Positions 1 to 64,000 of a stretch of DNA of 64,000 nt are shown piece by piece; position 1 is the first letter of the stretch, and each line of letters starts with the position of its first letter. The position numbers were made by a program, and so were the translations under genes. Origin of the DNA: Pocillopora verrucosa (taxonomy: Eukaryota; Cnidaria; Anthozoa; Scleractinia; Pocilloporidae); contig NC_089318.1 in the NCBI RefSeq assembly GCF_036669915.1, positions 15,167,628-15,231,627 of the forward strand. The letters run 5' to 3'. The notes under the pieces are model-generated. The model made no database searches and was not told where the DNA came from. It worked only from the letters and a program-made list of their open reading frames with translations.

Positions 1-300
1 TATTCGAGGTGTGAGCTTGGGACGCCTCTGCTCAGACTCCTTAATTGCAAGCGCAACAGCACCCCAGCACCCCAGCACCCCGGGGTTGTAAGATTGCATG
101 TAAACGCGTTTTATTTTTCGACCACGGCTAGGCGGGTTACCTCATTTACCTGGGGTCCCCCACCTCCATGTAAACAGGGCTTAAGGTACTCCAGTTGGCG
201 CCCTTACGGGGACGGCAGACCCAATAACTCAAGATAAAATAAAGAAGGTCCTGCTCTTTTTTCAAATCAAGGGAAATTTTCTACCTGGAAGGCCACTTAC
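1..300. other. Left edge, no gene recognised
   Basis: No open frame of note. A short direct repeat of the unit ACCCCAGC/CACCCCAGC lies at about 59-82. The right boundary is set by the splice donor (minus strand, ACTTAC at 295-300) of the fragment described next. Confidence 0.5.
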
Positions 301-911
301 ATTGAAGGTATGGTTCCACTTCGGCTGAAATGCTTGGAATGGGGGAAGGATAGCTATGCATTTTGCCAAGGACAATAGCACGTATATGCATACTTGTAGT
401 GGCCATGGTTCTTGTAAAGAAGTAAAGCAAGCCTGTAGACATCAAAGAGCCTGTCACCATCTCCTTCTTTTACAGCATCCTGGAATTCAGCTAAAACAAG
501 TCCAAATGCAAGTTTGGTACTGTGGTAATTGAATTTGTAGTCAGCTTTATCTTCACTGCAAGGAGTCTCATCAATGTCTAACTTTTGTCCATGTTTCTGC
601 TCTTCATGTCTACAGAGACAAAAAAGGAGATGGTGATTGTGACACAGCCAGTTTTACTGATTTTACAGTTTAATTCCAGTATTAATCAATCATATAGCTT
701 TACTTTAGGAAAAGTGAAATTGTTTTGATAAACTGTAAACCCTATGAGAACAGATATTTGAGGGCCACAATGCATAATCATTCTCACCTGTTACAAGTTG
801 CTTTAGTCTTGAATACTAAACCACACTGCACTCTGCAAATGTAATATCCAAATGGATCTCGCGTGTCAGAGCCATCAACAAATGACAAGCTGTGTACTTC
901 AACTTCTTCAA
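301..911 (-). pseudogene. C2H2 zinc finger / DUF6589-like gene fragment, two exons, frameshifted
   Basis: Two minus-strand exons can be read. Exon 911-788 follows an acceptor AACCAG and ends at donor GTGAGA. Exon 609-301 follows a pyrimidine-rich acceptor ending TGTAG and ends at donor GTAAGT. Together they encode a C2H2 finger (CRVQC, twelve residues, then HEEQKH) and, after it, a segment with YHSTKLAFGLVL, EFQDAVKEGDGDR, YRLALLLYKNHGHYKYAY and finally FQAFQPKWNHTFN. The last group resembles the DUF6589-type proteins that are abundant in cnidarian genomes and have no assigned function. About 75 bases before the exon end the frame must shift by one base, between KYAYTC and LLSLAKC, so this copy appears broken. 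No start exon and no downstream exons lie in the window. The family link is from memory of these motifs; the finger and splice sites are directly visible. Confidence 0.6.
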
Positions 912-2159
912 CTGGTTAATTTAATACGTAACATTACTGAAGTGTAAGCCTCTATTCATTTCACAATAAAGAAACAATTTTCAAGTGACAGTCATCATGG
1001 TCAATATTATGTTTATGCCTTCTAATGATCAAAGTTACTTTATGGATGGAAGATAGGTCAATTAGATGTTCTAGTGAGATGCTAAAAATTTATAAGTTAA
1101 TTACAGTGTGCTTATTACTGTTATTTAATAATTTCTTTGTTTTTCAGCAAGTGCCTTTAAGTGAATGAAAAAATAAGCAGTTATCAAAGGGGCTATTCAC
1201 ATGGATTTCTACATCTCTCACTCAGCGTTATAACGTTGACAAAAAATTTACTAAGCTGTTATAGAAAAATTAGTTACTACCTCATTTGATGAGCTTAATA
1301 CCTAAGGATGCTAAAGGCATTTGGACAAGCAAATGGTCTTTGTTTTGGGATGATCTTACTACAGTTGATCAACAAATGATTGCTACTTCAGAAGGAAAAA
1401 ATGTAATTAGAGAGAGAAGACTTCCTCATCATAATTCACTAACATGTAATGATGTTCAACACCATATACAATTATATTCAATAAAGCTGCTGAACTACAG
1501 CCTGTCTTCTTTCTTTTACATTTACACTTCAGGATTCTTAAGGTTATTCTACTGAAAAAGAACCTTTACTGAGACTTTTGTCAAACTTCACTTAGTAATT
1601 GATTATCACATAGGGACTTAAATTTGAAATAAGGATAGGGGGTCCCTATCCTCATTCTCCCCCCCCCCCCAAAGAAAAAAAGAAAAAGAAAATGGGGGGT
1701 CCTTCCCTTCAGGCTTAGGCTGAGTAATCACTCTCTGAAATCTTGTTTTGATTGGTTTTACTTAAGTCTTGTTTTCCTGCATCTTTTTTGCCCCCTTTTT
1801 TTTTACTCTTCGTGTAACTGTACATGTTTGAACGTTTGGCAAGGACCTTTCTACTCGTGTTACTCAAATTGGTACCAAACGTAGCAAACGAATATTTCTC
1901 TTCCTATGGAACTACTTGCTAAATGTGAAGCATATCTTCAATCCGTAAGAAATGATTAGTCTGGCCCTTTTCCGCGGCTATTTACAGGGAACCTAGGGCC
2001 AAGAAGACATAAAAGGTAGTAATTATCTGTAATTAATCTCTATAAAGTCGATGACCAGTGTCTGCAAGAGATCTTGAAATCCACCTGAGCGAACGTTTTG
2101 CGATCACTGGAAACGTAAACCTCTAAAATGATGTAACAATATTGTTGTCGCAATGGCTA
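912..2159. other. Intergenic, no gene recognised
   Basis: AT-rich sequence without convincing coding. A C-run of about 12 bases sits at 1659-1670, followed by a purine-rich stretch. An 89-residue open frame at 1286-1555 has no recognisable domain, splice context or conservation and is not called a gene. Confidence 0.5.
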
Positions 2160-2345
2160 AATGCCCAGTAGCAAAACAAGGTCTACAATAGGTCATTTAG
2201 TGTTAACAACGGAGTTGAAACGTAAATTGGCCGCTGTACAGAGTTTGAAGGCTGACGTTTCGAGCGTTAGCCCTTCGTCAGTGCGATTAAAGGAATTGTG
2301 GGTTGTGTGTGGGTTTATATGCAGAAAATGGAGCTACCCTATTGG
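2160..2345. repeat. Dispersed repeat (copy of the 16.2-kb hairpin family)
   Basis: The segment with TTTAGTGTTAACAAC, then GAGTTGAAACGTAAATTGG and GCTGACGTTTCGAGCGTTAG recurs, in both orientations, at 16214-16400. Here only one arm is present and it continues into GGGTTTATATGCAGAAAATG, which is not part of the hairpin at 16.2 kb. Small ORFs in this area are shadows of the repeat. Confidence 0.7.
2258..2281 (-). ncRNA. Hammerhead-ribozyme-like core (candidate)
   Basis: On the minus strand the order is CTGACGA (2281-2275), one A, GGGC-TAAC-GCTC (2273-2262, a four-pair stem with a TAAC loop) and GAAA (2261-2258). This matches the hammerhead layout CUGANGA - stem II - GAAA except for an unpaired A at the base of stem II. 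Such motifs are known at the ends of Penelope-like retroelements. Stems I and III were not established, so activity is unproven and the match may be chance conserved within the repeat. Confidence 0.3.
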
Positions 2346-3508
2346 TGGGAATATGGCGACGACGCTTTTCCCTACATCTAGGCACTTCGGAAAGCCGCAA
2401 AACACTAGCACAAAAATGTACCTTCCAAATGGACGCTCTAAATCCCCACGGTATCAGTGAGCGCTTTTCATCCAAACAAACATCAAATACTCTTTACGTT
2501 TGGAGGAGAATTTATGTGAAATTCAGTGAATATTTTTCACTGCCGGATATTTAGTCTATAAATACAGGCGTTTAGTGTTAACAGATAAAACTCGCTGAAC
2601 TCAGGTTAATTAAGGCCTGGGTCACCCTGTCTTTAACCCATATTTTCACAAAATTGAGAGTAACTTAGCTATTTTGCGAGGGATTTTCCTCATACTTGGC
2701 AGAAATGTGTATCACTACCATCTCTCTCGGACTGAATTGTGGCAGCGTAATATGATACTCTCAACAGCCAAAAACAGTTAATTTAGGCGCCAAATTGATC
2801 GGTTGCTTTCTTGAGCAAATTCCCACCACTAAACACATGGCAAATAAAAATGCAGTTATCGCTATGAATATTTGAGACGTTTTTCATTGTTTTCCCACTT
2901 GGAATGGTTGCCAAAAAAAAGAGAGATGTGCTAGGCAGATTAAATCAAGTTTTGTCTCTGCGAAGCTGCTTCCTCTATCATGGTCTTCGCCCGAAAACAT
3001 CTTAGCCTTTACCTGGTTCCAACCGCTATCAACGAAAGTAATCCCACAGGTTCCTATTTATTTGGAAAAAAGACAAATTAAAACTGTTTAAGAGGTGGGA
3101 ATTTTGAAACTCGCAGTCACGTAATTCAACTTAGTGTCCGCCATTTTGACACGCGAGTCACGCGAGTGTTCAGAAGCAATAATTTACCAAATACTAATTG
3201 GAGCAATCTCAGAAGTAACACAGGCGAACTTTGTATACTTTTGATGATATTTATTTCTTTTCCTCGTTTTCTGAGGTCGATTGCATCTCTGTAAATCCAG
3301 GGTTAGATCGCCTTTGACAGTTCTAATAAAACACAATTGCAAATTTGGGCGGTAAGAATAGAGAACGTTTGTAATTTTATCCCAAGTAGTATCATATAAC
3401 GAGACTGAATTACAATTTTGGCGCAAAACTTGAAAGTTATCGCACTGATTCCTTGAAACTCTTCAAGGTTTTTTTCCCTAACAACGGTACTACTCGATAA
3501 CGAGCTAA
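2346..3508. other. Region upstream of the 3509 ORF, no gene recognised
   Basis: No coding seen. Positions 2600-2624 (CTCAGGTTAATTAAGG followed by CCTGGGTCA) recur inverted with one mismatch at about 7084-7107, so the two copies bracket the ORF and the kinase-like pseudogene. Whether they are terminal repeats of one element or separate repeat pieces cannot be decided here. Confidence 0.4.
3138..3150 (-). promoter_or_regulatory. YY1-like motif upstream of the 3509 ORF
   Basis: CCGCCATTTTGAC at 3138-3150 reads as AAAATGGCGG on the minus strand, the classic YY1 consensus, about 360 bases before the ORF start. A second AAAATGGCGG in the opposite orientation lies near 6964-6973. Promoter function is inferred only. 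Confidence 0.3.
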
Positions 3509-4195
3509 GTGTATTCGTGTGAAACGAAAATGTCTGTCATTTTTAATTGTGGATTTGCAAGAGTTGCTGTAATTGAGAGCTTTCGTAAGGTTGGAAGTGC
3601 TTCGGTTGAAACTAACCCTAGTGAAAAGTGGAAGAACTATCTTTCAGCGTTCGAGGGTGACAGTCAGGAAGTCTTTGCGGTCGAACGTTCCACCTACGTC
3701 AAGAAATCCAAAGCAATTTACAGCTCTTTCCGAAAGATGAACTCAAAAGCCAGGGCCAAGTACCAAGATACGTTTTCAATGGTAAACTGGAAAGCTCTTA
3801 ATACAGCGCAGAAGAAACAGCACACATTGTCAAATTGTGGAGGTTGTCAAGTGCACTATTATGCCATCCATAATTTTTTCCCTAGTGGAGAAACTTTCAA
3901 AACCCGAAAACTTTTAAAAGAGGCCCTTATTGAAAGTGGGGTGAAGACACAAAGTAAAGTGAAACCAACGCAAAAAGCCATTAAAACTGCTGTAAAACAC
4001 ATTTATTCAAAAGTGAATGGCCACTTTGAGAAAATATTTAAAATAAGCTTTGCTGAAGCACAAACAAAAGTGAAGGAACTTCAGCTCCAAAAAAAGAAAG
4101 ACGCAATTGAGAAAAAGCGGCAGCGTCGAGGGAGAGCACGCCAAGAAAAAAATAAAATCCAATGCCAATGTCTAGTCCATCTGGAGGAGGAGTAA
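3509..4195 (+). CDS. Uncharacterised 228-residue protein, Lys-rich C terminus
   Basis: An uninterrupted ORF of 228 codons. I do not recognise a named domain. The middle has a well-ordered composition with WKALNTAQKKQHTLSNCGGC and a later Cys/Tyr stretch (CQVHYYAIHNFFPSGE). Residues around 150-215 are strongly basic and probably helical (KVKPTQKAIKTAVKHIYSK, then KVKELQLQKKKDAIEKKRQRR), suggesting a coiled or nucleic-acid-binding tail. The ATG at 3509 has a second in-frame ATG at codon 8, so the true start is uncertain. A kinase-like pseudogene follows about 130 bases downstream after an acceptor-like TTTTCCAG at about 4315-4322. My inference is that the ORF and the kinase were parts of one gene with an intron between them. 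The ORF being intact while the kinase half is broken could mean recent decay. Confidence 0.5.
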   Translation: MYSCETKMSVIFNCGFARVAVIESFRKVGSASVETNPSEKWKNYLSAFEGDSQEVFAVERSTYVKKSKAIYSSFRKMNSKARAKYQDTFSMVNWKALNTAQKKQHTLSNCGGCQVHYYAIHNFFPSGETFKTRKLLKEALIESGVKTQSKVKPTQKAIKTAVKHIYSKVNGHFEKIFKISFAEAQTKVKELQLQKKKDAIEKKRQRRGRARQEKNKIQCQCLVHLEEE

Positions 4196-4322
4196 TGTTT
4201 CTAGTTACTTTACAGTAATTTGCATGCCAAACAATGAGATCAACAATCTTCACCTTTACTTGTGTTGCAATCTAGCATTTATTTAAGCACACCCTCTATA
4301 ATATATTTGCCTTCATTTTCCA

Positions 4323-5056
4323 GTTTTTTAAAAGGAATGCAAGTACCAAATAATCCACTGTAAACTTAATCAATCATACTGAACTTCTTCAAACCAATGG
4401 AGAGAATATAATACTGGGAGAAGGATCCTATGGTTAATGCCTTCTGAGACAGTACACATGATTTGATATAAAGGTTGTAGAAAAACAGTCTCTGATGCAG
4501 GACACCACAGAGATAATGAAGGAGGCTCACATTATGCAGGCACTCGCACATAAAAATACCCCAACCATAATAGGTGTGCAGCTTCAAAAGCAGCCCATTC
4601 CCTTAATAATGGAGATTAAAGGGGAAGACAATACATCTGTAACAATAAGCAAACTATTGTCTTGTCAGAAAAAGAGTGCAACAATACAGAATGTGCAAAG
4701 CTCACTCATAACAAATGACTGGTTAATTATTTCACATGATTTGACAAAAGCCCTTTCACATATTCATACAAAAGGCTTTCTTCACTGTGATTTGAAGGCT
4801 AATAATTTTCTTGTGAGTAACAAACATGGTTACATCATCAATTTTGGAAAAGCATGTGACAGCTCCTTTCCTCCTGCAAAGAATTAATGAAGCCAGTGAT
4901 ATTTTTTCCCTTGGTAAAATTCTGTTCAAAGTAGGTGTTAGGCAAAACATTCCACTTTTGGTTTCCATGGCTCAAGAATGTTTGGATGCCAGCCCTGTAA
5001 GAAGACCAACAACAACAGGCATTATGGCAACACTGGCTTCCATAATATCTCACTGA
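4323..5056 (+). pseudogene. Divergent protein-kinase domain, broken
   Basis: Reading the plus strand with frame corrections gives the kinase landmarks in order. A glycine loop GEGSYG lies near 4415-4432. FDIKVVEKQ follows with a candidate ATP lysine, and MKEAHIMQALAHKN fits helix C. The catalytic loop HCDLKANNFL replaces the usual HRDLKxxN but keeps the Asp and Asn. NFG stands in place of DFG, then SDIFSLGKILF and a C-lobe end. The activation segment between NFG and SDIFSLG is largely missing. In-frame stops follow GEGSYG and precede FDIKVV, a frameshift is needed near 4370, and another near 4880 joins the N- and C-lobe pieces. DFG to NFG would weaken metal binding even in an intact relative. 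It follows the 3509-4195 ORF and may be its former C-terminal part. Confidence 0.55.
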
Positions 5057-7380
5057 ATACAATAAGCTTAAGCAGGGGTTTCACGGGCCTGACACTGGGC
5101 AAATTGACTGGCTGGGAACATAATTTCTCCTGCATGTTGTGACTGACATAAATCAGAATCAAAACATATTTTGCCTGCTTCCTCATACATTTCCCATCAC
5201 CTCAAAATCTTAATGAAACCTCTGCTTAAGAAAGTAATAATTAACACTCTAATCAGGTAAAGTGACCCTAGCCATGTCACGGCAGGAGTCTTTTTATTGG
5301 GCTTTGCAAGGTTAAAATTACAATGTATGTGCATGTCTTAAGCAAGTTTATGTGTGCTCTTGGTCTAAACTAATTTTGTACTTCTGCTTTACGAATTGTG
5401 AATGAATGTTAGAGGGACATTTTTAATAATGCACAGATAAGGTGCTCTAGGGTCCATCAGGTACAAATTACTTCATAGGTCATACTCGTGTCTATAATTT
5501 TACATTGCTGCTAGATGACATACATGTACCGATTTATTTCCCAATTCCTGCCAATTATTGATCTATGAAATTGAATTTAGGCAAGCAACTGGCAGATCAA
5601 ACTTAAAATTATAAACCAGAGTTTTAACCAGTTAGGCCACCATAGCCTTCTAACAGGAATATTGACTTGGAAGAGCACCAAAAAAAAGCAAGAAATATAA
5701 TTTTAAAATTTTCCTTTCTGACTTTGTAACAAGGGAAACCTATCCTGCTCTTAAGATGGCACATCTTTTATGAGTAGGGCTGAGAAGATGACACATCTTA
5801 TACCAGTTTGTGTTTGCTCTTGTCGCAAAAAAAAACAGTGCCCCACTTGGGGCAACAGTAAGCACTGGTAATTAATCATGTTTTATCAACAAAGAGGTAA
5901 GGCTATGGTCAGAATCATATGCATGTATCAGAACTTTTGTGATGCATTTGAATTAAAAGATACTCCACTGGTGTAGTGGGTAGAATATTTACATTCAAAT
6001 AGACACATATATCAATTACAAGTCCATCATTGACAATGATTGTTGCAATTATTACCGGTCAAAACTTAAAAACCAAACTGTTGACTATAATTAAAACTGA
6101 TATAACATGATTTAAAAACCAAAAAAATGCCTCATAAATAGCACCATTAACATGCTTGTAATAAATTAGTTGTGTGGAATAACTGGATGGACCTCTTCAA
6201 GAAAACAAATAGGGATAACAGTAAATAAAACTGGTTTTAATCAAGTAGATTCCCTTTGGAATCTGCAAGGGCTGGCTGGTTTTCTGTGTGAGTAATTAAA
6301 ATTATTATTATTATATATTTATAGCAATTCAGTAAGGGACCTCGGAATAAACTAACGCACATTAGTACAGCTTTTTTCCTCTTAGTTTTCAAGGGACAAT
6401 TTATGACAAGACAATCTGCATCTTACATGTCAGCAATTAAACTTACCTAACAACTGCTTTGGGGGATTACGTTTGTCAGTAAATTCATCTGCTTCTTGGA
6501 GAAATTGTTTCCAAAGCATTCAAAAGCCTAAATTTTGATAAATACCATAAGTTTACACATCATGATGTGATAGAGGATTTATCAAGCTAAATCTAATTTC
6601 AAAATTGAATGGTATATCCACAATGAAACTTTTCTCTATGCATTTGTTACAAAACATAGTACTTTTTTCTATGCAAAAGTTACAAACATTGTAAAACGCT
6701 ATTGAGCTCTAGAAATGAGCGCTATATTATAAATTCATGTTGCATTGTATTTGCAGTGAAATCAATGAACATGTTGAGAGCGGTGTTTAGAAGTCTTCGT
6801 AGGTTCAAAAGGGTTCTCTTTGGCTTTAAGATAGCGATATCATGCCATTTTTTGAGGAAATGAAGATAGCAAAGAAAATGTTATTACCTTCCTTTGATGT
6901 CTTCCTCTAGATTGTCGGATTCACCAGCGAAGATGGGAAAAACCAATGCAAAGCCGACACTTCAAAATGGCGGTGCCGTTCACGAACTACACGATCTTGA
7001 TTCCAAGTAACTATGGTTACTCGCGCAGTCCACGCGAATTCCGCGAACCTTGCTGGGGGGGCACTGGAGGCGAAAATCATTTTTGACCCAAGCCTTAATT
7101 AACCTGAGAAGAAGACTATCGGACAGTTTGACGAAACGCGTCAGAGAATGAAGAAGTATTACAACTACTATCCGAAGAATGCTGCTCACTTGTTTAGTTT
7201 TAAAAAACTCAATTATAACGAATAGGACTTCAACTACTCCAGTTTTCTTTGCTCTATAATCAAGATGTGTACATAAATCAGGTCTGAAAACGGAAATGGT
7301 ATACATACATGTACGCAAATTTTACCTTGAAAGTTTCCTAGAGGAGCAAATCCACCTCAAACGAGATAAATATGTTAGTA
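5057..7380. other. Intergenic, no gene recognised
   Basis: AT-rich, with short A-runs and an ATT run near 6302-6316. The inverted partner of the 2600-2624 repeat lies at about 7084-7107 and a YY1-like AAAATGGCGG near 6964. A 112-residue minus-strand open frame at 6980-7318 spans this repeat and shows no domain. Confidence 0.5.
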
Positions 7381-7660
7381 AAATTTACGTCTCGGTATTG
7401 ATAATTTCGACATCAGCCCCAACTGAATCAGCCAAAAGGGAAATTACCGTTAGCAAAGGTGCCATTATAATTTGAATAAGCGAAAAGGGAAATTACAGTC
7501 GGCATACGGGCCTCAAGAGTCTCTTTATTTTGTTCAGAAGTTTTAATTAGAAGAGACTCCTGTTGTGTTTCAGACTAGGACAAGTACGCCTCAAACACAC
7601 ACACACACAGTGTTGATGCTGTTTGTACCAATATTTAAGGATCCTACAACTGTAAATGTA
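7381..7660. repeat. Dispersed repeat shared with 38.2 and 42.7 kb
   Basis: The segment containing TTCGACATCAG, CCATTATAATTTGAATAAGCG and AAAAGGGAAATTA recurs in the same orientation at about 38215-38420 and 42725-42840, and its right end (GCTGTTTG-ACCAATATTT) also at 38410-38430. The latter copies sit at junctions of the TRAF array, so this family lies at several array breakpoints. Confidence 0.6.
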
Positions 7661-7734
7661 AACCCGGATATTATAGAGATGGATGGATCTGCAACATTAG
7701 GATATTCAAATTGTCATTTATAAATTGACACAGA

Positions 7735-8705
7735 ACAAGAGCTCCTTACCCAAGAGAAGAGCTTTGATACAAAGCATGTAGCCTACGTGTAGCCGTACCC
7801 TCACCCCGCTAAGGTGAAACGGAGGCGAGGCAACGTCTACGCAAACCTGACACTAATCGCGTTCAGTGACGTTACTCTTTTGCAAGAAAATATGTAATGA
7901 TTTTTTATTGGTTAACCCCTTTTTCCGATTCTTTCGTCGTTTGTGATTGGTTCGAGCTGGTAATTTATTTTCATACTAACGAACGAGATGATAAACAAAA
8001 TGTTTTCACGGTCAACTTTCAAACAACAGCGATTTACGATAAGGTTTTAGGGCAAATTTACGCAAATTTTGGGAAAGAGACATTTCAAGAAGAACAGCAG
8101 AAAGCAATAGATATGTTTTTCAAAGGAAACGATGTCTCCGTTTCGTTACCAATTGGCTATGGAAAATCTTTACTATATCAAGCAGCGCCAGTGATCGATC
8201 GCCTCTCCTCTCTAGAAGAAAGTGGTCACTACATTTCTTGTGCCACCCGTTAAAGCTCTCACAGGAGACCACGTGCACTATATCTTAATGTACTTGGGCC
8301 AAGAGGAATGTCCACCTTTGCGAATGCAACTAAGCTAAATTAAACATGGCTAGTTGTTTCTTGCAGCGATTCTTTCGACTGAGAAAAAGTCGGTCTTTCT
8401 TCATGCTTGCAGCGTAACTATCTCTTAAAGGAATCTGTGGAGTCCATGAGGATCCAACTATTTTCGACGACCGTGGCACTGTTTACAAATGCAGGTGCAA
8501 ACCGCGTGGACTTTGAAATCTAGTTTTGAAAGCGCGACGTCAATCGAGCATAGTCCTCTTCTTACTCTATACCAAAATCGCTCATAATCTTTTCCGATAA
8601 CCTAAAGCAAAGTATACATTTGAATTCGGACGCTGAATTGTAAATTTACCCGAAAAACCCGAAAATTGGAAAATGAATCCACTTCAATGTTGTTGTTTAT
8701 CTCGT
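7735..8705 (+). mobile_element. Dispersed element carrying a RecQ-like helicase fragment
   Basis: The left part (about 7735-7900: GAGCTCCTTACCCAAGAGAAG, TGTAGCCGTACCC, AAGGTGAAACGGAGGCGAGG) and the right part (about 8340-8705: GCGATTCTTTCGACTGAGAAA, GACCGTGGCACTG, AACATTGTTG-like end) both recur in inverted orientation at 18940-19495, where the helicase-coding middle is absent. The left part alone recurs inverted at about 15965-16085. This pattern fits a transposable element with internally deleted derivatives. The superfamily was not identified and exact ends are uncertain. Confidence 0.5.
7960..8335 (+). pseudogene. RecQ-like DEAD/DEAH helicase, N-terminal piece, frameshifted
   Basis: An open frame from 7897 to 8253 contains FGKETFQEEQQKAIDMFF (the RecQ-type FRxxQxxAI motif 0 region), then KGNDVSVSLPIGYGKSLLYQ. 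This is a Walker A/motif I with Thr replaced by Ile but GKS kept. After AAPVIDRL the frame shifts, and the next frame continues TTFLVPPVKALTGDHVHYIL, equivalent to motif Ia (PLKALxxDQV), before a stop. Motif II (DEAH) and everything after it are missing. RecQ helicases are normally several hundred residues long, so this is a small dead piece. It lies inside the dispersed element 7735-8705, so it probably spread as part of repeats. Confidence 0.65.
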
Positions 8706-10149
8706 TAAGAGGGTCTGGTAGGGGTACAATTTTTAGTTGAAAATTTCGGCCATTTATCAGTTCTCAGTTTTATTTCAGGCATTTGTCAGTTGTTAGTTAA
8801 ATAACTGTTATTAATTAACTTGGCGACTTAACTATTACTTTTCGACCCTATTTTTGGCTTAAAGGCATATATATAGCATACTTTCGAAAAACTAAGTCGA
8901 AAATTAAAACAATAAAAACTTGGAATTAAATAATTCCAAGATCTTCCAAGTTACTTTCAGTCTTTGTTTGAAGGGTGTTTAAAGTGTAAATAAGTTACAA
9001 CTCTTCCGAACACAAACTTCTGTTGGCCCGTGCTCAACTTTAAAACATTCCTTTTCAACCACTTAGCCTGTCAAAATGTTGGAAAGCTTTTGTCGCTGCT
9101 GAGCTCTACTGGCTGATATCCAAAGAAAAAATCTTTCCCTAATTCCGCCAACAAGTCCACTTTGGTGGAATCTTGTAGCTTCTTGTAGACGGCCGGCGGT
9201 AAAGAGATAGTCGTTGTTAATTGAAGCTATGCTGTTGTGCAGGCGGTGCATTCCTTCTTGAGGATAAAGGTAACGACAGACCGGCATGGACTCCCGATGG
9301 CGAAAATTTTTTTTGGGATCACTTTCTGAAGGAGCTTAGAAACCAGGCTCAACTCAGTAGCCAAGCCTACTGAATTTGTGCCCAAGCCCTTCCTTGATTG
9401 CGTGACCTTTTTTGCCACTAGTTCATGTCGTCACACTGGAGAATACGGGAAACATCGGCGTGTGGTAAACACAAGCTCAAAGTTTTAAAGCAGTTAAGTG
9501 AAAAACGTTTTGGGACCGAAAGGTGAGTAAGCATTTTAGTGTTTTACTACCTAAATTTAGTGTTTTGCTTTGTAGTTTTACAACGTACAGTAAATAGTCA
9601 AATTAATAACTAGAAAAGCCTTCACCTAAAATTTAACTCTATATTAATAAGCTGATACCTTGATCTGATATCTCGATTTCCTATATAACGTGTACAACTG
9701 TTGCTTAAGTTTGCAATATTACTGATATTTTTATCATAACAGGATTTTCATAAAAATTATTTGACACCGGATTCTCATACAAATACTGCAAGGTCAAGCC
9801 TTCAAGACTGCAGTAAGGTCTATTGAATATAGTTAAAGTACTGAATTTCACTCTATGACTACAGAATATGGGGCCTTTTAATGTACCAAAAAAAAAGCTT
9901 CCTTGGCTCATCTGCATCAAGCCACCTAACATAATGCAATTAAGGTCTTGTTTCTTGTATCCCGAGTCAGTGCTGAGTTAGAATTAATATTTAAATCTTA
10001 ATTATAATCATTTAAATCCAACTGAATGTATTTCTTTTATTACTTTTCCACTGACTGCCAAACCAGCAAGCCTTGAGGCATTAAACAGTAAGGACTTTTA
10101 ACAAGGCCCTGTATTGAATACATGCAGCCACTTTGGAGGAGGGGAGTGG
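8706..10149. other. Intergenic, weak signals only
   Basis: TCAGTT-type units (GTCAGTTGTTAGTTA) at 8755-8805 recur at 15840-15920. A perfect 10-bp inverted repeat, CTTGGAATTA-AA-TAATTCCAAG, is at 8919-8940. Two overlapping minus-strand open frames (9418-9227 and 9287-9063) may be one frameshifted reading, but no family was recognised. Confidence 0.4.
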
Positions 10150-10405
10150 TATACAATATAAAATGAAGAGAGCCAAATTGACCCCAAATGCCAAATTGGC
10201 CTCAATGTCTTGTGGACCAGTTTGGCCTCTCGAGGCTCGTTTTAGACTATTTAAGCTAAGACGGGTCGCACAGGTACCAATTCGACCCCTCCAAAATATG
10301 AGTTGGCCCAAATGAATTCTACTTTGGAGCTTTTTCTCAATTTGGCCCTTTCAAGAGCCAAGAAGAATTTACCAATTTGGCTCCAAGGTGGTGCAATTTT
10401 TGAAA
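10150..10405. repeat. Repeat rich in CCAATTTGGC palindromes
   Basis: The segment is filled with GCCAAATTGG, CCAATTTGGCC and GACCCC blocks. A related segment lies at 14185-14420. The small ORFs here are by-products of the repeats. Confidence 0.55.
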
Positions 10406-11709
10406 TGACTGATAATTATCCCAAAATTGTCAACAATTTTAGTTACATGGAAGTCCCATCACGACTTGAACGACAAAAGGACGCAGGGATTTGAGATGTT
10501 ATAAGGGCAATGTTTCGTTTAATAAATAGGCGTTGCCTCGTGTTGACAGATTTATTCGATGACAAGAATCGTGATTGACATTAATTCAGTAGATTGATTT
10601 AAAAGCGTTAGATTATTATATTTTAAGTCAGTTTTTCAGCAGAATCGAAGTGGGAAAGAAGTTATTTTGTTATCGTTTTTCTGTCTCTAAATCCGCTTAC
10701 CTGGAGAATCTGCTAACCCGTAGAGTGAGACTGTTGTAACGACCCGCCACAGAAGTAAGTTTATATTGAAGTTTTTTAATTTAGTTACAAGATAAAGACT
10801 TGATTTGCGTTTGTTCTAATTGCGAATTATAAATGTATTTCTTTTAGATCGAATGATTATTAAAGCTTGGCTTAGTATTACACGGTTTGTGGTGGTCATT
10901 TGATCTAAACAGTTCCGAGTAAGGAAACAGGCAATAACCCGTAAATTTTTCGCTCGGTCGAAACCGGCACAATAAACTATCGATTGACTTACTCAACTTT
11001 ATGCTGTGAATTTTTTAATGAGTAAAATTTTTTCATAAAAGGTGTTTCTCTCCAAAATTCGTCCTTCTTTTACTAGTGCGTCATAGCATCTCCTTCTGCG
11101 TATCGTATAGTCGAACCTAGACCGCGTGCGTCGGACACAATAATGAATTACAGCAGCGAACAGTAACAACACATTTTAGTGCAAACTTACATGCACAAAC
11201 TTGAGCGCTCCATTGATCTTCGTTCGTATCTTATCTTGCAGAAAAGGACTGTTGCGATGGCCAAGATCTCCTTGCCATCGCTCAAGATGCAGAAGTACCA
11301 AGGCACTACATTCCTATTATAAAAGAGCGTCTAAAGTTAAAGAAATTGATTGCAATGAACGTTGAACCTAGAGATGACAAGAGTTTTTCTTCTTTTTTAC
11401 GATAATTAATTTTCCCACAAGAGAATTTGACGCATGAATGGTTCGCCTTTTCTCCTGAGCCTTGCTGAGTCTCAGTGGTTTCACAACTAAAGTCATGTGA
11501 CCCAATTTTGGCGCCGAGAGTTAGAGACGGTTACAGTTCGAATACTGCGTTTGCACGAGATGGATTTAATTTATTTCAAGATTCTCTGATTTTAGGATCT
11601 CTCACTCTGAATTCTTAATCTTTTTCTTGAAAAGATGAACTGATATTTTTATGTCTATGTCTTTGTTTGCATCCCCTTAAGCTAATTTTTTTGGCTCTCT
11701 CTCTTTCAG
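10406..11709. other. Region upstream of the 11.7-kb gene, one possible exon
   Basis: Mostly noncoding. A possible exon starts at 11242 after an acceptor TTATCTTGCAG and stays open to a TAA at 11403. It reads DCCDGQDLLAIAQDAEVPRHY, then IPIIKERLKLKKL, with no known domain. No clear donor was found inside it, so it is not joined to the gene model that follows. Many short stretches here look like introns or 5' flank. Confidence 0.3.
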
Positions 11710-12554
11710 CGTGCAGAACCAAGTCTGTCGAGTAAGACGTTTGAAACGTCGATTGATGATTCAGAAAACATAAGCGATCACGTAAATTTAGATGTGACAT
11801 CGGCACCGAAAGAAAAGGGTAAATCGCCCAAGGATCTTTGTTTTACGGACGAAGCGACAGAACTGAACATTGTCGAAGTAAGTACTTATATATTAAACTT
11901 AGCAGGATGATGAAGAGTACATTATCGATTACTTTCTTTCGATTTTATCCTAAAGGAAAACACACAAGGTGCCAGTTGGTCAGTTAAAAGTGAGAAATCT
12001 CGGGGATAGCACCTTCAAAAATGGTGAGATTTGCTTTATTTTTATTGAAATATATTAGATATGTATTTACTTGCACCATGCATAAAACAAAGTAAACCCA
12101 ATGTTTAAATCTGGTAAATTAAAAAATTAGTGAATTGACAGGATGTTATCAGACAGCTTAATTTTTTGAAAACAAATATTTACCTGTAGGTTCCTCCTGG
12201 ATGGCTTTCAAAATTCCAACTACCATCGAGGGTGAGAAACTTTTCTTTGTTTTGTTTTTTTAGTCTACAAGCAATCCTTATTAATTCATGAATACTGAAC
12301 TAAAACTGAAGTGCATAGAGGTATGATTTCTTTTCTTGATAAGTACATATACAGTTTGGTGAAAATACATCATTGATGATCACCATTATTGTGTTTTTAC
12401 TTTTTATGCACAGTTTGCTTACATATATTTTTCAACTTTGTAGTTGCAAAAGTTTACTGTTCTCCAACAACAAATTAATTTGCTCATTTGTTTATTTTTT
12501 TGTACAGATCTCTACCTCAGTAAAGTTGGATATCCAGAAGGGATATCTCACTAG
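11710..12554 (+). CDS. Putative small multi-exon gene, unknown function (3' part)
   Basis: Four exons join in a single frame with good splice sites. Exon 11710-11877 follows CTCTTTCAG and precedes GTAAGT. Exon 11969-12023 follows CACAAG and precedes GTGAGA. Exon 12190-12231 follows CCTGTAG and precedes GTGAGA. Exon 12508-12554 follows TTGTACAG and ends in TAG. Phases agree at each junction. The encoded end reads SIDDSENISDHVNLDVTSA, then VPVGQLKVRNLGDSTFKNG, SSWMAFKIPTTIEG and DLYLSKVGYPEGISH. The first exon is acidic and Ser-rich; I recognise no domain. The 5' end is not established, and the possible exon at 11242 may or may not belong. The CACAAG acceptor is weak, and the alternative AAAG nine bases upstream would lead to an early stop. 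Function unknown. Confidence 0.4.
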
Positions 12555-13169
12555 CAGCCCAAAGTACTCTGAGCAGCAGTGGATTGAAAAAAAAAAATTA
12601 TTGCAGAGTATCCTTGTATGGCTAGCAGGATACTAGACTAAGTCGACTTGGAAACTGAATGGATTGGTATGGTTTAAAAATCTCTTGCTTTGCCTCCTCT
12701 GATTGCAGTGAAGAGAGACAATTTTGTGGTGCTGAATCTCTTGCCTTAAACTAAAAATTTCTCTCACCTTTAAGTTCATGACCTTTGTTCTTGTGTGTTT
12801 GCTATCACATATGCATTGAATGAAGTTGTGACCATTTTGGAGGTAAAATTCCAAAAGTAATTTGGTACTAAGATGAACAGCTAAAATTTCTGAGCCCATT
12901 TGCTAATGACGTCTAGATACAAAGGTTCAAGCTCTTTCGAGTTGTGTTTAATTTTGCCTTTTTGTTAAGTTTTTTTGATTTTGCAATTTTTTGAAAATTT
13001 CCTGTTGTCAAACCATTAGATAAATATTGCACATGGAATAGCTGATTCTTTTCAGATATTTTGGGAGTCGTACATTATTTTTTCAAGTCTTGAAGGGGAG
13101 ACAAATTACACACATTGAGCTAAACTTCCACTTCCATTTCTAGTAATTAGCTTATAGTTTTAGAAAAAC

Positions 13170-13170
<1 letters not shown>

Positions 13171-13211
<41 letters not shown>
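13171..13211. repeat. (TA)n microsatellite
   Basis: About 20 uninterrupted TA units. A second TA tract lies at 13394-13418. Confidence 0.95.
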
Positions 13212-13215
<4 letters not shown>

Positions 13216-13303
13216 CATCGATTCTCTGTAACTCTGAGTTTCAGGGCCTGTTGGACAGAACACAGCACTTAGGTGCAAAACTTAGAGTCACAGAGAATTG
13301 ATG
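13216..13303. repeat. Short foldback between TA tracts
   Basis: CATCGATTCTCTGTAACTC at 13216 pairs with GAGTCACAGAGAATTGATG ending at 13303, giving arms of about 26 bases with few mismatches around a loop of about 35 bases. It lies directly beside the TA tract, as MITE insertions into TA often do. Confidence 0.6.
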
Positions 13304-14184
13304 CATCATCTTTAATTCTTTAACTTATGTATACTTAGCTCTGCTACCACAGCATTGAGCACTTTATGCCAAGGTAGACTCTACCCCCACATTTATATAT
13401 ATATATATATATATATATTCTTATATTCTTATTTTTTTTACTGGCTACAGGCACTTTTTGCACTTTGGCTTGATTTTAATATGGTTGTAAAACTTGTTTT
13501 TGTTGTATAGAGTAGCTGATGTTGATTCAGCAATCAGAGATTACGTCCAGCACAAATTTTAATTGTTAGAGATCTTCAATACATCAATCTCCTGAACATG
13601 GTAACTGAGGGAAGTGTAATTTGTCACTTCCCACTTCCCACAAGAAAAGATTCTTGATGCTCTCATTGGGTTACTTTGCTCATTTTTTTCATCTGTTTTC
13701 AATGACTTGACAAATGCCTGAGGTAGTACTTGCTGATAGTTTATATTTTGATAATATCTAAAGTAGCAATATGAGTGCATGTATTCTTACAAGGCTCTTT
13801 CTTTTTCATATGCACAAATCAAACAAGATCAACATTCTTGTGCAGGAACTGGACCATTTGTTGCCTCTGTCTTATTTTGATAATTTTCTTAGTTGTAGTT
13901 TCTCGCAATGTTTGCACTGTTAAGAAGTATACTGATTTACGGAAGAGATCTATTTTAGAAAATGGTTGAATTAATGTTAAATACGTATGTATGTTCTATT
14001 CTATTCTATTCACGTGATGTTTCGAAGTTTGTCTGTTTTATACCACAATTAAGATTCTTAAATAACTGTAAAATCATGCAATGTAAAAGGTCTTCACATA
14101 AACAATATCAAGAACCTAATAAATGAGTGTTTGAAAGATGAAGTGTGTAATGTATTTTCATTATTTGACTGTAAGGGGGAAAAT

Positions 14185-14420
14185 CAGCATAGAGAGGAAA
14201 GAGCCCTCTACTTCTGAAGTGGCCCTCATTGGAGCTGAATTGGCTATTTTTAAGGGGTCATTTGTGAGAGGGCTGAAATTTTGGGGGCCTTTTTGGCCAC
14301 TTTTAATTCTAATGTGACTCCATTATTTCCCAAATTGGCTCTTCACATGCCCAATTTGGCCCTTACAATGGGGTCAATATTTTGGCCCCCTTTTTTGGGC
14401 CAAATCAACTTTTCATCTTA
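14185..14420. repeat. Second CCAATTTGG palindrome-rich repeat
   Basis: Contains CCCAAATTGGCTC, CCCAATTTGGCCC and GGGCCAAATCAAC. Related in composition and order, partly inverted, to 10150-10405; together they bracket the 11.7-kb gene model. Confidence 0.5.
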
Positions 14421-15255
14421 AAGTGTAAAGTTTCAAATTTATTTAAGAGTATGTAACAAAATAGTAAAGATGATAATAGTAATAATAATTCATTTTTTAT
14501 CCTTTGCTGCAAACATATCCGACTTAAAGTAATTAGTGGAACATACCAGAGTAACCTTTTTATTAATGCAAGGCCTCAGTGGTGCACAGTCATGATATGA
14601 AATTAATTTTCTCTTGTGTAAGGCATTAATCGATTTAGGAATTACCAAGTGTAAAATTTCAAGTCAGTATGGTCCAGAAACTATTCATTTTTTTTAGAAG
14701 GTGGGGCTAGGGGATGACGTGCGAAGCTTCTGGGGATAAAATAAATTTATCGCTATAAACAGTTAAAAGGCCTTATAGATTTTACTCGTAGCTTCTTTCA
14801 AAGTACAGCTTCTGTAAAGGTACAGCCTCTAAGGTACAACTTTTTATGACGTTCTAACAAGATTATTAAGTTGTCAAATACATAATTTAATATGATTGAT
14901 ACCAATTGTTTTCTAAAGTCGAAATAAACTTAATGTCAAGAATAAATAAGCGGATTACTACACTTATGACGAATTTTATGGTTCATTAAAAAAAGTAATT
15001 GGTTCAGTTACGTGGTTTTTTAACTGCTGGGTGGTACATTGTAATGAAAGGCAATAAACGTTCGTGACCTTTTGGCTTTTGTGTATGTGTAAGGGCCGAT
15101 TGTCTAGAGGCAAAATTGACCACTTTAGCTATGTCATTCATAATCTACATAAAACATAGTCTAAATGAGATCAAGAATGAGAAAGTTCTGAGCGCTCATA
15201 AATCGGTATCTTTAGGCGTTCTATATCACAGTCTAGGCTTTTAACTCAAATATAT

Positions 15256-15678
15256 TTATATCGATGCCAAATACCAAACATTCCCATACATACTGTTTAA
15301 TTCGTTTCCTGTTCCAGCCATCATGGTCGGAAGCTCCAGATTCCATTGCTCGTCCGTAGTTAGGGCAAAATTGTCGCTCTTCCCTCCTGATTTCGGAGCC
15401 ATGCGATAAAGTTTTACATCAAAATCTCTGAGGCCATATTTACTGGACAATTCCTTTAGACCAAGGAACAAAATAAGGTGCTTTTTCAGCACCAGTACGG
15501 TGTCTACATCATTACTAGGAATGTGGCTTCTACGACGCTCAAATGCCGTTTCCGAATCAATTCGATAACTGCTTACAAAAGTTATTAGCATCGCGTAAGT
15601 TGACGATCGAGTTGGGTGTCTAAGATCATATAACCGATGTGTGAAATATGACCTTGATGTGGATTGTCCACGCGGCAA
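15256..15678 (-). CDS. Unrecognised 140-residue open frame, possible relic
   Basis: A single open frame with no signal peptide or membrane segment. The second half looks protein-like, with LKELSSKYGLRDFDVKLYRM, then APKSGGKSDNFALTTDEQW and NLELPTMM. I do not recognise the family. The frame has no obvious promoter and lies among repeats, so it may be an exon remnant rather than a gene. The ATG used is only the first in frame. Confidence 0.25.
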   Translation of the reverse strand: MPRGQSTSRSYFTHRLYDLRHPTRSSTYAMLITFVSSYRIDSETAFERRRSHIPSNDVDTVLVLKKHLILFLGLKELSSKYGLRDFDVKLYRMAPKSGGKSDNFALTTDEQWNLELPTMMAGTGNELNSMYGNVWYLASI

Positions 15679-16166
15679 TTATTTATGAAATATGACACTC
15701 TGGCGTACTCCTACTGAAATGTAATAAAAAACGTACTTTATTTGGACAAAATAAATCAACCGTCCTCGTTTTACATCCAGTTTTTAGGATATTGAGGGCG
15801 ATCCGGTCTTTTTTCAGCTGTCTGTAAAAGCCCACCACAAATGTCAGTTGTCAGTTAGATTTTCAGCGATTTGTCAGTTGTCAGTTAAAATTTTGGCCAT
15901 TTGTCAGTCGTCAGTTAACCCTTTCCAGACATCGCAAAAAAACATTATCAAGGGATATTTTGCATAAATTAGAATGACCTCACGGAACACGATTAGCGTC
16001 TAGTTGTCATAGACGTTCCCTCGCCTCCGTTTCACCATCCGGCGGGGGATGTTGCGGCTACACTTAGGCTACAAAGCATGCAGCACGAGAACATGGCATA
16101 ATTTATTATTATAATTTCTGGAGAGTGCCCGGATTTAAAATATTCAACTATATTCAACTTAATAAA

Positions 16167-16209
<43 letters not shown>

Positions 16210-16213
16210 GGTA
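15679..16213. repeat. Mixed repeat pieces
   Basis: Positions 15840-15920 carry TGTCAGTTGTCAGTTA units like those at 8755-8805. Positions 15965-16085 are an inverted copy of the left end of the RecQ-bearing element (CCCTCGCCTCCGTTTCACC, then GGCGGGGGATGTTGCGGCTAC). Confidence 0.55.
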
Positions 16214-16400
16214 TAGCAAGTAATTTAGTGTTAACAACTGAGTTGAAAACGTAAATTAGCCACTGTAAAGGGTAAAAAAGCTGACGTTTCGAGCGTTAGC
16301 CCTTCATCCATCATCCACGCTCAAAACGTCAGCTTTTTTACCCTTTACGGTGGCTAATTAACGTTTTCAACTCAGTTGTTAACACTAAATTATTTGCTTT
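16214..16400. repeat. Long near-perfect hairpin
   Basis: The left arm (from AGCAAGTAATTTAGTGTTAAC through GCTGACGTTTCGAGCG) is matched by the right arm ending GTTAACACTAAATTATTTGCT, over roughly 75 bases each, around a short centre containing CCTTCATCCATCATCCA. One arm is the same sequence as the repeat at 2160-2280. It is a foldback of that family or a head-to-head pair of its ends. Confidence 0.85.
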
Positions 16401-18580
16401 ATTCAACTTATATTACCACAAAGATCCTTGACATTTCTATTTCTTTGCCAATGTCGTTAAGTCTACAAGGGCTGTTTAGAGGTACAACATGGAGTGGTTG
16501 TCGACGTTTTTGATGTCAACAGCTTTAGGAAACCATGGGCTGTAATGATGGATCCGCCTAATGTAAGAGAGAAATTTAGTGACGTGGTTTCCACCGTTTG
16601 AATCTGTAAGCATGCTCATATAAGGCCGTCGATGTTCAACTCTGTCTTAACGGTTTTAGAAACGTGATCGGAAATTCGGCTAGTCAGGGCGATGTCTTAC
16701 CACCTGTCGCCTGCTAAAACGAAAAACATGGAAAGACAAAAACAAAAACAATAGGAAGAAAGGATGAAAAAAAAGATGTATATATATATATATATATACA
16801 TATCTATAAATAATACTCAAAAAGGTCTGGAACTTCCTCTACCAAATTGGGAAATAGGCATTTTTTTTACGTCATTGAGTAAGAATCATTTCTTTGTAGT
16901 CCCATTCAGAGCGGAAGCGTGAATTTACTATTATTTACGTCCTCTTAGCGCGTGATGGCGACAGCAATTTAGTCACGTTTTTACTTTGAACTCAACCCCA
17001 CATCATATGCTGTGCATGAAATTTTATCACGCGCACTTATGAGCTTTTCGTTTCCTTCAGCATTACCGACTTCTATTTCATGTAGACAGAAACATTTAAA
17101 CTCGATAAAAACTATTTCAAATCATTCGTCAAGGACGCGGAACACTAAGGCCATGTTGTCTCCGCATCGAATGGACATTTCAGGCAGGTCAGTCTACCAA
17201 TAGAGAAACACTACTTAGTTTATTCGAGAATCATATGCTTTATCGTGAGCTTTGTCATGTTTCGATATGTTCGCTATTTATGCGAGTCGATCGACCAACA
17301 AAGAAATAATACGCATGGTTTGCGAAGCTTTGAATCAAAGCCCTTCTCTTGGGTAAGGAGCTCAACGAGGCAGTGTTTTACGTCACATAGTAAAGAATCC
17401 TAAATCCCTTTAAGGTTCAACTAAATGAATGCAAATGTAAATACAAGTACTTTCGATCGATACAATCGTGAAAACCCTGCCACCGAAAACCCCTTTCCAT
17501 TGACGTAACGCTACACTACCTTATTTCTCTTTCCACACTGAAACAGCATCATAGTGAAATAATATTACTATAACTAATGTTGTATAGTTGTCTATAGCTT
17601 TCTACGTCCTTTTTCCTCGACCCTACAGAATAACAGTGGGTAATGTCAAGATGCACTTGAATATCGGCGGCACACGCTACGCATCATCATTTCCTTACCT
17701 TTTGCGACATTTGGCAACCATTGATTGTGAAAAGGAGGCCTTGCTTAAGAGGGATGGACAAAAAATAAAACTGAAAAATCTATTTAAGCAAACTTTCTAA
17801 AACCCCTTTCTTTCAATTGTGCTCGCGTGTGACTTTCATTTTGTGTGCCTATTTATAGCAAATTGCATATTAGGATTTCAGAGTTTCCGCTGGTCATAAA
17901 TTTTAAAAATCAGACGGTCATTGTCTATTAAACAACTTTTACTCTTCCTTGAGATCTGTTTTGTCAGTAAACTTCCTGAATATGGTCGCGGATGAAGAAT
18001 TCAAGAAGATTCCCCATGCTTCTGTCGCGAAACGAATTTCAAGGTCCTAATGATTCTCTGACGCAATGAAACCGAAATAGGGAGCATTTGAGGTTATTTT
18101 CAGTCGAATACGTACATGCAACCTTTCAGGTTATGTAAAAATACTCATAGGGACTGTTTTAGCACAGGTAGTATATAGAAAATTCACACAACCCGCTAAT
18201 CTAGAAAGTTACATAAATTTTGTGGTGATAGAAGGTTCTGGTTGACATTGATTTCAGGCTGAGGAGCTATCACGGCTAAATTGTAACGTCATATCATTAT
18301 TGAAGTATTAAACTTAACGATGAAGGGAGGCAAGTGATAGAAGTTGGACAAAGGTAAGACTTTCTGTAAAAAATATTCTACCTTTTTACTGCAATCTCTC
18401 GCATCTGAACTGTTGCGTGACTTCGGCCCGTTTCCATACTTGTGTAAAATTATTGGCCGAAAACGTTTGAATAATTATATATTTGTTGTAAACTAAGTTA
18501 TGAAACGCGTCCTACTGGCTAGTTTTACATTATGCTAATTTACAGTGGCACCTCCAACGTTTAAAACCATAGCGCAAATA
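16401..18580. other. Intergenic, weak signals only
   Basis: Contains a TA tract at 16779-16799 and an inverted piece (about 17330-17375) of the left end of the RecQ-bearing element. An acceptor-like CCCTACAG before about 17627 opens a frame with VKMHLNIGGTRYASS, reminiscent of the start of BTB/T1 domains, but the rest does not follow that fold clearly and it is not called a gene. Confidence 0.35.
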
Positions 18581-18594
18581 TTTTATCGTCCTCC

Positions 18595-18619
18595 CTGATG
18601 ATGCCGTAGAACGGCGAAA
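18595..18619 (+). ncRNA. Hammerhead-ribozyme-like core (candidate)
   Basis: CTGATGA (18595-18601), then T, GCCGT-AGA-ACGGC (18603-18615, a five-pair stem with an AGA loop) and GAAA (18616-18619). This is the conserved hammerhead arrangement CUGAUGA - stem II - GAAA, with one unpaired base at the stem foot. AATAAA follows shortly after. It resembles the motifs carried by Penelope-like elements. Stems I and III and the cleavage site were not established. Confidence 0.4.
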
Positions 18620-18794
18620 GCTCGGAGTGAATAAAGAAAGAACCACAGTAGCACTTAAAGGCTTCATTTGATCAATATCCCACATAAGTTATGAAACGTT
18701 TATTCATACATCAGAAACTCTTACGAGGCAGTTTTGCACTTTGATCAAGGCCTTGCCTGAAACAAAATGGAACCACTAATGATAATTAGGTTGT

Positions 18795-19495
18795 TGCTCA
18801 ATCGTTCGTTCCCCGACAAGGTGAAACGGAAGCGAGGGAAAGTTTACGTAAACCTGTTACCAATGGTGTTCCTTGACGTCACTAATTTATGCAAAATAGT
18901 GTCACTTGATAATTGTTTTTACGAAGTGGCACGTGTAAGCGTGAAGGTTATCGAGATAAACAACAACATTGAAGTGAAGTCATTTTCAATTTTTCGGGTA
19001 AACTTGCAATTCAGCGTCCGAGTTCAAACATATACTTTGCTTTAAGGATGTAGGAAAAGATTATGAACGATTTTTGATTAGAGTGAGAAGAGGACGATGT
19101 TCGATTAGCCCCGCGCTGACAGAACAAGATCTCAACTTCAACGCGGTTTCAGCTTGCATTTGTAAACAGTGCCACGGTCGTCGAAGAAATTTGGATCATT
19201 TGCCGCTTAATCTTAAAGTTTTAACCGATTTCTCCAAGAGATAGTTACGCAGCAAGCGTGAAGAAAGAGCGACTCTTTTCTCAGTCGAAAGAATCGCTTT
19301 AAGAAACAGCTAACTTTAATCTAATGGCTTCGCAGCACCGTTCGCAAAGAGACCGAAAGTTGAAGGTTTACCAATAAAAAAGTCATTATATATTTCCTTG
19401 CAAAAGAGTGACGTCACGGAACATGACTGGCGTCAGGTCTGCGTAGACCTTTCACCTTAGGCGGGGGAAGGGTACGGCTACGTGTAGGCTAAATC
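18795..19495 (-). mobile_element. Nonautonomous relative of the RecQ-bearing element
   Basis: Left and right ends (18795-18900: AAGGTGAAACGGAAGCGAGG, ACGTCACT, TTATGCAAAAT; 19395-19495 inverted: TTGCAAAAGAGTGACGTCACG, TTTCACC, GTACGGCTACGTG) are inverted copies of each other over about 90 bases. The middle (about 18930-19330) is the reverse complement of 8340-8705. The helicase reading is absent. This fits a deletion derivative with terminal inverted repeats. It lies directly upstream of the first TRAF promoter block. Confidence 0.55.
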
Positions 19496-19942
19496 GTTCG
19501 GGAATGGCATCCGACACCAGTGAAACTCGTTAGCCATCTTGAGCTTTAATTATAGCAATTCTTCGATGAGCCCTTCAATTCCGTCTTTCGCTCGAATTTC
19601 GTAGTGTAACTCTAAATGTAGGATTATTTATCGACGTCTTTGGCAGCAGAGAGAATGTAATACGGGACAAGTCATGCGAATTAAGTGGTGTTACACAACT
19701 TTGCATGATGTCACGTACTGTGTTATAAGGTCCAAATCGGAGTAAGACGGCTATTCCCTATGTGAATATTCAACAGAAAGTGCCGATAAAATCAATATCA
19801 ATCGATAAACTCTATCTAGATATGTATAAAAATGGTAGAGTAGAAGCTATATTTACTAAAGTTTGTGTGTTCATCTTCATATAGAGTATATATTCAGTGG
19901 AAAGCTGTGGACACTTTACTGACTCATTTCATTGAGTGAACT
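19496..19942 (+). promoter_or_regulatory. Type A upstream region of TRAF copy 1
   Basis: Shared with 26690-27264, 38575-39015 and 42870-43458. The most conserved block is 19718-19775 (TGTTATAAGGTCCAAATCGG, then AGTAAGACG and CTATT-CCCTATGTGA). A TATA-like TATATTTA lies at 19849-19856, about 90 bases before the ATG. Compared with copies 2 and 3, the stretch between block and TATA is shorter and the CRE (TGACGTCA) present there is missing. Confidence 0.55.
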
Positions 19943-22900
19943 ATGGTTGTCACAATCGACGCAACGGTGGATACTGATATGAAATTCGTAGACAGAGTAG
20001 ACGAGAGGCTCAATTGCCCGATCTGCAAGAAGGTTTTCGATGAGCCCTGGCAGACATCATGTGGACATCGATTTTGTAGGGATTGTCTGGAACGTGTTTT
20101 AGGGTTGGTAGAAATTTATCTTTGACTAGTTATTTCTTATCCACTCCTGCTTTCCGCCCGCAACGAAAGCGCTTCAGAAAAAATTGAAATCTGCGTTATT
20201 TACATTTCTATTTGACGGCTGAAAGTGTCCATTTACAGGTGTAAATGAAACCACTACTTCCGACATACACCCAACACTTTCTCTGCCTCGGATGGGAGAA
20301 GCTATCTGGTTCTGTCGAATTAGGATATACTAAGAATAGGTGCTGAATGAAATAATGGATTTTATAGTTATAGTTAACTTCTAATTTTCTCTTTCAGACA
20401 AGAAGACCCAAGATGTCCGAAAGACGGTGAATCAATTTCAAGGCAGCAATCTTTTAGGGATAAATGCTGTGAGAGAGAAGTTCTTAATCTCCAGTGTTTC
20501 TGCCGATTTAATAAAAAGGGATGCGATTGGAAAGGGGAGCTCAGACATCTAAAGGTAATCAGTTTAAAATTTGCATGCACCTTAATCGATCTACCCAAAT
20601 AATGCGACGTAGTCAACTTGCTTGCCTTCAAATCTTAAAATACAGCCTTTGGTTGGTTGAAATCTGCAAAATTTCAGGCAATTAACTCTAATTTTGCTTG
20701 GCTAAGATGGCCGTGAGGTATATCTCGCCGCCGGAAGGTGCAAAATCTTCGAAAAGCTTCTAGAAAATGCAATAACCATGGTTGGTCACGCACGCAAACA
20801 TGTTGCGAAATTTTCAATCAAATTGTCTCGGCTAGAAATTTCTATCAAACACGACAGCCTAGAGAGGTGCTGAATTCTAATATTGAGGGAGCTTATTGCC
20901 CGTGTAACGATAAAACATAGAGATTTCTATTTAAAACTTTAAGACTATCCCAGAAAAACTCATAATTCAAATGATAAGAGTGGCGTGACTTCCTAACACT
21001 TCTAAATGTAAATACCTGCCTGCAAGTCACAACTGAGGTGTGAAGTAGCAAGAAGAAGTAAAAAATAGAAAAAAAATTACTACGCAAAAGCATATTTTAA
21101 AATAAACTGTTATTTAAGCTTCATGCTATTTATTTTAACAGGCTCACGAAGATAGCTGTCAGCACGGTAATGTGAAATGTCAAGCGTGCGGTGAAACTGT
21201 GGAGAGGAGACAGCTCACAGCGCACAGGGAACAAGATTGTATCAACAGGGCAGTGGCGTGTACTTACTGTGGTGGTAAAGTTCGGCATAGCAATATGAAG
21301 GTAAGATGATCAGCTCCATCGTTAAAACAAAAACAAATTATGAAAATTAAATTTTATTTTAAATCTATATCTTCAAGAAACCGATACGGATTAACACTGA
21401 CATGCTGGACTTTTGTCTCAAAATATGAAGACTGTAGAGAAATACCAGTTGAGGTTCACGTATATGTACATGAAGTTTATATTTTCGAAATTTACATCAG
21501 TTTGGTTTGGTCTGATATGAACAAGGTGTAAATAATATAATCATATCGTCTATACTTCATAAAAGCTCAACTTGACCTCAACTTATATTTTATATCTTCT
21601 AAAGGACCATTTGGATATCTGCCCTAAGTTTCCAATCCATTGCTTCTTGAACTGTGGTGAAGAAGGTATACCAAGAGACATGATGAAAGAACACATGACC
21701 ACACGTTGTCTTAGAGCTGAACATCTATGTCCTTTCAGTGCTCATGGCTGTGAATTTAAGGTTAGCTGTTTACTTCTTATCTATCTGTTTGATCTTTCGT
21801 CCCAAAATATGATTTATAAATATCTGAGCGAAAAAGGATCTAAGAGCAGAGAATAGCTTATCGGACCCAACGTAAAGACCACCTTGTGCAATTTGTATTG
21901 CCACGATCTAAATCAGTTTTTCTTTTTCTACAGGGCACTAAACAAACAATCGATCAACACATTGCTGAGAATATCAAGTCTCATCTTAAAATGATGAGCT
22001 ATTCAAGCCATGAATGTAACGAGAAATCAAAACAGATGGAAGAGAAGATATATCTTCTAGAACAAGAAAAAAGTGCTTTAGAACATCAACTACAAAATCA
22101 AGCAGAGGTGTTGGCAGCTGCAAGACAAAACATACAAACGCAACAGACAAAATTATCCCACGTAGAAAACTCCATCGTCGAACAAAAGAGGACAACTGAG
22201 AAACTGCTTGCCGATTTGAAGGTTTTTGAGGCATCTAGAACTAAAGGGGATGTTGTCTCGTCTCAGATGGAAGAAATAATGAACACTCTACGAGAACACG
22301 AGAAGGAGGTGAGTAGTCTTCAGGGTGAAGTGGCTCGTTTGAAATTATCCCCTGCCATGCCGAAAGGTGCGAGTAACTACCGTCCAAAATCCGACGTGTT
22401 TGTCACTCGTGAGTCCGAGCGCCGGCTAGACAGGAATGAGCACCAACTAGCACTGCACGACATTCAATTGTCCGATCATGATATGCAGATTCAAATGCTG
22501 GAGGCTACATCGTATAATGGCACCTACTTTTGGAAGATCGACCGCTACAGCCAACGCTTCCAAGAGGCTGTTACTGGAAAGACTCTATCTATTTACAGCC
22601 CTCCTTTCTACGTAGGACGATTTGGGTACAAAGTATGTGCTCGTCTCTACCCCAATGGAGACGGCATTGGCAAAGGAACGCATTTGTCAATGTTCTTTGT
22701 TGTCATGAGGGGTGAATACGATGCTTTATTACCTTGGCCGTTTCTCCAAAAGGTCCACTTTCGACTGATAGACCAGGACAGGATCCGGGACGCGTATGAT
22801 GCGTTTCGCCCTGAGCCTAACAGCTCAAGCTTTAAAAGACCCACATCAGACATGAACATAGCATCTGGCTGCCCGACATTTATTTCTCACATGGAACTGA

Positions 22901-22986
22901 GGCAAGGTGGCTATATTCGGAACGATACAATGTTTATCAAAATAACTGTAGATACCACTGGTCTGCAAGGAGATATGTGGCAGTAA
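19943..22986 (+). CDS. TRAF3-like RING/zinc-finger/MATH adaptor, copy 1
   Basis: Five exons, 19943-20103, 20398-20554, 21142-21300, 21605-21760 and 21934-22986, give 561 residues with GT-AG introns and consistent phases. Exon 1 has most of a RING (CPIC, then CGHRFCRDC) and exon 2 its last ligands (CPKD, as in TRAF RINGs) and the start of the TRAF zinc fingers (CFCRFNKKGCDWKG). Exons 3 and 4 continue the fingers. Exon 5 has a coiled coil (about 110 residues from MEEKIYLLEQEKSALEHQL) and a MATH/TRAF-C domain with SYNGTYFWKI, GRFGYKVCARLYPNGDG, FFVVMRGEYDALLPWPF and MNIASGCPTF, closest in memory to TRAF3. Known TRAFs bind TNF-receptor or adaptor tails as trimers through TRAF-C and act as ubiquitin ligases through the RING, in NF-kB and innate signalling; a cytosolic role is inferred. 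A frame beginning at 21886 reads through intron sequence and is not used as a start. Confidence 0.92.
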
Positions 22987-25900
22987 ATCCTTGCCTATTG
23001 CAACCTCTCAGGTCTTACATAAGACCTGAAAAAAAACCCCAGCCCAATGGTTTTTGTGGTTTAGTCGGTCAAATTCACTTAATTGTGTGCAAAATTTGCA
23101 TAGTACAGTTTGCTGTTATCTATTATCCTGAAATTTGAATCTGTTATTTATTGTTTCAAAAACCAAGCTCCCGAGTTAATCTTAAATTATTTGGATATCT
23201 ATTTTAATATTATATATAGTTTTCAGGCACTAGCGAAAATAGCTGGTGTAGGTCCATGAAAAGTTACCTGTAATTATAATATATTTATAAAGTGTATTAG
23301 AAAGGCAAAAGACATAGTATTTATTTATGGAAATAAATTTTATGGAAACAAAGAAATAAAATTTCAACTTGAAAGTCCAAAATGTAATTTATCGCAGAAG
23401 TCAAAACAGTAACACAACCCTTTACCAAAACATGTGCTTTAACAATGCTTGCATCATATACGGAATGACAATTTATTTTAATTAGTTTTAAGCTTTTTAT
23501 TCACTAGTAAAATATGTTTTAACTTTTAAATACACGACCACATTAGTTCCGCTGTAATTTTTTATTGTATTTAAATAACTGTTGTTGTGGTTGTTGTTGT
23601 TGTTGACAAGAACAGCCTTAGTCTCTCGACACCTGAGGAGATATGGACTTTATGTTCTGGGAATAAGTGGAGGCCACTGAACTGGACCAAGTGAACTAGT
23701 AAAACCTGATGGATCGGTCACCTCATGTAAAGGACATAATAAGGAAACAAATTAGCGGTGTAACCCTTGTAATATCAAGATATAAGCAAGTACCTAATCA
23801 GAAAGAGAACCAAAGAGGGATGAGAGCTCATTCCAACTGAATTTACTGAAGACTAAATATTCTGTTATACAGCAACACTCCAATTAGTGAAGTTGGTGAA
23901 GAGAGCAAATAATTATGTAAGTACTTGGTATAATATTTTGCTTATGAAAGGTACCTCAGCACAATAAGTCCACGATCATTCGAAACGTGAATAATGAGAC
24001 CGGAGCTGACGACATCAACTGTTACTGACTTAAAAGCATGTCTTGATGAGATTACCGACTTTTGTTCAACAACTGTATCATTGGTAGAACAATCTTACCA
24101 TGAAAGATAGTTCATGAGCTCATATGGACCTTCCGCAATGGTCAACCAACGAGGGGCGGCACTGGTGCCATACTGAAAGCCTTAAAAGTGAAGAGAGCAA
24201 CTTTAGTAGTAGCGGAAAGTACAGTAGAAGTAGTAATAGCAGTAGTAGTAGTAAAGGTAGTAGTAGTACGAATAGCAATTGAAGCAGCAGCAGCAGTAGC
24301 TATAAAAGCATTGGTAGAAGTTTCTATTGTAGTAATAAGAGCATTAAGTTTTACGCGATTAAGAAACATTTACATAATACTTTGTGCAAAGCTGATATAT
24401 AAAATGTCAAAAAAAAAAACATGATATGAGACATTTCAGTGCTGGTAAAGCTTTTGATGAAACTATAAACAGTCATACAAGAGTAGGAAGCAGCATCATC
24501 CAGTCTACCTCTGTCAAAGATAATAGCGACTATACCCCAGCAACAGAACGCAAGGAAACGACGAGGTTGGCGCATAAACCAGCCTGCACTCCACGAGGGA
24601 ATTCCATCCTCTATAAAATCCTTTTTCCTGTCACTGGTGACTAGGCTATGAAGACGATTACGAAAGATCATCTAAGATACATGAGATGGAAATTTTTTCT
24701 CTTCTGGTGGACCTTAGGATCTTAGGACCTCCTAAGCGTTTCAGCTTCTAGGAGAAGATGAAGAGACTGAAGACCTATGCTAAACAAAGAGGTCCTGTCA
24801 TCATCACAGCCTATATCCAACGCACCGACACCGATCGCGGTCCATGCAAACCTACTTAACTATGTAGACCATTGGCACAAAAATAAATTGAATATAGGCC
24901 TCGAAAGCTGGTGACGTTTTGCCTAACTTCGACGTGGAATTCAAATCAGTGTTTCTGTTGACCTGGTATGTACAGTTTATCTTCTTGGAAGTTCATTTTT
25001 TCTACGATGATCAAAAGTATGATCAATTAGACGCGACCATCTTTGATTCACCGTGGGTTTAAAAATGCGTACATCATACACCAAAAACTGAAAAACGCAT
25101 TTATTCTATAAGCCCCCATTTTCCCGTCGTTTAGAACAATAAATTTTTGTAGTAAATCATTTGGTTTTCCTTCCGTATGAGGCGTCATATAAGGGATGGA
25201 AAGGGACAATACTCGCCAACTAAATCCTTATGGAGCTGGGCCAAATACCTTAGTCAAGGGCAGGATGCCCCAGGATTTTGTAAAATTTTCCAGCTGGTTA
25301 CTAATTTGATGATTTCGTTTGTATCCAAAAACAAATCGCCAAGAGCCTTTCACTCTTATCTCAGGAAGGCACTATATCTGGTGCGTCTGGGTACTTTTGT
25401 TATTCACTTCCCTGACGCAACTTAACGGGATGTTATGAAAACTGATGTAAGTCCTTAAACACAGACTAGAGTATTTTTACACTGTATAGAGAGAGACTCT
25501 AAGAATTTCTTATTTTAATAGCGGGGAAGCACCGTAATCAGCGTTTTCAAATACTTTTATTGTTCATTTCTCTGACGTAACTCAAACGGGACTTTACGCA
25601 TGTCACAGTGACGCATTGACAAGACTATTTCGTCGGAGACGTGCAACTATGCCGTTGCCTTCTGATAAGATATTCATGGGAACTTTCTGATCATGAAAAG
25701 GTAATAGTTAATGAAAAGGTGTAAGATTTTAATATTGTATGCGTCACTATAGATAATACCAAAAGGGCTCGATTTTAGCAGAGTTTCAAGGTCGAGACTA
25801 AGATTTTCGTATAGCATCGAGGATTTTCCCCGGTTAGACTAAGACGTCAGTTTTTGTTGGAGCAGTAAACTTAAATATGCAAGCTGGAATCAAGTCATAC

Positions 25901-26689
25901 AGGCTGGACCGTGTTGAAATTAATTTGCAGACAAAATTTCCAATTTTCCGCATTTCGTTGTAGATTGTTAATCAAACCATGGTGATCTAACGGTCTCTTG
26001 ATAATTAAAAATACTCGTTAATTGAGTAAAACAGCTTTACCCAGTGTGTCACGATGTTATTCTAGTAGTATTAGTTTGATGAAACCTTTTTCAAACTTTG
26101 TTTACATAAAGTCACCATTAGTTTAAACTGCCTTTTCACGAAATGAAAACATCCAGAATAAGGAATTTAGACAATCAAGGGAATTCCCTATACCTCTCTC
26201 AGGGAAAAACCTTATTCGTCGTTTTTAATAACTTTTGGTATTCATTTCCTTGGGATAACTGAATCTTGATGTCATGGCAGTGACGCAAGTAACAATGCAC
26301 ACACAATAGCATTAGCTCCGGTATGTAAACTGTGGTGCAAACAGCTTCAATTGAAATATCTAAGGTCACCGTATGAGCAGATAATATTTACCGAATAAGT
26401 TATGATATGGTAGATCTATCAAGTGTATCATTCCACAGATCACATAACAGACATGATTTAAACAGATTGAAGGTTAAGACTGATCCTTTTCTTTTTCAGC
26501 TCTTTGGAATTGATCCGGCTAGATTGCTGAAGCAGTAAACTCACCTATGCAAGAAAACCTTCGGGAGACCTTATGACGTGGGCAAAATATATATTTCGAC
26601 CTGACTCAATACCAGAGTTGTAGATTTGTATAGTAACGTGAACGTACTGTTCTTTGAAGTCTGGATCGTCTTTGTGAAAACGATACCTT
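22987..26689. repeat. Downstream spacer of TRAF copy 1 (duplicated block)
   Basis: The 3' UTR-like stretch (GGTTTTTGTGGTTTAGT, then GTGTGCAAAATTTGCAT) and following blocks recur after copies 2 and 3. For example, 23690-23800 (GAACTAGTAAAACCTGATGG) matches 32560 and 47760, 25100-25500 (CCCCCATTTTCCCGTC) matches 35290 and 49320, and 25970-26560 matches 40330-40860 and 50880-51390. AATAAA signals occur near 23330-23357. No coding was recognised. This copy lacks the MITE found at 33058 and 48232. Confidence 0.75.
24203..24305. repeat. AGT/AGC trinucleotide tract
   Basis: Interrupted AGTAGT units followed by GCAGCAGCAGCAG. Shorter relative of the tract at 33899-34110 at the equivalent place in the duplicated spacer; apparent poly-Val and poly-Thr frames here are not proteins. 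Confidence 0.85.
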
Positions 26690-27264
26690 TGAGACTCGTT
26701 AGCCATCTTGAGCCGTTAAATATGACGATTCTTACAAAAGATAAGCCCTTCAATTCTGTCTCCCGCTCGTAGTGTAACTCGAAATGGAGATCTTTGGCAG
26801 TAAAGAGCATGAACACAGGACAAGTCATGCGAATAAAGTGGAGTAACACAACTTTGCATGAAGACACGTACTGTGTTATAAGGTCCAAATCGGAGTAAGA
26901 CGACTATTTCCCTACGTGACCACTCAACACAAAGAGTCACTGAAATATTTCACTTTATGATCATTATTGAAGGTTGCTTCACGTAAATGAACAATACACT
27001 CTTTTGCAATCAGCTTATTCTATTGTGTTTGTTTACGAGATGTTGATACGCGTCACAGTGATATGCATGTCATGCAGCTCGTAAAATTACGTACATTCTG
27101 GCAACTGACGTCACGAATGAGTACACGTCCACTGAATCTAAAAATATCTAAAAATGGGAGAGTAGAAGCTATATATGTTGAAGTTTGTGCGTTTATCTTC
27201 ATATAGAATATTCATTCAGTGGAAAATTGTGGGCGCTTTACTGACTCGTTTCATTGGCTGAACT
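26690..27264 (+). promoter_or_regulatory. Type A upstream region of TRAF copy 2
   Basis: Conserved block at 26870-26930, a palindromic CRE TGACGTCA at 27106-27113, and TATA-like CTATATATG at about 27169-27177, some 90 bases before the ATG. Order and spacing match copy 3. Binding by CREB/ATF-type factors is inferred from the site alone. Confidence 0.55.
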
Positions 27265-30236
27265 ATGGTTGTCGCAATCGACACAATGGTGGATACTGAT
27301 ATGAAATTCGTAGACAGAGTAGACGAGAGGCTTAATTGCCCGATCTGTAAGAAGGTTTTCGATGAGCCCTGGCAGACAACATGCGGACATCGATTTTGTA
27401 GCGACTGTCTGGAACGTCTTTTAGGGTAGGTCGAAATTTTTCATTGACTACTTATTTGTTATCCACTCCTGCTTTTCCGTCCGAAACGAAGTCGCTTCAG
27501 AAAAATTGAAATCTACTTTAATTTCTATTTGACGGCTGAAAATGTCCATTTACAGGTGTAATTGAAATCACTACTTCCGAGTTACTTCCGACACTTTTTC
27601 CGCCCCGGATGGGAAAAGCCATCTGGTTCTGTCGACTTAAGATATGCCAGAATGAGTGTTGAATGAAATTATGAATTTTATAGTTATATTTAACTTCGAA
27701 TTTACTCCTTCAGACAAGAAAACCCAAGGTGTCCGATAGAGGGTGAATCAATTTCAAGACAGCAATCTTTTAGGGATAAATGCTGTGAGAGAGAAGTTCT
27801 TAATCTTCGATGTTTCTGCCGATTTAATAACAAAGGATGCGAATGGAAAGGGGAGCTCAGATATCTAAAGGTATTCAGTGCAAAATTTGCATGTACCTTT
27901 ATCGATCTACCCAAATAGAGTGGCGTTGTGAACTTGCCTGCCTTCAACGCTTGAAAAACAGCCTTTGATTGAAATCTGCAAACTTTCAGGCAACGAACTC
28001 TAATTTTGCTTGCCTAAGACGTACGTGAGGTACATCTCGCCGCCGAAAGGTGTAAAATCTTCGAAAAGCTTCTAGAAAATGCAATAAACATAGCTGGTCA
28101 CGCACGCAAACATATTGCGAAATTTTCAATCAACGGTCTCGGCTAGAAATTTCTGGCAAAAATGACAGCATAAACAGGTGCTGAATTCTGATGTTGTGAG
28201 AGCTTATTGCCTGTGTAACGATGAAAGATACAGACCTATTTAAAACTTTAAGACTATCCCAGACAAACTCTTATAATTCACATGATTAGAGTGGCGTGAC
28301 TTCCTAAGACTTCTAAAATGTAAATACCTGCCTGCAAGTCACAAGTGAGGTTTGAAGTAGCGAGAAGAGGTAAAAATAAAACAAAATTCAAAAGCAGAAA
28401 ACATATTTTACAATTAAATGTCATTTAAACTCCATACTCTTTATTTTAACAGACACACGAAGATAGCTGTCAGTACGGTAATGTAAAATGTCAAGCGTGC
28501 GGTGAAACTGTGGAGAGGAGACAGCTCACGGCGCACAGGGAGCAAGATTGTATCAACAGGGCAGTGGCGTGTACCTACTGTGGTGGCGAGGTTCGGCATA
28601 GTTATATGAAGGTAAGATGATCAGCTCCATTGTTAAAACAAAAAACCGATATGGATTGACACTGACATGCTCGAAGTTTGTCTCAAAATATGAAGACTGA
28701 AGAGAAATACCAGTTGAATTTCACGTCAGCACATACATGTATATGTAGTTTACATCTTCGAAAATATACATCAATTTGGTTTGGTCTGATATGAGCAAGG
28801 TGTTAATAACTAAATATGATCGTATCGTCTATACTGCATAAAAGGTCAACTCGACCCCAACTTATATTTTATATCTTCTAAAGGAACATTTGGATGTGTG
28901 CCTTAAGTTTCCAATCCAGTGCTTCTTGAACTGTGGTGAAGAGGGTATACCAAGAGACATGATGGAAGAACACGTGTCCACACGTTGTCTTAAAGCTGAA
29001 CATCTATGTCCTTTTAGTGTTCATGGCTGTGAATTTAAGGTTAGTTATTTACTTTGTCTATTTGTTTGATCTTTCGTCCTAAATGTCTGAGCATACAAGG
29101 ATCTAACAGAAGAAAATAGCATATCGGACCCAATATAAGACCACCTTATGTAGTTTGTATTGCCACAATCCAAATAAGTTTTTCTTTTTCTTTTTCTACA
29201 GGGCACTAAACAAAATATCGATCAACACGTTGCTGAGAATATCGAGTCTCATCTTGAAATAATGAACTATTCAAGCAATGAATGTAACGAGAAATTAAAA
29301 CAGATGGAAGAGAAGATATATCGTCTAGAAAAAGAAAAAAGTACTTTGGAACATCAACTACAAAATCAAGCAGAGGTGTTGGCAGCTGCAAGACAAAATA
29401 CACAAACGCAACAGACAAAACTGTCCCAAGTAGAAAACTCCATCATCGAACAAAAGAGGACAACTGAGAAATTGCTCGCCGATTTAAAGGTTTTTGAGGC
29501 ATCTAGAACCAAGGGAGATGTTGTCTCGTCTCAGATGGAAGAAATAATGAACACTCTGCGAGAACACGAGAAGGAGGTGAGCAGTCTTCAGGGTGAAGTG
29601 GCCCATTTGAAATTATACCCGAGTAACTCTTGTTCAAAATCCGACGTGTCTCTCACTCGTGAGTCCGAGCGCCGACTGGACAGGAATGAGCACCAACTAG
29701 CTCTGCACGACATTCAATTGTCTGATCATGATATGCAGATTCAGATGCTGGAGGCTACATCGTATAATGGCACCTACTTTTGGAAGATCGACCGCTACAG
29801 CCAACGCTTCCAAGAGGCTGTTACTGGAAAGACTCTCTCTATTTACAGCCCTCCTTTCTATGTAGGACGGTTTGGGTACAAAGTATGTGCTCGTCTCTAC
29901 CCCAATGGAGACGGCATTGGCAAAGGAACGCATTTGTCAATGTTCTTTGTTGTCATGAGGGGTGAATACGATGCTTTATTACCTTGGCCGTTTCTCCAAA
30001 AGGTTCATTTTCGACTGATAGACCAGGACAGGATCCGGGACGCGTATGATGCATTTCGCCCTGTGCCTAACAACTCAAGCTTTAAAAGACCCACATCAGA
30101 CATGAACATAGCATCTGGCTGCCCGACGTTTATTTCTCATATGGAACTAAGGCAAGGTGGCTATATTCGGAACGATACAATGTTTATCAAAATAACTGTA
30201 GATACCACTGGTCTGCAAGGAGATATGTGGCAGTAA
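27265..30236 (+). CDS. TRAF3-like RING/zinc-finger/MATH adaptor, copy 2
   Basis: Exons 27265-27425, 27714-27870, 28453-28611, 28884-29039 and 29202-30236 give 555 residues. Layout and phases are as in copy 1: RING (CPIC, CGHRFCSDC, CPIE), TRAF fingers, coiled coil, MATH. The last RING ligand differs: copies 1 and 3 have CPKD or CPTD whereas this copy has CPIE, so zinc or structural contacts at that point may change. The linker between coiled coil and MATH is six residues shorter (PSNSCSKSD instead of PATPKGASNYRPKSD). Over the last 185 residues it differs from copy 1 at only two positions (EPNS to VPNN). All splice sites read well and no stop interrupts the exons, so it should be functional. 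Role as described for the family: receptor-proximal signalling adaptor and probable ubiquitin ligase. Confidence 0.92.
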
Positions 30237-31323
30237 ATCCTTGCCTATTACAACCTCTCAGGTCTTACATAAGACCTGAGTGCCTGGAACGGACAATACC
30301 CTTGCCGTACGGTTTTTGTGGTTTAGTTGGTCAAATTCTCTTAATCGTGTGCAAGATTTGCATGGTGCAGTTTGCTGTTATCTATTATCCTTAAATTTAG
30401 ATCTGTTATTTATTGCTTGAAAAACCAAGCTCCCGAGTCAATCTTAAACTATTTGGATAGCTATTGTAATATAATATCAATTAGTTTTCAGGCAGTAGCG
30501 AAAATTTTTCGTGTGGGTCCATGTAAAGTTACCTGTAATTATAATATATTTATAAAGTGTATTCGAAAGGCAAAAGACATAGTATTTATTTATGGAAAGA
30601 AACTTTATGGAAACAAAGAAATAAAATTTCAACTTCAAAGTCCAAAATGTAATTTATTGCAGAAGTCAAAACGGTATTCATAAAATTTCCCTCGTTTTGG
30701 GCAACACTAGGAACGACCCCTTACCAAAACATATGTTTTAACAGTGACCAATTACAGAGACGGTTTTCCGTGATGAAAATATGTCATCTAGAAATGTGCT
30801 TTTGGAAAAAAATATGATATAATATTTATAACTTCAAATATCATGACTTATGTTTTGAAAGCGGCCTGGATAATATTTATAATGCTTTATATTTCTTATG
30901 ACTCTCAGAAAATATTAACTGTATATTTAATATATAACTGAATATTTATTTTTTATTTGTAATTTTGTAGATAGCTAAAAATATACAAATAAATCATTTT
31001 GAAAGAATATTGATATGAAAAATTGACTTTATTAAAAAAAAAGATAAGTAAGGATACATCATCAATAACTTTGATTCGGTATTTCAAACTCATTATAGTA
31101 CAATGTGTGTTGTGAATTTTTCCAAAGACGCTATAAGTGAAAGCGTGGCTCAAAACCATCCACTTCGTCGTGATGTGTAGCCTCAAAAATTTTGTAAGCT
31201 GTGACACTTGGGGTCTTACCTCCTTGCCCTTGATAAGTTGAGAAAGTTTGACAGGTCTCAGGTGAGAGGAAAGACAGCATAATGCGCCTGGACCTTTATT
31301 TAGGGGGAAGTTAGTATGTGAGC
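30237..31323. repeat. Downstream spacer of TRAF copy 2, first part
   Basis: Parallel to 46426-47473 after copy 3, including AAGGCAAAAGACATAGT, GGAAACAAAGAAATAAA and a later stretch with CCATCCACTTCGTCGTG. The 3' UTR probably ends within the first 400 bases; AATAAA is at about 30621. No coding recognised. Confidence 0.7.
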
Positions 31324-31329
31324 ATTATG

Positions 31330-32280
31330 TCGCCCCATGTAAGGTAATCCGGATTCCAAAATCCAGGAAATTTTTGCTCGTGGAATCCGGAATACTGGGC
31401 ATTGGAATCCAGAATCCAGCTTTTGGAACCCAGAATCCCACTAAAAAGTGAATCCAGGATCCATTTCTTGAAAATCCATTTTCATGAAAATCCATTTCAA
31501 GTCGTATTAACGGCTTTCACGCGCATCCACACAACCCGGTCATGCTAAAACACAGACTGCACACCGTGCAGACTGCGCTTATTTCGCCGAAGAATTTCGA
31601 CTGTTATAGCTCGCTGTTACCTTTAAATCAGCATCACTGTCTACACAAATTACGTCTGCAATCATCTTGGCGCGTGGGGCTAATCTCCATGTGCTCGAAA
31701 AAACTTGAGCCTACGATTTTGTTTTCCTAGGTAACGTGGGCTTCGAAATAATTTCGTAAAATTTCGTTATGTGGTGTCCAATTAATTGGAAAAAGTTCCA
31801 ACGTTATCATGAGTAAGGAAAAGGCGTTCGCACCTTAATCATATGTAAATCACAGTTTAAAAGAAAAGAAAAAAAATTGCACAGTCTTCATGGTCTGTGT
31901 TTTATCGTGACCGATGCAACCACTGTGCAGTGCAGTTTACTCACGTGTTCAATTATATTTCAGTTTTCCCGAAAGAAAAGTTTATCCCTTAATTTGCTGT
32001 AATATATTTCTTGTAATTATCAAATATTGTCATGGAAATATGAATAGAGAAACATGCATTCACAAACATGTCCTTCAATAAATAAATCCGCCATTGAAGT
32101 CATTCCTAGAGAACGAAATGCGAAAATTAGGAGCAAACCAGAAACTAAAATCTGGAATATTTTGTGTTTTGGAATTCGGAATCTGCAGGGATAGAATCCG
32201 GAATCCAGCACCTGGAATCTGGAATCCACAACGTGGAATCCAGAGTCTATTACTGTCCTGGATAATCTTACATGGGGCGA
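31330..32280. mobile_element. 951-bp DNA element with 14-bp perfect TIRs and empty-site paralogue
   Basis: Starts TCGCCCCATGTAAG and ends CTTACATGGGGCGA, a perfect 14-bp inverted pair. It is flanked by ATTATG at 31324-31329 and again at 32281-32286. The duplicated spacer behind copy 3 carries the undisturbed site AGCATTATGTTGTAAC (about 47471-47486), so insertion and a 6-bp target duplication are directly visible. Both subterminal regions are packed with GGAATCC-type units (GGAATCCGGAATCC, GGAATCCAGAATCC) in opposite orientations. No transposase was seen, so it is nonautonomous; a 6-bp duplication does not by itself fix the superfamily. Confidence 0.85.
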
Positions 32281-32286
32281 ATTATG

Positions 32287-33057
32287 TTGTAACTACTTAA
32301 TCTCGTTGAGAAAAAGATTAGCTCATTTTGTTTACTGAGTCCCTTCCCTTTAGCTTTTGCTGTCTTCTGATTAAAGCTACCAAAATATATCATGAGAACG
32401 AAAGAGAGTCTACCTGGTTACGTTGCAAAGCAATGGTCCACACGGGAGAGAGGAGAGCTTGCGTCATGTACGGAATGACAAAAACAGCCTAGATCTTCAG
32501 ACACATGGGGAGATATGGGCTTTGATACTCTGGAAATAAGTAAAGGCCCTGGACTGGGCCTAGTGAATTGGTAAAACCTAATGGATCAGTTAGCTCATGT
32601 ACAGGACATAACAAGGAAACAAATTAGCGGTGTAACCCTTGTAACATCAAGAGATAGCAAGCGCCTAATCAGAAAGAGAACCAACGAGTCATAGGATGAT
32701 TAGAGCTCATTCCAACTAAAATCACTTTAGACTAAATACTCTGTTATACAACTACACTCCAACTAGTGAAGTTGATGACGAGAGAAAATATGCATGTACT
32801 TGTAAGACATTTTGCGTATGAAAGGTACCTCGGCATAATAAGTCCATGATCATTCGAAGCGTGACTAAAAAGGTTGGAGCTAACAACATCAACTGTTAAT
32901 GACCCATGGAAAAAAACGTCTTGGTGAGATTAACGACTTTTGTTTAAAAAAACTGTTTCATTGGCAGAACAATCTTGCCATGAAAGAACGTTCATGAAAG
33001 TACGCATGTGGACATCCCCCAGCGGTCAATGAGCTGCAGCGAGGGGCGGTACTTGTG
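32287..33057. repeat. Downstream spacer of TRAF copy 2, middle part
   Basis: Matches 47480-48231 behind copy 3 and in part 23440-24160 behind copy 1 (CGGAATGACA, CCTAATGGATCAGTTAG, CAAATTAGCGGTGTAACCC). No gene recognised. Confidence 0.7.
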
Positions 33058-33232
33058 CAATATTAGTATAGGTAATCACATGATTTCGAGTGCAATTTGG
33101 TAAAAATAAGCACGAGTAAATTTTTTCAGACTAACGAGTCCGTAGGGTGAGTGCAATTTGTGGTCTAACGAATGCTTATTTATTCCAAATTGTACGAGAA
33201 AAATCATGTGATTACGTGTTAATAATATACAT
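33058..33232. mobile_element. Small MITE-like insertion, also at 48232-48425
   Basis: Inverted ends: TATTAG-TATAGGTAATCACATGATT on the left and AATCATGTGATTACGTGTTAATAATA on the right, with a second inverted pair inside (GCAATTTGG...AAATAAGCA and TGCTTATTTATTCCAAATTG). Copy 1's spacer has no such insertion at the corresponding place after GTGCCATACTG (about 24166). Confidence 0.65.
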
Positions 33233-33898
33233 GGAAAATACGAGATAGCTTATCATAGTTATCCAGAAGCAAAGCGCGCGCACTAAGTGTAAAAATTTTT
33301 AATTCAAATCGTGCGTTCGGTCAAAACAACCGCGCACGATAATATTGACAATAATATACAAGGATATTTTCGAATCTTTAAGGCGCAAAAAAGTTCAAAG
33401 TCTGGCTAAACAGTTAAAGGAATTGTTCAGTCTGTGTCTGAATCACTTTCGATGAAATGGAATCGTCGTTTGCGAGGTTTAATCATGTTTGTTTTTAATT
33501 TCGGCGTAGAATCGCTAATTCTCGATCTCCTTGGCAATTCCCTTCTTTAAACACCGCTTTTTCCAAACCGACGACCAAACAGCAGTGCTTTTTATAGTGT
33601 TTTCGTTGTTAGAGCTGTTTTTCAGGTGCTGTATTGCTGGCTATTGTTTGCTCGTAATTTTCAGCGTGTCCAAATGTTGCGACATCCAAGGCTCGCATTT
33701 GATTGGCTATCTGTGAGCTTTTTGATTATTGACCAATAAGAATGTCTAGTTTGTTACTTCTTTGCACTGAATTAACCATCTTCTGTTTTGAATCACCTGA
33801 AAACTGCATTAATCCTAGCCAATCAGAATCGAGTAATTTTTTCATATATATTATTAAAAGGGTAAAAGTGAAGATGGTAACTTGAGTAACAGCAGGAA

Positions 33899-33938
33899 TT
33901 AAAGTAGTAATAGTACCACTAGTAGTAGTAGTAGTAGT

Positions 33939-34015
<77 letters not shown>

Positions 34016-34110
34016 TGGTAGTGGTAGTGGTAGTGGTAGTGGTAGTGGTAGTGGTAGTGGTAGTAGCAGAAGTCGTTGAAGCAGCAGCAGCAGTAGCAAT
34101 AGCTATGAAA
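33899..34110. repeat. Expanded AGT/GGTAGT/CAG microsatellite
   Basis: Runs of AGT, then CAG (at about 33940-33968), AGT again and GGTAGT up to about 34062, then imperfect units. The long poly-Thr, poly-Leu and poly-Val frames on both strands are artefacts. The tract is shorter behind copy 1 and deleted behind copy 3, where the sequence jumps from GCGCGCATCAAGTGC (about 48475) to ATCCTTTTTCTTGTC. Confidence 0.95.
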
Positions 34111-35832
34111 GCATTAGTAGAAGTTTCTATCTTAGCTATAGTAGCATTTACCTTTTCAGAATTAAGACATAATAATTTCAGCAAAGCTGAAATTGTCGTC
34201 TTATGTATGAATATCAAAATGTCAAGAAAATTAAAACGTGATATGAGACATTTAAGTGCTTATAAAGCTTTAGATGAAACTATAAACAGTCATAGAAAAT
34301 TAGAAAGCAGCATCATCCGGTTTACCTCTGACAAAGATAATAGCGACTATAACTCAACAACAGAGCGCTAGCAAGTAACCAGGTTGGCGCGTAAAACCAG
34401 CCCGCATTCTACGAGGGAATTCCATCCCCCATAGAATCCTTTTTCTTGTCACTAGTGACTAGGCTATGAGGACGATCACCAAAAGTTATCTAGGATGCAT
34501 AAAATAGAACTTTGTTCTCCTTTAGTAGACATAAGGACTCTACAAGAAACGTTTCAGCTTATAGGATAAGACTAAAAAAATGGAGGCCTATGCTAAACAA
34601 AGAGGTTCTGATATCAACACAGCCCAAACCCAACGCACCGACACAGATCGCAGTCAATGCAAACCCACTTAAATTTGTAGACTACAGGCCAGTAATATAC
34701 GTTGACCATTGGACAGAGAGACCATATGTATTACTATTATTATTATTATGATTATTATTAAAATCACAACTACTTGCTAGTAGTTAAATTACCTGTACAA
34801 TATACATAATTTACATTCATTTAAAAAGCATATTTTCCAAAAAATATAAATCGTATAATAAAACAATCTAAATATAAACAATTAAAAATATTAATAACAA
34901 TAATCCTACTTAGATTTGCGTTCCAAAGGAATTGCCAAAGGTCGTAATTACAGTGACCTCGTTTGGTTCCTTGGCACAAAAAGATTTCGAATATAAGCCT
35001 GGAAAGCTGGTTGTGCTTTGGCTAGCTCCGACGTGAAATTAAAATCAGTGTTTCTGCTGACCTGGTGTACGCAGTTTATCTTGTAAATTCATTGTTTCTA
35101 CGGTGATCTCGACCACTCCCATCACTCATTTGTCGACCGTTGGCTATTATAAGCGTTTAAATTTTAGGCTGACCGTAGGTTTAAAAAATGCGTACATCGC
35201 ACACCATGTCATAGGGTGACCCTACATGTTGAGACGAGTCTTATTCACCGATAAGTCCTGTGAGTAACTAAAAAAAGCGTATTGATACTACATGCCCCTA
35301 TTTTCCCGTCATTTAGAGCAAAAAGTTTATAGTAAATGATTTGGTTTTCCTTTTGTGTATGACATCATGTAAGAGCAAGGAAAGGGAGAATACTCGCCAA
35401 CAAAATATTTTATTGTGCTGGGCTAAGGACCTTAATCAAGGGCAGGATGCCCCAAGATTTGCAAGATTTTCCTGCTGGTTACTAACTTGATAATACCTTT
35501 CGCACTATGTATGAAAAAAAATCCCTAAGAGTCCCTTACTCTTACCTCAGTGAGACACCATATCCGGTGCGTCTAGGTACTATTGTTATTTACTACCTCG
35601 ACGTAACTCAAACGGGATGTTATGAAAATGACGTAGGTTTCAGAACATAGATGAGAGTATTTTTACTCTGTATACAGAAAGGCACCAACAGTTTCCTATT
35701 TCAACCGCGGGGAAGCACCATATTCAGCGTGCCTAAGCTCAATTCTCTGACGTAACTCAAGGGGGACTTTAAGCATGTCTCAGTGACGGACAGACAAGAC
35801 TAGTTTGACTACTTCGTCAGAGACGTGCGATT
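34111..35832. repeat. Downstream spacer of TRAF copy 2, last part
   Basis: Matches 24305-25640 and 48490-50340. Includes an ATT run near 34733-34760. The stretch 35285-35830 (CCCCTATTTTCCCGTC, then GGGCAGGATGCCCC-type) is the same module found twice behind copy 3. No gene recognised. Confidence 0.7.
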
Positions 35833-36969
35833 TGTCAGGGGGAAAAAATTATGTATTTTAGCTTTAGGGCAAATTCTATATTTATTTGTCGGTTTAGATC
35901 CAGTTCTGTATTTTGTTCGTTCTTTTACTCGACCGGTTGAGCGGTAAAGAATGGTGAACGAGTTGTTCTATTCAAATTGTTGATTATTCAAATTAGTTAT
36001 AACCAGAAAAAGTAAATTGTTGACATATCACAAAAATATTGTATTTAGGGTTTTCGTGGGTTTCGGGATAAACATCTTAAAAATATATTCATATACTTTT
36101 ACATTTGGAATATTCGGTTATTCGGGTTTTTTTTCCTTTGGTAGTTAAATAAAAATGTACAAAAACCACAGTGGCTTTTAGAATGGATTTTTATCGGTTA
36201 CTCGCTTTTACTATGCACCTGCTTGTCGGCACTTTTGTCATCTAGTACATGGGTTTTTTGGGTAAATATAAGTGTTAATGGTCTTTCTGGAAACATTGGT
36301 TTTCATGGTAGATAGCAGCTGAGTTTAAACGCGTAAATCTAATTTCTTTTCATGCAATGGTTTCCAAACCAATCTTGTATAAATAAGCAGAAACTTTTAA
36401 TTGCTTTTTCGTTTTTTATTTCCTGAGCTGCGCTACTGCAATTAAGATAGGTATTGTTTTCTATATCAGAGCTGTAAAATCGCACCTAGGTTTCCTACTT
36501 TAATGGCCTAGAGTTTATTGCATCCGTCTTTTTTTATTTTGAGATTCTATCCGTCGTAGAAACAGATGGAATATTTAAGTAGTTTTTGTTTAGCTTCAAA
36601 GAGACTTTTTTCCGCTCCTTTGTGTCCTTATCCAAATATTGCGATTTGTGTAACAATAGCACTTCGCACCAGTTACTTCTTAAGCAAGTACCTTGTACAG
36701 CTTTGATGATTACAAACTAGAGTATGCTAGAGGTCATGTCGCTTGTTGGCCTGACCTAGAATAAAAGCACTGTGGAACCAAAGATTGTCTTATCCTTGAC
36801 GTCCGTATAAGCTCGCTCGAAGTAGATCTCCGTGTACCAGGAAATCGTGACGAGTTTCCGTTCTCGCTGCCAAGTCGTCTCTACAGAGTTATTTCCCCCA
36901 GTTGCTGTTGTCCCGTCCGCGAAGAGTCAGTCCTCCAGTTTTGGGGCGCGAAGAAAACGTATCGTCACA
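35833..36969 (+). mobile_element. Solo-LTR-like insertion, 1137 bp
   Basis: Begins TGTCAGGGGG and ends CGTATCGTCACA, so it has TG...CA ends. It is flanked by GATT on both sides (35829-35832 and 36970-36973). The paralogous spacers have no insertion at this point (GTGCAATTATGCC at 50335-50345 and GTGCAACTATGCC at 25641), which defines both ends. AATAAA in AGAATAAAAGC at about 36760 fits a polyadenylation signal of an LTR. No internal retroviral-type coding remains. Lineage not determined. Confidence 0.65.
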
Positions 36970-37117
36970 GATTATGCCTTTCCTTTCTGATGAGATACTC
37001 ATGGGAACTGTCTAATCACGAGAAGGTAATATTTATTGAAAAGGTTTAAGATTTTGATTTTTGTATGCGGCACTCTTCATACCACTAGAAGGGCTCGATT
37101 TTAGCAGAGTTTCCTAT

Positions 37118-37591
37118 CCCGTAGGCAAAACTCTCTCGGTTTCCGCAATCTCAATTGACAAAAAGATGCTTTGCGAAGCAGTTCACGCTGTGATAATTAA
37201 AACATACTATTAACAACTAATCCGACCTGACTCGTCACCAGAGCGAAGTTGAATTATGTAGATATGCGTAGTAACATGCACGTGCTGTCATCTAAAGCCT
37301 AGATCGACTTAGTGAAGGATAATCAAATCCCTCAGTTTGATACGAATCAGCGGTAATACCATAATTGTTAGTAAAATATTCTTTCAGTGCCCTTAATTAC
37401 ATATGTTTTCCTAAATGAGCTAAACTCGCTGATACATCGTTTCGTGCATTGCATGAGCGCTTGAAATATCTTGACCCTTCTATTCCAGTGTATGACGTCA
37501 TTTGCAACGATTACACAAGCAAAGTCATTTGTTGAACGAGTGAATTTCTAAGCAAGAATCTCTTATCAGAAAAGCAGGATAAAGGTAAACC
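37118..37591 (+). promoter_or_regulatory. Type B upstream module of orphan RING exon 1
   Basis: Contains CAAAAAGATGCTTTGCGAAGCAG-like, TAATCCGACCTGA and GTCATTTGTTGAACGAGT blocks that recur at 40910-41340, 41640-42069, 51470-51916 and 52300-52755. A palindromic CRE TGACGTCA is at 37493-37500. No TATA box stands out. Confidence 0.5.
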
Positions 37592-37746
37592 ACTGTTGTT
37601 ATAGTCGACGGAAAGTTTGAAACAAAATTGTCCGTCGGACTAGATGACAGGGTTAAATGTGCGATCTGTAGGAGCATTTTCGACGAGCCTTGACAAACGT
37701 CCTGCGGAGTTCGCTTTCATAGAAACTGTCTGGAAGTCTATTCTTG
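37592..37746 (+). pseudogene. Orphan type B RING exon, dead
   Basis: Aligned with the type B exon at 42070 it reads VDGKFETKLSVGLDDRVK, CAIC, FDEP, stop, QTSC, RNCLE. The start ATG is replaced, the usual TGG after EP is TGA, a RING Cys is changed to His (FHRNC) and the splice donor is lost. No matching exons 2-5 of the same type follow, the next TRAF piece being the type A relic at 38.6 kb. Confidence 0.75.
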
Positions 37747-38574
37747 AACTGCAGAAGTCTCTTTCGCCGAGAATTAGGTAGGTCGAGAAAAATTTAATAT
37801 CTTCACCCTTTAAATTGATGTATTTGTTGTGGTGGTCAAAGTTTTCGAAACTCTGAATACCGGCAATCCTAAATTATTTAGTAAGTTTGACGAAAAGAAG
37901 GGACCCGGCCACTCCAAACAAGATTTAACATATGTTGTTTAAGAAGCACAATGAGAACCTTTATAGATCTTAATTCTCCCGCTCAGTTGCGCTGGGCGCA
38001 GAAAATAGAATCATAGTAGGTGACATTCGAAAACCTCGACCAGCTGGTGGTCACTCAGCTTCAGCGTAATATCAAAAGTCGCCACGCATGGACTTGAATG
38101 GGCCATTTCCGCATTAACTTAAGTCCGACAACTTTGTTGTGTCGTGAAGGAAATGTGAATCTGATTTCTTTGAGTTTTCCGCAAATAAGCGTTGAATATG
38201 TTATTTATGTGTATTTCGACATCAGTCTCAACTTTCTGAAAAAAAGGAACCATTATAATTTGAATAAGCGAAAAGGGAAATTATCGTTGGCATAGGGGCC
38301 TCGAGAGTCTCTTGATTTTGTTCGTAAGTCTTAATCAAAAAGACTCATCTTGTATTTCTGAAAAAGACGGGTGTGCCTCAAATACACACTTGTGCAGCGC
38401 TGATCGATGCTGTTTGAACCAATATTTGGCCGGAAACGTTTGAATAACTATGTATTTGTGGTAAAGTAAGTTATGACACATTTACATTCAGGAACTCAGT
38501 GAGTAAGTGAATATTTACATGTAAAACTTGAACGCAATTTATTTGCCACGTCAAGGTTGTTTTGAGAGGTTGTT
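37747..38574. repeat. Intron-like remnant and dispersed repeat
   Basis: Positions 37810-38090 match 42310-42590 after the second orphan exon (TATTTGTTGTGGTGGTCAAAG, CGGCAATCCTAAA). Positions 38095-38500 match 42600-42850 and 7381-7660. No coding beyond short frames of the repeat. Confidence 0.6.
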
Positions 38575-39058
38575 GCTCGATCGTTCGGGAATGGCATTCG
38601 ACATCACTAGAACTCGTTAGCCATCTTTAGCTTTAAATATGGCTAATAAGGCCTTCATTTCTGTTTTCCGCTCGAATTCCGTAATGCAGCGCAAAATGGA
38701 AGGTAATTTATCGACGTCTTTGGCAGCAGAGAGAATGAAATGACAGGCCATGTCATGCGAATTAAGTGGACTTACGAAAATTTGCATGATGACACTTAAA
38801 GTGTTATGAGGTCCAAATCGGAGTAAGACGACTATTTCCTTATGTGACTATTCAACAAAAAGGACCGATCAAATCTTTTACTTTCTCATCAATATTTAAG
38901 GTTGCTTCCCGTAAATGAACAACACATGCCTTTTTTAATTACCTAATTTTGCTGCGTCATTAGTAGGTGACATTATGCAGCTCCGTAAAATTGCGTTCAT
39001 TCTGGAATAACGTAGAGTGGGTACATATTCATTGTAATTATACACATATGTATATGGG

Positions 39059-39157
39059 AGGATATAAATAAATTATAATATATATAAAATTATAAAAATT
39101 ATAATAAAATATATATATTATATACATATTAGATTTATATTATAAAATATAAATTAC
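39059..39157. repeat. AT-rich low-complexity tract
   Basis: Almost only A and T, with TATA and ATAAAATTATAA units, in the place where the relic's RING exon would be expected. Confidence 0.9.
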
Positions 39158-39487
39158 CTGTTATACTCTCCCGCCGATCAGCGGCAGCCTTGTTCCTTTG
39201 TATTTTCGTCCTCAGGGACTCCTCATAAAACGTCTCGAGGACTAAAACAATGCTAGAACCATTGACAGTTGGATCTTTAAGTTCGACAAGCTTACTATTA
39301 CAAACATTAGAGCATCACGCTTCCACACGTCATTGCAGGGTCCATTTTATGGAAAAAAAAACAATGATTGTCTCATCACGACAGCTCCCTGATAATGAGT
39401 TTCAAGGCGCGTTAAAAAAAAAAAAGTTAGTTTAAACATATTTATGCGAACAGTAAGTTTTGAGCCGGTGTAAAAGACAGAATACAG

Positions 39488-39866
39488 ATGCGCAGAGAGA
39501 ATTAAAAGCACGTAAAGACTCTAATGCCAAGGAAAAGTTAAGGGTCGTTGAGGAACACTAAAGGTTCGTAAAGAGAATTAACGGCGCGTAAAGATTGATT
39601 GTGCGTAAAGAATGGTAAAGGTTCGTAAAGAACAGTGGGTAAAGATGCGTAAAGAATATTAAAGACGCGTAAAGTGTTAAAAGCGAAATTGGTCAAAATA
39701 CCTCGGTAATTATACTGGAGATGAATGAGCCATAATTATTTCACTTCTTTAAGTATTTCTCCAAATAGAAATTGGTTAATTATATCCATCTTGATCCTTA
39801 TCCTTTACGAACATTTAATATCCTTTACGCAGTCTTTACGCTTTCTCTGCATTAACGCATCTTTAC
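39488..39866. mobile_element. Foldback element with CGTAAAG units
   Basis: Left side: GATGCGCAGAGAG, then many CGTAAAG units (GCGTAAAGA, TTCGTAAAGA). Right side is the inverse: CTTTACGAACATT, CTTTACGCAGTCTTTACG, TGCATTAACGCATC. Multiple short units in opposite orientation are typical of foldback transposons. It lies in former intron 1 of the TRAF relic. Confidence 0.6.
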
Positions 39867-40280
39867 GGAACGCGGAACTTGTCGTGAATGAAACCACTAT
39901 GTGCGACACTTTTTCCGCCTCGGATGTGAAAAGCCATCTGGTTCTGTCGAATTGGGATATACCAGGAGTAAGTGCTGAATGGCAAATGATGGTTTTATTT
40001 TCTCCATCAGACAAGATGACCCGAGATGTCCGATAGACGGCGGATCAATTTCAGGAAAGCAATCTTTTAGGGTTAAATGCTGTGAGAGAGAAGTTCTTAA
40101 TCTCCAGTGTTTCTTGCCAAACGGTTTTTGTGGTTTAGTTGGTCAAATTCCCTTAGTCGTGTGCAAGGTTTGCATAGTGCAGTTTCTTTTTATCTATTAT
40201 CCTGAAATTTAGATCAGTTATTTATTGTTTCAAAAACCAAGCTCCCGAGCCAATCTTCAATTATTTGGATATCTTTTATA

Positions 40281-42069
40281 ATATAAGTCAGTTTTCAAAA
40301 AACCAGTTAGATCATCGTTGTTGACTGTTGATCATCTATGATGATCTGACGGTCTCTCGATAATTGAAAATACTTGTTAATTAAATAAGACAGCTTGACC
40401 CAGTCTTTCACGATGCTTTTCTAATAGTATTAGTTTCATGAAACCTTTTTGAAATTTTATATATATTTTTTGCCTTCTCACAAAAAAGATAATATCTAGA
40501 ATAAGGAAAAAAATCAAGCAAATTTCCCTATTTCTCTCTCAGTGAAAAACCTTGTTCATCGTTTCTAATAACTTTTGGTATTCATTTCCTTGGGGCAACT
40601 CAATCTTGATGTCACGAAAGTGAGGCAAGTAATAACGCACACCGTGAATAGCATTTCATCAGGTACGTAAACTGTGATGCAAAGAGCTTCTCTTGAAATA
40701 TCTGAGGGAACTGTGTGAGCAGGTGATATTTACCGAAGAAGTTAAGATATGATAGATCTATTCGGGCATGATTTTAACCAATTGCAGGTTTAAACTGTTC
40801 CATTTTTTTTCAGCACTCAAAATTTTATCCGGCTATATGAGGCCTTGGATTCTTGCTGAAGCAGTTTAAACTGACCTTATCTCGTCGGCAAAACTCTCAC
40901 GGTTTCCGCAATCTCAATTGACAAAAAGATGCTTTGCGAAGCAGGTCACTTTGTGATAATTAAAACATACTATTAACAACTAATCCGACCTGAATCGTCA
41001 CCAGAGCGAAGTTGAATTATGTAGATATGCGTAGTAACATGCACGTGCTATCATTTAAAGCCTAGATCGACTTAGTGAAGGATAATTAATACCCTCAATT
41101 TGATACGAACAAGCGGTAATACCATAATTATTAGTAAAATATTCTTTTAGTGCCCTTAATAACATATGTTTTCTCAAATAATCTAAACTTGCTGATATAT
41201 CGTTAAGTGCAAGATGCACGTACTGTCATTGCGTGAGCGCTTGAAATATCTTGACCTTTCTGTTCCAATGCACTGATCACGTCATTTGCAAAGATTACAC
41301 AAGCAAAGTCATTTGTTGAACGAGTATAGACCTTCAGCAAAATTTCTTATTCGCTTCCCTAACGCAGCTTAAACGGGATGTTATGAAAATGACGCGGGTC
41401 CTTAAACACAGACGAGAGTATTTTTACTCTGTATATAGAAAAACACCAAGAGTCAATCTCAGTCGACCAAAAGATGCTCTGTGGAGCAGGTCACGCTGCG
41501 ATAAGTAAAACATACTATTAACGACTCATCAGACCCGACTCGTTACCAGAGCGAAGTTGAATTATGCACGTACTGTCATTTAAAGCCTACACCGACTTAG
41601 TGAAGGATAATCAATTCCCTCAATTTGATACGAATAAGCGGTAATTGACCAAAAGATGCTCTGTGGAGTAGGTCACACAACTAATCCGACCTGAATCGTC
41701 ACCAGAGCGAAGTTGAATTATGCACGTGCACGTGCTATCATTTAAAGCTTAGATCGACTTAGTGAAGGACAATCAATTCCCTCAATTTGATACGAATTAG
41801 CGGTAATAACATAATTGTTTGTAAAGTATTATTTTAGTGCCCTTAATTACATATGTTTTCCTAAATAAGCTAAACGTGCTGATAGCACGTACTGTCATTG
41901 CGTGAGCGCTTGAAATATCTTGACCTTTCTATTCCAATGCACTGATTACGTCATTTGCAACGATTACACAAGCAAAGTCATTTGTTGAACGGGTGTAGAC
42001 CTTCAGCAAAATTTCTAAGCAAGAATCTCTTACCAGAAAAGTAGGATAAAGGCTTTTCAGAGGTAAACC
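40281..42069. repeat. Spacer and repeated type B upstream modules
   Basis: Positions 40330-40860 match 25970-26560 and 50880-51390. Then come partial type B modules at about 40860-41340, 41460-41640 and 41645-42069, the last one leading into the orphan RING exon. CRE-like TTACGTCA is at 41945-41952; the first partial module has TCACGTCA near 41278. The modules are head-to-tail and unequal in length, as expected of local tandem duplication. Confidence 0.65.
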
Positions 42070-42224
42070 ATGGTTTTCATAGTCGACGGAAAGTTAGAAA
42101 CAAAATTGGTCGACGGACTAGATGAGAGGGTTAAATGTTCGATCTGTAAGAGCAATTCCGACGAGCCTAGACAAACGTCATGCCGACAACGCATTTGTAG
42201 AAACTGTCTGGAGCTCTTTTTTTG
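42070..42224 (+). CDS. Orphan type B RING exon with open frame and intact donor
   Basis: A 155-base exon, open from ATG, ending in phase 2 at donor GTATGT (42225). It encodes KLETKLVDGLDERVK, CSIC, SDEPRQTSC, RICRNC. The histidine of the usual CGH is missing (CRQRIC), so a normal RING fold is doubtful. The nearest acceptor with a matching phase is exon 2 of TRAF copy 3 at 43901, so it could act as an alternative first exon, skipping that gene's own RING exon. No type B exon 2 follows locally. It could equally be a decaying relic. Confidence 0.45.
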
Positions 42225-42869
42225 GTATGTATTAACTCTATTCTTAAAAGTCTCTGCCGCCGCAGAAAATTAGGTAGGTTGGGAAAAATTTAATATTTTC
42301 ACCTTTTAAAGTTATGTATTTGTTGTGATGGTCAAAGTTTTCGAAGGTCTAACTACTGGCAATCCTAAAGTATTAAGTAAATTTGACGGAGAGAAGGAAC
42401 TCGGCCAATCCAAACAAACTATAACATAATTATGTTGTTTAAGAGGCACAATACGACCCTGAGAACCTTATAGATCTTAAATCTTCTGCTCATCTGCGCT
42501 GGGTGCAGAACATGGAATCATAGTTGGTGACATTTCAAAACCTCTATTAGCTGGCGGTCACTCAGCTACAGCGTATTATCAAAAGTCGCCACGCATGGAC
42601 TTGGGCCATAATGGGCCATTTGCGCATTAACTTAGTGCGACAACTTTGTCGTGTCGTGAAGGAAATGCGAGTCTGATTTCTTTGACTTTTCCGCAAATAA
42701 GCGTTGAATATGTTGTTTATGTGTATTTCGACATCAGTCTCAACTTTCTGAAAAAAGGAACCATTATAATTTGAATAAGCGAAAAGGGAAATTATCGTTG
42801 GCATAGGGGCCTTGAGAGTCTTGATTTTGTTTGTAAGTCTTAATAACTAAATAACACGTTGTTTTGAGA
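42225..42869. repeat. Intron-like remnant and dispersed repeat
   Basis: Positions 42310-42590 match 37810-38090, and 42600-42850 match 38095-38340 and 7381-7540. No coding recognised. Confidence 0.6.
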
Positions 42870-43458
42870 GGTTGTTGCTTGATCGTTCGGGAGCGGAATT
42901 CGACACCTCTTAGACTGGTTGCCATCTTCAGCTTTAAATATGGAAATTCTTTGCAAAGATGAGGCCTTTAATTCTGTTCTCCCTCGAATTTCGTACTGTG
43001 ACTCGAACTGGAGGGTTATTTATCGACGTCTTTGGTAGCAGAGAGAATGAAATGACCGGCCAAGTAATGCAAATTAAGTGGAGTCACGGAAATTTGCATG
43101 ATGACACTTAAAGTGTTATTAGGTCCAAATCGGAATAAGACGACTATTTCCCTATGTGACTATTCAACAGAAAGGACCGACCAAATCCTTTACTTTTTTA
43201 TCATTATTAAAGGTTGCTTCTCGTATATAAACAACAGAGGCGTCTTTAAATTAGTTTATTGTGCTGCGTCATTTGTACGTGACATGCAACTTGTGAAATG
43301 ACGTTTATTCTGGAAATGACGTCACGAATATCTATGCAGATATAAAGATTGGGGAGTAGAAGCTATATATACTGAAGTTTGAGCGTTTATCTTCATATAG
43401 AATAGAAATTCAGTGGAAAGCTGAGGGCGCTTCATTGACTCATTTCATTGGCTGAACT
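42870..43458 (+). promoter_or_regulatory. Type A upstream region of TRAF copy 3
   Basis: Conserved block at 43111-43170, a palindromic CRE TGACGTCA at 43317-43324, TATA-like CTATATATACTG at about 43363-43374. Same order as copy 2. Confidence 0.55.
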
Positions 43459-46425
43459 ATGGTTGTCACAATCGACGCAATAGTGGATACTGATATGAAA
43501 TTCGTAGACAGAGTAGACGAGAGGCTTAATTGCCCGATCTGTAAGAAGGTTTTCGATGAGCCCTGGCAAACATCATGTGGACATCGATTTTGTAGGGATT
43601 GTCTGGAACGTCTTTTAGGGTAGGTAGAAATTTATCATTGACTACTTATTTCTTATACACTCCTGCTTTTCGTCCAAAATAAAATCACTTCAGAAAAATT
43701 GAAATTAGCTTTATTTAAATTTCTATTTGGCAGCTGAAAGTGTCCTTTACGGGCGTGAATGAACCATCACTTCCGAGTTACGTCCGACGCTTCCTCCAAC
43801 TCGGATGGGAAAAGCCATCTGGTTCTGTCCACATAAGAATAAGCGCTGAATGAAATAATTAATTGTACGGTTTTAGCTAACTTCGAATTTTCTCCTTCAG
43901 ACAAGAAGACCCAAGATGTCCGACAGACAGTGAATTAATTTCAAGACAGCAATCTTTTAGGGATAAATGCTGTGAGAGAGAAGTTCTTAATCTCCAGTGT
44001 TTCTGCCGATTTAATAACAAAGGCTGCGATTGGAAAGGGGAGCTCAGACATCTACGGGTAATTATTGAAATATTTCCATGCACCTTAATCGTACCCAAAT
44101 AGGGTGGCTTTGTGAACTTGCCTGCCTTCAACACTTAAAACGCGGCTTTTGGTTGAAATCAGCAAACTTTCGTGTAATTAACTCTAATTTTGCATGGTTA
44201 AGACGTACGTGAGGTGCATCTCGTCGCCGAAAGGTGCAAAATCTGCGAAAAACTGCTAGAAAGTACAATAACCTTGGCTGGTTACGCACGCAAACATGCT
44301 GCGAAATTTTCAATCAACGGTCTCGGCTAGAAATTTCTAGCAAACATGACAGCCTAAACAGGTGCTGAATTCTGATGTTGTGAGAGATTGCTGCCCGTGT
44401 AACGATGAGATTTAGAGATTGCTATTTAAAACTTTAAGACCATCCCAGACAAGCTCTTACAATTCATACAGTACGAGTGGCGTGACTTCCTATGCCTGAA
44501 ATAGCGAATAGAAGTAAAAAATAAAACAAAATTACAAGACAGAAAACATATTTATAATTAACTGTCATTTAAGCTCCGCGCTATTTATTTTAACAGACTC
44601 ATGGAGATAGCTGTCAGTATGGTAATGTGAAATGTCAAGCGTGCGGTGAAACTATGGAGAGAAGACAGCTCACGTTGCACGGGGAGCAAGATTGTATCAA
44701 CAGGGCTGTGGCCTGTACATACTGTGGTGGTGAAGTTCGGCATAGCAATATGAAGGTAAGTTGATCAGCTTCATATTTAAAACAAAAAAAACTATGCAAA
44801 ATCTGTATCTTTAAGAAAGCGATATGGATTCACACTGACATGCTCGACGTTTGTCTCCTAATATGAAGACTGTAGAGAAATGCCAGATGATGTTCACGTC
44901 AGCACATACAAGTACATGAAGTTTATATTTTCGAATTATACATCAATTTGGTTTGGTCTGGTATGAACAAGGCATATCGTATCGTATCGTTTATACTGCA
45001 TAAAAGCTCAACTTGACCTCAACTTATATTTAATATATTTTAAAGGACCATTTGGATGTCTGCCCTAAGTTTCCAATCCAGTGCTTTTTGAACTGTGGTG
45101 AAGAAGATATACCAAGAGACATGATGGAAGAACACGTGACCACACGCTGTCTTAAAGCTGAACATCTATGTCCTTTCAGTGTTCATGGCTGTGAATTTAA
45201 GGTTAGTTATTTACTTTTTGTCCATTTTGTTTGATCTTTCGTTCCGATATATGATTTAGTGTCTGAGCGAACAAGGACCTAAGAGCAGAAAATAGCGTAT
45301 CAGACCCAATATAAAAACCTACTTATGTAATTTGTATTACCACGATCAAAATCAGCTTTTCTTTTTCTACAGGGCACTACACAAACAATCGATCAACACA
45401 TTGCTGAGAATATCGAGTCACATCTTGAAATGATGAGCTATTCAAGCCATGAATGTAACGAGAAGTCAAAACAGATAGAAGAGAAGATATATCGTCTAGA
45501 ACAAGAAAAGAGTGCTTTGGAACATCAACTACAAAATCAAGCAGAGGTGTTGGCAGCTGCAAGACAAAACATACAAACGCAACAGACAAAATTTTCCCAC
45601 GTAGAAAACTCCATCATCGAACAAAAGAGGACAACTGAGAAACTTCTTGCCGATTTGAAGGTTTTTGAGGCATCTAGAACGAAAGGGGATGTTGTCTCTT
45701 CTCAGATGGAAGAAATAATGAATACTCTGCGAGAACACGAGAAGGAGATGAGCAGTCTTCAGGGTGAAGTGGCTCGTTTGAAATTATCCCCTGCCACGCC
45801 GAAAGGTGCGAGTAACTACCGTCCAAAGTCTGACGTATCTGTCACTCGTGCATCCGAGCGCCGGCTGGACAGGAATGAGCACCAACTAGCTCTGCACGAC
45901 ATTCAATTGTCTGATCATGATATGCAGATTCAAATGCTGGAGGCTACATCGTATAATGGCACTTACTTTTGGAAGATCGACCGCTACAGCCAACGCTTCC
46001 AAGAGGCTGTTACTGGGAAGACTGTATCTATTTACAGCCCTCCTTTCTATGTAGGACGGTTTGGGTACAAAGTATGTGCTCGTCTCTACCCCAATGGAGA
46101 CGGCATTGGCAAAGGAACGCGTTTGTCAATGTTCTTTGTTGTCATGAGGGGTGAATACGATGCTTTATTACCTTGGCCGTTTCTCCAAAAGGTCCACTTT
46201 CGACTGATAGACCAGGACAGGATTCGGGACGCGTATGATGCGTTTCGCCCTGAGCCTAACAGCTCAAGCTTTAAAAGACCCACATCAGACATGAACATAG
46301 CATCTGGCTGCCCGACGTTTATTTCTCACATGGAACTGAGGCAGGGTGGCTATATTCGGAACGATACAATGTTTATTAAAATAACTGTAGATACCGCTGG
46401 TCTGCAAGGAGATATGTGGCAGTAA
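43459..46425 (+). CDS. TRAF3-like RING/zinc-finger/MATH adaptor, copy 3
   Basis: Exons 43459-43619, 43901-44057, 44597-44755, 45046-45201 and 45373-46425 give 561 residues, the same length and phases as copy 1. RING: CPIC, CGHRFCRDC and CPTD. Fingers continue through CQACGETMERRQLTLHGEQDC and FLNCGEEDIPRDMMEEH. The coiled coil is slightly altered (KQIEEKIYRLEQEK) and the MATH domain differs from copy 1 at only three positions in its last 185 residues (KTVS, GTRLS, TAGL). No stop or splice defect is visible, so I take it as functional. An orphan RING exon 1.4 kb upstream (42070) could splice to its exon 2 in phase. Family role as for copy 1. Confidence 0.92.
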
Positions 46426-48231
46426 ATCCTTGCCTTTTGCAACCTCTCAGGTCTTACATAAGACCTAAGTGCCTGGAACAGACAAAACCTTAGCCCAACG
46501 GTTTTTGTGGCTTAATCGTGTGCAAAATTTGCATGGTGCAGTTTGTTGTTATCTATTATCCTGAAATGTGGATATGTCATTTATTGCTTGAAAAACCAAG
46601 CTCCCGAGTCAATCTTAAATTATTTGGATATCTTTTGTAATATAATATCAGTTAGTTTTCAGGCACTAGCGAAAGTGGCTCGTGTAGGTCCATGAAAAGT
46701 TACCTGAATTATAAGATATTTATAAAGTGTATTCGAAAGGCAAAAAACATAGTATTTATTTATGGAAAGAAAGTTTATGGAAACAAAGAAATAAATATTC
46801 AACTTCAAAGTCCAAAATGTAATTTATTTCAGATAAATTCATTTTCAGTGGGCAACATTAGAAACAACCTTTTTCCAAAACATGTGCTTTAACAGTGACC
46901 GATTACAGAGACGTTTTTCCCTGAAGAAAATGTGTCATCTAAAAATGAGTTTTTGGAAAAAAATATGATATAATATTTATAACTTCAAATATAATGAGTT
47001 GTGTTTTTAAAGCGGCCTGGATAATATTTATAACACTTTATATTTCTTATGACTCTTAGATAATGTTAACTGTATATTAAATGTACAACTGGATATTTAT
47101 TTATTATTTGTAAATTTGTATATAGCTAAAAATATACAAATAAATCGTTTTGAAAGAATATTGATATGAAAATTGACACAAAATAAAAGAGAAGTAAGGA
47201 TACATTCACGACAACTTTGATTCGGTATTTCAAACTCATTATAGTACAAGGTGTGTTGTGAATTTTCCAAAGACGTTATGAGTGAAAGAGTGTGGCTCAA
47301 AACCATCCACTTCGTCGTGTTGAGTAGCCTCAAAAATCTTGAAAGCTGGGGCACCTGGGGTCTTACCTCCTTGCCCTTGAAAGGTCGGGAAAAGTTTGAC
47401 AGGTCTCAGGTGAGAGGAAAGACAGCATAATCCGCCTAGACCTTCATTTAGGGGGAAGTTAGGATTTTTCAGCATTATGTTGTAACTACTTCATCTCGTT
47501 GAGAAAAAAATCAGCTCATTTTGTTTACTGGATCCCTTCCGCTTAGCTTTTGCCGTCTTCTGATTAAAGCTACCAAAATATATCATGAGAAAGAAAGAGA
47601 GTCTACCTGGTTACGTTGTAAAGCAATGGTCCACACGGGAGAGAGGAGAGCTTGCGTCATGTACGGAATGACAAAAACAGCCTAGATCTTTAGACACATG
47701 AGGAGATATGGGCTTTGATAGTCTGGAAATAAGTAAAGGCCCTGGACTGGGCCTAGTGAATTGGTAAAACCTAATGGATCAGTTAGCTCATGTACAGGAC
47801 ATAACAAGGAAACAAATTAGCGGTGTAACCCTTCTAATATCAAGAGATTGCAAGCGCCTAATTAGAAAGAGAACCAACGAGTCATGGGATGATCAGAGCT
47901 AATTCCAACTAAAATTACTTTAGACTAAATACTCTGTTATACAGCTACACTCCAACTAGTGAAGTTGATGACGAGAGAAAATATGCATGTACTTGTATGA
48001 CATTTTGCGTATGAAAGGTACTTCAGCATAATAAGTGACTAAAAAGGTTGGAGCTTACAATATTAACTGTTAATGAATTATGGGAAGAATCGTCTTGGTG
48101 AGATTAACGACATTTGTTTAAAAGACTTTATCATTGGCAGAACAATCTAGCCATGAAAGAACGTTCATGAAATTACTCATATGGACATCCCCAGCGGTCA
48201 ATGACCTGCAGCAAGGGGCGGTACTTGTGCA

Positions 48232-48425
48232 ATATTAGTATAGGTAATCACATGATTTCGAGTGCAATTTGGAAAAAATAAGCACGAGTAAATTTTTTAT
48301 TAAATATTAAATTTCAGACTAACGAGTCCGTAGGGTGAGTGCAATTTGCGGTCTTTGAAAAAATTAACGAGTGCTTATTTATTCCAAATTGTACGAGAAA
48401 AATCATGTGATTACGTGTTAATAAT
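48232..48425. mobile_element. MITE-like insertion, copy of 33058-33232
   Basis: Same ends (GGTAATCACATGATTTCGAG and AATCATGTGATTACGTG) and the same position in the spacer as at 33058, with a small extra AT stretch (TATTAAATATTAAAT) inside. It was therefore present before the two spacers separated. Confidence 0.65.
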
Positions 48426-49309
48426 GTACATGAAAAATACGAGATAGCTTATCATAGTTATGCAGAAGCAAAGCGCGCGCATCAAGTGCAAAAAAATCCT
48501 TTTTCTTGTCACTAGTGACTAGGCTATGAGGACGATCACCAAAGGTTATCTAGGATGCATAAAATGGAACTTTTTTCTCCTTTGGTAGACATAAGGACTC
48601 AAAAAAAAGCGTTTCAGCTTATAGGATAAGACTAAAAGAATGGAGGCCTATGCTAAACAAAGAGGTTCTGATATCAACACAGCCCAAACCCAACGCACCG
48701 ACACCGATCGCAGTCAATGCAAACCCACTTAAATTTGTAGACTACAGGCCAGTAATATACGTTGACCACTGGACAGACAGATCGTATGTCTATTATTATC
48801 ATTATTATTGTTAAAATAACAACTACCACCTAGTAGTCGAATTACTTGTTCAGGATACATAATTTACATTAATTTAAAAAGCATATGTTACAAAAATATA
48901 AATCGTATAGTAAAAATTTAAATATAAACAATTAAAAATATTAATAAAAATAATCCTACTTTCAAAGGAATCCTACGTTTCAAAGGAATTGCCAATGGTC
49001 TCAATTACAGTGACCTCGTTTGGTTTCCTGGCACAAAAAGATTTCAAATAAAGGCCTGGAAAGCTGGTTGTGCTTTGGCTACCTCCTACGTGGAATTAAA
49101 ATCAGTGTTTCTGCTGACCTAGTGTATACAGTTTATCTTCTTGTGAATTCATTGTTTCTATGGTGATCTCGACCATCCCCATCACTCATTTGTCGATCGT
49201 TGGCTGACCGTAGGTTTAAAAATGCGTATGACCATGTCATAGGGTGATCCTACATGTTGAGACGAGACGTATTCACCGATACGTCCCGGGGGAAGTAAAA
49301 AAAAAAAAC

Positions 49310-50340
49310 GCATTGATACTATATGCCCCCATTTTCCCGTCATTTAGAGCGAGTAGTAGTAGTAGTTCCTTTTTGTGCGACATCATGTAAGGGCAAGGAA
49401 AGGGAGAATACTCGCCAACTAAATATTTAATTGAGCTGGGCCAAGGATCTTAATCAACGGCAGGATGCCCCAAGATTTGTAAGATTTTCCTGCTGGTTAC
49501 TAATTTGAAAATACCTTTTGCACTGTGTATGAAAAAAAAAATCCCTAAGAGTCCCTTACTCTTATCTCAAGGAGACACCATATCCGGCGCGTCTAGGTAC
49601 TATTGTTATTTACTTCCCCGACGTAACTCAAACGGGATGTTATGAAAATGACGCAGGTTCCAAAACATAGATGAGAGTATTTTTACTCTGTATACAGAAA
49701 GACACCAACAGTTTCCTATTTCAACCACGGGGAAGCACCATATTCAGCGTGCCTAAGTTCATTTCTCTGACGTATCTCAAGGGGAACTTGATTGATTGAT
49801 TGATACTATAAGCCCCCATTTTCCCGTCATTTGAAGCCAACAGTTTATAGTTAATCATTTGGTTTTTTTCTGTGTGTGACATCATGTAAGGGCAAGGAAA
49901 GGGATAATACTCGCAAATGAAATCTTTATAGAGCTGAGCCAAGTATGGATGCCTCAAAATTTCGTAAGATTTTCCTGCTGGTTACTAATTTTATGATACC
50001 TTTTGCACTATGTACGAAAAAAAAAACCCCATAGTCCCTTACTCTTATCTCAGGAAGACATCATATCCGGCGCGTCTATAAGGTACATTTGTTACTCACT
50101 TCCCTGATGTAACTCAAACGGGATGTTATGAAAATGACGCAGGTCCCAAAACACAGATAAGAATATTTTTACTCTGTATACAGAAAGACACTCAGAGTTT
50201 CCTATTTCAATCGCGGGGAAGTACCATATTCAGCATGCCTAAGTACTTTTGTTGTTCATTTCTTTGACGTAACTCAAACGGGACTATACGCACGTCACTG
50301 TGACGCACAGACGAGACTATTTCGTCGGACACGTGCAATT
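49310..50340. repeat. Two tandem copies of a spacer module
   Basis: 49310-49790 and 49805-50340 both run from GATACTATA...CCCCCATTTTCCCGTC through GGCAAGGAAAGGG, a GTAACTCAAACGGGATGTTATG block and CAGTTTCCTATTTCAA-type end. Single copies occur at 25100-25600 and 35285-35830. GATTGATTGATTGATAC sits at the junction near 49790. Confidence 0.75.
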
Positions 50341-51409
50341 ATGCCGTCGCCTTCTGATGGGATTTTTCCGATCAAGAGAAGGTAATAATTACTGGAAGGT
50401 TTAAGATTTTAATATTGTATGCGTCGCTATATATACATATAACCAGAAGGGCTCGATTTTAGCAAAGTTTCAAGGCCGAGACTGAGATTTTCGTACAGCA
50501 TCGACGATCTTCCCCGGTTAGACAAAGACGTCAGTTTTTGTTGGAGTTGTAAACTCAAATATGCAAGGAATCAAGTCATACAGGTTGGACTGAAGCAGAA
50601 GCTAAGTTGCAGACCAAATTTTCCAATTTTCCGTAATCTCAAATGAAAAAAAATTGCCTTGCTAAGCAGGTCAGATTAGGATATCAGCATGTAACAAACC
50701 ATTGCGTGCTACGACAAAATAAACCTGAAATGTCAGTAGAGTGAGTCGAATTACTTCCAACTGTGTAACAGCACGCGTTGTCTTCCAAAATCTGGATCAA
50801 TAAAAGATTATCAATCGCCTAAAATGGATATCAACCAGCAGTTATATCATCGTTGTTGACCTTTGATCAACTATGATGATCTGACGGTCTCTGGATAGTT
50901 GAAAATACTCGTCCATTAAATAAGACAGCTTGACCCAGTATGTCACGATGTTTTTCCATGAAAACTTTTTGACATTTTGTATATATTTTGTGCCTTTCCA
51001 CAAAAAGAAGATATCTAAAATTGGGGAAGAAAATCAAGCGAATTCCCCTATTTCTCCCTCAGGGAAAAACCTTGCTCGTCGTTTCTAAGAACTTTTGGTA
51101 TTCATTTCCTTGGGTTATCTCAATCTTGATGTCACGAAAGTGACGCAGATAACAACGCACACCATGAATAGCATCCCCGCTGGTATGTAAACTGTGATGC
51201 AAAGAGCTTCACTTGAAATACCTAAGGGAACTGTGTGAGCAGGTAATAATTACCGAAGAAGTTAAGATATGCTAGATGTATACGGTATATCATTCCACAG
51301 TTCACAAAAGAGGCATGACTTTAACAGATTGCAGGTTTAAACAGTTCCTTTTTTTTCAGCACTCAAAATTTGATCCGGCCATATTAGGCCTTGAATTCTT
51401 ACCGAAGCA

Positions 51410-51916
51410 GCTTAAACTGACCTTATCCCGTGGGCAAAACTCTCTCGGTTTCCGCAATCTCAATTGACAAAAAGATGCTGTGCGAAGCAGGTCACGCTGT
51501 GATAATTAAAACATACTATTAACAACTAATCCGACCTGACATGTCACCAGAGCGAAGATGAATTACGTAGATGTGCGTAGTAACATGCACGTAAGGATAA
51601 TCAGTTCCCTCAATTTGATACAAATAAGCGGTAATACCATGATTGTTAGTAAAATATTCTTTCAGTGCCCTTAATTACATATGTTTTCCCACATAAGCTA
51701 AATTTGCTGATACATCGTTTCGTGCAACATGCACGTACTGTCATTGCGTGAGCGCTTGACATATCTTGACCTTTCCGATTCCAATGTACTGATTACGTCA
51801 TTTGTAACGATTACACAAGCGAAGTCATTTGTTGAACGAGTATGGACCTTCAGCAAAATTTCTAAACAAGAATCTCTTATCAGATAAGCAGAATAAAAGC
51901 GTTTCTGAGGTATACC
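51410..51916 (+). promoter_or_regulatory. Type B upstream module of orphan RING exon 3
   Basis: Same blocks as at 37118 and 41645, CRE-like TTACGTCA at 51793-51800. Confidence 0.45.
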
Positions 51917-52060
51917 ATGGTTGTCATAGTCGACGGAAAGTTAGAAACAAAATTCGTCGACGGACTTGATAAGGGGCCCAAATGCCCGATCTGCAAAAGC
52001 ATTTCCGATGAGCCCTAGCGGACATCGCTTTTGCAGAAACTGTCTGGAACTCCTTTCTGG
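51917..52060 (+). pseudogene. Orphan type B RING exon, deletion and stop
   Basis: Begins MVVIVDGKLETKFVDGLD, CPIC, SDEP, then TAG. Compared with the intact exons, bases covering the TSCG part are deleted just after the stop (from CCC TAG to CGGACATCG), and the later Cys residues fall out of frame. The donor GTATGT at 52061 survives. No exons 2-5 follow before the next type B module. Confidence 0.75.
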
Positions 52061-52755
52061 GTATGTATAAAGTCTATTCTTTAACTGCATAACTCTCTTC
52101 CGCCGAAAATTAGGTAGGTTGTTAAAAATGTAATACCTTTACCCTTTGAATTTATGTATTTATTGTAGTGATAAATTTTATCCAACTAGATAAGGCCTTG
52201 AGTTTTTTTGCTGAAGTAGTTTTAACATTAATATACAAGGAAACCCGCGGGAGACCTTATCCCGTAGACAAAACTCTCACGATTTCTGCAGTCTCAATTG
52301 ACAAAAGATGCTTTGCGAAGTAGGCCACGTTAGGATGATTAAAACATACTATTAACAACTAATCCGACCTGACTCGTCACTAGAACGAAGTTGAATTATG
52401 TAGAGATTGCGCAGTAATATGCTCGTAATGTCATTAAAAGCCTAGATCGACTTAGTGAAGGATAGTCAATTCCCTCAATTTGATACAAATGAGCGGTAAT
52501 ACCGTAATTTTTATTAAAATATTCTTTCAGTGCCCTTAACGATATATGTTTTCCTAAATAAGCTAAATTTGCTGATACATCGTCTGATGCATTGCGTAAT
52601 CCTTTAAATATATTTACTTTTCTATTGCAACATTGACGTCATTTAGCGATTACATAAGCAAAGTCATTTGTTGAACGAGTATAGCTCTTCAGCAAAATTT
52701 CTAATCAAGGATCTCTCATTAGAAAAGCAGGATAAAGGCCTTTCTGAGGAAAAAC
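52061..52755 (+). promoter_or_regulatory. Intron-like remnant and type B upstream module of TRAF copy 4
   Basis: From about 52180 the type B module repeats (TAATCCGACCTGACTCG, GTCATTTGTTGAACGAG). CRE TGACGTCA at 52634-52641, about 115 bases before the ATG. Confidence 0.45.
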
Positions 52756-52903
52756 ATGGTTTTCAAAGTCGACGGAAAGTTAGAAACAAAATTCGTCGAC
52801 GGACTAGATGAGAGGCTCAAATGCCCGATCTGCAAAAGCATTTTCGATGAGCCCTGGCATGTGGACATCGCTTTTGTGGAAACTGTCTGGAACTCCTTTT
52901 AGG
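52756..52903 (+). pseudogene. RING exon of TRAF copy 4, frameshifted
   Basis: Reads KLETKFVDGLDERLK, CPICKSIFDEPW, then a 7-base deletion (GACATCA compared with the other exons) puts CGHRFCGNC out of frame and the frame ends at a TAG near the exon end. The donor GTATGT at 52904 is intact. Exon 2, which carries the last RING ligands, is absent from the following intron sequence, which passes directly from intron-1-like to intron-2-like sequence. A RING-bearing product from this exon is therefore excluded. Confidence 0.8.
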
Positions 52904-53254
52904 GTATGTATAGAGTCTATTTTTTAACTCTTTTTCGCCGAAAATTAGGTAAATTCTACCAAACAAAGCAACCCAGACTAGTCACGCATGCTAATATGTT
53001 GCGAAATCGACACGATCACGGTCTCGGCTGAAGTATTACGCAAAGGTCACACGTAACTTCAAAACTAAGGAGTTGGATTTCAAGCGGTAAATCTATGATA
53101 TTCAAATGCAAACAGTAACGTGACCTCGCCAAAAATCTAAAGGTGTAATAGCCTGCAGGCAAGTGATTGTGAACCAGCGGGGAAAATAAAAAAAACCATC
53201 AGGAGGCACAGAAGTCAACAGTTCTTCAATGTTCCACACTCTTTGTTTTAACAG

Positions 53255-55383
53255 TTACACAATTTTAGCTGTCAGTACGGTGATGTGAAATGTCAAGCCT
53301 GTGATGAAACTGTGGAGAGAAGATACCTCAATATGCACAGGAATCGTGATTGTATCAACAGGGATGAGGCATGTACTTACTGTGGTGGTGAAGTTCGGCA
53401 TAGCAAAATGAAGGTACAATTATTAACTCCGTGGAAAAGACAAAACATAAGCAAATGCAAAATCACCATAACTAATTAACTAATGGATTAGCTCTGACAC
53501 GCTGCTAGACGTTTGTCGAAACTGACGCAAGGTCCGATACACAACTATTTACTTTGATAACAAACTGTCAGATTCGGGTCTATTTACCATTGTCATTCTC
53601 GCACTTCACTTCGGTTATTTCACTGGACAATACACCTACATCTATCAGCGTAGTGAAGCGTGACATGACTGTTGCAAAACAGTTCAATTTCGTATGGAAG
53701 TAGCTACATTAACGATCTCGTATTAAAGCTCAACTTGAACTCAACTTGTATTTATGTCTTTTAAAGGAAAATTTGAATGTCTGCCTTAAGTTTCCAATCG
53801 GCTGCATCTTAAACTGTGGTGAAGAATGTATTCCAAGAGACATGATGGGGGAACACTTGACCGCACGTTGTCTTAAGGCAGAACATATGTGTCCTTTCAG
53901 TGTTCATGGTTGTGCATTTCAGGTTAGTGGATAAATCCGTCTATTTGGTCTATCTTGTTGGAGATATTTTGCAAATGAGATACTGAAAAAAAAAAGGGGT
54001 AGGAGTTTCTAAAAGATACAGTGAGCCGAAATTTGTACTTTACAAAGGCAAAAAAGGATTTATTATTATTATTGAGTGAAAAAAAACATTGAATAGTAAA
54101 AAAGGGGAAACTATGGTCTGTTGGTAAAGGAAATAATCCTAAAATTTAAGAGCAAACAAGGGTCTACGAGCAGAAACAAACATCGAAAATGAAGATAAAC
54201 ATCAACATATGTGAGTTAAATTCTCAAAATCATAATCGCAAAGATACTTAGACGATTGTAATAATCTAAATTGACCGAATCTGATTATCGGATGATTTGT
54301 GGGACAAAAAAAAAATTATTTATACACTCTCTACAGGGCACTAAACAAATAATCGATCAACACGTTGCCGACGGTATTGAGTCTCACTTGGAAATGATGA
54401 ACCTCTCCAGTCATAAATGTGCCAAGATAACAAAACAAATGGAAGAGAAGATATGTCGTCTAGAAAAAGAAAAGAGTGCTTTGGAAAAGCAACTTCAAAA
54501 TCAAGCAGAACAGGCAGCAGCTGCAAGACAAAACATACAAACGCAACAGACAAAATTGTCCCACGTAGAAAATTTCATTCTCGAACTAAAGAGGACAGCT
54601 GAGAAACTGCTTGCTGATTTGAGAGTTTTTGAGGCATCTGGAACAATAGAGGATTTTGTCTCGTCTCAGATGGAAGAAATAATGAAAACGCTGCGAGAGC
54701 ATGAGAAGGAGGTGAACAGTCTTCAGGGTGAAGTGGCCCGTTTGAAGTTATCCCCCGCCACGCCGAAAGGTGCGAGTGATTACCAACCAAACCAAGGTGT
54801 GGGTCTCGCAAGTGAGTATGAGCGCCGACTAGACAGGAATGAGCACCAACTGGCATTACACGACATTCAACTGTCCGATCAAGATATGCAGATTCAAATG
54901 CTGGAAGCTACGTCGTATAATGGTACCTACATATGGAAAATCGACCGCTACAGCCTTCGCTTCCAAGAGACTGTTGCTGGAAAGACTCTATCTATTTACA
55001 GTCCTCCTTTCTATGTAGGTCGATTTGGGTATAAAGTATGTGCTCGTCTTTACCCCAATGGAGACGGAATTGGAAACGGAACGCATATGTCAATATTCTT
55101 TGTCGTCATGAGGGGTGAATACGATGCTTTATTACCTTGGCCGTTTCTCCAAAAAGTCCACTTTCGACTGATAGACCAAGACAGGATCCGGGACGTGAAT
55201 GATGCGTTTCGCCCTGAGCCTAACAGCTCAAGCTTTAAAAAACCTACATCAGACATGAACATAGCATCTGGCTTCCCGACTTTCATTTCTCATATGGAAC
55301 TGAGACAAGGTGGCTATATCCGGAACGATACTATGTATATCAAAATAAAAGTTGATAGCTGTGGTCTGCGAGGAGATGCGTAG
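53255..55383 (+). CDS. TRAF3-like copy 4, RING-less body (zinc fingers, coiled coil, MATH)
   Basis: Exons 53255-53413, 53767-53922 and 54337-55383 are open and join in phase. Exon 3 reads FSCQYGDVKCQACDETVERR and CTYCGGEVRHSKMK, exon 4 FPIGCILNCGEECIPRDMMG, exon 5 has the coiled coil (MEEKICRLEKEKSALEKQL) and a full MATH domain ending VDSCGLRGDA. It is more diverged than copies 1-3 (YIWKIDRYSLRFQETVAGK, GNGTHMSIFFV), so it is the oldest or least homogenised. First in-frame ATG in exon 3 is at 53285; the real start is unknown. If expressed it would be a RING-less TRAF, comparable in layout to vertebrate TRAF1. Absence of stops over about 450 codons argues for selection, but a recent loss of the RING cannot be excluded. 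Confidence 0.75.
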
Positions 55384-57080
55384 CAATAAGATGTCTGCCT
55401 GATGTAGCATTCCATTTCTCATAGAGAGTCTGGAGTAAGCAAAATCCCGGAAAATTATTATTTGAATTGTGAGGAGGGTGTTTCCACAATAACCAACCTA
55501 TTTACGTCGTAAGTTTGAGTTTGTGCAAGGTTTGCACTACGTGGTTTGTTGCTTTTCGACTCTTCTTAGAATTTTGTTCTCTCAACTCTCAGATACCAGG
55601 CTCACGTGACATCTATTATGTATTTTGGTATGTTTTAGTTGACCATCACATAACTTTGCCTTTTAAAAGGTAAGGAAAGTACATTTCAGCTTCAAGTTGG
55701 AAACTTTCGGTACGTTCGACGACGAATGCAAAATGTTCAAATATAGGATATTTATTTTTAATGGTTTCTAACATATTTAGCATCTTGTAACTCTTTTACA
55801 AACCTAACTTTTAAAATAAGGATGTTTAGTTCTTTGTTGAACGTGTGGTTGAAAACTTTAATTTAGTTCAATGAACGAATAAGCATAGCTCAGGCAAGTC
55901 CAAAAATAACTAGAAAAAATAAGATATTTAAAAATGAATTCCTAAGACATAAGACAGTGTATTAAAATACAGAAACAAAATTGAAAAAAACAGAATAAAT
56001 TATTTTTACCTTGAAATATTTAAAACATTATTGATCGCGACAGAAGCCAAAATGACATATTTTCGAATGGGGAAATGAGGGATTATCCAATTTCAAACCA
56101 TTTGCATCGACGAAAAGGTCGAAATTTCAGAAAGAATACATAATGTAGAGATATAAAAGCTTGCTCTTTTTAGGATAAAATATTTTAATTAGGAGATCAA
56201 ATTGGTCTCAAAAAAATAATTTTTTAACTTTGAACAACATATGTTAATGTAGCTCTGGCAGAAGCAAATATAGCATTATTTATAAATTCATATGGGATGC
56301 TGGTGATAAGTGATGAAATACAAATAAATCATTTTTGGAGAACTTTGTGTTTTCATTTTAGGCTGTTCCATTCACTTTCTCATGACATTTTCAATTAGAG
56401 CACCTCTCTGACCCGAAAGAAACACCCAATACTTACTTTCAACAAAGTTGATCCGGTTTTCTTGAAACTCACGAATTTTTCTAAGGCATTAAAAGTTGAT
56501 GTAAATAGCCTGCGGACTATATGGTTTCAATCCCTCCAACATGTATTGTGGATGTGTCGTAGTGTCTAGGCTATGTTGCCTTGAAGCGGATCCTGTGTGA
56601 ACTATGCATGCAGCCCCAAGGAAGGTTTCGTAGTTCCTTTCTTCGTCCCGTACAAAATAGATTTATCTAGTTCCAGTAAGTTAACAGACTAACTAAGCTA
56701 ACCTTATGTAATATCCCCCCATCACAAGACGTCAGGAGCATGCAGTCGATGTAGTTAGTAGTGTTAGTAGTAGCACTAGAAATAATGATGTGTTTATCAA
56801 GAACATTTCATCCAGTCACTCATTTATGCAATACTACTAACATAGTTCTCAAGTAAGCTTCTGGAATGTTCCAGGACACTTTGTGAAGACCACTTATGTA
56901 ATAGTAAGTAGTAGTTATTTTTGTCGGAGCGATGACTGTTTTGAAAGCTATATCGAGAGAGAGTTATTGCGGAAGGTCGCTTATTTCAAGGAACTTTGGA
57001 GGTAGCAGTGAAATTGCATCAGTAGTAAGCTGGGTTATAGACTGTGGTGAGCTTAATTAAGTTTATTTGCGATAAGTATT
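55384..57080. other. 3' flank of the array, no gene recognised
   Basis: The beginning keeps traces of the TRAF 3' region (GTGCAAGGTTTGCACTA, TTTCAGCTTCAAGTTGG). The rest is AT-rich with AGTAGTGTTAGTAGTAG near 56754. No coding seen. Confidence 0.55.
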
Positions 57081-58920
57081 GTACTGCTTGAGGAGCCCAT
57101 TACTTAAAGCGTTCAGGCATAAAGGCATTTTCATAGAACGGTTTATTTTTATACTAGCGGGAAAGAGGCTACTCGAGCTCACTCATGTAATACGATCCAT
57201 GAAACGCGAAGGAAAACATGGCGGCCTTATGCGCCGACGTCTTCGTATCAAAACTACGCCATTCCGCCTTTCTTCTGCTGTATTCCAGTATTCCAGTCTT
57301 TCCTTTCCTTACCTTACATGTCCCACTATCGTTTGCAAATTTTTCATACTTGCGAAAAAAATTAGCAGGAGTGCGGATCGTCGTTGTATTTTTTTTTTTT
57401 TTCGAATTTTCGTATGTATCAAAGGTTATTCTTCTTCTGATTCTGGCCCCTTAAAGGAAAATTTCAGATTCTCGTCTTGGATTTTTCAAATTTAAGACGA
57501 TGGAGAGGCACAATCCCAACAATGATGGAGAGCGGGGAAACAAGAAATTACGTGAGCACGCTGTGTGCGAGTCGTCATCATCTCAAGAATCTTCATCCTG
57601 ACCGTACTTATTGATTGAACAGAAGCAGGTGCAACAAAATGAGGGGCGTTTTTCCAGATCGTAAGAAAATGCTAATCTTTCGAATTGGGCTTCGATCTTG
57701 TCAAGTCTTGGTTATTTTTGTGTAGTGGGGTCGATAATGGAGATGCATGCGGCCGAATTCACGGTGCCTATTGTCGCTCTGATCATTGAATAGCTAAGGG
57801 TCAGGTAAATCTTCACTAGAACTTTCCTCGGAACCGCTGCTTTCCGAGTTATTTTCAAAATCTGCACACCACAAGCGTCCCAAGCTCACGTCTCGAGAAA
57901 ATGCAAACGATTAACTCATGAAAGCGTCACGCGTTGTGTAACTCGGTGTTGTTATTCCTGTTATACGACAGCGGTCGAAATCGAAGTGTGCAGCTTTGAC
58001 CTGGTCTTCTAACAGGAATGACAGTGATGGCAAAGTAAGCTTGAATAGACAAAGAACACTGGAAACCACAAGGGACACAGAAGATGTGAGTAAGTTCTAT
58101 TGATTTTACGTGTATTATGTTCATATTTCGACATATTTATTGTTGTAAATCGACGATATTTCGTTACCCACACTATTCCTTATAACGTGTTCAAATTCTC
58201 AACGGTTCCTTTCGTAAGTTCCTTGTTGCTGGTTCCCTTGAGGCGCCGGACATGGCGGCCACGTTTTCTAGCGCTCTGATATTTTTAATATATTTCTATC
58301 TTTATCATATTTACGATGATGCTATTCATTTTCCAGCGGATTCTGATGCTTTTAGTTTCTCGAATATCGGGTACACGACGCTCCTCGGAAAGGAAAACAG
58401 GGCTTCCACACCTTTATTGGTATCAAGCGGGCTGGCTCCAGCAAAAGTAATTTTGTCTCGGTCAGGATTCGGTCGGACTAGGGTTGCGTTGACGAGATGG
58501 ATGAAACGTGGCGCTAGATATAACGATTTATATGGATGCAGAAAGTAAACCTGGACTAGGAGATATTATGAGGGAGAGCACAGATCAAATAGATGAACCG
58601 AATTGGCAAGTGAGCAATACGAGTAAAACAACATACTCCCGAGTTTGTTTGCTAAATGTCCGTCGCCCCTCAGTTTCAATCCTTTAAGTTGCTCGGCATC
58701 TTAAGATATAGAGGATCTAGAGGAGGCTGTCGACGAAGGATTCCGGTCAGGATTTCTAACAAAAGAGATGAAACCAGTGGATTGGAACGTCGCTTGCCGT
58801 CCTGTAAATAACATGGCTAAAGCAAACCTTGTCTCTATCGCCTGACAAGTGGATCTAACGACTAACAAATCCAGCTCAGAATTCGCGGTACCCAAATTTT
58901 TATTTACAAATATTTGCAGC
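57081..58920. other. Region before the retrotransposon, no clear gene
   Basis: Two overlapping frames start near ATGGCGGCC motifs (57218 and 58252) and one (57079-57495) overlaps them, but none shows a domain. A short frame from 58531 (MDAESKPGLGDIMRESTDQ) may be a remnant of the 5' part of the adjacent retroelement. T-run at about 57390-57402. Confidence 0.3.
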
Positions 58921-60183
58921 CTTTGCCAAGACTAAGAACCGTGTTTGAGCCGCTGTGGCACTGGAGGCGGATTTGAATAACAAAGACATTGATATCTGTG
59001 TTGTTTCTGAGACCCATCTTAAGCCAGAAATGCTGGACGCTATTGTTAACACACCTGGCTACAACATATTTAGACAAGATAGGAACTGGTCGGCCTGGAT
59101 AGCAGATGTAAAGGTGGAATAGCTATATTTGCAAGGAGTAACTTGGACGTAATTGATTGCTATAGATCAGAGCTCTAGGAACTTTCATGTTTGACTTTTA
59201 AATTACCCTCGGGACACTTACTATTATTGTGTGGAGTGTATCACCCGCCCCAGCCAACATACAGGCCTTCGGACTTTCTACAATACCTTGTTCATTTAGT
59301 GGACAATGCTTTAGATCAACACCTTAGATGACCATTGTCTTAGGCGGTGATACTAACCAACTGGATGTAAAGCATCTTTGTCAATTGACAGGATGGAATT
59401 CCCTGGTGGAATTTCCAACCAAGGGTGTTGCGTACTTGGATAATGTCCTTGCAAATCGACCGGACTTATTTGCTATCAATAAAAACGGATCACACGGCGG
59501 TCATTTTACCAGCGGGATCAAAACTCAAATCTGTTTGCCAAAAAATTCGCATCCGGGATTGCAGAAAAAACCGAAAGGAGGCGTTATACTTGGAACTTGC
59601 GGGAGAGACTTGGGATAGTGTCTTGGGAACCAACGATGTGGATGAGGCGAATAACTTGGAAACTCTTATTCACAGACACATGGACAAGTGCATGCCATTC
59701 AGAACAGTTCGTATCTCATCGCGTGATCCGGCTTGGATGACACCCCTTCTCCAGTCCTTGATGAGATCTAACTCTAGGATTGGTCAAAACAGGGGGGATC
59801 GGCTTCGGGAGGGGGAGAGTAAGTGAAGTTATCAGTGAGAACAGGAGAAATCTCCTTCAAGCACCTGTAGGAGCTAGGGAGTGGTGGAAACACGTGGATA
59901 GCCTGTCACAGCGCCGGTGTTCCTCGGATAAGGTTACACCGGACATGCAATCTCTGGCTGAGCTGAATGATTATTTTTCTGAATTGTGTTGGGACAGTGC
60001 ATATAAACAGCTTACACCTGCCCAAGTTGAGAGTGGAGTTCCAGTTCCTGAGATTTTAGAAAGACAGGTATGGAACTGTTGGCAGCACCTGAAGAAATCA
60101 CCACTGGACCGGATCTCGTACCGTTCTGGGTGCGGAGAGACCAAGCGGAAACTTTTACACCTTTAATTTGCAAGATCTGAAAC

Positions 60184-60932
60184 TTGTCTCCGAGGTTCAG
60201 TACCTGGCCCTCATTGTGGAAAATAGCTCACGTGACCCCCCTCCTCAAGATTGACGTTCCCAAGGGAAAGATAGACTACAGAGGAATCAACGTCACCCCT
60301 GTAATTGCACGCGCATTTGAGAAGTCCGTGTATAAAATTCACGCGCGGGACACTGTTGAGCAACATCTGAGCTCAACTCAGTTTGCCTACAGGAAAGGGG
60401 GAGCTGTACTGACGCGTATACAGCACACCGTCTATAGTTATCTAGATGACCCTGAGCGTAAAGCCGCGCGTTCGTTTGCCTTGGATTTCAGTACAGCATT
60501 CGACAGCGTTAATCATGAACTTTTGTCTTATGAGCTTAAGGATATACCGTTAAATCCATTTATAATCAATCGGTATTTAAGCTTTCTTGAGAATCGTCAA
60601 CAGTGCATTGTTAATAATAGTTTTCAAGGACAATGGAAATGTGTGAACAGGGGCACTATAAAGGGCAGTGCGCGTGGTCCGCACTTATTTAGTATTTTTA
60701 TTAATGATCTGGAAATCAGCATACACAGTCACCCAGTCCTGTTTAAACACGCGGACGACTCTACTCTCATTGATCCCGTTTTGAGTAATGGCCACTGTCG
60801 TACGGATTTAGTGGATCAGTTTTTAATTTGGTCCAAGGAAAATAGTATGATTTGTAATTCGCCAAAATGTAAAGAAATTATTTTTCGCAAAAAGGTTTTA
60901 TTCAGGATTTTGCGCAAGTTAATAACATTCCG
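60184..60932 (+). pseudogene. Reverse transcriptase domain of the non-LTR element
   Basis: Contains VIARAFEKSVYKIHARD, STQFAYRKGG, LDFSTAFDSVNHELLS (motif A, first Asp), RGTIKGSARGPHLF (motif B, with QGSVSGP-type residues altered) and FKHADDSTLI (motif C, ADD with a preceding His instead of Tyr). Lacks further thumb and C-terminal sequence before the frame ends. Preceding and following parts are in other frames. Confidence 0.85.
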
Positions 60933-61260
60933 CAATGCACGAAGCTATAGACTCAGATCTCACGGTTATACAAAACTTCATGGACAAATGCTTTAAAAGT
61001 AAATACACATCTAAGAGAATGGACATTCGAGAAATTTTAGAAAAGACAGATAAGAAGATTTTTAAGGTACGTTCAATGGATCCCGATTGCACGCTTAGTA
61101 ACATCATTCCCAAGAAGAAAAAAACAAAGTACCAACTCAGAAACAAAAGTGCTCATCGCCCGGATATAAAGACTGACAGATTTAAGAATGTTTTTGTAAA
61201 TAGGCTTATCTTTAAATATAATCTTCGATCTTTCTATTATTTAATATAGTATATCTTATA

Positions 61261-61278
61261 CATATACATGTATATATG

Positions 61279-61318
<40 letters not shown>

Positions 61319-61320
61319 CA
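61261..61320. repeat. (TA)n/(CATA)n microsatellite in the element's 3' region
   Basis: TATATATG and a TA run of about 34 bases followed by CATACA units, just before the 3' end of the retroelement. Confidence 0.95.
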
Positions 61321-61415
61321 GTATGCCTTATGTATTTTTAGACACCATAATGCTGATATAACTGAAGATATGTCTTTTTATCCTGGGAGGAATAAAGATT
61401 GATTGATGGAAGATT

Positions 61416-64000
61416 GATTGATTGCAAGTTAACACTGACTCACACAAAGCGTGGCGCTTTCATGGATTAATCGTTTGCTTTTTCTCGAGATGTGGGCTTG
61501 GGACGTCTTTGTTCACACGAATCTGCAAACGAACCATCGCAAGAATCCATGCATCTCTTTGTCATTTTTCTTTCGACATATTAACGAGTAAAGTTAGAAA
61601 TTAACCAAGCGCCAATCTTGATTAGTCGATGTGTTCTCGTGGGAAGTCCTAATTCGCGGTAAATTCAAACTTAAAATAGACTTGCGTGTGAAACGCCGTG
61701 ACAGAAAAAAAAAACGGCAGTTGAACGCTCCAAGTAATGGGCTCCTGACTGCTTTTAGGAGTCGCTCCTTGTTAAGAACATTACTTGCTGTTTAATAAAA
61801 TAGTTTGTGGGATTGTAGCGTTTTTCTGTCGGTTAGATTATACCGAAACACTCTAATAAACAGAAGCTGACGTTAGAACTACCATACTGCCATTGATTCC
61901 ATCCGGGAGTAAATGCTAAAAGCCTACTTTGAGTCACTACTGACTGACTTCTGCATGACTATCTCTACAACGGCTACTACCCTACCTGATTGAACAAGGA
62001 TGATTGTGTTTGTGCACAGTGGTATTTATTCAACACAGTTATGGCTTGGAACAAAAAGGGTATTAGCAGAATTATGAACGTCACCAAATTGTGTTAAAAA
62101 TAAATATATTTTTAACCAAAACGAAGTCGTTACGAATAACAGCCCACAACATCATAACTTTGCATATACCTTCTGCATGATTTTGCCATGCGTTTCTCTT
62201 GTTTTTTTTTTAGTACCGCACAATTGCCGCGATTAAGTAGAAGACATAGTTCTTCTTTTAACTGAAAGCGAAATTCGTTGAAGGACATCTCATAAGATAA
62301 AGTAATATCACGTGGTGATAAGATCATTTTCACGCCGATTTCTGTCGGTCGGAATGCACTATACGAGTTCATTGGCATATTCATCGAGCTTTTTTTTTAC
62401 GTTCAAAGAAGAATTTTAAAACAAAGTAGAAGATGTTTAGAGTAGAGTAGCTTCTTTCATCCTCGCCATCAATTAAAGACATAAGGTGACATATGTAAGT
62501 TATATATTACTATGAATTTACAAACTAAAACATGTTAAGAAATTAATTATATTCATCTGTTATTTCGGTACGTGAATAGCATCATCTGTTTTCCATGTTA
62601 GGGTGAGAAAACATTTTGAGATCCTTCTGGTCGGGATGGAATTATTCGAGATCATTTGCCTTTAATTTTTTTTAACTGCTTATAGCAGATGTTTCTTACG
62701 TTACTGAGGGTCTTAATGTCTCGAAACATGACACAGGGAAAAGCAAATATTATTCACTTTATTTAAAACGAGCCTTCGTTTGTCAATTCATCAGTTTATC
62801 GATAGAGGCCAAGTACAAACGAATAAAACATAATTTAAATATGTCACCCATATTCTCTAATTAACAACATGGATAAAAGAAACAAATTTACTATAAATGT
62901 CCTCTCCTCAGCTCAAACTCCACAGTCAATTTCAACATAGACTAACTGAATATGCTAAAGAGCTCGTAACGTGCATACTAATCGGCTGAAATTGTCGCGG
63001 AAATAAATTCATAGGCATGTAGCGAAAATTTACCTAATGTACTCTCTATCGATAACTTTCCCTCTCAGTCAACCCATGAAATGAAAGTTTTAATTCACCC
63101 CAGCTACATTAAATCCCTTTAAAATCTCGAGAAAAATAAAATAAAACCTTGCTCAGAGTATTAAAAAACAAATTACATTCATAGTTGTAGCATCGTGGGC
63201 TATATTTATTGACTTTCCTTTCCTTTCAAGTAACAGTCCAGCTCCATAACAAGTTCATAAAGTCCTTATTCGTGATATTTTTTTTAATGAATCACCTTGA
63301 CAAACTCTGCTAAATTCACGACAAATTTAAAGGCAAACTAAAATTAAAGCAACAGAAGTAGAGCGATGTGTACTTCACGGCCAAATAAATATAGGGAAAA
63401 GACTGCCACATTAATCGATGACAATGCATGATAGTTTGTGTTCAAACACGCGTCATGTATGAGACAATTATCAACTATCATGAACGTTTGCCTATTGTTA
63501 AACTGAATGGCGTTAGCCTTTAATCTTCTCAAGTGATGGTGTTTCCACAAGGCGTTTCTTGTGTACCATATAAGAATTCGTTCCTTTTTCCGAACCATTG
63601 AAAGCTTAATTTGTCCTCTAGCAATACAATGTTAGGGCTAAAAGTATAGAACGTCGCTATACCCTTATTTAATCATAACACACGGAATTTTATATTAGTT
63701 TCTTTCGCCTTTTTCTAAATTTCCTGTTTACTCTTTCCTTCTTTTCACTTCAATTTTTAGGCTTTCGGCCAAAATCTCTCTAAAGGACCATTCTTTTCTT
63801 GCATAACTCAAGAATACGAGGCATTGATACTTGTGAGGGTTATAACGATCGGGGAACTTTGTTTTCTAATGAACTCTTAGATTTTTTGCAAGACCTTGCG
63901 AAAAAATTGTTTCGATTTAATTCTAGGTTAGAACTCTTTCATCCGTTTGTCTACAAGAAAAAAGCTTCGCTGTTTTGAAAACTGCCGTTCTGAGCTCGGT
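61416..64000. other. Right end, no gene recognised
   Basis: Starts with a stretch (CTCGAGATGTGGGCTTGGGACG, about 61484) similar to the first 30 bases of the window. The remainder is AT-rich. Minus-strand frames at 62384-62130 and 63598-63344 have no domain; the first has SFNEFRFQLKEELCLLL, vaguely like the tail after a seven-membrane receptor, but no membrane segments precede it. Confidence 0.4.

Follow-up and report, generated by a model that had tools for sequence, protein, structure and literature searches.

The stretch of Pocillopora verrucosa DNA analysed here (contig NC_089318.1, positions 15,167,628 to 15,231,627; 64,000 nucleotides, hereafter the window) belongs to a pocilloporid TRAF3-like tandem array, which we consider very probably to have evolved under birth and death by the steps described below. 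The array is real, being neither a product of chance nor an assembly duplicate, and consists of intact and broken paralogues that differ in age and share one orientation. It extends over about 64 kb with five genes (g0–g4) and is thus larger than the initial annotation had it.

Content and TRAF3-like identity of the array

The window contains three intact genes (g1, g2 and g3), a further gene (g4) that lacks a usable RING, one deletion relic and four broken RING first exons, one of these being that of g4; all lie on the + strand. The initial annotation had listed seven RING exons, four MATH exons and one deletion relic in one orientation, and all of them were found, the RING exons being three intact and four broken. 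Gene g1 (19943..22986) has exons at 19943-20103, 20398-20554, 21142-21300, 21605-21760 and 21934-22986 and encodes 561 aa; g2 (27265..30236; exons 27265-27425, 27714-27870, 28453-28611, 28884-29039 and 29202-30236) encodes 555 aa, and g3 (43459..46425; exons 43459-43619, 43901-44057, 44597-44755, 45046-45201 and 45373-46425) encodes 561 aa. In each, the first exon carries the intact RING and the fifth the MATH domain; the fourth MATH exon is exon 5 of g4 (54337-55383). The five exons of g1, g2 and g3 have GT-AG splice sites, identical phases and zero stops, and comparison of the MATH domains in the three pairs gives 2, 3 and 5 nonsynonymous differences, in agreement with the shared phases and near-identical MATH domains described before. 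The earlier count of three complete genes holds within the window, but the whole array has a fourth, g0 (561 aa), at C7:15158902-15162472, 5-9 kb upstream of it. Genes g0, g2 and g3 can be aligned with g1 end to end.

Searching 40 kb upstream and 20 kb downstream with the g1 protein gave no match at E ≤ 1e-3 except g0, and the related RING-bearing protein P0029 gave one weak match in the flanking DNA, on the minus strand about 20 kb upstream (25% identity, E 5e-4). The intergenic block 3′ of g2 (32281..35805, + strand) is a duplicate of that 3′ of g3 (47474..50322, + strand), with 80-90% identity in three BLAST alignments. An Rfam scan of the window yielded 0 matches.

The TRAF3-like label is well borne out. 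Among the best 120 of 980 protein matches, the named proteins closest to g1 come from Pocillopora damicornis and Stylophora pistillata and bear the name 'TNF receptor-associated factor 3-like'. Against PDB, g1 scored 262 bits with TRAF3, 202 with TRAF2, 200 with TRAF1, 198 with TRAF5 and 117 with TRAF4, and the array joined human TRAF3 against human TRAF2 (98*) in a tree with these two as its human TRAFs. Pfam models found in g1 were PF21355, PF22486, PF02176 (two stretches) and RING models including PF21363 TRAF3_RING (27.9 bits, cut-off 26.9); the scan covered g1 and g4 exons 3-5, while g0, g2 and g3 were placed by alignment with g1, and the coiled coil was assigned by homology rather than by coil prediction. 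RING, TRAF zinc fingers, coiled coil and C-terminal MATH are thus predicted in one protein, as in a TRAF3-like adaptor. By analogy with TRAF3, g0–g3 most likely encode adaptor / E3-ligase proteins. Trimers of these would bind the tails of receptors or adaptors with their C-terminal MATH domains and relay the signal through the RING and zinc fingers. At the 17 positions that we take, with their numbering, from TRAF2 as the receptor-binding groove, 14 are invariant in g0–g4, the exceptions being 453 (g2), 469 (g0 and g4) and 471 (g0); MATH changes are not enriched there (3/17 groove positions vary, against 37/159 overall).

Separate copies and their mosaic history

Coral genomes are heterozygous and tandem arrays are difficult to assemble, which counts for an assembly artefact in which haplotypes of one or two genes, placed end to end, pass for copies. 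Intron divergence among g1–g3, however, is 10-20% (K 0.10-0.20), rising to 0.55-0.70 for g4 against the others, and for every copy a separate near-identical protein occurs in other samples: the 120 protein matches listed (of 980) include P0021 for g0 (98.6%), P0019 for g1 (96.7%), P0026/P0027 for g2 (99.0%), P0020 for g3 (96.7%) and P0028 for g4 (99.4%). Moreover, the g1-like P0001 and the g2-like P0018 of P. damicornis each lie on a contig of 770,980 bases, and allelic and tandem-duplicate Ks are very distinct in two corals according to the text of Noel et al. (PMC10236652). Because of the intron divergence and the close counterpart of each of the five genes, haplotype duplication, which the initial annotation had named as its refutation, was rejected and is left with hardly any probability. 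Total dN/dS among g1–g3 is 0.21-0.24 in 3/3 pairs. No lgn-tagged protein (taken as Logan) reached at least 90% identity to the query among the 120 listed for g1 and the 120 for g4, and no viral contig was confirmed as a source of relatives.

Tree comparisons separate two gene types. A single Pocillopora clade including g4 was rejected (AU p 0.0012), as was a grouping of g0 with Stylophora (p 0.0375), and g0–g3 group together outside Stylophora with support of 92/91, and 96/94 in a second tree. In the RING exon, g0–g3 and P. damicornis have an insert of 2 residues that Stylophora and the relics lack. P0029 groups with g4 (86/90, not starred), has 11 residues in common with g4 alone and a RING exon of the relic type, although over shared columns it is no closer to g4 (204/291 identities) than to g1 (207/291). 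Judged from these sequences, the beta type (that of g4) split from the alpha type (g0–g3) before the Pocillopora-Stylophora separation, and g0–g3 are placed as duplications within Pocillopora. The ancestral alpha/beta pair would thus predate the split of the two genera, and alpha would then have duplicated to g0, g1, g2 and g3 as head-to-tail units in the lineage of this genome, presumably via unequal crossing-over between repeated units.

Segments within a unit differ in age. The histories of g1–g3 segments conflict at p 2e-30 over nine segments and 2e-17 without a poorly homologous one, in a chi-square test that treats sites as independent; across five segments of the gene bodies alone the conflict is weak (p 0.034), and between the 5′ part and the coiled coil of the gene bodies it has p 0.001. 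Either sequence has therefore passed between the copies or the duplicated pieces overlapped, and the cause may be unequal crossing-over or gene conversion, between which the segment test does not separate.

A related question is whether gene conversion, beyond selection alone, has kept the MATH exons of g1–g4 similar, a reading to which we give slightly less than even chances. In its favour, dS among g1–g3 is 0.08-0.11 in MATH, whereas the coiled coil encoded by the same exon has 0.16-0.23, a drop that g0 does not show, and at silent sites g4 sides with g1 against g0 by 13:3 in MATH as opposed to 5:7 in the coiled coil. The silent-site counts are nevertheless small, the comparison weakens with g2 (11:5) and g3 (11:7), and a faster-evolving g0 would look similar. 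A run test fell below 0.05 in 2/6 pairs, of which one lies in MATH (g1-g3, p 0.03) and the other, g0-g2 (p 0.001), in the 5′ flank. Conversion is moreover held to be rare in corals in the text of PMC10236652, whereas the present array shows segment mosaicism, which may or may not stem from conversion.

Decay of the beta lineage

The four broken RING first exons are all of the beta type, unlike the RINGs of the complete genes. They are r37 (37595..37738), which has lost its start codon; r42 (42070..42222), with an open frame that lacks the RING histidine ligand; r51 (51917..52071), with a broken RING-core frame; and r52 (52756..52905), the former first exon of g4, likewise broken in the RING core, all on the + strand. 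The deletion relic (38556..40293, + strand) derives from an alpha gene: its 5′ flank (38556-39007) and a partial exon 2 reaching to 40114 are joined to 3′ flank from 40116, and by eye the junction 40114/40116 possibly has a short GCC microhomology. The initial annotation had read these relics as duplication intermediates. We rejected this, since the RING relics are what decay has left of the 5′ ends of an older type of paralogue, and the deletion relic is a decayed alpha gene. Because RING-bearing beta sequences exist elsewhere (P0029 and P0130), the relics and g4 seem to result from decay and not to mark steps of growth. The intact RING exon P0130 agrees with r52 at 33/34 residues before the broken place and 17/18 after it. 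The beta lineage would thus have shrunk, leaving four RING first exons as fragments, three ahead of later units and one ahead of g4, and the loss of RING frame and exon 2 would have left g4 unable to yield a RING-bearing protein.

Gene g4 (53255..55383, + strand) retains exons 3-5 (53255-53413, 53767-53922 and 54337-55383), open over 453 aa, while exon 2 and part of introns 1-2 are deleted between about 52951 and 52970. No RING was found in it, the first-exon frame being broken, exon 2 absent and the Pfam scan of exons 3-5 free of RING. In vertebrates, TRAF1 is the TRAF without a RING, and g4 could likewise still function, as a RING-less TRAF in competition with the RING-bearing copies, in the manner of TRAF1 or of a TRAF with its RING deleted (a dominant-negative decoy). 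Consistent with this, the splice sites of the open exons are intact, the MATH is conserved in the Pfam scan, dN/dS against g1–g3 is 0.26-0.35 and the g4-type cluster P0028 represents 136 sequences. A g4 without any start codon was also rejected, as in-frame candidate ATGs were found: splicing from the old r52 donor (exon end 52903) to exon 3 would put the ATGs at 52808, 52847 and 52859 in frame and so give the RING-less protein 15-32 new N-terminal residues, and internal ATGs also occur within exons 3-5. These candidates make the working-g4 and decoy readings somewhat likelier. Those three ATGs, however, sit behind the first ATG of r52, which reads only 48 codons in the window (P0131, 48 aa), and the same 1 kb has 18 ATG-to-GT joins that are in frame, whatever their quality, so chance is possible. 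One zinc-finger His is replaced by Asn in the alignment, and the form with a shortened C-terminus (g4, P0028 and P0043) has 9-10 extra derived residues, against 1-7 in the other 8 g4-type sequences, P0039 (7) being intermediate (11/11 sequences).

The open frame itself was dropped as proof of function. Simulated g4 copies were free of stops in 0/2000 cases at 0.28 changes per site and 1/2000 at 0.15, but the frame is uninformative if the decapitation is recent; since the intact r52 counterpart P0130 was found and the probability of no stop is 0.195 at 0.03 changes per site, openness no longer proves function. A working g4 is unlikely, and an early-stage pseudogene is the likelier reading. That the g4 form segregates with an intact RING-bearing form in living Pocillopora, and that a RING-less product from a shifted start within the old first exon acts as a decoy dampening the signalling of the four intact neighbours, is more doubtful still; if true, one array would carry both an enzyme and its inhibitor.

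Relation to known systems and meaning

A g4 product, if made, would keep MATH and have no RING, like TRAF1, but it may not exist, the tree places g4 on the TRAF3-like side, and the RING of g4 was lost within one lineage. A literature search for RING-less cnidarian TRAFs found nothing, and the main texts of PMC13044578 and PMC12005167 do not mention TRAF. Proteins built like those of the array, with RING, zinc fingers and coiled coil, are P0001 and P0018 of P. damicornis (94% identical to g1 and 95% to g2, respectively) and P0002 of S. pistillata (88% to g1), MATH being present in P0001 and P0002 while P0018 is partial. These records are single proteins, whereas the present locus is described as an array, with its relics and its alpha/beta history.

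Expansion of the same family in the same coral family was previously published: the text of PMC5730576 gives three TRAF3 copies in Stylophora pistillata against one in Acropora digitifera, although its passages on TRAF3 mention no array, exon relics or decapitated copy, and 'tandem' is used 0 times in the main text. Together with the duplication of g0–g3 within Pocillopora, this 3-to-1 difference indirectly supports the copy-number variation between species that had been anticipated. Tandem duplication and birth-and-death evolution are pervasive in Pocillopora and Porites according to PMC10236652, whose mechanism and genus match the present array and whose main text contains 'TRAF' 0 times. 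The text of PMC6662555 reports TRAF3 up-regulation in a sea anemone on Vibrio exposure.

The locus is a clear but ordinary example of family growth and decay by birth-and-death evolution, in a family whose expansion was already reported in the sister genus. It provides a well-resolved coral immune-adaptor array that allows the growth of alpha, the decay of beta and a mosaic history to be distinguished, and copy-by-copy markers for comparing array content across Pocillopora species, which are also useful for asking whether RING loss alters immune or symbiosis signalling.

Array content and separateness of the genes

In the 353-Mb genome (52 contigs) the window corresponds to C7:15167628-15231627, and the parts of the TRAF3-like array described in the initial annotation (three complete genes, a RING-less gene, RING relics and a deletion relic) were all recovered there on the forward strand. 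The complete genes g1 (19943-22986, 561 aa), g2 (27265-30236, 555 aa) and g3 (43459-46425, 561 aa) are stop-free and have five exons each, with identical exon phases and GT-AG splice sites throughout. The RING-less g4 (53255-55383, 453 aa) retains exons 3-5. Broken RING first exons occur at about 37595, 42070, 51917 and 52756, and the deletion relic, a partial exon 2 fused to 3′ flank that ends at 40293, represents an alpha gene with a deletion running from exon 2 to the 3′ flank, where alpha denotes g0-g3 and beta g4. The fourth complete gene, g0 (C7:15158902-15162472, 561 aa), lies 5-9 kb upstream of the window start; g0 apart, the g1 protein found no match at E ≤ 1e-3 in the 40 kb upstream and 20 kb downstream of the window.

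Between g0 and g1, an open frame at 4462-4884 matches the protein kinase domain PF00069 (53.8 bits); its PDB matches are weak, with a tyrosine-protein kinase receptor at the top. A few kb past the array, 60181-60993 matches the reverse transcriptase domain RVT_1 (67 bits) and is probably a retroelement remnant. The block after g2 carries a long GTA/GCA trinucleotide repeat (33904-34070), which is shorter in the corresponding block after g1.

The reading of the copies as haplotypes was ruled out by intron divergence (0.10-0.20 within g1-g3, and 0.55-0.70 for g4 against the others) together with copy-specific, near-identical counterparts. Among the 120 of 980 protein matches listed, each of the five genes has such a counterpart: P0021 for g0 (98.6%), P0019 for g1 (96.7%), P0026/P0027 for g2 (99.0%), P0020 for g3 (96.7%) and P0028 for g4 (99.4%). 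The closest named proteins to g1 in this set are from Pocillopora damicornis (94%) and Stylophora pistillata (88%), identities that point to a pocilloporid source, most likely a species of Pocillopora distinct from P. damicornis. The source contigs of P. damicornis P0001 (g1-like) and P0018 (g2-like, partial) are equally long, suggesting that g1 and g2 probably adjoin in that species too.

Alpha and beta lineages and the RING relics

In a 25-row tree, g4 and the proteins P0030, P0028 and P0031 fall outside the group of Stylophora and g0-g3; topology tests rejected one Pocillopora clade with g4 inside it (AU p = 0.0012) and also placement of g0 with Stylophora (p = 0.0375). Grouping of g0-g3 and their Pocillopora counterparts without Stylophora received 92/91 (unstarred) in this tree and 96/94 (starred) in a 17-row tree. 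The RING exons of g0-g3 and of both P. damicornis proteins carry a two-residue insert that Stylophora, P0029 and the relics lack. The g0 gene is a fast-changing copy; its MATH region has 41 private changes, one of them at a groove cysteine, versus 2 in g1, 6 in g2 and 8 in g3.

The RING relics are all of one type, which differs from the alpha RING. P0029 (395 aa, source tag lgn) has an intact RING of the relic type and is continuous across exon borders, indicating a spliced-transcript origin. It groups with g4 in the 17-row tree (86/90) and shares with g4 11 residues absent from g0-g3 and Stylophora; against this grouping, it agrees with g4 at no more of the shared columns (204/291) than with g1 (207/291) or g3 (212/291). 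Searched against the window flanks (40 kb before, 20 kb after), P0029 gave a single weak match on the minus strand, at 25% identity. P0130 (54 aa), from other samples, is an intact RING exon and matches r52, the former first exon of g4, at 33/34 residues before the break and 17/18 after. Together, P0029 and P0130 indicate that beta genes formerly bore a RING and that intact ones persist; judged by sequence, the RING relics are remnants of beta 5′ ends. The neighbouring relics r51 (51950-52060) and r52 (52790-52905) share the same break site in the RING core, with losses of different length.

Decay or function of g4

Read from its first ATG, the first exon of g4, r52 (52756-52905), is not in frame and terminates in a stop; at about 52951-52970 the sequence passes directly from intron 1 into intron 2, showing that exon 2 has been lost. 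In favour of a functional g4, exons 3-5 remain open, dN/dS relative to g1-g3 is 0.26-0.35, and in simulations at 0.28 changes per site, the length of the whole g4 branch, 0/2000 neutral copies stayed open. However, the RING loss is probably recent, as P0130 suggests, which makes the open frame weak proof; at 0.03 changes per site the retained fraction is 0.195. The old r52 donor would place three ATGs beyond the first (52808, 52847 and 52859) in frame with exon 3, predicting a RING-less protein with a short new N-terminus, but the first ATG reads 48 codons only, and in-frame ATG-to-GT joins of whatever quality number 18 in the same 1 kb. One zinc-finger histidine is also altered, and the form with a shortened C-terminus (g4, P0028 and P0043) carries 9-10 extra derived residues versus 1-7 in the eight remaining g4-type sequences, among which P0039, with 7, is intermediate. 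From these sequence features we judge early decay of g4 more likely than a working decoy. In other samples, g4-type genes have either the shortened C-terminus (P0028, P0043) or a full one (P0031-P0036, P0038, P0039), so that Pocillopora shows variation in g4, either within or between species.

Mosaic history and the wider TRAF family

Affinities among g1, g2 and g3 change along the unit: g1-g2 is the slightly favoured pair in the 5′ part, g1-g3 the favoured pair in the coiled coil, and g2-g3 the strongly favoured pair in the intergenic blocks (5.5-9% versus 17-20%). Heterogeneity across nine segments of g1-g3, with a tenth, overlapping segment excluded and sites treated as independent, gave a chi-square p of 2e-30, or 2e-17 once the 3′ flank 451-700, in which g1 has hardly any homology, was excluded; within the five gene-body segments p was only 0.034, and for the coiled coil against the 5′ part 0.001. 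Silent divergence within g1-g3 is lower in the MATH exon (0.08-0.11) than in the coiled coil (0.16-0.23), with no such drop against g0. Silent sites of g4 favour g1 over g0 by 13:3 in MATH but not in the coiled coil (5:7), the MATH preference over g0 being weaker with g2 (11:5) and g3 (11:7). A run-length test fell below 0.05 in 2/6 pairs (g0-g2 in the 5′ flank, g1-g3 in MATH). Gene conversion of MATH is plausible rather than shown; the authors of PMC10236652 consider conversion rare in corals.

Genome-wide, the MATH domain has no fewer than 62 matches, of which several lie in other clusters. In a 62-row tree including 15/57 MATH matches from outside the array, 12/12 C4 copies fall with human TRAF2, and the human TRAF3 side holds the array and one gene each on C6, C13 and C7 (8.37 Mb). 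Three TRAF2-like copies at C4:25.088-25.122 Mb (L016, L017 and L018), with last-exon DNA 92-96% identical and adjoining stretches 79-88%, form another recent array.

By homology to TRAF3, the alpha proteins would form trimers, use MATH to bind the tails of receptors or adaptors, and act via RING and zinc fingers. At the 17 positions that we take to line the MATH groove, 14 are invariant and the differences lie at 453 (g2), 469 (g0, g4) and 471 (g0); the groove is not enriched for variable sites (3/17 versus 37/159). Such differences between copies could shift partner choice.

A 3 to 1 expansion of TRAF3 in Stylophora is already on record (PMC5730576), and the published model for corals is tandem duplication with birth and death (PMC10236652). 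The present array is a clear new case, whose specifics are the layering of alpha and beta, a decapitated gene and a mosaic history.
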